Below, one piece after another: positions 1-64,000 of a stretch of 64,000 nt of DNA. A model generated the notes under the pieces. It saw only the letters and a list, made by a program, of their open reading frames with translations, was not told the DNA's origin and made no database searches. Made by a program: the position numbers and the translations under genes. Source of the DNA: Lepisosteus oculatus (taxonomy: Eukaryota > Chordata > Actinopteri > Semionotiformes > Lepisosteidae); contig NC_090709.1 of the NCBI RefSeq assembly GCF_040954835.1, positions 45,454,490-45,518,489 of the forward strand, read 5' to 3'. Each line of letters opens with the position of its first letter. Positions within the stretch are counted from its first letter, which is position 1.

Positions 1-530
1 GCCCCGAGCCCCCGCGTCGTGCAGACATCTGAGACAGGAAACTCGCGTCAGTCCTTTTCATACACCGGCAGGACGGGGCTGGCGGGCTGATTTCAGATCC
101 GGCCGGGTACACTGCTCGCTAACAGGACAGTTACAGAGGACCGAAGCTCATCGGTGCGGTTTATTTCAGACTGCTGGCCTTATGAAGTACCGGTTCGCGA
201 CTGGTACCCAGAACTAAGAGGGAAACACGTTTCACGCCCCGTTGCTGTTTCAGGAGCGAGGATGCCCCGCTTATCAGAAAAAAAAACACGATGTTGCTCA
301 TCAGAGTCGCTTCCGCCGCACAGCGAATCCAAAGCAGCGCCCTCGGCCCCAGCGCGGCCCGCCAAGCGGCTTGAGTGCCGCACGTACGGGGCGTTTTTGC
401 TCGCAACGTCGCTCCGGTCCGGTCCGGTTCGGCCGTGCATGAACCCCGAAGAGGCGCAGTTGACAGGGACGCTCGCCTACTCACAGGTGAGGAAGACCAG
501 CGCGATTCTCGCCGCCGCCGGCGCGTCCAT
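1..530 (-). CDS. Family V Ig receptor, copy V1: leader exon and start of V exon (cut by window edge)
   Basis: Read on the minus strand, the leader exon runs 530 to 485. It starts at ATG in a good context (GGAGATGG), encodes MDAPAAARIALVFLT and ends in phase 1 at a GTGAG donor. The V exon begins at 28 after a TTTCCTGTCTCAG acceptor and leaves the window at 1. Both exons match copy VB at 36.2-37.1 kb almost base for base, so the same membrane receptor is inferred. The in-frame ATG early in the V exon of VA and VB is ACG here, which does not matter if the leader ATG is used. Only about nine codons of the V exon are visible, so whether this copy works cannot be judged. The leader is short and weakly hydrophobic. 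Confidence 0.7.
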
Positions 531-1139
531 CTCCTCCCGATCCAGGGCCAGTTAGTCCAGGGCAGTGGCTGGGCTTCAGACCACCGGAGACGACGACGTC
601 TCGTTTCCTCTGGCTGGCCGTCCCAGCCGCCTGAATAGCCCCCCCCCAATAAAAGGGCGTTTTTTCCCACCGTTGGCGGGTCGCGCAGTTGAGTCCGGAC
701 GCCGGCCTTCGACGGGACAGAGCTGTTGCAACTAGGGAGCTGTGCTGTCCGGACCCCCGAACTGCTCCGACGCCCTTTGGTGGTGGTGGTGGTGGGGGTC
801 GTGCATTCGCAGAAAAGCTCAATAAAACCAGATCCCAGCGGCTCAAACGGGGCTGGAGTACGCAGCGTGCGGGAGCTCTTGGGGTGTATCTTCACACAAG
901 TCAGACCTGATCCCCCCCACTGGAACTTCAGCGAGCTGAGTTCAAAACCACAGCAAGCACTTCACCCAGGTGGAGCGGGGGCGGGCTGCTGGCCTGTCTC
1001 ACTGGTCACAGGAAGTCCACAACTGTGTCTTTGTGCAACACACACACACATAGATACATCCTTACACAGGCTGGGGACATCACACACACACACAACACGA
1101 TGCATGACAAGGACCTGGCGCGTTTCTGTGACTGTGGGT

Positions 1140-1335
1140 GAATTTGTGAGATCTGATTGGGATAAAGGACATGTTTGTATCATTAATCTAAATATTAAAT
1201 ATTTAGATAAATATTTTATCCACAAACGTGAATGGTCTAACACTGCTCCCTCTATTAAAGTTGAATTCCTTTTTTATTTACGTTCTGTTAGAAACGTACA
1301 GAATCAAAAGGCGAGACATACAATGGAAATATAAA
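1140..1335 (+). repeat. L1-like LINE ORF2 C-terminal fragment
   Basis: The plus strand reads through a stretch with YFIHKREWSNTAPSIK and a following FLFYL segment. This matches the degenerate L1-type fragment on the minus strand at 21.3-22.2 kb (SNTAPSI, FLFYL). The same piece lies upstream of all three V genes (12,120-12,300 and 35,480-35,640, both minus), so it was present before that segment was duplicated. It is non-functional. Confidence 0.5.
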
Positions 1336-2041
1336 AATACAGAGACGCTCTTTTTCTTTATAAGATCACCGTGCGGAAACGTGTTCGAAGCGTTCAGGCT
1401 CAGCCGGCACAGGAAAGACCGTGTCGTTTCCGCTCTCGGACACGCGTGGGGCGGAACGCGTGCGAACCAGTGTGAAGACCTCTAGTCTGCTTGTCCCTCG
1501 TCGCCGCTAGGTGTGTGTGTGTGTGACTTTTAAAAGCTGAGCGCGTCGCGGTCCACAAGCTGACAAGCTGTGAGAGATCACCTGTTTCACATCAGCAGCG
1601 GGGTGCAGTAGGAGATGACGACAAGGAATCTGGTACGGTAACTGTATAAACTAATGCAGATTCCGTCTCGTCCATCTCCGTCACACCGCCCTCGAGTGGT
1701 CAGGAACTTAAATAATTGTAATTAAAATAATCCTCACACGACATAGCGCTTTTCTCGACACTCCACTCAAAGCGTTTTACATGTAACGGGGATCCCCTCC
1801 ACCCCCCGCAATGTGCAGCCCCACCTGGGTGGTCACTACTCGGAGAGAATGTAGAAATAAAAACAAAATGGCAGGATCTGTGAGGCTACAGATCAGCATC
1901 TTTACACACAGTAAGAGCCGAGACAGAAGGGAGTGTAGATGTAAAGTCAACAAAACACACCTGGATATAAAAAAGTAGTTTTATTTATTAGAAATTGCTA
2001 AAATACCGATGAAATGTGGAAGGCCAGTCTGGCTTCCTGCA

Positions 2042-2145
2042 CTGGCTGACGGGGATGTCCGACAGCTGCACCAGTAACTTGGTCGGCTAATCTGGCTGTG
2101 ATGGTCAGGTCACTGATCTCCTCCATCAGACAGCAGACAGGGCCT
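2042..2145 (-). pseudogene. Family C gene 3' end relic (last codons and 3' UTR), left palindrome arm
   Basis: On the minus strand the last C-type codons (LLSDGGDQ, stop) are followed by about 100 bp that matches the sequence after the stop codon of C2 (34,134 onward) and C3 (below 41,969). Upstream of those codons the sequence changes abruptly into gypsy pol. It is therefore an orphan gene end left when the rest of a C gene was lost or replaced. Confidence 0.75.
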
Positions 2146-2149
2146 CCGC

Positions 2150-2580
2150 GAGAGAGCGTGGCGAGACCCCCGCCGGAAAACTACGCGACGACCCTCTTCC
2201 CCGTCCGGCCCCTCCTGTGCCAGCACGGCGCCCACCCCCGTAGCACTGGCGTCCGTGTCCAGCACACAGGGCAGCGGCGGGTCCGGGAAGGCCCCACCCG
2301 TGCCTCTTGCAGTCCGCGTCCCCCACGAAACGCCGCCCCTTCTCCGTGAGGCGGGGCTGGCGAGGTCCCGGGCGGACCTCCGGTACACCACGCACTCGGG
2401 GCATTACACGGTGCGAAAGGCATGGCCGTGAACTGCCAGAGCCCCCGGCCGGTGGAGAAGGCCGTCTTCGGGCGAGCGGAGATCGAGCGAGCTGCACCAG
2501 CTCGACCCGGAAATGTACTCCAGCGCATCGGAGTCCTTCCGGGTGACCTGGTTCAGCTTCCGGTAGTCCACACGAAAACA
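2150..2580 (-). mobile_element. Ty3/gypsy-type pol fragment (RT to RNase H), left arm
   Basis: Minus-strand reading frames show a reverse-transcriptase piece (VDYRKLNQVTRKD) and an RNase H start (DTDASATGVGAVLAQ), typical of Ty3/gypsy pol. The RT part is frameshifted and shortened, and there is no protease, integrase or LTR here. It is a dead fragment. A related minus-strand fragment at 10.3-11.4 kb continues further into RNase H and integrase. Confidence 0.75.
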
Positions 2581-2689
2581 AAGCGGGAGGGCACAGTCTC
2601 CCGGACCGTCTGCTCCGCGGCCGCCCGCTTGGCGTGGGCCATCCGCCGGGGCGGAGTGCGGGGGGGCCGCGCGTCCCCGGTGTCGATCC

Positions 2690-3120
2690 CGTGCTGCTTG
2701 ACTCCGATGCGCTGCCCCGGATGGACGACGATGCGCTGGACTACATTTCCGGGTCGAGCTGGTGCAGCTCGCTCGATCTCCGCTCGCCCGAAGACGGCCT
2801 TCTCCACCGGCCGGGGGCTCTGGCAGTTCACGGCCATGCCTTTCGCACCGTGTAATGCCCCGAGTGCGTGGTGTACCGGAGGTCCGCCCGGGACCTCGCC
2901 AGCCCCGCCTCACGGAGAAGGGGCGGCGTTTCGTGGGGGACGCGGACTGCAAGAGGCACGGGTGGGGCCTTCCCGGACCCGCCGCTGCCCTGTGTGCTGA
3001 ACACGGACGCCAGTGCTACGGGGGTGGGCGCCGTGCTGGCACAGGAGGGGCCGGACGGGGAAGAGGGTCGTCGCGTAGTTTTCCGGCGGGGGTCTCGCCA
3101 CGCTCTCTCGCGGAGGCCCT
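2690..3120 (+). mobile_element. Ty3/gypsy-type pol fragment, right arm
   Basis: This is the mirror copy of the left-arm fragment, with an RNase H motif (NTDASATGVGAVLAQ) and an upstream shortened RT piece containing DDDALDYISG and SLDLRSPEDG. One visible coding difference is NTDAS here against DTDAS on the left. It is broken and cannot make a pol protein. Confidence 0.75.
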
Positions 3121-3508
3121 GTCTGCTGTCTGATGGAGGAGATCAGTGACCTGACCATCACAGCCAGTGTAGCCGACCAAGTTACTGGTGCAGCTGTCGG
3201 ACATCCCCGTCAGACAGTGCAGGAAGCCAGACCGGCCTTCCACATTTCATCGGTATTTTAGCAATTTCTAATAAATAAAACTACTTTTTTATATCCAGGT
3301 GTGTTTTGTTGACTTTACATCTACACTCCCTTCTGTCTCGGCTCTTACTGTGTGTAAAGATGCTGATCTGTAGCCTCACAGATCCTGCCATTTTGTTTTT
3401 ATTTCTACATTCTCTCCGAGTAGTGATCACCCAGGTGGGGCTGCACACTGGGGGGGGTGGAGAGGATCCCCGTTACCTGTAAAGCGCTTTGAGTGGAGTG
3501 TCGAGAAA
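3118..3508 (+). pseudogene. Family C gene 3' end relic and 3' flank, right palindrome arm
   Basis: The last C-type codons end in TGA at about 3,149 and run into the C-gene 3' flank, with ATAAATAAA near 3,271. Compared with C2, the stretch equivalent to about 34,260-34,978 is missing: the sequence jumps from TTCCACATTTCA to TCGGTATTTTAGC. The same deletion is present at 11,401, so these copies are closer to each other than to C2. Confidence 0.7.
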
Positions 3509-5140
3509 ATACTTGGAAGATGCTCCAGTCCGCTCAGCACACACCAGCTCTCAGTGGGGAGGAGAGCACGGGGATGGAGCCAGTTCAGAGAGGGGGGTTA
3601 TTAGGAGGCCATGATGGGTAAAGACCAGGCGGTGTATTTGACCAGGACACTGGAGTAACACCCCTACTCTTCTCCAGAGACACCCCGGGATTGTTAATGA
3701 CCACAGAGAGTCAGGACCTCAGTATTACATCTGATCCAATGTACAGCGTCTTTTTACAGTCCAGGGTCCCCCGTCACTATACTGGGGCATCAGGACCCAC
3801 ACAGACCGCAGGGTGAGAGCGCCACCTACTGGCCCCACTAACACCTCTCCCAGCAGCAGCCTTAGTTTTCCCAGGAGTCTCCCCTCCAGGTACTGGCCAG
3901 GCTCACACCTGCTGGGCTCCAGTGGGGTTCCCAGCGGTGTGCTACAGGGTGACATGACTGTAGCAGCTGAATTAGTGAATTTAGAAGCTCAATGTCAAAT
4001 CAAACTTGATAAAACAACCTGCTTGCGATCACTGTCGCCTGCCTTCCGCTACGCAGCGAGAGTGAAATACTTCACAAGAGCGCCCCCTGCTGGATCTAGT
4101 GTGTATCACCGCCCCGCTGGACCTTCTCAATGTAAATGATTCCTAATTCAACAGCTTATCTGCGCAAAATCAAGCCTACTTGCATTCTACTGCCCCGGCT
4201 TTCTATACGAGCTACAGTGCTGTGCAACCTCATCACTGTCACAAAGCCTCTCCTCACACACTCCTCCCTTAGTGGAGCACTGTAAGAGCTCAAAAAGAGT
4301 TTAATCTCCCTCCGAAGAAAAGGCTCTAACATATTTTTAAAAGGCATGAAAGCACTGAAATATTTACAGAAGTGACCCAACTCTGACAGAAAGACCACTT
4401 CCATTAGTGCTGCAGTGTCGGCTGGACACCCCGAGTTTGCAGGGCTGAGCCCCGGATGTCCCTCCGCCCAGGAAGCAGGTTTAGGTGAGATCTGATCAGC
4501 ACAGCAGGCTGAGAAGTCGATATAAACACAACCCACATTCTTCTGTGCTTTCTGTTCTTCTTCAGTGTGAACTAGCACAGCTACAGCTCTGGGAACGATG
4601 CTATTTTCTTTAAAACTGACCCAACATCAAACCTTGGAGGAAACTAACACAGGAAATGCAACTTTTTCCCAATCCTCACGCTGAAATGAACACTTCCTTG
4701 CTCCACTACAGAAACCATCACGCCAGGAGCTGGATTTGTTCTTGATGGGACGAGTAAACAAGTGGACTGAAGTGTCATTCAGTGATCTAATGTCTGAAGA
4801 AAGAACCGCTGTAAGGAACAGAAGTAGGAGGGGAAAGAGATCGAATCCACAGTTTTTGACAAACAGGGGGGGCCAAGGGGAGAGTCGGGGTTGGATGGGA
4901 CAGCAGTGTCTCACAACACCACTGGGAAAGGGGCAGTGGCCAGTAGGCAGTGTGGATCTAGGTGGGAAACACATACAGGAAGAACATGCAGACTCCACAC
5001 ACAGTCAGACAATTACAAGATGGAACCCAGGAGCCTACAGGCCGCAGCGCTAAAGCACAATGACCTTGTATGGGGAAGTGCTTGATTTCAAAAGGTTTTC
5101 CTATTTTGATTGTTCATTCATTTATTTTCTGATCTCTTCA
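3509..5140. other. Gene-free stretch with dispersed repeats
   Basis: No gene is supported. The segment near 3,840-3,930 (AGCAGCAGCCTTAGTTTT onward) recurs at 8,300-8,385, so it belongs to a dispersed repeat. Around 4,880-5,060 there is a tail like that of the repeat at 6.62-6.77 kb (AACATGCAGACTCCACAC, then a line ending in GCGCTAA). The longest reading frames (108 and 140 codons) resemble nothing I recognise. Confidence 0.5.
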
Positions 5141-5144
5141 TCTA

Positions 5145-6775
5145 GTCCAGGGTCACAGGGGAACTGGAGTCTATCCCAGCCAGCAACAGGCACAAGGCAG
5201 GGTTCACCCTGGACAGGACACCAGTCCATCACAGGACACACACACACCCTGGACAGGACACCAGTCCATCACGGGACACACACACACCCTGGACAGGACA
5301 CCAGTCCATCACGGGACACACACACACACTCACACACCCTGGACAGGACACCAGTCCATCACAGGACACACACGCACACACACCCTGGACAGGACACCAG
5401 TCCATCACAGGACACACACGCACACACACCCTGGACAGGACACCAGTCCATCACAGGACACACACGCACACACACCCTGGACAGGACACCAGTCCATCAC
5501 AGGACACACACACACACTCATACACCCTGGACAGGACACCAGTCCATCACAGGACACACACACTCATACACCCTGGACAGGACACCAGTCCATCACAGGA
5601 CACACACACTCACATACCCTGGACAGGACACCAGGCCATCACAGGACACACACACACACTCACACACCCTACACAGGACACCAGTCCATCACAGGACACA
5701 GGACACACACACACTCACACACCCTGGACAGGACACCAGTCCATCACAGGAGAGCAGTCCATCACAGGACACACACACACTCACACACCCTGGACAGGGA
5801 CACCAGTCCATCACAGGACACACACACACCCTGGACAGGACACCAGTCCATCACAGGACTCACACACACACACACTCACACACCCTGGACAGGACACCAG
5901 TCGATCACAGGACACACACACACACACTCACACACCCTGGACAGGACACCAGTCGATCACAGGACACACACACACACACTCACACACCCTGGACAGGACA
6001 CCAGTCCATCACAGGACACACACACACACTCACACACCCTGGAAAGGACACCAGTCCATCACAGGACACACACACACACACTCACACACCCTGGACAGGA
6101 CACCAGTCCATCACAGGACACACAGACACTCACACACCCTGGACAGGACACCAGTCCATCACAGGACACACACACACTCACACACACCCTGGACAGGGAC
6201 ACCAGTCCATCACAGGACACACACAAACATACCCTGGACAGGACACCAGTCCATCACAGGACTCACACATTCACACACACACCCTGGACAAGACACCAGT
6301 CCATCACAGGACACACACACACACTCACACACCCTGGACAGGACACCAGTCCATCACAGGACACACACACACACACACACACCCTGGACAGGACACCAGT
6401 CCATCACAGGACACACACACACACACTCACACACCCTGGACAGGACACCAGTCCATCACAGGACACACACACTCACATACCCTGGACAGGACACCAGGCC
6501 ATCACAGGACACACACACACACTCACACACCGTGAATAGGACACCAGTCCATCACAGGACACGGGACACACACACACTCACACACCCTGGACAGGACACC
6601 AGTCCATCACAGGACACACACACTAACACCAGGGCCGGTTTTCCCAGAAGCCCATTAACCCACTAGCCTGTCTCTGGACTTTGGGAGGAGACCGGACCAA
6701 CACAGGAGAACATGCAAACTCCACACAGGAAGCACTCCCGGTCCAGAATTGAACCCTGGGCCCCAGTGCTATTTA
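5145..6775 (+). repeat. Dispersed fish repeat with greatly expanded CA-rich minisatellite
   Basis: The element opens with CCAGGGTCACAGGGGAACTG and closes with a segment containing GAGAACATGCAAACTCCACA. Both ends are known to me from a dispersed repeat found in many fish genomes. Between them (about 5,210-6,610) lie roughly 30 units built on the core CACCAGTCCATCACAGG plus a variable (CA)n spacer, unit length about 35-55 bp. A 491-codon open frame through the array is a product of the repeat and not a gene. The same array in the opposite orientation sits inside VA (14.6-15.3 kb) and VB (38.3-38.8 kb). Confidence 0.85.
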
Positions 6776-6854
6776 TAGTGACCCATGGGCATCTGGTTAG
6801 ATTCCAAATTTCAGAAATAACTTAATGAACACAAACATGAAAGGTTTTCTGAAA

Positions 6855-7290
6855 ACTTTATTCAGAGTTGGAAAGCATCATGAAATACAAAACACTTTCA
6901 TTCCTCTCTACACTCTCACCTTCCTCACCTGCACTACAACACCTCCAGCCCGCAGTCTTCCTCCTGTCCACTGCTGGACAGGCCTCCTCTCCTGGGCCAG
7001 GAGCTCAGCGGTCTTCCTCCTGTCCACTGCTAGACAGGCCTGCTCTCCTGGGCCAGGAGCTCAGCGGTCTTCCTCCTGTCCACTGCTGGACAGGCCTGCT
7101 CTCCTGGGCCAGGAGCTCAGCGGTCTTCCTCCTGTCCACTGCTGGACAGGTCTGCTCTCCTGGGCCAGGAGCTCAGCAGGCTTCCTCCTGTCCACTGCTG
7201 GACAGGCCTCCTCTCCTGGGCCAGGAGCTCAGTGGTGAGCGCAGCCACAGTCACCTCCTCCCAGCCTGTCCCGAGACACCATGACACCTG
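6855..7290 (-). other. Conserved 3'-exon-like unit with five 56-bp tandem repeats
   Basis: On the minus strand a TCTCTGTTTTCCAG acceptor (near 7,285) is followed by GTGTCATGGTGTC, a short exon-like stretch, five copies of a 56-bp repeat (about 7,235 down to 6,955) and an AATAAA near 6,860. Each repeat contains CTGTCCACTGCTGGACAG and CTCCTGGGCCAGGAG, both perfect dyads. Since 56 is not a multiple of three, successive units rotate through all frames, and all stay open. Homologous units lie at 25.07, 27.6, 52.71 and 61.98 kb. I do not recognise the gene; it may be the last exon of a non-coding or fast-changing transcript. Confidence 0.55.
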
Positions 7291-7549
7291 GAAAACAGAG
7301 AAAAGTCCAGTCTCAGGAACAGCTGGGAAACCCTGAATTTGAATCCTGTATTTGGCGATGTGGGGTACCACCACCCAAACCAACACAAGACCAGAGACCA
7401 AGAGGCAGAGGTCACCTGGCCAGTCTGGTCCAGTAGTGAGCTGTTAACTGATCTGATGACCTCATCCAGCTGCTTCCTGCAATTAAAACATCTCCACTAA
7501 AAACTAGCTTACCCCATTAATAATACCCTAATATCCCACAACAGCGTTA

Positions 7550-7745
7550 TAAAATAACTCGTGATGTTTAGTCAAACACATCGGGGGGCAAAGTCACAGC
7601 TGAGCAGGCAGCTCCAGATCCCAGGGAGCAGAGCAGCAGCAGTCAGAAGCTGGAGGGGGTCACTGTGTGGGCTGTCTGTGGGGGAGCCCAGCTTCCTCCT
7701 CGCTGGAACAACACCTTCAACTGGAGCCTCACCACACAAGGTACA
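7550..7745 (+). other. Exon-like conserved segment, function unknown
   Basis: This segment is conserved with 24,520-24,790 (minus) and, less well, 52.2-52.45 kb. One frame reads through LEGVTVWAVCGGAQLPPRW and NTFNWSLTTQ and ends at a good donor (CACACAAG|GTACAGACA). It lies head to head with the 56-bp-repeat unit in each block, about 0.3 kb away. It could be an exon of a Ig-like receptor or an untranslated exon; I could not assign it to a family. Confidence 0.35.
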
Positions 7746-7839
7746 GACACATGCTCAGAGAAAAAAAAAGAGCTTCTCCAATTATTTATCCTCCCACACT
7801 GCTCTTTTGCACCCACCACAATAACACACTGCTGTACAC

Positions 7840-8175
7840 TGCAGCAACACGGCGGGAACGTTTCCGCAGGTCTCTCCTCCTGGCGGCTGTCAGGGTGTAT
7901 AACGCTGCCCGAGGCTGGGACTGTTAGCCCTTCATCTGCTCCTCTACGGACAGCATGTTGCTCCACTGTACTTTTTGGACAATCAGTCTGTATAAACCTA
8001 TGCACGTATTCTATTGTTTTTACAGTGACTATGACCATCATCTTTTGCACACACCTATGTATTTATTTGGTATAATGTTTCGTCTGTTCCGATGTCTGTT
8101 TTTGCTGGTCTTGGGCTGGACTGCACATCAATTTCCCTCTGGGATCAATAACGTTTTATCTCTATCTCTCCAGGG
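7840..8175 (+). repeat. LINE 3' end (Rex1/L2-like)
   Basis: A short C-terminal coding relic (RRSLLLAAVRVYNAARGWDC, then stop) is followed by a long 3' UTR ending in CCCTCTGGGATCAATAA and an imperfect ATCT-type tail. That combination is typical of fish Rex1/L2-like LINE 3' ends. It is a 5'-truncated insertion. Confidence 0.5.
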
Positions 8176-8399
8176 CTGTGTTAATGACACCTAATTGGAG
8201 GGGAGGGGGGTGTGTTCACTCTCTTGCCGTGGTTTCATTCCTGCCGTTGGGTGACGGAACCCTCTTCATTTCCGTAATCCGCACGAATCAGACGCCACTC
8301 ACACCTCTTCCAGCAGCAGCCTTAGTTTTTCCCAGGAGGTCTCCCCTCCAGGTACTGGCCAGGCTCACACCTGCTGAGCTTCAGGTGTGAAGTAGTCGT

Positions 8400-10080
8400 T
8401 TTAGAGTATACTGGTCAGCTCAAGCAGCAAATAAATTGTAATGGTTGGAGTTTTTGAAAAGAGGTCATAAGGCTATCAAATTGGGCTACCTGCAGTTTTT
8501 GAGTGAGTTCCAGGTGAATTTTCAAAAGCATTGTTCAGATTTGAATGGGAGGCTTTTCTGGTAAGGGATTGTGACAAAGGAAATTTTCTACCTTTATATT
8601 TTTGTATGTATATTGTTATTGTCTATTTAAATGTATATATTGCGCAAGCGGCAGTAACATTTTAGGCCTTTCTGATATGAGGCATTAGGTTATCAAAACG
8701 TACTGCCTGCAAGGCAGAGAACAGAAAGTCGTTTCAGGCAGCATTTTCTGATAAGGTCGCATAGATTTATAGATATAACTACAGTGTAGGTTTCCCCTAG
8801 GGTAGCAGATTTCGACAGGGTGGGGCAGATCGTCAGAACACCGGTCCTGCCGTCCGGACGCGTATTGCGTCTTCTTAAAACTTCCACTATAACAGAAATG
8901 CACACAACACACAAGTAACAGTGCTAGGGGCACATAATATAATCACACGCTATGAAAGGAGATCAAACAAGGCAAATGAAGTCCCCATGACCTCCGTGTT
9001 TTTACATTTCAATATAGTCCGTAAATACGCCTTTACCTCTATTCTAAAAGTGTCCAAACACAGGTCTCTTCACTTCGCGTGTGTGATAACAGGGGCTCTA
9101 GGAGGGAGGACATCTCTCCTAAAATCATTCAAACCCGCAACTCCGAGGACAAAAGTACAAAGATGTCGGTCGTTTCTAGGTATAAATCGGTAGATGTTTT
9201 TCTCCCCCATTAACTGTTCACGTTTAACACAACACGGCACTAAAAAGCATGTAATGACCCAAGTGTAGGATGTTTCAATATCCTGCAGCTCTCACTGGCG
9301 TGCCCTGTGCACGTCCAGTCCGATTAAATTGTTAAATCGGAATGTGAAAGGGTTTTTTTCCCCCTGTGTAGTTTAGGTCCTCACAGACCTTCATGATACA
9401 GATCTGCCCGTCTCATCAGTTTCTCTCTCTCTGTGCGTATTTGCAAGGAAACGGGACTACAATTACAAATTTCAGTTCAGTCGCTTAACTTTAAACTGCA
9501 TTTCCAAGATGGCGGCGGGCAGAGCTCCAGACAAAGCCACCTTCACGAGGCGTGGCCGCTCAGCCAATGAGCTCCCCGCGACACCATCACGTGGTCACTA
9601 ACCGCCCAATAGAAACGCCCCCCGTCGCCGTAGAAAAACATTCCTGCTGAATGACGACTCACTGCGGTTACCAGTGAATATCTCAGTGTGTTAGTCACAG
9701 ATCGAAAAACCACCTGTATCGACCAAGTCCCCACAAACACATACGTACTAATTAGCAACATCTCAACATTTTACACAGATTCGCCCATGTAAGAGAAAAA
9801 AACCTCACTGTAAACTCAATCAGAAAGTAGTAATAGTAATAATAATAATTAATGAGAAGGACTGTAAAACCGTCAGGAATCAAGCGAGCTGTCGAACGTC
9901 AGCCAAGAGAGGGTTTCACCTCCCAACACACCAACCCCGGTGACAATTATATCCGTTAATGATCTTTCTTTTTAAATAAAATAAATTCGTATAAAATAAG
10001 GATTCCTTCTTACCGGCCCGCGTCGAAGCTCACATCCTCTCTCAGCGCCCGGAAACGCCTACGCCCCAGCTGGAGGCGCT
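8400..10080. other. Gene-free stretch with a YY1-like site
   Basis: No coding region is supported; open frames are under 95 codons and unlike any family I know. At 9,502-9,520 TTCCAAGATGGCGGCGGGC matches the YY1 consensus seen at many TATA-less promoters, inside a locally CpG-rich patch (9,480-9,620). No transcript can be attached to it from sequence alone. Confidence 0.35.
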
Positions 10081-10089
10081 GCCGAGTGC

Positions 10090-10160
10090 TGATTGGCTGC
10101 CGGGGTGTCTGACGTCAATGACGGGCCCATGGAGGCAGGGTCTGACTTCCTTATATACCG
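10090..10160 (+). promoter_or_regulatory. Promoter-like cluster: inverted CCAAT, CRE and TATA
   Basis: In plus order there is GATTGGCTG (inverted CCAAT, about 10,091), a perfect CRE TGACGTCA (10,110-10,117) and TTATATA (10,151-10,157), with spacing suited to RNA polymerase II. The minus strand reads TATATAAGG at the same place, so the orientation is uncertain. It lies just beyond the 3' side of the gypsy fragment and could be a remnant of that element's LTR or a host promoter. Confidence 0.4.
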
Positions 10161-10269
10161 CGGTCTGCGTCTCCCTCCTGAGACGGCTACGCGGGCAGTG
10201 CGGAAAATTTGTACTGCTGCTACACGCATCCTGCCCCGGTACGAGGCGAGCTGAGAATCTCATTTTTTT

Positions 10270-11402
10270 TATCGGTTCGGATGGTTAAGGACGCGGGCTC
10301 GGTGAGGACGGGCACGGAGACCAGCAGACCTCTCCGGGTCCCTCCCAGGCCGGCGCCAGCTTCGGGCTGATGGCCCTTGAGGCGGCGGTGCCGCGGGTTG
10401 TAGAGACCTGGACGAGGTCCCCCGGTCCATCGCCGCCGGCACGTAGCGGCTGCCCGCCTCGGTGCGCGGAAACGGGGCCAGCACGCCCACCCAATGCTGC
10501 TCCATGGGCGCCCCCATCTGATATTACTGGAGTGAGTGCCGGGGGGGACCCTTCTGGGCCCCGCAGACCGCGCACGGCCGGCAGAACCGCTCCACGGCCC
10601 GGTGACGGTGGCCCTGGAGCCACCGCAGGGTTTCCGTGGAGCCAAAGTTCCCCACGCCCGGCGGGCCGTGCGCCGCTCGGAGAACCGCCCTGCGGAGCGA
10701 CCGCGGCACCACCAGCTGCCACCTGACCTCGCCGCTGGGGGTAACCCGCCACCCCCGGCGCAGCACCCCGTCCCTCACCTCCAAGGCCACCCACAGAGCG
10801 CACAGCGCCTTCACGGACTTGGGGCGAGCTCCCCCCGCCGCCGCCCTCCAGCGGAGCACCTGCCCGATGTCGGGGCCTGCTCAGGGACGGGGCCGCGCCG
10901 CGGGTGGCCCCCTCACGGTGCTCCAGCCGGGCGCAGTAGCGGCAGTCCGCTGCTCCCGCAGGGCCTCCGCGAGAGAGAGCGTCTGCGTTTCTTTGAAATT
11001 GAGCTGCCAGGTGGGGGGGCGCCTGGTCTGTCCGCAGATTAAACCGGGTCCCGCACAGGAAGGGCTTGAAGCGGCGGGCCGCCGCGGCCACAGCCAGCGG
11101 CCCCTCCGGCTGACGCGATAACTCCTCTCGGCCTTACCGAGCGCCCGGCTGAGCAATGCGACGACCCTCTTCCCCGTCCGGCCCCTCTTGTGCCAGCACG
11201 GCGCCCACCCCCGTAGCACAGGCGTCCGTGTCCAGCACACAGGGCAGCTGCGGGTCCGGGAAGGCCCCACCCGTGCCTCTTGCAGTCCGCGTCCCCCACG
11301 AAACGCCGCCCCTTCTCCGTGAGGCGGGGCTGGCGAGGTCCCGGGCGGACCTCCGGTACACCACGCACTCGGGGCATTACACGGTGCGAAAGGCATGGCC
11401 TT
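10270..11402 (-). mobile_element. Ty3/gypsy-type pol fragment (RT end, RNase H, integrase)
   Basis: In minus-strand order: the end of RT (MPFAPCNAPSAW near 11,400), RNase H (DTDACATGVGAVLAQ near 11,220, then RFNLRTDQ and NADALSR), the integrase zinc region (AAHGPPGVGNFGSTETLRW, CAVCGAQK) and the start of the integrase core (GAPMEQHWVGVLAPFPRTE near 10,490). These sit in three different frames, so several frameshifts separate them, and the first core aspartate appears to be replaced (VGVLAP where VDVLGP is usual). It is dead. At 11,401 it joins directly to the 3' flank of a lost C gene. Confidence 0.8.
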
Positions 11403-11950
11403 CCACATTTCATCGGTATTTTAGCAATTTCTAATAAATAAAACTACTTTTTTATATCCAGGTGTGTTTTGTTGACTTTACATCTACACTCCCTTCTGTC
11501 TTGGCTCTTACTGTGTGTAAAGATGCTGATCTGTAGCCTCACATTTCTACATTCTCTCCGAGTAGTGATCACCCAGGTGGGGCTGCACATTGCGGGGGGT
11601 GGAGGGGATCCCCGTTACCTATAAAACGCTTTGAGTGGAGTGTCGAGAAAAGCGCTATGTCGTGTGAGGATTATTTTAATTACAATTTTTAAAGTTCCTG
11701 ACCGCCCTCGAGTTCCTGACCACTCGAGGGCGGTGTGACTGAGATGGATGAGGCGGAATCTGCATTAGTTTATACAGTAACTGTGCGCGATCTGCAAGGA
11801 TTACTGTACCAGATTCCTTGTCGTCATCTCCTACTGCACCCCGCTGCTGATGTGAAACAGGTGATCTCTCACAGTTTGTCAGCTTGTGGACCGCGACGCG
11901 CTCAGCTTTTAAAAGTCACACACACCTAGCGGCGACGAGGAACAAGCGGA
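11401..11950 (+). other. C-gene 3' flank and V-gene distal upstream sequence; 12-bp perfect hairpin
   Basis: From 11,401 the sequence matches 3,235-3,508 and 34,978-35,250 (3' flank with ATAAATAAA), then the reverse complement of about 1,500-1,750. At 11,701-11,734 ACCGCCCTCGAG and CTCGAGGGCGGT form a perfect 12-bp stem around a 10-base loop. The inverted copy at about 1,690 has only one arm. No gene is present. Confidence 0.6.
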
Positions 11951-12119
11951 CTAGAGGTCTTCACACTGGTTCTCACGCGTTCCGCCCCACGCGTGTCCGA
12001 GAGCGGAAACGACACGGTCTTTCCTGTGCCGGCTGAGCCTGAACGCTTCGAACACGTTTCCGCACGGTGATCTTATAAAGAAAAAGAGCGTCTCTGTATT
12101 TTTATATTTCCATTGTATG

Positions 12120-12300
12120 TCTCGCCTTTTGATTCTGTACGTTTCTAACAGAATGTAAATAAAAAAGGAATTCAACTTTAATAGAGGGAGCAGTGTTAGA
12201 CCATTCACGTTTGTGTATAAAATATTTATCTAAATATTTAATATTTAGATTAATGATACAAACATGTCCTTTATCCCAATCAGATCTCACAAATTCACCC
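12120..12300 (-). repeat. L1-like LINE fragment, copy upstream of VA
   Basis: This is the reverse complement of the fragment at 1,140-1,335, with the same FIHKREWSNTAPSIK reading. It has small differences such as a GTGTATAAA versus GTGGATAAA change. Confidence 0.5.
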
Positions 12301-13331
12301 ACAGTCACAGAAACGCGCCAGGTCCTTGTCATGCATCGCGTTGTGTGTGTGTGTGTGATGTCCCCAGCCTGTGTAAGGATGTATCTGTGTGTGTGTGTGT
12401 GATGCACAAAGACACAGTTGTGGACTTCCTGTGACCAGAGAGACAGGCCAGCAGCCCGCCCCCGCTCCACCTGGGTGAAGTGCTTGCTGTGGTTTTGAAC
12501 TCAGCTCGCTGAAGTTCCAGTGGGGGGGGGGATCAGGTCTGACTCGTGTGAAGATCCACCCCAAGAGCTCCCGCACGCTGCGTACTCCAGCCCCGTTTGA
12601 GCCGCTGGGATCTGGTTTTATTGAGCTTTTCTGCGAATGCACGACCCCCACCACCAAAGGGCGTCGGAGCAGTTCGGGGGTCCGGACAGCACAGCTCCCT
12701 AGTTGCAACAGCTCTGTCCCGTCGAAGGCCGGTGTCCGGACTCAACTGCGCGACCCACCAACGGTGGAAAAAAACGCCCTTTTATTGGGGGGGAGGGGGC
12801 TATTCAGGCGGCTGGGACGGCCAGCCAGAGGAAACGAGACGTCGTCGACTCTGGTGGTCTGAAGCCCAGCCACCACCCTGGACTAACCAGAGCTCAACCC
12901 GTCCCGCCGGGTCACACGCAGCAGCGCCGGGAGAAGATGCACGGCCGAACCGGACCAGACCGGAGCGACGTTGCGCGCAAAAACGCCCCGTACGTGCGGC
13001 GCTCAAGCCGCTTGGCGGGCCGCGCTGGGGCCGAGGGCGCTGTTTTGGATTCGCTGTGCGGCGGAAGCGACTCAGATGACCAAAATCGTGTTTTTTTTCT
13101 GTTCTCTTCTTGATAAGCGGGACATCCTCGCTCCTGAAACAGCAACGGGGTGTGAAACGTGTTTCCCTCTTAGTTCTGGGTACCAGTCGCGAACCGGTAC
13201 TTCATAAGGCCAGCAGTCTGAAATAAACCGCACCGATGAGCTTCGGTCCTCTGTAACTGTCCTGTTAGCGATCTGAAATCAGCCCGTCCTGCCGGTGTCT
13301 GAAAAGGACTGACGCGAGTTTCCTGTCTCAG

Positions 13332-14731
13332 ATGTCTGCATGACGCGGGGGCTCGGGGCCGAACCGGCCGCGGTCGTGGAGCTGCGGGTCCGAGCCGGAG
13401 ACACGGTCACCCTGCCCTGTGGCATCAGGCACCTGAAGGAGACGCTGTGGGTGATACAGCGCCCTCTGGAGGTGCCGCTCATCGCCGCCGTCGCCCAGAT
13501 CAGCGGCTCCCAGATCATGAAGGAGGTGGAAGAGGGGTACCGGTCTCGCCTCTCCCTCATCCTCGAACCCTCGACCCTCTCCGTTAGCCTGACGCTCGCC
13601 AACCTGACGGAGTCCGACCGGGCGCTGTACTACTGCGCCGACAGAGTCGCCGGGCGGCTGAGCTTCGGAAACGGGACGGAGCTCGTCTTCCCCGGTGAGC
13701 CCCAGCCACCGCCCCTCAGCGCGGTTTCCCCCCTAATTTCAACGACCAACCCCACCTTTTCTTCACCTTACGATGTCTTGGGCTCCTGTCAGCTTGAGAT
13801 ACATAGAAGGACATTTAAAACTGAGAACTGGAGGCTCTTCTGTACACAGAGGGGGGCGGGGGTGGGGAACAAGCTGGCCAGCCCTGTGGTTGAAGCCAAT
13901 ACTCTGGCACAATGGGGTTTCATTAGAGAGGTTCCCAGTCTGGGGCTCTTCTCCCCCGCGCTCGGTGAGGTGATCCGGACACGGTCCCAGTACCCTGAGG
14001 GCTGTTTCCTTGTCTGTGGCAGGAGGAGGCCCGGAGCGTTCCCCACCCGTTCACCTCCAGCTGTCCTGCCTGCTCGTCCTGCTGTCGGCTCTGCCTCTGA
14101 GCGCCCTGGTGTCCTCTTGCTGCGCCTACTGCCTGTTCGCGAGAGACGGTACGGCCGCTCGGCACTGCTGGACAGGACCGTGTCCAGCTCAGTGCACTGT
14201 AAATCATGACTGGACCTCTCGCACCAGGAACAGGGATCCTACCTGTGAGAGCTGGTGTTCGCTCTGCCAGCTGCTGTGTCCTGATCTTCCTAACCTCCTG
14301 CTGCAACGTCTCCTTATAACTCCGGAGCTGTGTGTCGCCTGTCGGAAGAGATCGAGGGCAAGACGTCAGCCCAGCATTCTGGTAATTCAGACGTTACACT
14401 TTCTAGATCACAAGACATCAACAGAACGAATCGCAAAATCTAAAAGGCAGCCGTGCTGGGGCTCTGGGTTCAATGATGGACCTGGGGTGCTGTCTGTGTG
14501 GAGTCTGCATGTTCCCTTCATGTTGTTGTGGGTGTCCTCCAGGAGCTCCAGTTTTCCCCCACAGTCCAGAGACAGGCTGGAGGGCTCATGGTAGGATAAC
14601 TGGCTTAAGTGTGTATGTGAGTGTGTGTCCTGTCTAGGGTGTGAGTGTCTGTGTGTGTCCTATAATGGACTGGTGTCCTGTCCAGTGTGTGAGTGTCTGT
14701 GTGAGTCCTGTGATGGACTGCTGTCCTGTCC

Positions 14732-14769
<38 letters not shown>

Positions 14770-15475
14770 TGTGATAGACTGGTGTCCTGTCCAGGGTGTG
14801 TGTGTGTGTCCTGTGATGGACTGGTGTCCTGTCCAGGGTGTGTGAGTCCTGTGATGGACTGCTGTCCTGTCCAGGGTGTGTCCTGTGATGGACTGGTGTC
14901 CTGTCCAGGGTGTGTGAGTCCTGTGATGGACTGCTGTCCTGTCCAGGGTGTGTGAGTCCTGTGATGGACTGCTGTCCTGTCCAGGGTGTGTGAGTGTGAG
15001 TCACACACCCTGTGAGTTTGAGTCCTGTGATGGACTGCTGTCCTGTCCAGGGTGTGTGAGTGTGTGTCCTGTGATGGACTGCTGTCCTGTCCAGGGTGTG
15101 TGAGTGTGTGTATGTCCTGTGATGGACTGATGTCCTGTCCAGGGTGTGTGAGTCCTGTGATGGACTGCTGTCCTGTCCAGGGTGTGAGTGTCTGTGTGAG
15201 TCCTGTGATGGACTGCTGTCCTGTCCAGGGTGTGAGTGTGTGTCCTGTGATGGACTGCTGTCCTGTCCAGGGTGTGTGAACATGACACAAGCAGGGGGAG
15301 CTCAGGACAGGCTGCAGCAGGGCTGAGCTGAGCTGGCCTCTCACTCCTGGTTTCCCTGTGGTATCGTCCCCCCCGCAGGCGGCGACAAGCAATCAGACGC
15401 AGTAGGAAAACGTCGATGTGACCGTGCCCCCGGCCGACCCAGGAAGAGAGACGTCCGCAGGACGAGACCCATCTA
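13332..15475 (+). pseudogene. Family V Ig receptor, copy VA (pseudogene)
   Basis: The V exon (13,332-13,694) is open: B-strand cysteine in VTLPC, core TLWVIQRP, SDRALYYC, then the J-like FGNGTELVF. The transmembrane exon (14,023-14,148) is also open, with a hydrophobic LSCLLVLLSALPLSALVSS run. Four lesions mark a pseudogene. The leader exon is missing, as about 60 bp around 12,885-12,940 is unlike VB and V1. The acceptor of the next exon is TTATAAC where VB has TTACAGC (14,314-14,320). The switch-motif tyrosine TAC is TAG at 15,403-15,405. One base is deleted soon after. AATAAA is at 15,658. The product would otherwise be a type I receptor with a TxYxxV inhibitory/switch tail, NITR-like in layout. 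Confidence 0.8.
14590..15285 (-). repeat. CA-rich minisatellite inside VA intron
   Basis: About 15 units of the core CACCAGTCCATCACAGG (minus strand) are present, many with CAGCAGTCC in place of CACCAGTCC. The unique end of the host repeat (tail segment with AACATGCAGACTCC, minus) lies at 14,460-14,580. It separates the basic exon from the last exon of VA, as in VB. Confidence 0.8.
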
Positions 15476-16184
15476 GTCTCTCCTCCGGGCTGCAGTCCGG
15501 CCGGAAATGAAGAGAGCGCGCTCCTCGTGCTCCATTATCCCACCCGACCCGAAGCCACAGGGATCGGCTCCGCGGACCGCAGGCACAGAGCTTCCTTTGT
15601 CCTTCGTGTGACAGCCCTGTGTTTGTTTTGACTCTGAAGACAGCATGTACGAGCCGAAATAAACACAGGCCGTGCCCAGCTGCGTGTGCCCACCTTGTTC
15701 TCTGCAGAAACGCCAGCCCGGCACTCTCCTCCCCCTCGGGAAACCAGGCCGAGGGAGAGTGCGGGCTGAGAGAGTCCCCACGCTGCTGTGACTGCGCACA
15801 GTGGACACAGCAGACACCAGAGACACTGGGGGGCTCCTCGGCTGGGGGTCTGCGATGAAAGAGCCGTGATTCGTCCTGCTGGGCGCGAATCAGGCCGGAG
15901 GCTCTGAGCGAGTTCTGGAAACGCAGGGTGAAGAGGGAGGGGGAAGACGGGATTGGGGGCTCGGCCCGCACAGGGGACAGAGAGTCTGTGTAGGCTGGCA
16001 GGAAGGGGCGGGGGGGGGCCTGCGCTGGCGTAGGTGTGTGTGGGCCAACAGGAAGTAGAGTAAGACAGCGACACAGCACTGGCCTCAGCCCTGAGCAGGT
16101 CGCTGTGCCGCAGGGGCAGGGAGGGTGGAGCTCGTTCTCGGAGGTCCAGACAGAACGTCCCAGCCGGAAGCCTGACAGGACAGG

Positions 16185-16189
<5 letters not shown>

Positions 16190-16224
<35 letters not shown>

Positions 16225-16860
16225 TCACCTGGGCTGAGCTGGAGTCTGACGCCCCCTGTCTGCAGTTCGGGAGTGAATGGGTCTCCTCCGTTTTCCCAGG
16301 CTTCTCGAAAATCCACATTTCTCCTGCCTAGACTTGGGAAAGACTCAGGAAAGCTGAGCACCGTTCTACTGAATCCTGGTACCGAGTCCAGTTAAGGGTT
16401 CGGCTCTGTGCCTGTGAGGGGGGCTGGGAACCGACACTGTGGGTGTGTGCGTCTCCTGGATCATGATAAGGAACAACCAAGGTAGACACAGCGCCCCCTG
16501 CAGGCCTGCTGTAGACACAGCGCCCCCTGCAGGACCAAGACCTGCAAAAATCAGGTGGTGAAACCTGACAGCCTGACCTGCCCCTCTCCCTGGAGCCTGA
16601 GGTCACTCTCAGCTGGCAGGAACCCAGACTGGCCCTGGGCTGGAGAGTCACTACCAGCAGGGTATTTACTCAGCGTGATCTCCCCCTGACAGCCCGAACT
16701 GCCCCTCTCCCTGGAGCCTGAGGTCACTCTGAGCTGGCAGGAACCCAGACTGGTCCTGGGCTGGAGAGTCACTACCAGCAGGGTATTTACTCAGCGTGAT
16801 CTCCCCCTGACAGCCTGAACTGCCCCTCCTCCTGGAGCCTGAGGTCACTCTGAGCCGACA
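16190..16860. repeat. (GT)n tract and 121-bp tandem repeat downstream of VA
   Basis: A pure GT run occupies about 16,190-16,222. A 121-bp unit starting TGACAGCC repeats at 16,566, 16,687 and 16,808, about 2.3 copies. The duplicated block has a single copy at about 40,925, so the array grew or shrank after duplication. No gene is seen between 15,660 and 17,388; long minus-strand frames there are chance products of GC-rich sequence. Confidence 0.7.
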
Positions 16861-16969
16861 GCTGGACTGTACCTGAACAGCCAGAAACTGGGACAGGACC
16901 TTCCCAGAGGACTTCATGGATACTAGGAGCCAATCAGAGCAAACAGTGATGTACACACACCTGGATATT

Positions 16970-17387
16970 AAAATCTATCATTATTTACTACAATACTGGC
17001 CCTACTTATACTGGGGTCAGCATTAGTAAAATCAATAATAAAATGTGAGAAAATAATAAAAATGATTTTATTATGAATATATACAAAATAAAATCAAGTA
17101 GAAATTACCTCCTTTTCAGAAATATAATTATCACCCACCACCTTACTTATATTTTATATAAATATATATTCAATTCAATTCAACTTGATTGTCATTAAAC
17201 TTACACAGGTGCATAGTATAATGAAAAGTGTTTCTCATTAGTCACTCAGGTGCAGTATATAAATAGGACAGGAGATAAGACGATAGACAGTTACACAATA
17301 GCAATAATAGTAACATGTAATAACATGTAATTTGACATTTTTATAAAATATATATACATATTTCATAAAAATACAACAATCACATCC
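16970..17387. other. AT-rich stretch with a short repeat, no gene
   Basis: The first part is homologous to 41,080-41,330. A CAATTCAATTCAACTTGATTG segment at about 17,168 begins a dispersed repeat that the other block lacks. No reading frame of interest is present. Confidence 0.4.
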
Positions 17388-19571
17388 TCACACCAGAAGT
17401 AGGCTCCGCGCCCTGAAACGCTGCGTTTTCTCTCTTCTCTTTTCAGCATGGAATAATCCCTCAAGGATTCCATTTTCTTTATGGATATTATTGTTGCTTT
17501 TAACTGGTTTCATGTTTCTCTCCTCTCTCATCTTCCACCGTTTCTGACACACAACAGCACCCAGTGCAGCACCCATCAGCACAGCCACTATCGCAGTGAT
17601 GACTGCAACGCTTACAGGCCATGACACTCTCCTCATCTCTGAAAACACAAGAACAGAGACAGTCACACAGAGAGCAAACCTACAACAGCAAGAAGGAAAA
17701 GAAAAACTATCCAGCAGCCGCTGTGAGAGAGTGTTCTGGCTGCCCAGTTTCACATCCCAGCTCAGAGCCCGAGAAACACCAGGAGAGGAGCTGGAAAACT
17801 GCCGTCTCTGAAACACCAGCTGACACACTGGACCTGTGTGATCGGCTTCAAACCACAGGAGAAAATCAGCACTGAAACAGCTCAAGTATTGTTTATTCAT
17901 AAGCAGGTAAGTTCAGGTGGAGATCAGTTGAACTCAGTTTGTCCTGTAATGAAGACTCACCTCCCACAGTGACAGTGACGATCGCAGTGCTGATGGTGTT
18001 TCCCTGAAGGTCCCTCACTGTGTAGCTCCCCTGATCAGCTGGTGTGAGGGAGCGCAGTGTCAGAGAGCCGTCCTGCACTGCTCAGTAAGACTCCGGGAGA
18101 CTGGGCAGATACTGCAGGATCAAACAGCACCTCCACTGGAGCAGCAGTGTGGAGAGGGAGAGTCAGATTGTCTCCAGACTGCAGGGTGAGGACTTCTGAT
18201 CGAGCTGAAATTCAAGGAAAGGAGCAGAGTGAAAGAATGATGCAGACAGCAATTCATCAGCTGTAAAGACTGCACTCACTCAGAGGAGACAGTATTGATC
18301 ACATTTAAGTCTTGAGATTGAAGATAGTTTCATAACAGCAACAATTACTTTGAGTTTTAAGTTCAAATATATTCAAGGACCTTAATGAAAAATCCTTCAA
18401 TGTCAGGAAATCAATACCTAATCACATTTAGCTCCTATTAACCCCACACATCAGGGACTGACACTGGTGAAAGAGTCACACTGTGCACGTTCCCCACTGG
18501 AGCCCCACTCTCACCTCCCACAGTGACGTGGACAGTGCTGATGGGGGTCCCCTGGGAGTCCTGCACTGTGTAAGTGCCCCCGTCTTCAGCTCTCACACTG
18601 GAGATCTTCAGCACCTGGTCTTGAACCTTCAGCCTGCTGGAGTCTGGGGTCACAGTGCTGTCGAGCACAGAGCACAGCCTGCAAGACTCTCCTCCCTCAG
18701 GCCTGAACCACAGCTCTACAGCCTGCTGTGTGCGCAGAGGGACACTAAGGGGGTCTCCACAGGAGAGACTGATGTTGTCCTCGTGTCCTACAGGAAGACA
18801 TTGACAAGGGAGCGGTCAGTCACATGGTTGTCCCCGAATTCCCCCTCAGTCATGGCCAGAATCAGGTGAAAATATCAGCCATGATCTTGGGATGAAGAAG
18901 AAGGAGTTTGGAAGAAAAAAATGCAAACAGATGCTGTTGCACCCTAGAGAACAAAGAGGACTAACAACCGTAGGTCCGGTTAGTTGTCAGGAGTCATGGA
19001 TCACTGTCCTGTACACAACCGAGTGTTCAGATCGCAACAAAGAAAAAGATTACCTTGAACTGTGAGCTTCACATCTCCGAGGAATTTTCTCTTGCTCTTG
19101 TCATCCACAAATCGACACTCGTAGATATCCTGATCCGAGAATGTCACGTTATGAAGGATCAGGGAGAAAGCTCCATCTTTGATCCTCTCTCTGGACAGCT
19201 CAGCTCTGTTCTCGCACCCTGGGTAAGTGTGGATTTGGCCACTGTAGAACTCCAGCACACGGCGGTCGGCAGTCTGCCACTGTATAATCTTCTTCTCCTC
19301 GGGAGTGTGTCTGTAGGAGCTCCCATCACAGGGCAGAGCTACAGTGTCCCCATAGAGCCCAGACACAGAGAGGAGAGCAGAGCACACTGGGAGACAGAGG
19401 ACAGAGACAGAGAGACACTTCAGCTCCCTTAAAACACACAACAGTGAGACAGCTCTCTGGAGGTGACTGTAACTGCTTGTGGACAGCATTTCTTCACAGG
19501 CGAGCGAACGACAACTCTGATCTCTTACCTTGTGAGCAAAACACTGTCAGGACAACACCCAGGACCGTCAT
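17388..19571 (-). pseudogene. Family C Ig receptor, copy C1 (D3 broken, tail truncated)
   Basis: Minus-strand exons: leader 19,571-19,529 (MTVLGVVLTVFCSQ), V 19,386-19,054 (333 bp; DTVALPC, IIQWQ, SDQDIYECRF), D2 18,787-18,515 (273 bp; VPLRT, GGTYTVQD), D3 18,204-17,961, and TM from 17,638. D3 is 244 bp: about 41 bp are lost after GAGCAG compared with C2, which breaks the phase 1-1 frame. The TM exon keeps SWPVSVAVITAIVAVLMGAALGAVV and KRWKMREERN, but after GILEG the sequence departs from C2 and stops, so the ITIM region is gone. If D3 were skipped, a V-D2-TM protein with a short basic tail could still be made. The V domain is B7/butyrophilin-like. Confidence 0.75.
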
Positions 19572-19809
19572 GATGAGGGACCTGCAGTAAGACTGCAATA
19601 TGAGTGAGGCAATTAAAGCTGAAAAGAAAATCAGTGTCCACTGTGGTTTAAATAACCAGTTAGGAAAATTACAAAGTAAGAATGTTCTTTGTCAGATGAT
19701 GAAAAGACACCAGGATCCAGCTACAAGGAGCACAGTAACTTGAACACATACAATGTAAAATGTTCTTCCGCACTAGAACAGCAAGATAAACATGCACACA
19801 TTTTCACTT

Positions 19810-20375
19810 ACAGTGCCTTGCACAAGTATCCAAACCCTTTAAAAGTTTGCTAATGTTGCTGGATTACAAAAGACATCTTTTTTCAACTAGTATTTGGACT
19901 GCAAACAGTCCGCATTTAAAGATAAAACCAGTTATCAGCTGACAAATATTGTCACGTCAAAACCTGAAATACAGCGCTTGCAGGAGTATTCAGACCCCAC
20001 TCATTAATATTCGGTGGACCGACCTTTTACCACAACAACAGCTTTAAGTCCTTTAGGGTACAGTAGGTGCCAGCCTGCGGCTCCTTCAGCTCATCCCCCG
20101 CCCTGGCTACACGGACACAGCTGTCACTGTATTGGGCACAACTGCACCACTGGGACACCATGGACTGCACACACTCTGGACACATCGCAGCTCGACTCAT
20201 ATCGAGTTTTATTCAATTTCTATTACATCTATTATCGTGTAACCTTATTTTCGTAACCTCAATTGTGTGATTTTTGTGTTTTTGCGATTCTTGTGAGCTC
20301 GCAGAAAAGACACTTCATTGTCAGCAGCTACTGCTGCACGCTGTCTTGTGGTGCGTTTGAGAGATAAACTTTGAT
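19810..20375. mobile_element. Tc1-like terminal fragment and a LINE-type 3' tail
   Basis: CAGTGCCTTGCACAAGTATCC at 19,812 and GAGTATTCAGACCCC near 19,985 resemble the terminal regions of fish Tc1/mariner-related elements. A related piece lies upstream of C4 at 60,079, so the insertion may predate the C1/C4 split. The stretch ending in GATAAACTTTGATTTGC (20,360-20,385) looks like a LINE 3' end. No transposase frame is present. Confidence 0.45.
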
Positions 20376-20599
20376 TTGCTTTGATTCATTCCCCTCCCTC
20401 TGGTTGGTTACCCGTGTAAAACGATGGGAATCTCCTTCGCTGAAGTTCCGCACCCGGGACAGACCTCGACTCGCCTTCCTGAGCCCAGAGACCGGCCGGG
20501 TACTGGAGTACTGGAGTCAGACACTGCGAGTCTGTGACTGTGTTACGGTGTTACTGTGACTGTAACTATAACAACCCCAAGGGGAGGAGCCAGCTGGGA

Positions 20600-21160
20600 A
20601 ACTTTGAATACTCCTCCCTAGACTAGCCAATCACAATGCGGAATAGGAGGCGCCCACTAATCAGCTTTAAGGGTTAAGAAAAGGGAGGGGCGGTGGGTAC
20701 AATAGGAGCGGTTTGCGTGTCACTGTACAGAGGACACTGCGCTACCGACTGAATTCGCTCCGTTTTCAAGCTCGTGTGCTTTTTTTTTATTTGATTCTTT
20801 AATTTAACGATGGCTCTTACATAGTTTGCCGCTGTTTTTTTAAATATATGGACTTAATGGCGATGCTCGTCTCTCCCTCTGAAAACAAAAGTGTAATCGT
20901 TGTGCTTCACTAAGCACGTACGTTTGTCTAACTGGCTTCCTCCTCTTTATTTTCAGGAAAGGCGGGCGGGGAGGGGGGCCTGCCTGTAAAGTACTTTTAC
21001 CCCTTTGGGTTTCTTCAGTATGATTCTTTTTTTTATATAAAAGAAGACGAGGAAGGAAGCCAACTGCTTTGGTTTCGAGTTCAGTCAGCATGACGTGGTA
21101 GCGTCGATAGTTATCGTTCTTGTTTGGAGCGCAGTCGGTCGCCATGATGGCCGCCACTTT
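20600..21160. promoter_or_regulatory. CpG-rich promoter-like segment, present three times in the window
   Basis: A CCAATCACAATG box (20,630), a GC box (GGGAGGGGCGGTGG, about 20,683) and GGACTTAATGGCGATG recur at 25,600-25,865 and, less well, 45,480-45,690. On the minus strand GTGGCGGCCATCATGGCGAC (about 21,155) combines a YY1-like site with a good start context and opens a 105-codon frame. That frame is unlike any family I know and is not kept at 45.9 kb, so I do not call a gene. Confidence 0.35.
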
Positions 21161-21329
21161 GTCAAAGGGAAGGTTTACGCCTGTGCCGAATTCGCTATGT
21201 TAAAACTTAAGTTTTTATTTAAACACCAAAAAAAAGAGGAGACAGAATAGTGAAATACTGTATATACAGAGATAAACACTTCACAGCCAGGGGAATTCAC
21301 AATTGTGAAAACTAAAAGCTATACTTTTT

Positions 21330-22190
21330 ACATATTTCCCACTGTATTCTAATAGAATTTAAATAAAAAAGGAAGTCAACTTTAAAAGCATGAATAGAGG
21401 GAGCAGTATTAGAGCATTTAGATTTGTGGGTAAAATATTAAGCCAAAATATTCAACAGATTAATTAAAACATCCTTTATCCAAATCAGATCTAACAAAAT
21501 ATAAAATGATAATCTTTCAGTTTAACGTTTAACTAAGTGTTGAGCATTCATATTTTGCAGATCTATCCAAAACAATTCTGTATATATGAAGTTAAACAAA
21601 TGTAATTTAAGATTCCTTCTCATTATTACAAAATACACAGAAGTCATCTTGCTCATGTTTAAATCTAGAAAGTGTCAATTTAACAGGATAAAAATCTGTG
21701 AGCGATCTTAAATGAAATTTCTTTAACTTTATTTGTAAGACAATATATATCAGGATTTGACCACACTAATTTCCTATTTATGTTCCTAAACATAGCATTC
21801 CAAAAGGAGATACAAGAATGTATAACATGACTTACACAAGTTCCTAACATAGTAATTATTGCATTTCTTATATCTATTCCATCCAACAATAAATTATTAA
21901 ATTATCAGAAGATAATCTATTGGCAAGGCCAAGACTACCTCTAAACAGCCTCATCACTTTCTCGGGAACAGTATCAAAGACCATAGCATGTTCTCGGAGA
22001 GTAATAGGAATCTTATTTTCCATAAAGTCAGTAAACAATCTGCCCTCTTCATGTAACAATTGGGCCACTAGACAGATTCTGTCATCACACCAAGTCGTCT
22101 CTGAAAGTTAGGTAATTGAAGATTAATTCTAGTGATATCAAAAGTAAATCTGAACACATTCAAGATCAAGGGTGGGTGTTCTGCTCGGTT
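21330..22190 (-). repeat. Degenerate L1-type LINE ORF2 C-terminal fragment
   Basis: Minus-strand frames contain LLHEEGRLFTDFMENK, ISFWNAMFRNINRKL and SNTAPSI with a FLFYLNSIR end, in order but broken by stops and shifts. The layout is like the C-terminal part of L1/Tx1-type ORF2. The duplicate block lacks this insert at the same place (about 46.1 kb). Confidence 0.55.
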
Positions 22191-22984
22191 CACCTCCCCA
22201 TTACAGTTTTCTGTCTCCTCTTTTCTCTTTCTGGTGTTTAAAAACGTGTTTTAAAACTCTCCCTGCCGCGATGTTGGTACAGTAAAGGAGAAGAAAATGG
22301 ACAACGTTTCGGGTGTTTCTTTTCATCATGGAATAAACCTTTGCTTGTGCTTTTATTAAGTTGGTCTGTGCTCCTCGCATCTTCCACTCCCCCCCGTGTG
22401 TAATGGCGCTAACCGGACCTCCAGCCTGTAACCCTTTCTTACTGCGAACTGCAGAAGTGAGAAGCTATTTTAGAGGCGGCTTCATAAAATAGTTCTTTGC
22501 TGTTACAAGCCGCTCGGTTTGTACGTGTGAGGACTGGAGAGCTACAGGGGTAAATGAGTTTACTCTGGCAGGAGACACAGACCTGTGATGGGTTTTTATT
22601 TCCAAGAGAGGCTGTACCGGGAGCTCGACATGATTCAGAGTTTAATAATAAAGGAAACGTTGCGTTACGGGTTTAAAAAACTGCATTTTCTTTTAATTAG
22701 GAAACATGTCTTTGTTTAACACGGGCGACATGATCAGAGCTGCGTTGTGTCGCCGGGTGTGCAGGAAACTACAGCAGAAGCGAAAGTCAGACTGGAGACT
22801 TTGTGGACATGTAATATAAATCAAACCTCGCCTCGCTAGGGGGCGTTCTGAGCCGAGCCGCTCTTGAATGGAGCGACACACTATCTTTGATTGCTGTGTA
22901 GCTGGTACAAAATCTGGCCCTTTCCTTTAAAAATCGGATTTAAATTCCATTTAGACACGCAATAACAAAACCGGTATGTATATA

Positions 22985-23331
22985 TTGTAACGCACCAGGG
23001 GCTCAGGTGGGCGCCCTTGCCGCATTAGGTCGGCCCCCCACCGTCGGGGGCTCGAACCCAGGACTCCCGCATCACTCTGCAGCGACCTAGCCCCGTGAGC
23101 CAAAGAGATCCCTCTACAGCCCAGTAGCTGTAGTCCTGCTATCACAGGGAAGGGCGGTGACATCACCTGCTCTGGTACGCCGGCTCTTACACAGTGCCTG
23201 GGCTGTATCTCTTTGGCTCACGGGGCTGGGTCCCTGCAGAGTGACGCGGGAGTCCCGGGTTCGAGCCCCCAACGGTGGGGGGCCAACCTAATGCGGCAAG
23301 GGCGCCCGCCTGACCCCCCGGTGAGTTACAA
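22985..23331. mobile_element. Foldback element with tRNA-like arms (MITE or snapback SINE)
   Basis: Arms of about 125 bp (22,985-23,110 and 23,205-23,331) are inverted copies starting TTGTAACKCACC and ending GTTACAA. Each arm carries a Pol III B-box-like GGTTCGAGCCC (one per strand; the left arm reads GGCTCGAACCC on plus). The empty site is visible at about 46,411-46,440, where CCGGTGTATATATATCTAAAAC runs through without the insert. A related single-arm sequence lies at 60.9-61.1 kb (CTTTGGCTCACG, CCCAGGTTCGCGCCCC). Confidence 0.7.
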
Positions 23332-23870
23332 TATGTATCTAAAACACATCAAGTGTCTATAGATGAGTTTTCCTTGAGTTCTGAGACCACCTCCCCCGTA
23401 TAAACTTCAAGTTCTTCACAAACCTTTTCCAGCTTTAAAAGGTTACTTACCGCCAACGTGAAGAACAGACGGGCGATGAAAGACGGGGGGGGGGGGGGAA
23501 TAACCGAAAAGGAGAGCCCAGATAAAAAAAAAGTGTTCTTGTTCTGGAGTGAGACCCGTGACCCGCTTTGTCCCTCTCCCTCTCTGGACGGGCTGCGGCA
23601 GTGCTGCTGGCAGATCACGGTGACGAGGGGAGAAATACAGCCCCGTTTCCGTCATCACAGAACCCGCCCTCGGTACAACTCTGTGTCTGTGGTTTCGGCT
23701 CTGACAGGCAGCGGTTAGACAACAGTTTCTGACTCGTGCTTTACGGAAATGGAGAGGGTTCAGTCATGTCTACAGCACGAATGAACCAATGAACTGCAAG
23801 AGACTGAGCACTCTTCCCCCCCCCGCCTCCACTCATTAACTGCTGGATGTGTTGCTGCAGCGTATGTTAT
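23330..23870. other. Intergenic sequence shared with 46.4-46.7 and 50.6-50.9 kb
   Basis: The stretch matches the duplicate block on both sides of its LINE insertion. It includes one unit of the sequence that forms the 60-bp array at 50.9-51.5 kb (CTACAGCACGAATGA at about 23,770). No gene is present. Confidence 0.6.
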
Positions 23871-24420
23871 CATACAAAATAATTCATCGGATTTACCCAG
23901 TTAAGACTCCTGTTACCCAGTGATTTAAAATCAATATAGATGACCGATGTGTTTTTTGTGACGATAGCCCTGAAACTATTCAGCACGTGTTTGGGTTATG
24001 TCCCGGGGTAAACATTTCCTGGACTAAGTTGCAGACTTGTATTAAAACAGAAACCCATATTGATATTTGTTGTGATGAAAAAGATGTTAGGTGAAGTTTC
24101 AGCCCCATCGAAAACAATATTAAATTGTCGTTTGTAATAAATTTAATTATTATAACGGCACGTTATTATATACATAAAATGAGGTGGTCTGGGAAGACCT
24201 CTGTGTTTGAGCAGTTTAAACTGGATGTAAGGGGGTATTTGCAGACTATTTCGAAGTGCAAAAATCTGAAAGCGGTGTGGACATTATTCTTATTTAATGT
24301 GTTTAATCTTCTTTCGGAACTTGAATTGCTGTAGTACTATGCACCCCTGACGATCTTTCTGTCTTGAACTGTTATATGTGCTCTTGTTTGTATTGTAATC
24401 TTTGTTCTTTTGTTAAGCAT
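23870..24420 (+). repeat. L1/Tx1-type LINE C-terminal fragment
   Basis: The plus strand reads pieces equivalent to the clearer copy at 51.55-52.1 kb: a cysteine-histidine segment (CVFCD near 23,945, ETIQHVFGLCP) followed by frameshifted remnants such as RYYIHKMRWSGK. It is dead and shared by both duplicated blocks. Confidence 0.55.
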
Positions 24421-24519
24421 AAGAAAGCAGTGTGTATTAATGTTGGACAGGGCAAAAGAGCAGCGCGGGAGGATAAAACACTGGAGAAGCTCTTTCTTTT
24501 CCTCTGAGCATGTGTCTGT

Positions 24520-24790
24520 ACCTTGTGTGGTGAGGCTCCAGTTGAAGGGGTTCCAGCGAGGAGGAAGCTGGGCTCCCCCACAGACAGCCCACACAGTGAC
24601 CCCCTCCAGCTTCTGACTGCTGCTGCTCTGCTCCCTGGGATCTGGAGCTGCCTGCTCAGCTGTGACTTTGCGCCCCGATGTGTTTGACTCAACATCACGA
24701 CCCCCCCACAGCTGTCCCTGTTCGTGCAGCTGACAGCAGCTCCCAGTGTGGGACTGGACTGGGAGATACAACCTGCACCTTCCACTGGGG
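24520..24790 (-). other. Exon-like conserved segment, function unknown
   Basis: Minus-strand counterpart of 7,550-7,745. One frame reads LEGVTVWAVCGGAQLPPRW then NPFNWSLTTQ up to a donor CACAAG|GTACAG near 24,520; the upstream part holds SPTLGAAVSCTNRDSCGG in another frame. It is divergently placed to the 3'-exon-like unit that starts at 25,070. Confidence 0.35.
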
Positions 24791-25069
24791 CCTCTGCAAA
24801 TCCTGAGTTATTTTATAACGCTGTTGTGGGATATTAGGGTAGTATTAATGGGGTAAACTAGTTTTTAGTGGAGATGTTTTAATTGCAGGAAGCAGCTGGA
24901 TGAGGTCATCAGATCAGTTAACGGCTCACTACTGGACCAGACTGGTCAGTTGGCCTCTGCTTCTCGGTCTCTGGTCTTGTGTTGGTTTAGGTGGTGATAC
25001 CCCACATCACCAAATACATTTCAGGGTTTCCCAGCTGTTCCTGACCCTGGGCTTTTCTCTGTTTTCCAG

Positions 25070-25450
25070 GTGTCATGGTGTCCCGGGACAGGCTGGGAGG
25101 AGCTGACTGTGGCTGCGCTGACCGCTGAGCTCCTGGCCCAGGAGAGGAGGCCCGTCCAGCAGTGGACAGGAGGAAGACCGCTGAGCTCCTGGCCCAGGAG
25201 AGCAGGCCTGTCCAGCAGTAGACAGGAGGAAGACCGCTGAGCTCCTGGCCCAGGAGAGAAGGCCTGTCCAGCAGTGGACAGGAGGAAGACCGCTGAGCTC
25301 CTGGCCCAGGAGAGAAGGCCTGTCCAGCAGTGGACAGGAGGAAGACTGCGGGCTGCAGGTGTTGTAGCGCAGGTGAGGAAGGTGAGAGTGTAGAGAGGAA
25401 TGAAAGTGCTTTGTATTTCACAATGCTTTCCAACTCTGAATAAAGTTTTC
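25070..25450 (+). other. 3'-exon-like unit with four 56-bp repeats
   Basis: A TCTCTGTTTTCCAG acceptor (to about 25,069) precedes GTGTCATGG, four 56-bp units (about 25,124-25,350) and AATAAAG near 25,440. In one frame it opens as VSWCPGTGWEELTVAALTAE and ends after the second repeat (EEDR, stop). The flank after the polyadenylation signal (GCCCATGGGTCACTATAAATA) is shared with 6.8 and 53.1 kb. Confidence 0.55.
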
Positions 25451-25594
25451 AGAAAACCTTTCATGGGTTTGTGTTCATTAAGTTATTTCTGACATTTGGA
25501 GTCTAACCAGATGCCCATGGGTCACTATAAATAGCACTGGGGCCCTGGTTTCAATTGTGAGTGTGTGTCCCCACTGGGGTGACATTTTACACAC

Positions 25595-27540
25595 ACACAC
25601 ACGTGCGCGCTAGCCAATCACAATGTAGTTTCAATGTGGAACAGGAGGCTTTAAGGCTTAAGAAAGGGGAAGGAGTGACCAAGCGATGTTAAACAGCAGT
25701 GGTTTGCTTGCGTGTTCAGAGAACATGTCTGTACTGGGGGATTTCTGTTCCCCTTTTCAAGCCCATGTGCTTTTTTTATTAGATTCTTTAATTTGATGGT
25801 TCTTACATAGTTTGCAGTTGAGTTTTTTTTTTTAATATATGGACTTAATGGCGATGTTCGTCTAAAGTCTAGCCCCGAGAGACCTGATTAAAGGAAATCA
25901 AGAAGCAACTCCCGTGAACAGAACATATAAGAGCACCTAAAATGTATGAATACAAATACCAACAGAGTACAGGTGGGCCTAAATGACTCCAATATATAAA
26001 TGAGCCAGGGAGTACTGTAAGTAGCTGTACGAATTTAGTTGAAAGGAGTTGAAATATACGAGCAGAGCAGTCTCGCAGTAATCTGTGCCTCGTACTGCTT
26101 GGCCTTGGTGTGTGCGTGTCAGGAGCCCTGTGTCTGGGTGTGTGCCTTGTGGGCTGGTGCCTCCTTCAGGGTGTTGGACAGGGATGAGCTCCAGACCTCC
26201 TGTGAAGCTGAGACAGATAAGGAAACGGGTGGGAAATAAGATTAGGACCCCCGGTCTTCACTTTAGAAGTAAGACCTCAAAAAGAGTTTATAGGTCTCAG
26301 CTTCAGAGCTGGGGAACGAGGTGGCCAAAACCACGTCCTGAAAAGGCTAAAGAAACTGTTAGAAGAGTCCGGCCCTGCTCATTTCACAGTTAGTAATCAA
26401 ATGTAAAGCACTGCCGAGGGTGAAAGTTCAACTTTAAGTCGAGTAACTGGTACAAATACAAACTGATGTCATCATGTTCAATACGTGTTCTAACGTATTA
26501 GGTGCTCATTAGGAGAGAAGGAAAACAGAACAGAAGTAGTGTAATAATGCAAACTGGACTTGAGGGTGTGAGGGGGGTTAAGACAGTATTTTGGGGGGGG
26601 TAAGAGAAGGACTCCACTTTGGGGGTCTTAAGGGAAAGGTACACAAACTTTCACAGCTGTGTTATGTCTGCAGGAGAGGATTAACTCTTTCTGCACCAAG
26701 TGTGAATAGCAATTAATGTCTGGGGTCTCCAGCGTCACTCAACAGGGCCCCAGCCTCTTAAACCACATGGAGCTCTCCCGTCAGCCAATCAGTCCCTGCT
26801 GTTCACAGGGCCCCAGCCTGCCACGCCAGGGGCAGCATGAAATAACTACGCTTCCCAGCATTCCTTCCCCTGTGCATTAAAAAGCACGCTCAGTTTAAAC
26901 ACTGCGTGTGAAGGAGACTGAATCAAGTCTGTGGTGAGCATCATCCAGGTGGGGCTGCACACTGCTGGGGGGGCGGGGAGGGGATCCCCATGACCTGGGA
27001 AGAGCTTGGAGTTGAGAGTCCTGAAAAGTGCTGTATAAGGAATTATTTTCTAAAGCTCATGACTAGAGTGGTGGGGCCTATCATGTCAATTTCACTCAAT
27101 TGCTATCAGAGCCTGATCCTGCCTGTCCTGATGACCAGCCTGGATTAAAGAAACAGCCCACTGCTTGAGCATGTTGATATCGGTTCTGTTGGACAGGTAT
27201 TAGACTCTTAGAGTAATGCAGCACCTATTACAGAAAGCTGACAATGAATACAGAACAGGACATAGACTGGGACATCTAGGACAAGTTTTTCCTTTCTAGC
27301 GGTATACAGTACACCTGTTTATACTCAGAGCTGTATCAGTGTGTTCAGGGGTGGGAGAGCAGGAGTATCTACATGTCTGCTGAAGTCTGACCACCTGGAC
27401 TGGGGCAGGAGACAGACTGGCTGCACTCCCAGTTTGCACTGGAAGCGATGATAGATATTCCCCAGAACACATCACACTGAGCCAGGGCACCTGCTTACAC
27501 TACAGAATAGTTCCAGAATAAAGTCATGAGCACAAACACA
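25595..27540. other. Gene-free stretch
   Basis: The first 270 bases are another copy of the promoter-like segment at 20.6 kb. The part at 27,300-27,500 shares GCACTCCCAGTTTGCA and its surroundings, in inverted order, with 62,100-62,220. Otherwise no gene, RNA or recognisable element is seen; frames are all under about 105 codons. Confidence 0.4.
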
Positions 27541-27544
27541 GGAA

Positions 27545-27920
27545 GGGTTTTCTGAAAACTTTATTTAGAGATGAAAAGCAGAGTAAAATACAAAGTAGCT
27601 TCATTCTGAAAAATCTGAAGCAATAATTTCATAACCAGTGAATCAAACCTCTAGATTTACTGATACTGGTCTAAGAGGGTGAGGAGAATCACCGACTCTC
27701 CCTGACAGCCCCCCGTCTATCACCTTCCTCACCTGCACTACAACACCTGCAGCCCGCAGTCTTCCTCCTGTCCACTGCTGGACAGGCCTCCTCTCCTGGG
27801 CCAGGAGCTCAGCGGTCTTCCTCCTGTCCACTGCTGGACAGGCCTGCTCTCCTGGGCCAGGAGCTCAGCGGTCAGCGCAGCCACAGTCACCTCCTCCCAG
27901 CCTGTCCCGAGACACCAGAG
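27545..27920 (-). other. 3'-exon-like unit with two 56-bp repeats
   Basis: On the minus strand the unit contains CTCGGGACAGGCTGGGAGG, two 56-bp repeats (27,880-27,770) and AATAAAG near 27,570, with about 100 bp of extra sequence between repeats and signal. The acceptor present in other copies is replaced by AAACACCA-type sequence near 27,915, so splicing here is doubtful. Confidence 0.5.
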
Positions 27921-28026
27921 CCTGAGGAAGAGTAAATATTGAACACCATCTTAGCACACAGTCACAAATGAGAGGAGGCCATCTAACCCATTTGGTAATA
28001 AGTAGCTAATTGATTGAAAGAACTTG

Positions 28027-28405
28027 AGAAGCCAGGGTATCGGCTTCAACAACATGGCTGACCAGCTTGTTCCCCATCCCCGCCCCCCCCTGTGTACAGT
28101 AGAGCCTCCTGTCCTGACTGGAGGAGCTCACCCAGCTGTGTCTGGAGAGGAGCCAGGGTATCGGCTTCAACCACAGGGCTGGGCAGCCTGTTCCCCACCC
28201 CCATCCCCCTCTGTGTACAGAAGAGCCCCCTGTCCTGACTGGAGGAGCTCACCCAGCTGTGCCTGGAGAGAAGCCAGGGTATCGGCTTCAACCACAGGGC
28301 TGGGCAGCCTGTTCCCCACCCCCACCCCCCTCTGTGTACAGTAGAGCCTCCTGTCCTGACTGGAGGAGCTCACCCAGCTGTGTCTGGAGAGAAGCCAGGG
28401 TATCT
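28027..28405. repeat. 121-bp tandem repeat, about three units
   Basis: GAAGCCAGGGTATC or a variant starts units at 28,027, 28,150, 28,270 and 28,391. The same sequence, inverted, occurs once in the VA intron (13,830-13,910), nearly twice in the VB intron (37,355-37,560) and in worn form at 53,965-54,100. Frames through it are repeat products. Confidence 0.75.
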
Positions 28406-28479
28406 GTTAATGCCCATTGGCACACGGGGCAGCAATGTTGCTGCAAACCACTGCTGTTTTGCGACGTCAGTTTTTACCC

Positions 28480-28557
28480 TTGGTGCTGGGCGTGGGACAC
28501 AAACTCACTACCCTGAGATTGCAAGTCTTATGCTCTACCAACTGAGCTACCCAGGCT
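28480..28557 (-). other. tRNA-like head (SINE or tRNA pseudogene)
   Basis: The minus strand reads GGGTAGCTCAGTTGGTAGAG (A box), an anticodon arm TAAGA-CTTGCAA-TCTCA and a T arm GTGAG-TTTGTGT-CCCAC, most like tRNA-Lys apart from the TGC triplet. The T loop is wrong (TTTGTGT for TTCRANY) and several acceptor pairs fail, so it is not a working tRNA. It more likely starts a tRNA-derived SINE running down to about 28,405. Confidence 0.55.
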
Positions 28558-28559
28558 CA

Positions 28560-30045
28560 CAAACAAACAAACAATAACACCGAAAACATTTTTAAACAGT
28601 CACCCCTTGGTCACGGCGTTGATTATAATTGCTGAAGAGACTGTTTTATTAAAGTGGCTCTCCCGGGGCTGATGAGAATTTTTCTGAGAATGAACATTTC
28701 AGTGAAGTGTAGCTCACAGCCAACAAAGTAAAACCAAAACAATCCAATGACATATCATAAGTGTTGAGTAAATAATACAAGTAGGTATGTAGACTCAAAA
28801 ATGAGGGAACAAATATCTCAACATTTTCAATAGCCACCTAATCCAATTCTTTCCGGTTTCATCTGGTGCAGAGATGGATTTCGACAATATAGCAGCACCA
28901 TTTTAATTGATGTTTACCAGCACACCGAAAGCGTTTCGGGCTCCACGCTTTACTGCGAAAATCCCGAAATCCGACACGAAGAATTCAGGCCCGGGCGCTC
29001 GTTCCTTCGCATCCGGGGCCCGCTAGACCTCGGATCCTGATTGGCTGAAGGCGATTCGTGGGGCGGTACATGGGTCCAGCTGCGGGGCTTTTAAATTTCT
29101 CTGCGCGCAGTCTGTATCCACACTCACGCCGGGAAACAGCCGGCCGATTCTCATTGGCTAACGTGACACGCTCCTGGCCTGATTGGCTGAAGGCGATGCG
29201 AGTTTTTTTAAATGTCTTGTTTTGGCTGAACCTGTGTAATTTACCACACTCGTGCCGGGACTCCAACCAAGCAGCGCTCCCTTCATGAAATTAAGTCGTT
29301 TTCTCCAAAACTCTTCGGGCTGCGGAATTTCGCGGTTTAAAATGTCATTTCATCAGTCATTGCCGGTTTAGTCACAAGAATGTGACGATCAACAGTAAAA
29401 AGGAGGTTTTACCCGCTTTGCTCTACGGTTACCCAGCGTTGCCTCCCAGCTTGAGTATTTTAAATCGAGTTTTAAATGTTTTGAAATTAAATGAAAGTAA
29501 AAGACTCACTGTGTGGGTACACTAGTAGAAGAAGTTAGTTTTTTTCCCTCCATTTCATACGTAGATTATACTTTTGAAGGTCCGTGCTTACAGCTTCAGC
29601 GATTCTGCCACAGCAGCAGAATCATCATCATTCCTGCATGATCGCGTTTTAATGCAATATCACCTCGTATCGACGCCAAATTAGGAATAATATTAAAACA
29701 TCTGACATGGAATCTGATTTTGAAAGTCTTATGTAAGGTGTGGAATCACTAAAGCCCCCCCAAAAAAATACGAATATAAACGTGTTCTCCCGTTTAAAAA
29801 GCTTTACTGCATTAAGATCAAGCTGTTCCAAGATGACTGCAATTCCTTATTTCTAAAACTAAGAAATAACAGCACGGCGACTTACAGTCCTGTCACGATG
29901 CTCGCAATTCCGTGCTTAATTCGAAATCTTGCACACTTCTTGTACACCGTGAATTTATTTTGCTCTCCATGAGGCGCAAAGGCAACAACTACGTTGAGTA
30001 ACTCGTTGAATTACGAGACAAGGGGGCGGACGGGAGTCTTAAGCA
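28560..30045. promoter_or_regulatory. Gene-free stretch with a CpG-rich, CCAAT-rich patch
   Basis: From 28,930 to 29,340 CpG is frequent, and TGATTGGCTGAAGGCGAT occurs twice (29,038 and 29,182), with a further CATTGGCTAACG. This could be a promoter but no first exon is evident. The part at 29,380-29,600 is a worn copy of 30,840-31,080, upstream of C2. Nothing else is recognised. Confidence 0.35.
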
Positions 30046-30462
30046 GTGGGACGGGTTGTACCTACCGTAGTCGTCGTTGCTTTGATCTCTCTGAATCGGT
30101 CCGAGAAATTGGGACTGCAGTTCCCCACCGACAGTTACTGTTTCAGATCCCCTGTCTTCTCAATTGAATCTGTCCTTGTTGGAATTGGAAATGTCCACAA
30201 GTTCTTGACTGTTCCTGACGAGCACTTGTTGCAGCGGGATCCACTAGAACTCGCCCATTTTGCACTTTTGTACTTCAAGGAGGCAGCTGCGTCGGGCTAC
30301 AACGGGACACTTCTCTCTAATGCATGTAACACCACCTTTTCTTGTTCCATTTTATACTTTTATACTGCCGATATTTGCACTAAGACGGCGCGGTCAGTAA
30401 TGGCGGCCGTCAGACATCCGGGGGAAAAGGGACGAACTGCCACTCAGCCAATGAGCTCTTAA
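30046..30462 (+). other. Unrecognised 138-codon open frame
   Basis: The open frame has ordinary composition and no signal peptide, membrane span or motif that I know. It ends just before a Kozak-like, YY1-like AATGGCGGCC. No homologous copy is seen in the window. Chance or an old transposon are as likely as a gene. Confidence 0.2.
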
Positions 30463-30509
30463 AGTCGTCATGACGTATGAATGACGCACAGTGCTGTCAA
30501 AAAATACAG

Positions 30510-30700
30510 TTCTAGTCAGGATAGGATAACCTTTGCACCCCTTATTGATTTTAAGAAAGCATTTGCCCTATACGGCAGTGAAGTGTGGGGTCCCCTCACA
30601 GACCAGGAGTACACTCAATGGGACAAACACCCCACAGAAACTCTGCACACGGAGATCTGTAGAAACATCCTCCGTGTGCAGAGAAAAACTGTTTTTGGCA
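30510..30700 (+). repeat. Fragment of the same LINE family as 46.8-50.5 kb, internally deleted
   Basis: IDFKKAFALYGSEVWGPLTD fuses the reverse-transcriptase motif FKKAF directly to ALYGSEVWGPLTD, which lie about 230 residues apart in the long LINE. It then follows that LINE through TLHTEICRNILRVQRKT. It is a 5'-truncated, internally deleted copy. Confidence 0.7.
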
Positions 30701-31390
30701 GTTTCCACTCTGGTCCTTGTTTACCAGGCACTCAGCCCTGTGTTCATGAAAGTAAAAAAAATCGCTTAGACTTGGGGAAGGTGGTACCGGTGTGTGTGTC
30801 AGTACAGATCAGAACCAGTTCATTCATTACCTGTTTAATCACAAGAATATTACAAATAATAAAAATAACAGTAAAAATGTTTTTATCCACACCCGTTTGC
30901 TCAACAGTCTCCCACATGAATATCTTCACCCAGGTTTGTAAATCTGCTGAGATTAAATGAAAGTGAAAGACGCAGAGTGCTTATTTATCTTTTCCAGTTA
31001 CACTACTGGAAGATGATAGCTTTTTTTCCCCTCCATTTCATTATTCTCTTAAATCTCTGTGCCTGCAATTCAGTGTGCTCCGTGTAGCTGGGACCTGGTG
31101 TTTTGCCTTCTGCTCGAACGTCTTACCTCAGTTTGGAGGATGTGAAACTCAGTTTTCAGCGAGCTCACCACTCAGTACTGCAGCACCAACTGACTGAACT
31201 TTTTTTCTGTTTCAGCATCTGTGTCAATATTGCTTTAAATCTCTCAGCTTTTCCACATCCCTTTCCATCTGTGCCTGTGAACTGCTGCGCTCCTTGTAGC
31301 TGGATCCTGGTGTCTTTCCATCATTTTCTGCTGTTTTTTTATGAGATCTGATTTAACTCTCACTCCTGTCATTATCACAGATCCCTCATC

Positions 31391-34133
31391 ATGAAGGTCC
31401 TGAGGAGTGTCCTGGCTCTGGTTTGCTTTCCAGGTAAGGATTGGACTTGACTTTCAAGTGAATGTTTTTTTCATTTATTAAGCTCTTAAGTGAGTTGTTA
31501 AACCACCTGGGGAATTGTTTTCTATTGTAGCTTTCCTACCCTCACTCAAATGTATATTGCAGGTCCCTCGTCAGTCCTGGTCGTTGTCCTGACTGTGGTT
31601 TCTTGTGAAGTTAAGACATCAGAGTGCTCATTCACTTACCTGTGAAGAAATCGAGCAGTTAGTCACCTCCAGAGAGCTGTGTCTCACTGTTTTGTGTTTT
31701 AAGGAAGCTGAAGTCTCTCTCTGTCTCTGTCCTCTGTCTCCCAGTGTGCTCTGCTCTCCTCCCTGTGTCTGGGCTGTATGGGGACACAGTCGCTCTGCCC
31801 TGTGATGGGAGCTCCTACAGACACACTCCTGAGGAGAAGAAGATTATACAGTGGCAGACCGCCAATCACCATGTGCTGGAGTTCTACAGTGGCCAAATCC
31901 ACACTTACCCAGGGTGCGAGAACAGAGCTGAGCTGTCCAGAGAGAGGATGAGAGATGGGGATTTCTCTCTGATCCTTCATAACGTGACATTCTCGGATCA
32001 AGATATCTACAAGTGTCGATTTGTGGATGACAAGAGCAACAGGAAATTCCTGGGAGATGTGAAGCTCACAGTTCTAGGTAATCTCCTTTCTCTCCCTTGT
32101 GATCCGAGCAGTTTGAGGGAAGCGGGTGTTTACAGTGTAGTGATTCCTGACTCGTATCGACTAACCTGACCTACAGCTGTTTTCTCTCTCAGTTCTCTAG
32201 GATGCACAAGCATCTTCTGTTAATCATTTTTCTTCCTTCTCCTTCATCCCAAACCCCAGATCAGGACCCTTGGTGAATTTTAGCCAGGGCTCAACTCAGA
32301 CGATGTTGGGGTATATGACTGAATTCAGTCTTCAGACCAGACAGGGAATTCTGGGACACAACCATGTGACTTGCCTGGTGTTGCTGACCGATCACTTGTC
32401 AATGTCTTCCTGTAGGACACGAGGACAACATCAGTCTCTCCTGGGGAGACCCCCTCAGTGTCCCTCTGCGCACACAGCAGGCTGTAGAGCTGTGGTTCAG
32501 GCCTGAGGGTGGAGAGTCTCGCAGGCTGTGCTCTGTGCTCGACAGCACTGTGACCCCAGACTCCAGCAGGCTGAAGGTTCAAGACCAGGTGCTTAAGATC
32601 TCCAGTGTGAGAGCTGAAGACGGGGGCACTTACACAGTGCAGGACTCCCAGGGGAACCCCATCAGCACTGTCCACGTCACTGTGGGAGGTGAGAGTGGAG
32701 CTCCAGTGGGGAACGTGCACAGTGTGACTCTTTCACCAGTGTCAGTCCCTGATGTGTGGGGTCAATAGGAGGAACTAAATGTGATTAGGTATTGATCTGA
32801 TATTTAAAGTTGTCATTAAAGTTGCAATTATAGTAATTTAATATTTTAAATTAAACAAAACTCTAAATCAGTGTTGCTGTTCTGAAACTATCTTCAATCT
32901 CAAGACTTAAATGTGATCAATACTGTCTCCTCTGAGTGAGTGCAGTCTTTACAGCTGATGAATTCCTGTCTGCATCATTCTTTCACTCTGCTCCTTTCCT
33001 TGAATTTCAGCTCGATCAGAAGTCCTCACCCTGTAGTCTGTAGTCTCTCCCTCTCCACACTACTGCTCCAGTAGAGGTGCTGTTTGATCCTGCAGGATCT
33101 GCCCAGTCTCCCAGAGTCTTACTGAACAGCACAGGGCTCCCTGGCCCCGGGTACGAGCAGAGAGTGTGGATGCAGGACGGCTCTCTGACACTGCGCTCCC
33201 TCACACCAGCTGATCAGGGGAGCTACACAGTGAGGGACCTTCAGGGAAACACCATCAGCACTGCGATCGTCACTGTCACTGGGGGAGGTGAGTCTTCATT
33301 ACAGGACAATCTGAGTTAAACTGATCTCCACCTGAACTTATCTGCTTATGAAGAAACAATACTTGAGCTGTTTCAGTGCTGATTTTCTCCTGTGGTTTGA
33401 AGCCGATCACACAGGTCCAGTGTGTCAGCTGGTGTTTCAGAGACGGCAGTTTTCCAGCTCCTCTCCTGGTGTTTCTCGGGCTCTGAGCTGGGATGTGAAA
33501 CTGGGCAGCAAGAACACTCTCACACACTGGCTGCTGGATAGTTTTTCTTTTCCTTCTTGCTGTTGTAGGTTTGCTCTCTGTGTGACTGTCTCTGTTCTTG
33601 TGTTTTCAGAGATGAGGAGAGTGTCATGGCCTGTAAGCGTTGCAGTCATCACTGCCATAGTGGCTGTGCTGATGGGTGCTGCACTGGGTGCTGTTTGCTG
33701 TAAGAAACGGTGGAAGATGAGAGAGAAGAGAAACATGATACCAGCTGAAAGCAACAATATTAATATCCATAAAGAAAATGGAATCCTTGAGGGATCTGAG
33801 AGGCTCAGTGATGCTGTGTCCCTGCGCATGGAGGAAGACTATGGTATAGGAAGTGAGATTGTCCCAGTGGTTAAACTCCATTATACTCCAGTTCCCGGTG
33901 GATCCAGTTCTCCCAGTGTTACTGCAGGAACCCCTTCAGGCACAGTTATTGTGAAAGACCCAGAGCAGGGGACAGACTCAGGATATCCATCTGAGGAGGA
34001 TGATGGTGAGCTGCCTCCTGCAGGTGAAAAAGAATCAACAGTCCTGGAGCTCAGTGGAGGGTCGACCCCAGCTGATCCTGAAGACCAGTCGAGTCTGGAA
34101 GAGGCTCTGCTGACTGATAAAGGAGATCGGTGA
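31391..34133 (+). CDS. Family C Ig receptor, copy C2 with ITIM tail (D3 exon broken)
   Basis: Exons: leader 31,391-31,433 (MKVLRSVLALVCFP), V 31,745-32,077 (DTVALPC, IIQWQ, SDQDIYKCRF), D2 32,416-32,688 (VPLRT, GGTYTVQD), D3 33,011-33,287, and TM plus tail 33,610-34,133. All joins are phase 1. The tail is the longest of the family and has LHYTPV, a canonical ITIM (LxYxxV), plus acidic stretches. D3 is damaged: TAG at 33,034-33,036 and an 8-bp deletion, giving 277 bp. Skipping it leaves V-D2-TM-tail in frame, so a working inhibitory receptor is possible. D2 has no canonical disulfide. A second leader-like relic lies at 31,563-31,610. ATAAATAAA near 35,000 may be the polyadenylation site. Confidence 0.7.
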
Positions 34134-35300
34134 CCTGACCATCACAGCCAGTGTAGCCGGCCAAGTTACTGGTGCAGCTGTCGGACATCCCCGTCAGACA
34201 GTGCAGGAAGCCAGACCGGCCTTTGCACAGTAAACTTGAGCTCCTTCCACATTTCAGCGCAATAGAACTAAGTTTTTATTCCCTCATAGCTTGTGTACAT
34301 TTCAAAGACGCAGGCAGAGAGACCCCCTGGACCCACAGAGCTCTTCCCCACCTCCACCAGCCTGATCTTCATCCAGGGGCGACTCTCCCCACAGGAACCT
34401 CACCCTCACATAGAGGGGCCCCTCTCCTGCCTGCTGCAGAGCTGAACAAAGACCACCAGTCTGCCTTGAACAAAACATCGAAGAGATCAGGAAGAGAGCC
34501 TCAGGACCCAGGCAGCCCTGACACTCTGCCGCCCCCTAGTGGCAGCTGCTGGGTAGTGACTGGGACCTTCCCTCTGCTGGTTCCACTGGGCCCAGCCCTG
34601 TTGACAGAGCCCCTCAGCGCTGGATCTGTAAAGATGCATCTGGACAAAAACCTGCCCTCAGGACACCTTCGTGTGCTGCTGCCAAACTTGAAAGTTACAC
34701 TGCAGTTGGGGCAGGACTTAGGGCTGCACTGAATAGTTTCTAATTCAACTTTTTAATCCTTTTGTTTTAGAAAATCAAACTGATAAAAATCAATCTTTTG
34801 CTTTCATTTTATTTTAAAGAAATTTGAAATTAAAATAGCATTTGATAGGCTAATAGATATATTACTTGTATATTTATATTGTATATATTTACACAAGATT
34901 AAAATGAACCAATCTGATTTTTATATAAAAAGTTACATATAAAATTGTATTGTTTTTACTAATGCTGACCTCTCCAAGATCGGTATTTTAGCAATTTCTA
35001 ATAAATAAAACTACTTTTTTATATCCAGGTGTGTTTTGTTGACTTTACATCTACACTCCCTTCTGTCTCGGCTCTAACTGTGTGTAAAGATGCTGATCTG
35101 TAGCCTCACAGATCCTGCCATTTTGTTTTTATTTCTACATTCTCTCCGAGTAGTGATCACCCAGGTGGGGCTGCACATTGGGGGGGGGGGGGGGGGTGGA
35201 GGGGATCCCCGTTACCTATAAAGCGCTTTGAGTGGAGTGTCGAGAAAAGCACTATGTAGTGTGAGGATTATTTTAATTATAATTATTTCAGTTCCTGACT
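34134..35300 (+). other. C2 3' UTR and flank
   Basis: The stretch after the C2 stop is shared with the 3' side of C3 (41,570-41,968, inverted) and the palindrome arms. It ends near ATAAATAAAACTAC (about 35,000). A poly-G run lies at about 35,180. A 186-codon frame at 34,172 is a chance product; no gene is present. Confidence 0.55.
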
Positions 35301-35479
35301 GAAGTCACAACACACACAGGGGCCACGAGGAGCAAGCAGACTCGAGGTCTCCACACTGGTTCGCACGCGTTCCGCCCCACGCGTGTCCGAGAGCAGAAAC
35401 GACACGGTCTTTCCTGTGCCGGCAGAGCCTGAACGCTTCAAACACGTTTCCTCAAGGTGATCTTATTTGTATGTCTCGA

Positions 35480-35640
35480 CTTTTGACTATGTACGTTTTT
35501 TACAGAATGTAAATAAAAAAGGAATTCAACTTTAATAGAGGGAGCAGTGATCGACCATTCACGTTTGTGGATAAAATATTTACCCACAACAATGAACAGA
35601 TTAATGATACAAACATGTCCTTTATCCCAATCAGATCTCA
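35480..35640 (-). repeat. L1-like LINE fragment, copy upstream of VB
   Basis: This is the third copy of the fragment at 1,140 and 12,120. It reads YFIHKREWSITAPSIK and is slightly rearranged (the AT-rich ATTTAGATAAA palindrome of the others is missing). Confidence 0.5.
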
Positions 35641-36241
35641 CAAATTCACCCACAGTCACAGAAACGCGCCAGGTCCTTGTCATGCATCGCGTTGTGTGTG
35701 TGTGTGTGATGTCCCCAGCCTGTGTAAGGATGTATCTGTGTGTGTGTGATGCACAAAGACACAGTTATGGACTTCCTGTGACCAGAGAGACAGGCCAGCA
35801 GCCCGCCCCCGCTACACCTGTGTGAAGTCCTTGCTGTGGTTTTGAACTCAGCTCGCTGAAGTTCCGGTGGGGGGGGGGAGATCAGGTCTGACTTGTGTGA
35901 AGGTACACCCCAAGAGCTCCCGCACGCTGCGTACTCCAGCCCCGTTTGAGCCGCTGGGATCTGGTTTTACTGAGCTTTTCTGCGAATGCACGACCCCCAC
36001 CACCACCAAAGGGCGTCGGAGCAGTTCGGGGGTCCGGACGGCGCAGATCCCTGGTTGCAACAGCTCTGTCCCGTCGAAGGCCGGCGTCCGGACTCAACTG
36101 CGCGACCCGCCAACGGTGGAAAAAACGCCCTTTTATTGGGGGGGAGGGGGACGGCCAGCCAGAGGAAACGAGACGTCGTCGTCTCTGGTGGTCTGAAGCC
36201 CAGCCACCGCCCTGGACTAACTGCCCCTGGACCGGGAGGAG

Positions 36242-39044
36242 ATGGACGCGCCGGCGGCGGCGAGAATCGCGCTGGTCTTCCTCACCCGTGAGTAGGCTAG
36301 CGTCCCCGTCAAATGCGCCTCTTCGGGGTTCATGCACGGCCAGACCGGACCGGACCGGAGCGACGTTGCGCGCAAAAACGTGCGGCGCTCAAGCCGCTTG
36401 GCGGGCCGCGCTGGGTTCGAGGGCGCTGCTTTGGATTTGCTGTGCGGCGGAAGCGATTCGGATGAGCAAAATCGGGTTTTTTTTCTGTTCTCTTCTTGAT
36501 AAGCGGGGCATCCTCGCTCCTGAAACAGCAACGGAGTGTGAAACGTGTTTCCCTCTTAGTTCTGGGTACCAGTCCGAACCGGTACTTCATAAGGCCAGCA
36601 GTCTGAAATAAACCGCACCGATGAGCTTCGGTCCTCTGTAACTGTCCTGTTAGCGAGCAGTGTACCCGGACGGATCTGAAATCAGCCCGCCAGCCCCGTC
36701 CTGCCGGTGTCTGAAAAGGACTGACGCGAGTTTCCTGTCTCAGATGTCTGCATGACGCGGGGACTCGGGGCCAAACCGGCCGCGGTCGCGGAGCTGCGGG
36801 TCCGAGCCGGAGACACGGTCACCCTGCCCTGTAGCATCAGGCACCTGAAGGAGACGCTGTGGGTGATACAGCGGCCCCTGGAGATGCCGCTCATCGCCGC
36901 CGTCGGTCAGGTCAGCGGCTCCCAGGTCAACAAGGAGGTGGAAGAGGGGTACCGGTCTCGCCTCTCCCTCGTCCTCGAACCCTCGACCCTCTCCGTCAGC
37001 CTGACGCTCGCCAACCTGACGGAGTCCGACCGGGCGCTGTACTACTGCGCCGACAGAGTCGGCGGGCAGCTGAGCTTCGGAAACGGGACGGAGCTCGTCT
37101 TCCCCGGTGAGCCCCAGCCACCGCCCCTCAGCGCGGATCGCTCTGTCCTCAGCTCTCTGATCCGTTTTGCGGGCAAGAATACAATCGTTCATCTGCCGTC
37201 AGCCCTCCGGGAGAGCAGTACGTTGTGCTGAGGTCGGGTTTATGCAGTAGATTTACAGTTCCCCCCTAATTTCAACGACCAACCCCACCTTTTCTTTACC
37301 GTGCGGTGTCCTGGACTCCTGTCAGCGTGAGATACATAGAAGGACATTTAAAACTGAGAACTGGAGGCTCTACTGTACACAGAGGGGGGCGGGGGTGGGG
37401 AACAAGCTGCCCAGCCGTGTGGTTGAAGCCGATACCCTGGCTTCTTTCCAGACACAGCTGGGTGAGCTCCTCCAGTCAGGACAGGAGGGTCTTCTGTGCA
37501 CAGAGGGGGGTGGGGGTGGAGAACAAGCTGCCCAGCCCTGTGGTTGAAGCCAATACTCTGGCACAATGGGGTTTCATTAGAGAGGTTCCCAGTCTGGGGG
37601 CTCTTCTCCCCCGCGCTCGGTGAGGTGATCCAGACACGGTCCCCTGAGGGCTGTTTCCTTGTCTGTGGCAGGAGGAGGCCCGGAGCGTTCCCCACCCGTT
37701 CACCTCCAGCTGTCCTGCCTGCTCGTCCTGCTGTCGGCTCTGCCTCTGAGCGCCCTGGTGTCCTCTTACTGCGCCTACTGCCTGTTTCCGGGAGACGGTA
37801 CGGCCGCTCGGCCCTGCTGGACAGGACCGTGTCCAGCTCAGTGCACTGTGAATCATGACGGGACCTCTCGCACCAGGAACAGGGATCCTACCTGTGAGAG
37901 CTGGTGTTCGCTCTGCCAGCTGCTGTGTCCTGGTCTTCCTAACCTCCTGCTGCAACGTCTCCTTACAGCTCCGGAGCTGTGTGTCGCCTGTCGGAAGAGT
38001 TCGAGGGCAAAACGTCCACCCAGCATTCGGGTAATTCAGACGTTACACTTTCTAGATCACAAGACAGCAGCAGAACGAATCGCAAAATCTAAAGGGCAGC
38101 CGTGCTGGGGCTCTGGGTTCAATGATGGACCTGGGGTGCTGTCTGTGTGGAGTCTGCATGTTCCCTTCATGTTGGTGTGGGTGTCCTCCAGGAGCTCCAG
38201 TTTCCTCCCACAGTCCAGAGACAGGCTGGAGGGCTCATGGTAGGATAACTGGCTTAAGTGTGTATGTGAGTGTGTGTCCTGTCTAGGGTGTGAGTGTCTG
38301 TGTGTGTCCTGTGATGGACTGGTGTCCTGTCCAGGGTGTGTGTGTGTGTGTGTGTGTGTGTCTCCTGTGATGGACTGGTGTCCTGTCCAGGGTGTGTGTG
38401 TGTGTGTGTGTGTGTGTCCTGTGATGGACTTGTGTCCTGTCCAGGGTGTGTGTGTGTGTGTGTCCTGTGATGGACTGGTGTCCTGTCCAGGGTGTGTGTG
38501 TCTGTGTGAGTCCTGTCCTGTGATGGACTGGTGTCCTGTCCAGGGTGTGTGAGTGTGTGTGTGTGTGTCCTGTGATGGACTGGTGTCCTGTCCAGGGTGT
38601 GTGTGTGTGTGAGTCCTGTGATGGACTGGTGTCCTGTCCAGGGTGTGAGTGTCTGTGTGCGTCCTGTCCTGTGATGGACTGGTGTCCTGTCCAGGGTGTG
38701 TGAGTGTGTGTGTGTGTGTGTGTGTCCTGTGATGGACTGGTGTCCTGTCCAGGGTGTGTGTGTGTGTGAGTCCTGTGATGGACTGCTGTCCTGTCCAGCG
38801 TGTGTGTCTCCTGTGATGGACTGCTGTCCTGTCCAGGGTGTGTGAACATGACACCAGCAGGGGGAGCTCAGGACAGGCTGCAGAGGGGCTGAGCTGAGCT
38901 GGCCTCTCACTCCTGGTTTCCCTGTGGTATCGTCCCCCCCCGCAGGCGGCGACAGGCGATCAGACGCAGTACGAAAACGTTGACGTGACCGTGCCCCCGG
39001 CCGCCCCCAGGAACAGAGACGTCCGCAGGATGAGGCCCGTCTAG
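36242..39044 (+). CDS. Family V Ig receptor, copy VB, apparently intact
   Basis: Five exons join without a frame break: leader 36,242-36,287 (MDAPAAARIALVFLT), V 36,744-37,106, TM 37,672-37,797, a small basic exon 37,969-38,030 (ends ACRKSSRAKRPPSIR) and a last exon 38,946-39,044. The V domain has LPCSIRHLK, LWVIQRP, SDRALYYC and a J-like FGNGTELVF. The TM exon has a hydrophobic core and CAYC on the cytoplasmic side. The last exon has TQYENV, fitting TxYxxV (ITSM) and also YxN (Grb2-type), and ends VRRMRPV. AATAAA is at 39,210. One germline-joined V domain plus TM plus tyrosine motif resembles fish NITR receptors; that assignment is inference. The CA minisatellite lies in the last intron. Confidence 0.75.
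38270..38845 (-). repeat. CA-rich minisatellite inside VB intron
   Basis: About 12 units of CACCAGTCCATCACAGG with CA spacers (minus strand), the counterpart of 14,590-15,285. Unit order and spacer length differ from VA. Here most units read CACCAGTCC, while in VA many read CAGCAGTCC. Confidence 0.8.
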
Positions 39045-39156
39045 TCTCTCCTCCGGGCTGCAGTCCGGCCAGAAATGAAGAGAGAGCGCTCCTCGTGCTC
39101 CATTATCCCACCCGACCAGAAGCCACGGGGATCGGCTCCGCTCCCTTTGTCCTTCG

Positions 39157-40222
39157 TGTGACTCAGCCCTGTGTTTGTTTTGACTCTGAAGACAGCATGT
39201 ACAAGCCGAAATAAACACAGGCCGTGTGCATATATACGGGGTTAAAAAGTGGAATGAGTATGATTATAAACTCGTGTGTCCTATGATCAGATAATTTTTG
39301 AACAAGCTTTGATTAGACAGGTGAAAAACAACACCAGATCCTTTTTTTAAATATATTCTCACGTCTGAATATCAGCTTCTCCCCTCTGACCAACATTTCA
39401 GGGCTCCCAGATGTAGATCCCAAATTGAAACAAATATTCATTTGTTACCCTTATTAAAACAGTTTATAGAAGTGAGTGACCAGGGTAAATAAAGGTGGGT
39501 CAGTGTAAACTGTTTATTCTGGACCAGACTTCGTCATGTGTGATATGTCATGACTTCTTATATCAAGTTTTATCTTTATATTTAGTTATACATGTGTAAT
39601 AGATGCGATGTGTCCATAAAAAGGTTTCTCCAGGGGAAAATCAAGTTGGTTTTAAAACCATGTTTCCTTTTTAGGGTACGTTTGCATTCCAAGTGTGGTG
39701 TTTTTGCCTTTTTATCATATTCTGGATGTGAATCCGTGGTATTTTTGCCGAGACAAGTTGCCTTTTTATACGCGGAGGGATCTGCTCGTGAGATTTCCGC
39801 TCGGTCCATTTCTGAGCTCAGTATAAGGTGTAGAAAGCATGACTGTCATCATAACCCGCCTCTCACCCTGGCCCGAGCCTGAAGCACGCCCCCTAGTGCA
39901 GGGTTAGAGGTGTGGAATAATGTTGTGACTATTGCTTCATCAATAACACGCTGATTGCATGTTTCTAGATGGGTATAACAGAGATCTCAACTACTGAGGG
40001 GCCTTACTAATAATTGCTTACACTTACAGTGCCTTGCGAAAGTATTCGGCCCCCTTGAACTTTTCAACCTTTTGCCACATTTCATTCTCAAACATAAAGA
40101 TATAAATTTTTTATTTTATGTGAAGAATCACCAACAAGTGGGACACAATTGTGTGACTCAGCCCTGTGTTTGTTTCGACTCTGAAGACAGCATGTACAAG
40201 CCGAAATAAACACAGGCTGTGC
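39157..40222. other. 920-bp insertion flanked by 73-bp direct repeats, with a Tc1-like end
   Basis: The segment GACTCAGCCCTGTGTTTGTT through GAAATAAACACAGG occurs at 39,157-39,230 and again at 40,151-40,222, with about 920 bp between. VA has a single copy (15,608-15,672). The insert ends with CAGTGCCTTGCGAAAGTATT (40,027) and a line holding CAACAAGTGGGACACAAT, which resembles the terminal region of a fish Tc1-like element. No transposase is present. Confidence 0.6.
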
Positions 40223-40589
40223 CCAGCTGCGTGTGCCCACCTTGTTCTCCGCAGAAACGCCAGCCCGGCCCTCTCCTCCCCCTCGGGAAACCAGGCCGAG
40301 GGAGATCGCGGGCTGAGAGAGTCCCCACGCTGCTGAAGAGGCAGGGTTGAGACGGGGGGGGGCTCAGCCCGCAGAGGGGACAGAGAGTCTGTGTGGGCTG
40401 GCAGGAAGGGGCAGGGGGGGGCTGCGCTGGCGTAGGTGTGTGTGGGCCAACAGGAAGTAGAGTAAGACAGCGACACAGCACCGGCCTCAGCCCTGAGCAG
40501 ATCGCCATGCCGCTGGGGCAGGGAAGGTGGAGCTCGTTCTCGGAGGTCCAGACAGAACATCCCAGCCTGTGGCTTGACAGGACAGGAAA

Positions 40590-41350
40590 TGTGTGTGTGT
40601 GTGTGTGTGTGGTCACCCGGGCTGAGCTGGAGTCCGACACCCCCTGTCTGCAGTTCGGGAGTGAAAGGGTCTCCTCCATTTTCCCAGGCTGCTCGAAAAT
40701 CCACATTTCTCCTGCCTAGACTTGGGAAAGACTCAGAAAAGCTGAGCGCCGTTCTAGTGAATCCTGGTACCGAGTCCGGTTAAGGGTTCGGTTCTGTGCC
40801 TGTGAGGGGGGCTGGGAACCGACACTGTGGGTGTGTGCGTCTCCTGGATCATGATAAGGAACAACCAAGGTAGACACAGCGCCCCCTGCAGGACCAAGAC
40901 CTGCAAAATCAGGTGGTGAAACCTAACAGCCTGAACTGCCCCTCTCCCTGCAGCCTGAGGTCACTCTGAGCCGACAGCTGGACTGTACCTGAACAGCCAC
41001 AAACTGGGACAGGACCTTCCCAGAGGACTTCATGGATACTAGGAGCCAATCAGAGCAAACAGAGACGTACACACACCTGGATATTAAAATCTAGCATTAT
41101 TTACTACAATACTGGTCCCACTAATACGGGGGTCAGCATTAGTAAAATCAATAATAAAAAGTGAGAAAATAATAAAATAATTGTTATGAATATATACAAA
41201 ATACAATTAAGTAGACATTAACTCCTTTTCAGAAGTTACATTCCAAACTTGTATACAAATATAATTATTTTATATAAATACTTATACATATTTGATAAAA
41301 ATACAACAATCACACCATCACCCTCCAAATTAAGTTCAAATCCCCTGTGC
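40590..41350. repeat. (GT)n tract and AT-rich block, no gene
   Basis: A GT run lies at about 40,590-40,610 and the rest matches 16,190-17,150 of the first block. The 121-bp repeat of that block is a single copy here. No gene is supported. Confidence 0.55.
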
Positions 41351-41968
41351 AGCTGCAGAGGGAAAAGTCCGTTCAGATCGGCCACTAGGGGGCGCGAGTG
41401 TCCAGGCTCCTTGTTCACACAGCTTTGATCATGTCCTGCGGCTCAGCTCTTTCCCCGGTTTTATCGGCGTTTTGTTCGAGGCAAACCAGCGAATCTGGTC
41501 CATTATCCACGCAGGAGGTCAGTTAGAGTGGCTTCCTGTGAGGACTTGATTCAGCTCTGTGACACAGGGATCAGGTCAGGAGCAGCAGGCAGGAGAGGGG
41601 CCCCTCCATGTGAAGGTGAGGTTCCTGTGGGGAAGAGCTCTGTGGGTCCAGGGGGTCTCTCTCTCTCTGATCAGTCTGTACCCCCAGTACAGTAGGAGAG
41701 CTGGGAGTCCCTTCACCTTGACAAGAGGAGTAATCTCCCCACTGTGACGTCAGCAGCTCTCGTCCTGGGCTTGGCAGTGTCTCAGTGCCTGCGTCTTTGA
41801 AATGTACACAAGCTGTGAGGGAATAAAAACTTAGTTCTATTGCGCTGAAATGTGGAAGGAGCTCAAGTTTACTGTGCAAAGGCCGGTCTGGCTTCCTGCA
41901 CTGTCTGACGGGGATGTCCGACAGCTGCACCAGTAACTTGGCCGGCTACACTGGCAGTGATGGTCAGG

Positions 41969-44436
41969 TCACTGATCTCCTCCATCAGACAGCAGAGCCT
42001 CTTCCAGATTTGACTGGTCTTCAGGATCAGCTGGGGTCGACTCTCCACTGAGCTCCAGGACTGTCGATTCTTCTTCACCTGCAGGAGGCAGCTCACCATC
42101 ATCCTCCTCAGATGGATATCCCGAGTCTCTCTTCTGCTTTCACAAAAACTGTGCCTGAAGGGATTCCTGCAGTAACACTGGGAGAACTGGATCCACCGGG
42201 AACTGGAGTATAATGGAGTTTAACCACTGGAACAATCTCACTTCCTATACCATCGTCTTCCTCCATGCGCAGGGACACAGCATCACTGAGCCTCTCAGAT
42301 ACCTCAAGGATTCAATTTTCTTTATGGATATTAATATTGTTGCTTTCAGCTGGTATCATGTTTCTCTCCTCTCTCATCTTCCACTGGTTCTTACACACAA
42401 CAGCACCCTGTCCAGCACAGCCACTATTGCAGTGATGACTGCAACACTTACAGGCCATGACACGCTGCTCATCTCTGAAAACACAAGAACAGAGACAGTC
42501 ACACAGAGAGCAAACCTACAACAGCAAGAAGGAAAAGAAAAACTATCCAGCAGCCGCTGGGAGAGAGTGTTCTGGCTGCCCAGTTTCACATCCCAGCTTA
42601 GAGCCCGAGAAACACCAGGAGAGGAGCTGGAAAACTGCCGTCTCTGAAACACCAGCTGACACACTGGACCTGTGTGATTGGTTTCAAACCACAGGAGAAA
42701 ATCAGCACTGAAACAGCTCAAGTATTGTTTCTTCATAAGCAGGTAAGTTCAGGTGGAGATCAGTTTAACTCAGTTTGTCCTGTAATGAAGACTCACCTCC
42801 CCCAGTGACAGTGACGATCGCAGTGCTGATGGTTTTTCCCTGAAGGTCCCTCACTGTGTAGCTCCCCTGATCCGCTGGTGTGAGGGAACGCAGTGTCAGA
42901 GAGCCGTCCTGCACCCACACTCTCTGCTCGTACCCGGGGCCAGGGAGCCCTGCGCTGCGCTGCTCAGTAAGACTCCGGGAGACTTGGGCAGATCCTGCAG
43001 GATCAAACAGCACCTCCACTGGAGCAGCAGTGTGGAGAGTGGAGAGGGAGAGACAGATTGTCTCCAGACTGCAGGGTGAGGACTGATTGAGCTGAAATTC
43101 AAGGAAAGGAGCAGAGTGAAAGAATGATGCAGACAGCAATTCATCAGCTGTAAAGACTGCACTCACTCAGAGGAGACAGTATTGATCACATTTAAGTCTT
43201 GAGATTGAAGATAGTTTCAGAACAGCAACACTGATTTAGAGTTTTAAGTTCAAATATATTCAAGAACCTTAATGAAAAATCCTTCAATGTCAGGTAATCA
43301 ATACCTAATCACATTTAGCTCCTATTGACCCCACACATCAGGGACTGACACTGGTGAAAGAGTCACACTGTGCACGTTCCCCACTGGAGCCCCACTCTCA
43401 CCTCCCACAGTGACGTGGACAGTGCTGATGGGGTTCCCCTGGGAGTCCTGCACTGTGTAAGTGCCCCCGTCTTCAGCTCTCACACTGGAGATCTTCAGCA
43501 CCTGGTCTTGAACCTTCAGCCTGCTGGAGTCTGGGGTCACAGTGCTGTCGAGCACAGAGCACAGCCTGCGAGACTCTCCTCCCTCAGGCCTGAACCACAG
43601 CTCTACAGCCTGCTGTGTGCGCAGAGGGACACTGAGGGGTTCTCCCCAGGAGAGACCGATGTTGTCCTCGTGTCCTACAGGAAGATGTGACAAGTGATCA
43701 GTCAGTCACATGGTTTTGTCCCAGAATTCCCCCTCAGTCATGGCCAGAATCAGGTGAAAATATCAGCCATGATCTTGGGATGAAGAAGGAGTTTGGAAGA
43801 AAAAAAATGCAAACAGATGCTGTTGCACCCTAGAGAACAAAGAGGACTAACAACCATAGGTCCGGTTAGTTGTCAGGAGTCATGGATCACTGTCCTGTAC
43901 ACAACCGAGTGTTCAGATCGCAACAAAGAAAAAGATTACCTAGAACTGTGAGCTTCACATCTCCCAGGAATTTTCTCTTGCTCTTGTCATCCACAAATCG
44001 ACACTCGTAGATATCCTGATCCGAGAATGTCACGTTATGAAGGATCAGGGAGAAAGCTCCATCTCTGATCCTCTCTCTGGACAGCTCAGCTCTGTTCTCG
44101 AACCCTGGGTAAGTGTGGATTTGGCCACTGTAGAACTCCAGCACATGGTGGTCGGCAGTCTGCCACTGGATAATCTTTCTCTCCTCGGGAATATGTCTGT
44201 AGGAGCTCCCATCACAGGGCAGAGCGACTGTATCCCCATAGAGCCCAGACACAGGGAGGAGAGCAGAGCACACTGGGAGACAGAGGACAGAGACAGAGAG
44301 ACACTTCAGCTCCCTTAAAACACACAACAGTGAGACTGTACCTGCTTGTGGACAGCATTTCTTCACAGGCGAGCGACAACTCTGATCTCTTACCTTGAGA
44401 GTAAAACACTGTCAGTACGATACCCAGGACCTTCAT
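41969..44436 (-). pseudogene. Family C Ig receptor, copy C3 (pseudogene)
   Basis: Minus-strand exons: leader 44,436-44,394 (MKVLGIVLTVFYSQ), V 44,272-43,940 (open, 333 bp), D2 43,674-43,402 (open, 273 bp), D3 43,091-42,797, TM and tail 42,474-41,969. D3 is 295 bp: a tandem TCTCCAC adds 7 bp, so the frame is lost, and a further pair of small insertions follows. The TM exon has lost 10 bp after IVAVL, which ends the span early. The tail has lost another 8 bp after VK, downstream of a preserved LHYTPV. Three separate lesions make this the most damaged copy, yet its V and D2 exons are clean. A secreted V-D2 form is not excluded. Confidence 0.8.
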
Positions 44437-44459
44437 GATGAGGGACCTGCAGTAAGATT

Positions 44460-46775
44460 GCAAGAACACTGCACTGATACGACAGTTTCACGGAATAAAC
44501 TTCTCACCTGAAGAGCTTTCAGATGAAAGCTACTCCTTGATAAAATGCTTTCTTGACCCCGGGCTGTAGAGCGCCTAAACTCGCTCTGCTTTGATGGAAG
44601 ACGAATTTCGGCTAAGTGTGAACTGACCGGCGACAGAGGAGCAACAGCTCTCGGATCTCTTCCCCGCTCATAACACCGTAAAATAAGTTTAATGCTGGTA
44701 CAGCTGAGCCTGCTTACCGCAGAACAACAGAGGGCTTCTTATCTTTTTGCGATTGCATGTGTAACCTTGTCTTAAGGGGAGCCGGGTTTTAGAACTGGGT
44801 ACAGCTGTTCACAGCTGCCTTTACGAACTACAACTCCCATAAAAGCACTGGGCAACTTCCGGCACTCACAGCCGAGTGGGGGGGGGGGGGGGGGCAGTCA
44901 CTTACAGCCCAGGGGAGGAGCTCCTTTCTAAAGTTTATTTTCTAACCTCACGTTTAAACAACAGAATGATCTCTCATATTACTACAACACACTTTTCACC
45001 CAGCGACTCGACACAATTCACAAACGAGGGTCTGTCTTCGTCTGTGACAACCCGCAGCCCCTGAATACACACTTCACAACAAAACTACACGCTGAATCCT
45101 TAAACTGAAACGGTAACAGCGGTAAACGAAACTTCAGACCTTTTAAAAAAAGCACCTCATTACTTTGGGTTTACGGCTCTTACCTACGAAATCAGAAGAA
45201 CACCTCGGGAGGGTTTGCAGAGATATCTGCTGGTCCGGGGTACAGCAGGCTGGCAGCCGGGCGCTATGTCCTCACCCCTGGTTGGTTATTCGTGTAAAGC
45301 GATGGGAATCTTCTTCGCTGAAGTTTCGCACCCGGGACAGACCTCGACTCACCTTCCTGAGCCCAGAGACCGGCCGGGTACTGGAGTAAAGCACTGTGAC
45401 TCTGTCATCGCACCACTGGCGCTGAACTAACAATCTCAGGCCCAGGAGCCGCAGGGAAACATTAAATACCCCCCAGGCTAACCACTCAATGTGGTACAGG
45501 ACGCGCCAATCAGCTTTAAGGCTTAAGGAAGGGGAGGGAAAGAACAAGCTTAAAAAGGTGTTTTGCAGTTAAGTGTCCTAAGGGGTGGGTACAATAGGAG
45601 TGGTTTGTATATCTCTGTCCTATGTATGTCTCCTACATAGTTTGCCGTTGGGTTTTTTTTTAATGTATGGACTTAATGGCGATGTTAGTCTCTCTATAAA
45701 AACAAAAGCGTAATCGCTGTGCTTCACTAAGCACGTTTGTCTAACTGGCTCCTCTTTATTTTCGGGGGGTCCATGTGGCTCATTTGTCAAGATATTCATG
45801 CTTTAACTGCCTGTAAAGTACTTTTACGGGTTTCTTCAATGATTCTTTTAAAAAAACGAGGCAGGAAACCGTGGTTCTCTACTTGACTCGCCCCCCGCTA
45901 TTTTGACTAAGGAAAGGTTTACTCCTGTGCTGAATTATTTTTGTTAAAATTAAGTTTTTATTTAAACAATAAATATCAATAAAGTCTTATCTATCTAAAC
46001 ACCAAAAAAGGAGACAGAATAGTGAACTATATACATTAATAGACACTTCACAGCCAGAGGAATTCACAATTGTAAAAATTTACAATTATTGTAAAAATTA
46101 TAAACATTGTAATAAAGGAAACGTTGATGTTGAGTGGTGCACTGAGGTCTCTGGCGTTACGGGGTTTAAAAACTGCATTTTCTTTTAATTAGGACACACG
46201 TCTCCGTCGGGCAGCATGATAAGGGCTGCACTGTGTCGCCGGGTTGGCAAGAAACTACAGTAGAAGCAAAAGTCAGATTGGAGATTTCCTGTGGACATTT
46301 AATATGGATTAAACCTCAGTGGCTTCTTTTTGATTGCTGTGTAGCTTGTAAAAAATCTGTCCCTTTCCTTTAAAAATCGGATTTAAATTCCATTTAGACA
46401 AGCAGAAACAAAACCGGTGTATATATATCTAAAACACACCAAGTGTCTATAGATTAGTTTTCCGTGGGGGCCGAGACCACATCCCCCATTTAAACTTCAA
46501 GTTCTTTACAAACCTTTTTTCAGCTTTAAAAGGTTACTTACCGCAAATCGCCTTTGAGCAAGTGAGCAAAAGTGAAGAACAGACGGGTGATGCCCTTTTT
46601 CCTTTAAGAGGGAAAAAAAATTAACCGGAAAGGAGAGCCCAGATAAAAAAAGTAGTCTTTTTCTGGAGTGAGAACCGTGAACAGCTTTCGAAAACCAGGA
46701 GCTGGAAGAACGACTTTGTGAGCCGAGATGAAGCGAGGATTACACCGGACTCGCTCGCTGTCTAGTGTGGGGAAA
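44460..46775. other. Gene-free stretch, duplicate of 20.4-23.5 kb
   Basis: From 45,280 the sequence follows 20,400-23,560 of the first block but lacks the L1 fragment and the foldback element. GAAGGTGAGTCGAGG (minus, about 45,350) is a good donor conserved in both blocks and could end an untranslated first exon. A poly-G run is at 44,878-44,894. No coding gene is supported. Confidence 0.5.
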
Positions 46776-49700
46776 CTCAATTCAATTCAATTCAATTCAA
46801 GGTGCTTTATTAGCATGACCGATGGGTACAATCAGTGTTGCCAAAGCAAATAAAAATAATAAAATTAACATAGAACAAAACAAAAAATAGAAGTAAAATA
46901 AAATCTACAGACATGTTACAGACATTTACAACAAAGACATATTATATAATATCGACATATACTGTAGGCGGCTGGAGCATTATTGGGAGACGGACTCACT
47001 GTTCCTCAGGCTGTGACAGGAGATCACATACTGGGCTGCCAGATCAACTGAGTTCCCTCCTCCCTCTCCCAGTAGGATTGGGACCTGTTGTGGTTTTGGC
47101 AGGTGTGGGAACTCTGGGATTAGATTTCTGAATTTCGGGAAGAATGTTTCTCTAATCCCAGAGTATCTGTCACAGTGCAGTAGGAAGTGCACCTCTGTCT
47201 CTATTTCTCCCTGCTGGCAGTGGGAGCACAGCCTGTCCTCTCTGGGCAGCCAGGTCTGCCTGTGTCGCCCAGTTTCTATGGCCAGGTTGTGGTCACTGAG
47301 CCTGTACTTCGTCAGGGTCTGTTTCTGTTTGTTATTTTTTATTTTGGTCAAATATTCAGCTAGTGTGTATTGTCTGTTTAAGGTTCTGTAGCATTCCAGT
47401 TTATGTTGTGTTTGTGTGTGTGTGTCCCAGTGTGTGAGATATTGCTGTTTGATCTGTGCTGTGATGTGGTTGAGTCTGGGTTGTGGTGCTCTAGCAGTGC
47501 TGTCCTGAGGCTGGTTAGTGTTGGTGTGGCTCAGGTCGGTGAGCCTCAGGACCAGCTGGCTCAGGGGGCTCTGTTTTGGGCTCAGCTCTTGGCTCAGCAG
47601 GGCTTTGTGGTGGTAGGAATTTTGGTCACTGTTTTTTAGGTGTAGCCAATACTTTAATATTCTTTTCTGTATGTTTATCAATAGTGGGTACTGGCCTAAT
47701 TCGGCCCTGCACCCGTTGTTAGGAGTTTTTCTCTGCACACGGAGGATGATTCTACAGATCTCCATGTGCAGAGTTTCTGTGGGGTGTTTGTCCCATTGGG
47801 TGTAATCCTGGTCTGTGAGGGGACCCCACACTTCACTGCCGTATAGGGCAATGGGTTGGATTACACTTTCAAATATTTGGAGCCAGATTCTCGTTGGTGG
47901 GTTGATGTTGAAGAGCCTCCTTCTTATTGCGTAGAAAGCCCTGAGTGCCTTCTCCCTCAGTGCCTTCACTGCCAGGTCAAAACTCCTGGAAGAGCTGATG
48001 GTGAGACCGAGATATGTGTAGCTGGATGTGTGCTCCAATGTGTTGTTGTTCAGTGTGAATTTGTACCTGTTTCCCTGAGGTCTGGCTTTCTTCTGGAAAA
48101 CCATAACTCTGGTCTTGTCCAGATTGACTGTCAGTGCCCAGGTCTGACAGTACTGCTCCAGCAGTGCCAGGTTCTGCTGCAGCCCCTGTTCTGTGGGCGA
48201 CAGCAGGACCAGGTCATCTGCGTAGAGCAGGAACTTGATTTCTGTGTCGTGTAGTGTAAGACCAGGAGCTGCAGACTGCTCCAACATTCCTGCTAATTCA
48301 TTGATATAGATATTGAACAGTGTTGGGCTCAGGCTGCAGCCCTGTCTCACCCCGCGGCCTTGGGTGAAGAATTTAGTCCTTTTGTTTCCAATTTTCACTG
48401 CACATTTGCTCTCTGAATACATTGATTTAATTATGTCGTACACTTTGCCCCCTATGCAACTTTGGAGTAGTTTATAAAACAATCTCTCATGCCAAATCGA
48501 GTCAAATGCTTTTTTGAAATCGACAAAGCAGGCAAAAAATTTTCCTTTGTGTTTTTGGTGGACGTGTTTGTCTATCAGTGTGTGTAGGGTGTAAATGTGA
48601 TCAGATGTGCGGTGATCTGGCAAGAAGCCAATCTGACTTTTACTCAGGACATTGTGTTCGGTAAGGAAGGCCAGTATTCGTGTATTTAGGATACTGCAGA
48701 ATACCTTCCCCAGGTTACTGTTCACACAGATGCCCCGGTAGTTGTTGGGATCGAGTTTATCTCCACTCTTATAGATGGGCGTGATCAGTCCTTGGTTCCA
48801 GGCCTCGGGGAAACATCCAGCTGTCATGATGAGATTGAGGAGTTTGAGCAGGGCTTGTTGCAACTTTGGGCTGCTGTGTCTCAGCATCTCATTTATGACT
48901 CCATCATTGCCACAGGCTTTGTGTGGTCTGAGGGCCTGGAGTTTGTCCAGTAGCTCCTGCTCAGTGATTGGGGAGTCTAAGGGGTTTTGGTTGTCTTTGA
49001 TAGCCAATTCCAAAATTTTGAGTTTTTCATAAATGGTGTTTTGGTCTGATTGATTTGTATTTGGGAGCTTTTCATAGAGATTTTCAAAGTATGTTTGCCA
49101 GATTGTTCCATTTTGGATGGCCAATTCTTCTGGTTTTGATTTGTTTAAGTTGTTCCACTTCTCCCAGAAACAATTCTGATTTAGTGACTCCTCAATTTCT
49201 GCAAGTTGTTTGTCTATGTATGTGTTTCTTTTCTTTTTCAGCGTGTGTTTGTAAAGTTTTACCATGTCACAGTACCTGAGTCGCAGATCTGTGTTGTGTG
49301 GTTGTCTGTGTTTTTCATTTGAGACTTTTCGTAGTGCATTTCTGATGTTTTTGCACTCCGTATCAAACCACTTTTCTTTTGCTTTTGTTTTTTGGTAGTT
49401 TTTTGATGTAGTTGTTTTTAGCTTAGATTTTGATGCTAGTTTGTGGAATAGGTGATTTAGTTTTTGTGTGGCCAAGTTTATGCCTAATTTGTTGGTTTGA
49501 TACGGAGTGTTTAGGAATGTGTCCATCAGTGTCTGAATTTCGTCATGGCCCAGTGCAGTTTGGTATCTGTCTAGGCTGTCTGTGTCCCATCTGTATGCCT
49601 GGTTGAGGTCATACAGCTGGCTGGGCTGTGTCAGTGTGTCTCTGTGCTGGTGTGTTCTCTTCATGTAGAGTGTGATCTGGCTGTGGTCGGAGAGGGGAGT

Positions 49701-50483
49701 TTGTGGCCTGACAGTGAAGGCACTGATACAGGAGGGGTCCAGGTCGGTGATGGCGTAGTCCACCACACTGCTGCCCAGAGCTGAGCTGTAGGTGAACCTG
49801 CCTAGAGAGTCCCCTCTAGTCCTGCCGTTGACGATGTACAGGCCCAGCCCTTGACAGAGCTGCAGCAGCTTGCGCCCGGTGCTGTTGACCGTGGTGTCAT
49901 GGCTGCACCTGTGTGAGGTGACCGGTGTGTGGTACAGAGGGGATTGTCCGAATATGTGAGTGTTTCCCTGTGTGCTGGTGAAGTCTGCCAGTGTGCCTGT
50001 TCGTGCGTTGAGGTCACCACAGAGCAGCACGTTTCCCTGGCCCTGGAAGTGACCAATCTCCGTGTGGAGACTGGGGAGAATTCCCTCACTGTAGTAGGGG
50101 GATTCTGAGGGCGGGATGTAGACAGCACACAGGAAAACCTAGTTTTCTGTACAGATGGTATTTCTTTTGATTTTAAGCCAAACTCGTGACTCTTCTTTCT
50201 TTACTAATTGTATGGAGTGACTGAGCTCCGCTCTGTACCACACAATGATCCCCCCAGAGTCTCTGCCCCGGGTGATTTGGGGTTTTTTGACAGAGGGCAC
50301 CATGATCTCCTTGTAGCCTGGGGGACAGTGGGTAGCCAAGTCTCCCCGACACCATGTCTCCTGTAGGATCATGATGTCTGTCTCCTTTACATCCTTGATA
50401 AATTCAGGATCAGTGCTCTTCAGCCCAAATGCTGACGAGCCCAGACCCTGAATGTTCCACATACTTATCTTTAGAGATCTCAT
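46776..50483 (-). mobile_element. Non-LTR retrotransposon (APE endonuclease + reverse transcriptase), nearly intact
   Basis: One minus-strand frame starts at ATG 50,483 and runs to 46,980, about 1,168 codons, with a single in-frame TAG at 50,141-50,139. Endonuclease motifs (WNIQGLG, ILQETWC, GDLNARTG, LSDHSQITLY) precede reverse-transcriptase motifs (ITPIYKSGDK, FVDFKKAFDS, QGCSLSPTLF, FLLYADDLVLLS at about 48,213) and a C-terminal CSHCQQGEIETEVHFLLHC zinc-like motif. The 3' UTR ends in repeated TTGAA near 46,780. No ORF1 is seen. The element splits sequence that is continuous in the other block (near 23,560). The clade is not assigned. Confidence 0.9.
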
Positions 50484-50856
50484 TGTTATCGTTTGAATTA
50501 TCTTTGCAATTTGTTATTGTTTTCTGGAACTGTATCAAATTTGTGTCGGACATTTACATCATCAACAGAAACAAGTATTGTGCTGGGTTTTTGTCTGTCG
50601 CTGTGGGTGATGGAAACTCTCTCTCGCTCTCTCTCGGCTGGTCGGGAGAGTGCAGTGCTGCTGGCAGGTGATAACGGAGAAAGAAATACAGCGCCGTTTA
50701 TAACTCCGCAAGTCTGAGTGTCTCTGTGTTCGTCCTCACCGAACCCGCATTCGTTACAATATGTCTGTGTGCTCTTGCTTTTTGGCTCTGACAGGCAGCA
50801 GATAGACCACAGCGGATTACGGAAATGAAGAGGGTTCAGTCACCCAACAGCATGAA

Positions 50857-51500
50857 TGAACCCCCTGCAAGAGACTGACCACACTCCCTTCTCCTCCAGT
50901 CACTCCTACAGCACGAATGATCCCCTGCAAGAGACTGAGCACCCCCCCTTCTCCTCCAGTCACTCCTACAGCACGAATGATCCCCTGCAAGAGACTGACC
51001 ACACTCCCTTCTCCTCCAGTCACTCCTACAGCACGAATGATCCCCTGCAAGACACTGAGCACCCTACCTTCCCCTCCAGTCACTCCTACAGCACGAATGA
51101 CCCCCTGCAAGAGACTGACCACACTCCCTTCCCCTCCAGTCACTCCTACAGCACGAATGACCCCGTGCAAGAGACTGACCACACTCCCTTCCCCTCCAGT
51201 CACTCCTACAGCACGAATTACCCCCTGCAAGACTGACCACACTCCCTTCCCCTCCAGTCACTCCTACAGCACGAATGACCCCGTGCAAGAGACTGACCAC
51301 ACTCCCTTCCCCTCCAGTCACTCCTACAGCACGAATGACCCCCTGCAAGAGACTGACCACACTCCCTTCCCCTCCAGTCACTCCTACAGCACGAATGACC
51401 CCCTGCAAGAGACTGACCACACTCCCTTCCCCTCCAGTCACTCCTACAGCACGAATGATCCCCTGCAAGAGACTGACCACACTCCCTTCCCCTCCAGTCA
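50857..51500. repeat. 60-bp tandem array, about 10-11 units
   Basis: The unit CACTCCTACAGCACGAATGA plus CCCCCTGCAAGAGACTGACC and a spacer repeats every 60 bp, with one unit 2 bp shorter near 51,230. The matching place in the other block (about 23,760-23,820) has one worn unit. Because 60 is a multiple of three, long open frames run on both strands; they are not genes. Confidence 0.85.
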
Positions 51501-51544
51501 GAAAGCTCTCACAGCAGCTGGTGTCACTCCACGATGTGTTGCAG

Positions 51545-52130
51545 CAGTGTCTATTATCATACAAAATAATTAATCGAATTTACCCAGTTAAGACTCTTGT
51601 TACCCAGTGATTTAAAATCAATATAGATGACAAATGTGTTTTTTGTGACAATAGCCCTGAAACTATTCAGCATTTGTTTTGGTTATGTCCTAGGGTAAAA
51701 AGTTTCTGGACTAAATTGCAGACTTATATAAAAAAAGGAAAACCAATAGTGACATTTGTTTTGAGGGAAAAAAGATGCTATGTTATGTTTCAGCCCCAAC
51801 GAAAACGATATTAAAATTGCGTTTGTAATACCTTGAATTATTCTGATGGCACGTTATTATATACATAAAATGAAGTGGTCTGGGAAGACCCCTTTGCTTG
51901 AGTATTTTAAAATGGACGTAAGGGGGTATTTGCAGCCTATTTTGAAGTGCAAAAAATATGAGAGCGGTGCGGACATTATTTTTATTTAACCTTTTTTCAT
52001 AACTTGAATTGATGTAGTAATATTTACCCCCGACGATCTTTTTGTCTTGAATTGTTATACGTACTCTTGTTTGTATTGTAATTTTTATTTTGTTAAGCAG
52101 AAAAAAAGCAGTGTATATTAATGTTGGATA
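51545..52130 (+). repeat. L1/Tx1-type LINE C-terminal fragment
   Basis: Plus-strand frames hold KCVFCDNSPETIQHLFWLCP, a typical C-terminal cysteine-histidine segment of L1-type ORF2, then broken remnants up to RYYIHKMKWSGK-like sequence. It is the copy of 23,870-24,420 and carries several stops. Confidence 0.6.
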
Positions 52131-52709
52131 GTGCAAAAGAGCAGCATGGGAGGATCAAAAAATTGTAGAAGCTGTTTTTTTTTTCCTAAACATGTTTCTG
52201 AAGCTCCAGTTGATGAGGAAGCTGGGTTCCCCCTACAGACAGCACAGTGACCCACTCCAGCGTTTGACTGCTGCTGCTCTTCTCCCTGGGATCTAGAGCT
52301 GCCTGCTCAGCTGTGACGGCTGTGACCCACCGATATGTTTGACTAAACATCACAACCAACTGTCCGTCTTCATGCAGCTGACGTCAGCACCGAGTGTTGA
52401 ACTGGACTGGGAGATACGAGCTGCACCTTCAACTGGGGACCTTTGCAGATCCTAAGTTATTGTATTACGCTGTTGTGGGATATTATGGTCTTATTAATGT
52501 TGTCAATTAGCTTTTAATGGAGATTTTTTAATCGCAGGAAGCAGCTGGATGAGGTCACTTAACTGCTCACTAGTGGACCAGACTGGCCAGATGGCCTCTG
52601 CCTCTCGGTCTCTGGTCTTGTGTTGGTTTGGGTGGTGGTACCCCACATCACCAAATACATTTCAGAGTTTCCCAGCTGTTCCTGACCCTGACCTTTTCTC
52701 TGTTTTCCA

Positions 52710-53005
52710 GGTGTCATGGTGTCCCGGGACAGGCTGGGAGGAGGTGACTGTGGCTGTGCTAACCGCTGAGCTCCTGGCCCAGGAGAGGAGGCCTGTCCAG
52801 CAGTGGACAGGAGGAAGACCGCTGAGCTCCTGGCCCAGGAGTGCAGGCCTGTGCAGCAGTGGACAGAAGGAAGACCGCTGAGCTCCTGGCAGTGAGCAGT
52901 GGACAGGAGGAAGACTGTGGGCTGGAGGTGTTGTAGCGCAGGTGAGGAAGGTGAGAGTGCAGAGAGGAATGAAAGTGCTTTGTATTTCACGACTTTCCAA
53001 CTCTG
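52710..53005 (+). other. 3'-exon-like unit with about 2.7 56-bp repeats
   Basis: The acceptor TCTGTTTTCCAG (to 52,711) and GTGTCATGGTGTC are kept, followed by nearly three 56-bp units with the last one cut short (GCTCCTGGCAGTGAGCAGTGG), and AATAAAG near 53,005. It is the duplicate of 25,070-25,450, with one fewer repeat. Confidence 0.55.
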
Positions 53006-53109
53006 AATAAAGTTTTCAGAAAACCTTTCATGTGTTTGTGTTCATTAAGTTATTTCTGACATTTGGAATCTAACCAGATGCCCATGGGTCAGTATAAATA
53101 GCACCGGGG

Positions 53110-56100
53110 CCCAGGTTTCAATTGTGAGTGTGTGAGTGTCCTGTGAGGGACTGGTGTCCTGTGATCCCACTACACTCGGAAACCCAGGATCCATCTTACC
53201 ACCACACTGACCTGCAGGGGAATCTCCTTCACTTCCCTGGAGAGGTGTCTGGACAAGAGGACCACGCCCGCTCTCTTCACGGAGGTCAAGACCACCGAGA
53301 TTTCAGGGAGACCGTCTCTGGCCCCTGCGTGCCGGGGTTCGAATACAGAACAGGCTCCGAGGCCCAGATCTCCCAGGGACCGACTCTTCTTGGCTCGGGG
53401 ACAAGGAACAGCATCTGTCTGAATCTGAAGGGACAGCGGCTCTCAGGCTCCCACAGAGAGATCAGAAAACTGGGACTCAAAGCTTCTGAAATAAGAACGC
53501 CTTTCAAAGACAAAGGACAAACAAGCCCCTTGTGTCTTTTCCCCCCCTTTTATTGAAAAATTAAAATCTTTTACAAAAAGGGTTTCAAACAGAACCTTTA
53601 TCGCTTACTGACACCAGTTCTCTTTTGAACGAAGACTGTCCTGCTCAGTCTCAGGTTTGGGGAAAAAGTATCTGGAATATCACAGCAGCAGTATTGCATG
53701 ATCTGGAACATATTTTAAGTGTCTGCTTTGTGATAAAAATTTACAACTTGGTTTATTGCATCTTCTTCTCCTCTGAATCTGAATTTGATCACGTCTCCAT
53801 ATTAAAGCAACATTCTTTCTCTCAGAACTGGGACATGGCCTCCTGTAACAGTCACAGTTCCCTCATACTGCCAGCACCCAACACAATGACAGCACTTGAA
53901 GAATAAAAGTAAGGCCACCAACAGGAAGAGGATATTGGTAGTTAATGGCTCATTGATGATTCGGGCTGGGCAGCTTGTTCCCCACCCCCACCACCCTTAG
54001 TGTAAAGAAGAGCTTCCTGCCCTGACTTTTCTGCAGCTGTGTCTGAAGAGAAGCCAGGGTATCGGCTTCAACCACACGGCTGAGTTTTGCTCCCCACTCC
54101 CACTGCCCACACAATAGCTTCCTATGCACCTAGGCTGTGCCATGAATAACACTCACATACATGGCACATTTATTGAAGCCATTCCAGTGGGGAGCCTGTA
54201 CAGGCTCCACAGGAAAAGGTAAAGGCTCATTTCACAGCTCAGGGCAAGCAGCAGATCAATAAGGCACAGGACAAAAGCAGGAGCAGGGAGGAGAAGGGCA
54301 TTTAGCAGGCGGGAATGAGCCCCAACGTGGGGAGAAGAGGAGGAAAGGTCTGGAAAGCTGAAACCTGCAATGGAACTGAACAAACTCCTACTGAATGAAG
54401 CCACAAGTGAATCTGCCGGTTTCAGCTTTCCACTCCTCCCCGAGACTGGACGATAGCAGATCTGCTGCACACCCCCTCTCTCCCTCCTGGAGACGAGGGC
54501 CCCACAGGCCCCCAACAGACAAGCTGCAGCATGAACCTTGACCTGCTTTTATAAACAGGCCTAGTCAAAGCCCCGATCTGAAATCTCACAACTGACAAGA
54601 AAACTTCATGTAAATACTGCACAAACCCACAGAGCTAAAATCCCTCTGGTTCATATGGCTCCAATAGACACATCTCACAATTAACAACATTACATAAATC
54701 TATACAAAGAAAAATTCACAAATACATAGATAAAACAAAACATCTAGACAGCTGAAGGTCAGATTTGAACCCATGCCAGATTTGAAAGCCACATGTATCT
54801 GACACTTCAAAACGCCCCAAACCCCTCAGTACAAGCCCTGTACATCCCTTCATTCCAACTGTCAACACTGAACATTTTCCACACTCAGTTTGTACAGCAG
54901 CAACTGTATCAGTGTGGATGTGACACCCCATAGACAAAAATCCCATCAACGCAAAACCACAAAACCATGAAATTCATATGAAAGCTCAACCACAGGGCAC
55001 AAGACATGAAAACATGTACCGAAAACATATAAAATTACAAAAACCCTAGTAGGTACACACCCAATGGGTACTTTTTTACCACACTACAGGGGAAATCGCA
55101 TCATGGCTTGTAATCTGTTGGAAGCTACACTGGAAACACTGCCACTTGATTACTGACACTCAGCAACACCGTATATCTCCCAGTCCCATATAATACAGTC
55201 TAGATTCTTCTGCAACCATTCATATTATTCAGCAAACCATTTTTAAGAATATTTTTTAATCCCAGAAATTATATTGTTTACCTTCCCACTTTGGGACACT
55301 CAGGAGTTTTGTATCCAGAATCACTTCTATATAAGTGCTTTAAAACTCTTTGAGCAATATAAAAAAATCTCCTAGGTGTCCAGATTTATACTCTGTGAAT
55401 GACTGGCATTAACCTGTGCACAAACCAATTCATCATTTAAAAAAAACAAATCTCTAATCAGTGCATAATCCAGCCTGGAGTGTGTGATGTTTCCAGTAAG
55501 ACATATAGAGATGTTGCATTAGTGCAATGATACACTCAAAACACTCAGATCTGATCGATTCAGTGCCGAGTGTAACATAAAAAAAACGTCCAAAGGAACG
55601 TTCCTAACACACTTCCTTCTAGATATGTGCATATGAAAATAAGACACATCAATACTGTGAATTCCCTCTGCAGTCTTCTGCTCTCTCTCTCTCCAATTTT
55701 TCAGTTATTCCCGAAATCCCACAGGACACAGAGGCACTTAGGCTTCTGGTAACTTGTGTTTTGGTTCCTGAAAAACAGTGGAGCCGATTCTCCAGTATTA
55801 AGTACTCTGTCAGTAAAATGTACAATCCCAGATCAAGATTAGTGCTACAGGGAACTGGGGGAGGTATTGAGCACGACAGACCGGCGGATCTGAGGAAGTC
55901 AGGAGAATGAGGATTTGAGAGAGGAGAGCAGAAGACCATCGCTGTGGAGTCAGACTTGACAGAGTGCAAAGAGCTTCGTACTGTGTCAGTGAATGGCACA
56001 CACCATAGACCATCACAGACTCCTGCTGGGGTCATCCCTCAGCACCGTGGAGCGCAGTCTGGAGTTAACAGAGGGAGCGACGTGTATCAGGACACATGAC

Positions 56101-56420
56101 CACCCCCAGCCTGAAGGGATGTTCCTAACGCACCTCCTTCTGGATATGTGCGAAGGAAAATAAGACTTACATCAATACTGCTGTGCATTCAATTTTGGGA
56201 GTTAAATTAATAATCTCCCAAATTCATAAAATTAAGTTAAACTCATGAAATCCTTTCCAAAGGACCTGAAAGTGCTTTACATATAGGAGGGCACTGTTCA
56301 CCGTGAACCTCAGACTGTTCAAGCTCTGATCTAGCCAGGAATGTGGTCAGGACACTGATTATTAATACTGCTAATCTGGCCATGTTCAACTATTTCAATG
56401 GGTCCTTGACTGTCGTGTGG
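53110..56420. other. Gene-free stretch
   Basis: The 53,965-54,100 part is a worn 121-bp repeat. The stretch CCTTCTAGATATGTGC (55,615) recurs as CCTTCTGGATATGTGC (56,126), a local duplication about 510 bp apart. Frames such as 53,128-53,556 and 54,153-54,515 match nothing I recognise. No RNA gene is seen. Confidence 0.4.
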
Positions 56421-56429
56421 ATAAACTAC

Positions 56430-57060
56430 TCTTTTGCTTGACAAAAAGCTCTCTGGTGGATTTTTACACAGACAAACGACATTATATACTGATGGAAAAA
56501 AGAAACGCAACACCCCCTCCTCCATACTCTGGCCCTCTCGTCTGCATGGAACTGGCTGGAGAGGTCCTGATGACCCTGCTGACAAGTCCAGCACAGCCTC
56601 TGTCTGGCCCAAGCCAGTCGGGTGCGACGTCTAGGAGGTGTGAGCAGAGGGCCTCTGACAGGTCGCTTTGCTCTAAGGCCAGCAGCATGGAGCCTCACTG
56701 TCCTGTCACTGATGCGGGCATTGTGTCTGCCGGCAGTTTCAGCAGCAGTATGGGTGGCAGATCTGAAACGATCTCTCAGATGGACAAGTCTGATGTGTCG
56801 GTCCTGCTCTGGTGTGGTCACTCGAGGATGACCGGATCATCTGTCCTGCCCGTCTGCTGAAACGTTCTCTGCAGTCAGGACACAGTGGAGCGGCTTACTC
56901 CATAGTGTCTGGCAACGCTGGCACATGACATGCCTGCCTGCAGCATGCCAATGGCCCTCTCCCTTGCTTCTGGTGACATTCGAGGCATTATGGAATGCAC
57001 AGCAAACTGACTAAGTGTGGCCTTTTTCTTGTAGTGACCTCAGCTTTGAATTAAGGCCTT
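56430..57060 (-). pseudogene. Tc1-like transposase pseudogene
   Basis: The minus strand begins near 56,990 with MPRMSPEARERAIGMLQAGM (helix-turn-helix start) and continues, after shifts, with QDRHIRLVHLRDRF, GRHNARISDRTVRLHAAGL and RTRLAWARQ, the order of a common fish Tc1-like transposase. The catalytic region is shortened (FHADERARVWRRG where FTDESRF is usual) and the rest is missing. AAAAAAGAAACGCAACACC at 56,495 looks like a terminal repeat. The element is dead. Confidence 0.75.
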
Positions 57061-57642
57061 TTTAAAGGTGACCTGATCAGGCATTGTTCCACCTGGACCT
57101 CGTTGGGTAAAAGTGCACCTAACGAGCTTTCGTGTGATTGGCAAGTTGCAATGCCTCACTGCACAAGCTGTACTGCTGGTCAGAGGGCTAAAAACAAATT
57201 GACAAGCTATAACTATAGGAGGCTGCAAGTAACAGGTTTCTTCCGGTGCTGAAAAGAGAAGAAAGAAAACACAACGTTTCGGCTGTGGAGCCTTCTTCAG
57301 GTGTGAGCCGAAAAGTTGTCTTATCTTCTTGTCTTGCTCCTTTGCAGCCTACGCATGCTGACGCAGCTCCCCACCTTAACTACAATAACTATAGTATTCT
57401 CATTCCCGAAAATGTTGCACTTCTTTTTCCCCCCATCAGTATATTTCTTAAAACGTCCTGTCTGATTGCTCATCCAAGCTAACGAGCCCTGGACTGTACC
57501 CCAGTGAGCAGATCAAGGGCTCTGTGCAGCACTGACCCGACCGCAGGCTGAGCTTGGCTCCGGACCAGAGCTTCAGAGCGATGTTCAGCATGACGACCAC
57601 AGATGTTTCCATGAGCTCAAGCCCCCTCTGTCTCGTCTGCAG

Positions 57643-57829
57643 CACAAACGCTGGGCTCAGGAGGAAGGTGGAGAATTTGACAACAGACTTGCACTGACAG
57701 TTTCCTGTCTTGTGTCTGTTGCTGTGTCTCTGCTGGGCTGTGTGCTGGTTTATTCCTATCCACCCCGGAGGGCACCATCAAGCAGAATTTGGATCAGAAA
57801 CTACCCAAATGTGTCCAAAATATCCCAAG
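57643..57829 (+). other. Orphan transmembrane-type exon candidate
   Basis: After a good acceptor (TCTGTCTCGTCTGCAG, to 57,642) a 187-bp segment is open: an acidic start (AQEEGGEFDN), a hydrophobic span LALTVSCLVSVAVSLLGCVL, then VYSYPPRRAPSS and RIWIRNYPNV, ending in phase 1 at CCCAAG|GTGATG. A membrane span followed by W, I and P-N residues recalls box 1 of class I cytokine receptors, but no neighbouring exon supports that. It lies on the strand opposite to C4. Confidence 0.35.
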
Positions 57830-58028
57830 GTGATGGTGAGAAACAAAAATGTGTAAAACTGGTCCGTGCTCCGTTTTTGTAAGACGCCTGTAACCCCACC
57901 GTTTTTTTTTTCTCAAATATCAGATGCTTTTGATTCTGCACACATCAGTGAGCTTTTCAGATTCCTCAAGGTGTCCGTTTTCTTTACGGTTATTAACAAT
58001 CTTGCTCTTTCAGCTGACCGGACAGTGG

Positions 58029-59825
58029 TCACAAGTCCTCACAACAACACCACTTAACACACCCAATACAGCACATCAGCACAACCAACACTGCAACAGT
58101 GATTCCAACAATTGCAGGCCATGACATGGTCATTGCGTCTGAAAAAAAAAAAACAAGAACAGAGGCAATTCAACATAAACAAACCTAGAAAAGCAAAATG
58201 AAAAATATCCAGCAGCCGGCGTCTGAGACACAGAGCTTTCTACATCAGTAAGGGATCTTGTTGTCAAGAATCACATCCTGAAACATCTCTAATTGCAGCT
58301 CAGAACCCGAGAGACGCCATGAGAGGGGCTGGAAAACAAGACAGTCTCACTCTCATATCTGAAACAGCAGCAGATGGTTTCACACTACAGAAGAAAATCA
58401 GCACTGAAACAGCTGGAGCAGAGGGCTAATCTCAAGTCAATTTTATTCATGCAGTTGCTTGATTTTGTCTACTGAGATTGAATGATAGAAGACATTTACT
58501 TTAGATGAAGATGAGTTTAACTCATAGTTTTTCCTGTACTAAAGACTCACCTCCCACAGTGACGATCACAGTGCTGATGATGTTTCCCCGAAGGTCCTTC
58601 ACTGTGTAGTTGCCCTGGTCAGCTGGTGTGAGGGATCGCAGTGTCAGAGTGCTGTACTGCACCGACACTCTCTGCTCGTACCCGGGGCCAGGGAGCCCTG
58701 CGCTGCTCAGGAAGACTCTGGGAGACTGGGCAGATCCTCCAGGATTAAACAGCACCTCCACTCGCTCAGCAGTGTGGAGTGGGAGAGTTAGATTGTCTCC
58801 GGATAGCAGGGTGAGGACTTCTGATCGAGCTGAAATTCAAGGTACAGAGTAAGACTGATTCATTCAGCAAATTATCAGCCTGAGAGACTCTCCTCCCTGA
58901 GGCCTGAACCACATCTACAGCCTGCTGTGTGCACAGAGGGACACTGAGAGGGTCTCCACAGTAGAGACTGATGTTCTCCTCATGCATTGACAAATGATCA
59001 GTCAGCAACAATAGGAAAAACGCAGTGTTCTCCCAAAATTCCCAGACTCTCCTGAATAGAGAATTCAGCAACGTAACCCGACACCGTCTGAGTTGAGCCC
59101 CGGCCATTATAATGAGCTAAAATTTAGCAACAACCCTTTTCTGTGGTTTGGGATAAAAGAAATGTAGAAGAAAAATCAGATATGCCCAAATATAAAAGAG
59201 GAAAAACAGCTGTAGGGATCCTTTCTCTTACAGAACCGATTTCCTCAAACTGCTCGGATCACAAGGAAGGAAAAGGAGATTACCTATAACTGATGTGAGC
59301 TTCACATCTCCGAGGAATTTCCTGTAGCCATTTTCATCCACAGTTCGACACTCGTAGGTATCTTCATCTGAGAATTTCACATTATGAAGGATCAGGGAGA
59401 AATCTCCATGTCTGATCCTCTCTCTGGACAGCTCAGCTCTGTTCTCAAACCCATTGTAAGTTTGGATTCGTCCTCTGTAGAAATCCACCACGTGGCGGTC
59501 GGCAGTCTCCCAATGTATAATCTTTCTCTCCTCAGGAATGTGTCTGTAGGAGCTCCCATCACAGGGAAGAAAGACTGTGTCCCCATAGATCCCAGTCACA
59601 GGGTCGAGAGCAGAGCACACTGGGAGACAGAGGACAGAGACAGAGAGAGACTCAGAAACACAAGTCAGACATCAGCTCCCTTAAAACAAACAACAGTGAG
59701 ACACAGCACTCTGGACGTGACTAACTGCTTGTGGACAGCATTTCTTCACAAGCAACTTCACACAACAACTGTGATCTCTTACCTTGAGAGCAAAACACCA
59801 TCAAGACAACAACCAGGACCTTCAT
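58029..59825 (-). CDS. Family C Ig receptor, copy C4: V-D3-TM with short cysteine-rich tail
   Basis: Minus-strand exons: leader 59,825-59,783 (MKVLVVVLMVFCSQ), V 59,619-59,284 (336 bp; DTVFLPC, IIHWE, SDEDTYECRT), D3 58,829-58,551 (279 bp, open; LTLPLHTAER, GNYTVKDLRGN), TM 58,138-58,029 (SWPAIVGITVAVLVVLMCC, then CVKWCCCEDL and stop). D2 is a relic (about 58,876-58,987): its acceptor is deleted and its second half is missing, while the surviving half keeps the B-strand cysteine (VPLCT). Joined phase 1-1-1, V-D3-TM is a complete two-domain receptor with no tyrosine motif. The clustered cysteines may be palmitoylated. It is the most divergent of the four copies. Confidence 0.7.
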
Positions 59826-60074
59826 GTTGAGGGACCTGCAATACGATTGCAATATGAGTGAGGGAATTAAAGCTAAAAAGAAAATCAGTGTCCAACGTGG
59901 TTTAAATAATCAGTTAGGAAAAAATCAAAGTAAAGTTATTTGTAAAATAATGAAAAGACACCAGGATCCAGCAACAAGGAGTAAATTCTACAAATAAAAA
60001 AAGGAAGTTATAATAATGTTCAATAAGTTCTTTCAACACTATAACAGCCAAGTACGTGCACACATTTATTTTCA

Positions 60075-61100
60075 TCCACAGTGCCTTGCAACGATATCCA
60101 AACCCTTTATACGTTTACAAAAGTTGCTGGATTACAAAATATACTCGCACATCTTTTTCCAGTCAGAATGGGGATGGCAAACAGAATAAGCAGTTGCCAA
60201 ATCTGCTGCCAAATATCGAAAAGTCAAAAACTGAAATATAGTGCTTGCAGACGTATTCAGACCCCACACAGTCTCACAGGGCACAGGAGGTGTGTACGAG
60301 CTCAGCACACTGGTTAGGAAAGATGCTCACTCACGGTTATGGGACAGCGCCTGAGGACCCCAGATTCTGGCTGGGGTTGAGGTGGGGACTTTGACTTTTA
60401 TTGACTGGTCCACTCGAGGACATTCAGCTTGTCTTTCTTGAGCCACACACCCATGCTGCTCCAACCCTGAATGTGGCATCACCGACCTGCTCCCAAGCGT
60501 CGGATCCTCAGCAGACTGAAACAGTCCCCCCCCAGTGCATGATGCTGCCTCTGTCACGCATCACTGCAGGGACATGGACTGGTCAGCCTAGCGTCACACA
60601 CAGCTCTTTGAATTTGGGTCCAAAAAGCTCTATCTTGGTCTCATCCAGGTGCAGACCCTTTTCCCAAATCCTAGCTCAATCACGCTTGTGTTGCAAGCTC
60701 CAGAGAGACTGTAAGACGGTTCTTTCTGAGCAATGGTTTTTTTCTTACAACCCTCTCATACTGACCGGCGTTATGCCGAAAGAGTTCAGGATATCGTCGA
60801 CTGACGCACCTTGACTCCACTCTGAGCCCCTGAGCTCCTCAGGTCTGTCAGAGTGACTACTGGCCTCTCAGCGGTATGGCTCATGTAGCGGAGCTGGTGT
60901 GGTGACATCAGCGCCCTCACTGCGCGTAGCAGGGTCCTCAGCTGCCTGGGCTGGGGGAGGTCTCCTTTGGCTCACGCACTTGGTGCCCTGTTGCGTTACG
61001 CCGGAGACCCAGGTTCGCGCCCCAGGTGTTGCGGGACGGAACGGGTGGCGGAGGGCACGAATCCGCGCAGAACCGCTATGTTACACTCACAACTTGCTCC
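60075..61100. mobile_element. Tc1-like remnant and tRNA-like short element
   Basis: CAGTGCCTTGCAACGATATCC (60,079) matches the remnant upstream of C1. The 60,400-60,700 part (CCACTCGAGGACATTCAGC, CCAAAAAGCTCTATCTTGG, TCATCCAGGTG) resembles a worn fish Tc1-related element. At 60,960-61,060 CTTTGGCTCACG and CCCAGGTTCGCGCCCC form a tRNA-like A/B-box pair related to the foldback element at 23 kb. No working gene is present. Confidence 0.45.
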
Positions 61101-62290
61101 TTGTTCAGAGGCTGAGTTTCGAGCAACAGCCTTTTCCAGGCACGGTCTGGGTGGTGTGAAAGAGCTTTCCCTTCTTGATGACTGAGCCAGCAGTGCTCAC
61201 CAGGCTTTCCAAACACTCTGATATTTTTCCAATCCTTTTTCCTAATCTACTCATTCCTATCCTTCAAAAAAACGAGCTCATCCACCATCAGCTCACGATT
61301 TAAGTAGGACTTTTAATACCCATCGACTGAGTTGCACTGAGCTTTGGAACGATAATAAACCACACCCTCAACTCGGACAACCACGAATAAACCTCCTTTT
61401 ATCTTCAATTTCTGGTTTCAAGATTTAGCACATATTTACCAACCCATTTAAAAAACAAGCACATCCACCATCAGCTTACGATGTTAGAGGAAAAAATGAA
61501 AGAACAAGAGAAAGCAGAGTAGAAATAAACCCGTCTCACAGAGGGGAGTTTCCAGTTTCCTGTCCTAAGAACACAGCTCTACCGAGGGACTTCACGCTGT
61601 TAAAAACGCGGCTTACAAATGCAGCCTGTGTGGCTCTGTTATTGAATCCTTTATTTCAGCGATGGCTCATAAAGTTTAAAGTTGATTTTTTTTTTCATGA
61701 GGACATAATCAGGTCTTAAATCTTGCGATTATCGAGATGAAGCTAATTCAAAAGCCACCGGGCTTTATATATATATAATAAGACGTACATGTAGGATAAT
61801 GAACAAATTTGTTAAGGGGTTTATGCTGTGCGATCCCTGCCTGCAAGGCGGGTGTCCCCATCTGGGACAGTTAAAGGTTTCTGGAATGTGATGTTTAAAA
61901 AACCGGGGACAGAAAACCGCACTCAGAACGACAACGGTTGACCCTGAACTTGTCTCTCTCTATTTTCCAGGTGTCATGGCGGACAGCAGTGCACAGGAGG
62001 AAGACTTTCAGATTTTTCAGAATGAATTCACTTTGTATTCCAGTCTCTAAATAAAGTTTCTGGGAAACCTATCTCGTCTCTCTGGGCTCATGAGTTTATT
62101 CTGGAGCTGTTCTGTGGTCTACCCAGGTGCCCTGGCCCAGTGTGAGGGGTTCTGGGGAATATCCATCATCACCTTCACTGCAAACTGGGAGTGCAGCCAG
62201 CCTGTCTCCTGCCCCAGTCCAGCAAACACACCTGCACAGCCAGCACAGTCCTGAACCTCACTGAACTGCACCGGGATCAAACCAGTTCAA
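61100..62290. other. Gene-free stretch with a relic 3'-exon-like unit
   Basis: At about 61,960-62,050 the acceptor CTCTATTTTCCAG and GTGTCATGG are kept, but only part of one 56-bp unit (GCAGTGCACAGGAGGAAGAC) remains before CTAAATAAAG. This is the simplest copy of the unit and may show its ancestral state. A (TA)n run lies at about 61,766. Nothing else is recognised. Confidence 0.45.
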
Positions 62291-64000
62291 AAAGACAAAG
62301 AGGCCTCAAATAGAAGATCTGAACAGACTCTGTGATGAGGAACTCCACTACAAGACAAGCCGGGAGATACAGGGATACTACCAGGCTGGGAGCAAGATCC
62401 TTAGCACTCCCCAATTAAAAAACACAAAGAACAGTGATTTCAGCTTTTAACACAGGTGCAGCCATATTCACTACAATTCTTGTATCTATGTAGCAAACAA
62501 GTATGTAGAGGGTGTGTGCAGACCTAGAAGAGAGATCAGTGCTGTTGATATTCACACTGTGAGGATTCAGAGATCTTTATAAACCCTGGAGGCCTGTGTG
62601 TTACTGTAGTTTCTAACCCCAGTGGCTCAGAGAGAGCAGTGCTGTTGATATTCACACTGTGAGGATTCAGAGATCTCTATAAACCCTGCAGGTCTGTGTG
62701 TTACTGTAGTTTCTAACCCCAGTGGCTCAGAGAGAGCAGTGCTGTCGAAATTCACACTGTGAGGAGTCAGAGATCTCTAGAAACTCCGCAGGCCTGTGTG
62801 TTACTGTAATTCATAACTTCCTGTCGAATTAGCCGAAGTGAAGGCTCTGAAAACAAACCTCTCTGAGACTCACAAATCACAACGCAAGCTTTTCCATATA
62901 CCTAGGACATTTATTAAAAACGGTATTGACGTTCCGAAATGAGCCAACTTCACCGCGGTACAAGAGAAAGGAAAACGTTTTACCTTTGATCCCTCCGAAT
63001 CAAGCGCTCGATGCGTCAATGGAGGTCACGCTCAACCGAAAGTGAAAGTAATTTTTAAAACGAGTGCGAGGTAACCTAAAACTCACTCGTTTCTCTATTT
63101 TCTTTGGCGGTCTGGGGTAAGCGAAAAGACAAAGAGGCCTCAAATAGAAGATCTGAACAGACTCTGTGATGAGGAACTCCACTACAAGACAAGCCGGGAG
63201 ATACAGGGATACTACCAGGCTGGGAGCAAGATCCTTAGCACTCCCCAATTAAAAAACACAAAGAACAGTGATTTCAGCTTTTAACACAGGTGCAGCCATA
63301 TTCACTACAATTCTTGTATCTATGTAGCAAACAAGTATGTAGAGGGTGTGTGCAGACCTAGAAGAGAGATCAGTGCTGTTGATATTCACACTGTGAGGAT
63401 TCAGAGATCTTTATAAACCCTGCAGGCCTGTGTGTTACTGTAGTTTCTGACCCCAGTGGCTCAGAGACAGCAGTGCTGTTGATATTCACACTGTGAGGAT
63501 TCAGAGATCTCTATAAACCCCGCAGGTCTGTGTGTTACTGTAGTTTCTGACCCCAGTGGCTCAGAGACAGCAGTGCTGTTGATATTCACACTGTGAGGAT
63601 TCAGAGATCTCTATAAACCTGCAGGTCTGTGTGTTACTGTAGTTTCTAACCCCAGTGGCTCAGAGAGAGCAGTGCTGTCGAACTTCACACTGTGAGGAGT
63701 CAGAGATCTCTAGAAACTCCGCAGGCCTGTGTGTTACTGTAATTCATAACTTCCTGTCGAATTAGCCGAAGTGAAGGCTCTGAAAACAAACCTCTCTGAG
63801 ACTCACAAATCACAACGCAAGCTTTTCCATATACCTAGGACATTTATTAAAAACGGTATTGACGTTCCGAAATGAGCCAACTTCACCGCGGTACAAGAGA
63901 AAGGAAAACGTTTTACCTTTGATCCCTCCGAATCAAGCGCTCGATGTGTCAATGGAGGTCACGCTCAACCGAAAGTGAAAGTAATTTTTAAAACGAGTGC
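62291..64000. repeat. Large tandem duplication with nested 100-bp repeats (cut by window end)
   Basis: AAAGACAAAGAGGCCTC starts copies at 62,291 and 63,125 (834 bp apart). Farther in, the spacing grows to 933 bp (for example CACAACGCAAGC at 62,878 and 63,811) because a nested repeat of about 100 bp (CAGTGCTGTTGATATTCACA) has three units in the first copy and four in the second. The copies are nearly identical and the second continues past the window. Coding frames in it are chance. Confidence 0.85.

Follow-up and report, generated by a model that had tools for sequence, protein, structure and literature searches.

Four neighbouring copies of an Ig receptor gene, C1 to C4, lie in the window analysed here, a stretch of 64,000 nucleotides from the gar Lepisosteus oculatus (NC_090709.1, positions 45,454,490 to 45,518,489 of the forward strand), and raise the question of why three of them have a broken third-domain exon (D3) and the fourth has lost its second (D2). 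The exon order is leader, V, D2, D3 and transmembrane (TM) plus tail, five phase-1 exons, and as judged from exon lengths every border in the family is phase 1, which bears out an earlier claim that such borders would tolerate the loss of either middle domain. With short seed matches set aside, C1, C2 and C3 align in blocks that span hundreds to 1967 bases at 85-97% identity, a resemblance therefore beyond chance, and C4 aligns at lower identity. A search of the whole genome with the V exon matched all 28 candidates, 19 of them at ≥85% and all 19 on one contig (C14), so that the genome holds 15 more close copies besides C1 to C4. The four are members of an Ig-superfamily receptor family of recent duplication, nearly all of whose copies lie on one chromosome. 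The V-set model PF07686 scores 65.9 bits on the product of L040, an additional copy, and 50.2 bits on C4 V plus D3 (Pfam cut-off 26); L040 also matches Ig_3 at 34 bits (cut-off 30) and I-set at 29.4 bits (cut-off 23.7), the best stretches being short and inside D2, and C4 V plus D3 matches Ig_3 at 31.2 bits (cut-off 30), with its best stretch inside D3. Together with leader and TM exons that are in frame in family members, their character being judged by eye, these matches point to predicted type I membrane receptors of the Ig superfamily with a V-set first domain. Structure predictions gave no usable model (mean pLDDT 47.9 for C4 D3 and 57.4 for C3 V).

The lesions and reading frames of the four copies were observed directly, as were splice-site identity and copy numbers. 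C1, on the reverse strand, has an open leader exon of 43 bp and phase 1 (19529..19571), an open V exon of 333 bp (19054..19386) and an open D2 exon of 273 bp (18515..18787), followed by a D3 exon (17961..18204) whose length of 244 bp, reported in the earlier note as frame-breaking, is confirmed with AG/GT ends and arises from one 41-bp deletion. Its cytoplasmic tail, passed over in that note, has been replaced, and the exon for the TM segment and shortened tail (17388..17638, 83 aa) has a non-homologous end. C2, on the forward strand, has the D3 length given previously, 277 bp (33011..33287), with AG/GT ends, an in-frame TAG and an 8-bp deletion. Its V (31745..32077), D2 (32416..32688) and TM plus cytoplasmic (33610..34133, 174 aa) exons are open, given a leader of the distal type at 31391..31433; the nearer one, around 31573, is dead for want of ATG and donor, and a reading of C2 as a leader-less pseudogene was ruled out by the second, intact leader. 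C3, on the reverse strand, is open in leader (44394..44436), V (43940..44272) and D2 (43402..43674), so that V and D2 are clean in C1, C2 and C3 alike, as first described. The 295-bp length of its D3 exon (42797..43091) and the 7-bp tandem insertion stand, with AG/GT ends, but the insertion is not the sole lesion, as changes of -3, +1 and +5 accompany it. The insertion is private to C3; the +1 is common to L039 and L048, both outside the window. The C3 TM exon, delimited here by its first stop (42374..42474), is cut within the TM by a 10-bp deletion absent from the earlier note, and more lesions lie downstream. Mutual compensation of the frameshifts (D3 +10, TM -10) was rejected, as the reading frame that contains D3 stops within it. 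C3 probably represents a pseudogene lineage whose D3 was broken already in an ancestor that C3 has in common with L039 and L048. The D3 breaks have three separate origins, in C1, in C2 and in the C3/L039/L048 lineage, which upholds the independence first claimed for them.

C4, on the reverse strand, shows the opposite loss. Leader (59783..59825), V (336 bp, 59284..59619), D3 (58551..58829) and a TM exon with a short tail and stop (58029..58138, 36 aa) are all open, and D2 is reduced, as initially described, to a remnant of about 105 of 273 bp (58880..58984) that has lost its acceptor and 3' part and carries an internal 2-bp deletion. The D3 length of 279 bp noted before, confirmed with AG/GT ends, is that of the C4 type and L044, the usual intact length being 285 bp. 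The same D2 deletion occurs in a C4 duplicate, L051, 93 kb away, and L049 lost D2 independently of both; the V-D3-TM frame is open in all three copies. Errors of assembly or base calling in a repeat-rich tandem family could in principle have made such indels, given a single assembly and the likeness of the 7-bp and 5-bp tandem duplications in C3 to slippage sites. This is very improbable, for the 41-bp deletion in C1 is unlike a base-calling error, the D3 +1 is present at three separate loci and the C4 deletion recurs identically in L051.

When the relatives are counted, D3 no longer clearly stands out. The counts take in 14 of the 15 additional close copies together with C1 to C4, 18 in all, which are also those of the isoform table; integrity was examined in 20 copies, and L050 (frameshifted in V, with neither a D3 donor nor, within its 9 kb, a TM located) and L052 (on another contig, named C3, with V at only 77%) stand outside the counts. 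D3 is open in 13 of the 18 and D2 likewise in 13, and the frame is open through V-D2-D3(-D3') and TM in nine. Founding lesions, tallied by hand from the copy-integrity table, are distributed 1:4:3 over V, D2 and D3, which fits exon length (multinomial P 0.26), and the D3 share of 3/8 gives P 0.50. The proposal of relaxed constraint, taken as specific to D3 versus D2, thus finds no support in view of equal openness and the absence of enrichment among founding lesions. With every lesion counted the ratio is 1:5:7, V having 1/13 (P 0.02) and D3 7/13 (P 0.085), and since its split from L039 C3 has gained three indels in D3 and one in TM plus tail, so that all three of its later indels within leader, V, D2 and D3 fall in D3 (P 0.03); these two counts were made after the data had been seen, and the search itself selected copies with similar V exons. 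The founding lesions thus give no support to D3 as a lesion hotspot, whereas on the all-lesion count it may be one (P 0.085). Four neighbouring copies are a poor basis for inferring domain-specific relaxation, as the apparent hotspot became much weaker once 14 further copies from the same genome were counted.

The fit of founding lesions to exon length would also be expected if C1 to C4 were all dead, with lesions random over exons and domain order irrelevant. The two broken exons of C3, the three of L048 and the presence of intact siblings favour such plain pseudogenes; the sparing of V on the all-lesion count argues against them, as do the frames of C4 and its duplicate, open in leader, V, D3 and TM despite loss of D2, and the independent D2 loss in L049 with the same open V-D3 result, and we regard this explanation as rather unlikely. 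The D2 remnant of C4 has private states at 7/105 sites against 14 copies, and at most 5/105 because two of them occur in L048 and L050. Simulated copies stay open in 0.7-8% of cases at 5% neutral divergence and in 5-21% at 3%, so that the C4 frame may be open by chance. Counts of private substitutions were discarded as a test of selection in C1 to C3, being too few; those for D2 of C4/L051 and of L049 are inflated by an alignment forced past the deletion. Most likely, C4 and its duplicate encode a predicted two-domain V-D3 membrane receptor.

The fate of C1 and C2 depends on whether D3 is skipped. When D3 is read, C1, C2 and C3 meet premature stops of the kind that would trigger decay, at 77, 254 and 209 nt upstream of the last junction respectively. 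With D3 omitted the frame is open through TM, giving 299 aa in C1, 390 aa in C2 and 273 aa in L039; V-D2 receptors could come from C1 and C2 only with D3 skipping. The routine skipping proposed earlier finds no support in cis. A convincing change was sought without success in splice sites, the preceding intron and columns common to C1 to C3: the D3 acceptor stretch and donor of C1 to C3 match those of intact copies, no deletion in the intron before D3 is common to them among the 13 of 16 copies compared (L043, L048 and L049 being left out), and one column only, in the V-D2 intron, separates them from all 10 D3-intact copies aligned. Skipping could still occur in C1 to C3, because PMC6288254 describes macaque KIR1D exon 3, which carries a 5-bp deletion, as constitutively skipped despite intact splice sites. 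On this precedent C1, C2 and perhaps L039 would be working V-D2 receptors from which a pseudoexon is removed in every transcript, as in KIR2DL1 and KIR1D. The sparing of V and the pooled dN/dS in five D3-broken copies, 0.31 for V, 0.45 for D2 and 1.30 for D3, although much of this divergence may be older than the breaks, are in line with such receptors, as are the three open frames. Such an arrangement nevertheless appears unlikely in view of the unchanged D3 splice sites and intron, of D3 being open in most copies, and of C3, in which V and D2 are clean with the TM broken, and for this reason clean V and D2 exons need not mean function. The lesion counts and dN/dS lean towards V-D2 being either still constrained or kept clean by conversion, and C1 and C2 are most likely disabled copies, unproductive or of low yield through the premature stop in D3 unless it is skipped.

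Exchange between copies is suggested by the exons themselves. The V tree groups L048 with L049 (100/100) and the D3 tree groups L043 with L049 (100/99), a conflict that points to exon exchange, and dS in nine D3-intact copies is uneven, at 0.015 in D2, 0.044 in D3 and 0.126 in V; gene conversion would account for both. Taken together, the data probably reflect a family of phase-1 Ig modules that evolves by birth and death and can lose one or the other middle domain, as in primate KIRs, whose exon phase preserves the frame. Such a family would turn over as its copies duplicate, decay and swap exon tracts with one another, and the middle domains would be modular, loss of D2 or D3 keeping the frame and neither being broken more often than the other in the counted copies. 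The idea that possession of both domains is not fixed gains from the range of architectures, which extends from V-D2-D3 to V-D2-D3-D3' with a fourth Ig domain in L044 and to C4, L051 and L049 with no usable D2. The relatives in the same genome suggest ordinary turnover and not special wear on one domain. Transcript fate, function and any role in immunity are matters that we infer.

Several known receptor families offer comparisons. A search of PDB sequences with the L040 ectodomain returned, among the best 60 of 347 matches, MXRA8, MOG, PD-L1, BTN3A, CD276 and others and no KIR, and a literature search, in which subscription journals were thinly covered, had nothing on this receptor family among the matches listed. 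A J-like FGxG end of the V domain is a mark of the NITRs, and unlike these the gar V exons end in KFLGDVKLTV or near it, with no FGxG; inspection by eye found no ITIM in the family tails. Two V exons with a J-like end sit elsewhere in the window. PMC2442602 presents the NITRs as type I Ig receptors of fish that have one or two Ig domains and are encoded by a multigene family, and the gar family resembles them in this. In mammals the CEA/CEACAM genes are a multigene receptor family that evolves in concert, which PMC7042247 ascribes to gene conversion; the domains and hosts differ, and conversion in the gar family would be suggested by trees and dS only. A close parallel lies with the primate KIRs, in terms of architecture and loss pattern and with no homology claimed. 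According to PMC3443818, KIR3DL1 has D0-D1-D2, KIR2DL1 D1-D2 with a pseudoexon, and KIR2DL4 and KIR2DL5 D0-D2. Unlike the KIRs, the gar family starts with a V-set domain and its D2 matches Ig_3/I-set, and no deletion comparable to the 33-bp intron signature of KIR was found before D3. A KIR-like modular system might have arisen independently, with a diversifying V on a conversion-homogenized D2-D3 cassette, with V-D2, V-D3, V-D2-D3 and V-D2-D3-D3' all working receptors and with broken D2 or D3 exons as skipped pseudoexons, a doubtful and more speculative proposal. In the turnover favoured here, the likeness to KIR consists of a tandem Ig-receptor family, opposite single-domain losses and the retention of disabled domain exons (as described in PMC3443818 and PMC6288254), and the gar copies provide an example of domain-number change in multi-Ig receptors in which phase-1 exons are lost singly in different copies beside intact siblings for comparison.

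For the four Ig-superfamily receptor copies in the window (C1–C4), alignment followed by assignment of exon positions reproduces the lengths of 244, 277, 295 and 279 bp that the earlier note had claimed for their respective exons for the Ig domain D3, as well as the 41-bp D3 deletion in C1, the TAG and 8-bp D3 deletion in C2, and the reduction of the D2 exon of C4 to about 105 bp with loss of its acceptor. The D2 remnant of C4 also bears a 2-bp deletion. The 7-bp tandem insertion described for C3 is present but is not alone, being accompanied by changes of -3, +1 and +5. The observation of opposite domain losses is thus confirmed, and the interpretation placed on it is supported in part. The D3 lesions of C1 and C2 are private among 18 aligned D3 exons; the +1 of C3 is common to L039 and L048 (L numbers denote related copies elsewhere in the genome). 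As this +1 is shared and the +7, like the -3 and +5, occurs in C3 alone, the D3 of this lineage was dead before C3 acquired its 7-bp insertion. C3 and L039 differ at 4/333 positions in V, 2/273 in D2 and 3/282 in D3 and look like duplicates from leader to tail, about 95 kb apart, without a match upstream of the leader. C4 and L051 are likewise duplicates, about 93 kb apart, with 24 mismatches in 3872 aligned bases.

The window spans 45454490–45518489 of contig C14 in a 1.2-Gb assembly, probably of a ray-finned fish. A DNA search of this assembly with the C2 V exon returns 28 matches from 28 candidates, comprising 19 at 85–100% identity, all on contig C14 and four of them inside the window, one at 77% on contig C3, and eight at 66–75% on contig C14 near 40 Mb. 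Regions of 9 kb were retrieved for 20 loci: 15 close copies beyond the window, the copy on contig C3, two distant copies out of the eight, and two genes of the window. Of 20 copies examined, L052 (contig C3) and L050, which has a V frameshift and in which the D3 donor and transmembrane (TM) exon were not found, were left out, leaving 18. The intact copy L040 has exons of 43 (leader), 333 (V), 273 (D2), 285 (D3) and 521 bp (a single TM plus tail exon), joined in phase 1 throughout and encoding 484 aa. Pfam matches above cut-off are to V-set, Ig_3 and I-set, and sequence matches in the PDB are weak and unspecific (MXRA8, MOG, PD-L1, butyrophilins and others among the best 60 of 347). Leader exons of two alternative types lie upstream of V, for example at 31391–31433 and around 31573 in the window; the distal type is the sole one found intact in C2, L037, L038 and L046. 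L045 and L047 each carry both types, both being intact in L047.

Half of the 18 copies are open through V-D2-D3 and TM, and in three of these nine (L041, L043 and L045) the TM exons encode 40, 60 and 110 aa, their tails being shortened or altered. D3 is broken in C1, C2, C3, L039 and L048, and D2 in C4, L051, L049, L042 and L048. The open copies include L044 (contig C14, 40.50 Mb), in which an extra D3-type exon, D3', gives a four-domain frame of 579 aa; the 3' part of this exon (81 bases) is identical to the D3 of C2. L053 and L054, which belong to a sister subfamily, carry exons for V, D3 and D3' with no separate D2 match, and their D3 is 91% identical to that of C4. D3-type exons occur at at least 54 places among the matches listed (176 candidates, 40 scored), all on contig C14; these include 14 full-length copies at 85–86% dispersed from 4.9 to 55.6 Mb, eight of which have a second, weaker listed match nearby.

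Special relaxation of constraint on D3 is not borne out: D3 does not fare clearly worse than D2, each being open in 13 of 18 copies. Lesions were tallied by hand after the data had been seen; with one founding lesion per lineage, that of L050 V included, and expectation set by exon length, the V:D2:D3 ratio is 1:4:3 (multinomial P 0.26), with P = 0.50 for at least three of eight in D3 and 0.14 for at most one of eight in V. Adding the L050 D3 donor loss (1:4:4) gives 0.32 for D3 and 0.09 for V, and counting all frame-breaking lesions and stops, including later ones in dead exons (1:5:7), gives 0.085 and 0.02. The indels that C3 has gained since it split from L039 number three in D3 and one in TM plus tail, with the leader, V and D2 exons free of them (P 0.03). 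On these counts V may be spared from lesions. It is open in all 18 copies, but these were selected by V similarity and the left-out L050 has a V lesion.

Routine skipping of D3, proposed earlier, finds no trace in splice-site changes at the D3 of C1–C3, where acceptor stretch and donor are as in intact copies, nor in any deletion common to C1–C3 in the intron before D3 (13 copies compared of 16 given). A single alignment column in the V-D2 intron sets C1–C3 apart from ten D3-intact copies. Should D3 be included, C1, C2 and C3 meet a stop 77, 254 and 209 nt, respectively, before their final exon junction, and stops so placed normally trigger nonsense-mediated decay. Skipping of D3 would leave the frame uninterrupted through TM and tail in C1 (299 aa) and C2 (390 aa), and would yield 273 aa in L039 and 249 aa with a cut TM in C3. 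Intact splice sites need not mean inclusion: macaque KIR1D exon 3, according to PMC6288254, is constitutively skipped with intact sites and a 5-bp deletion.

Among copies without a usable D2, a leader-V-D3-TM frame is open in C4 (255 aa), L051 (253 aa) and L049 (280 aa). The D2 remnant is the 5' part in C4 and L051 and the 3' part in L049, indicating two separate events. The last base before the L049 D3 donor is C, not G, which may weaken splicing there. In neutral simulations, the C4 frame stays without stops or frame-breaking indels in 0.7–8% of runs at 5% divergence and is still open in 5–21% at 3%, percentages that vary with the assumed indel rate. As the C4 D2 remnant has at most 5 private sites in 105, some of which may predate the D2 loss, retention of this frame by selection is likely, not proven.

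Pooled pairwise dN/dS values, which are non-independent and take in change before the breaks, are 0.31 (V), 0.45 (D2) and 1.30 (D3) for the five D3-broken copies and 0.57, 0.81 and 0.76 for the nine D3-intact copies. Taken with the possible sparing of V, they tend to favour retention of V (and D2) by D3-broken copies, whether through selection or through conversion. Clean V and D2 exons alone are no proof of a working gene, since C3 has both despite its broken TM. In the nine D3-intact copies, dS is 0.015 for D2, 0.044 for D3 and 0.126 for V; divergence between most copies is 1–3% in D2 and reaches 11% in V. The V tree pairs L048 with L049 (100/100) and the D3 tree L043 with L049 (100/99), and two V-D2 intron types about 28% apart do not follow the groupings of the other segments. 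These patterns are best explained by exchange of exon tracts between copies, through gene conversion or unequal crossing-over, which would let a V exon join an intact or a broken D2-D3 tract.

Other features of the window include two plus-strand V-type exons with a J-like, NITR-like FGNGTELVF end, at about 13313–13720 before C1 (V-set E 2.3e-8) and about 36725–37110 between C2 and C3. Most of the 150 listed V-set matches come from contig C18, where four V-set exons of equal score lie exactly 5017 bases apart at 5257500–5272871. An open 1052-aa frame on the minus strand (46980–50138) looks by eye like a non-LTR retrotransposon reverse transcriptase. Minisatellite-like arrays lie at 5054–6666, 14600–15400, 38057–38960 and 50837–51500; three share a HTHTLDRTPVHH-type translated unit and are open over hundreds of codons, and the fourth is a 60-base repeat.

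The KIR receptors already provide an Ig-receptor family in which different members have lost opposite single domains; for these PMC3443818 gives D0-D1-D2 for KIR3DL1, D1-D2 plus a pseudoexon for KIR2DL1, and D0-D2 for KIR2DL4 and KIR2DL5. The C1–C4 family is alike in form, and identity with KIR is not claimed.
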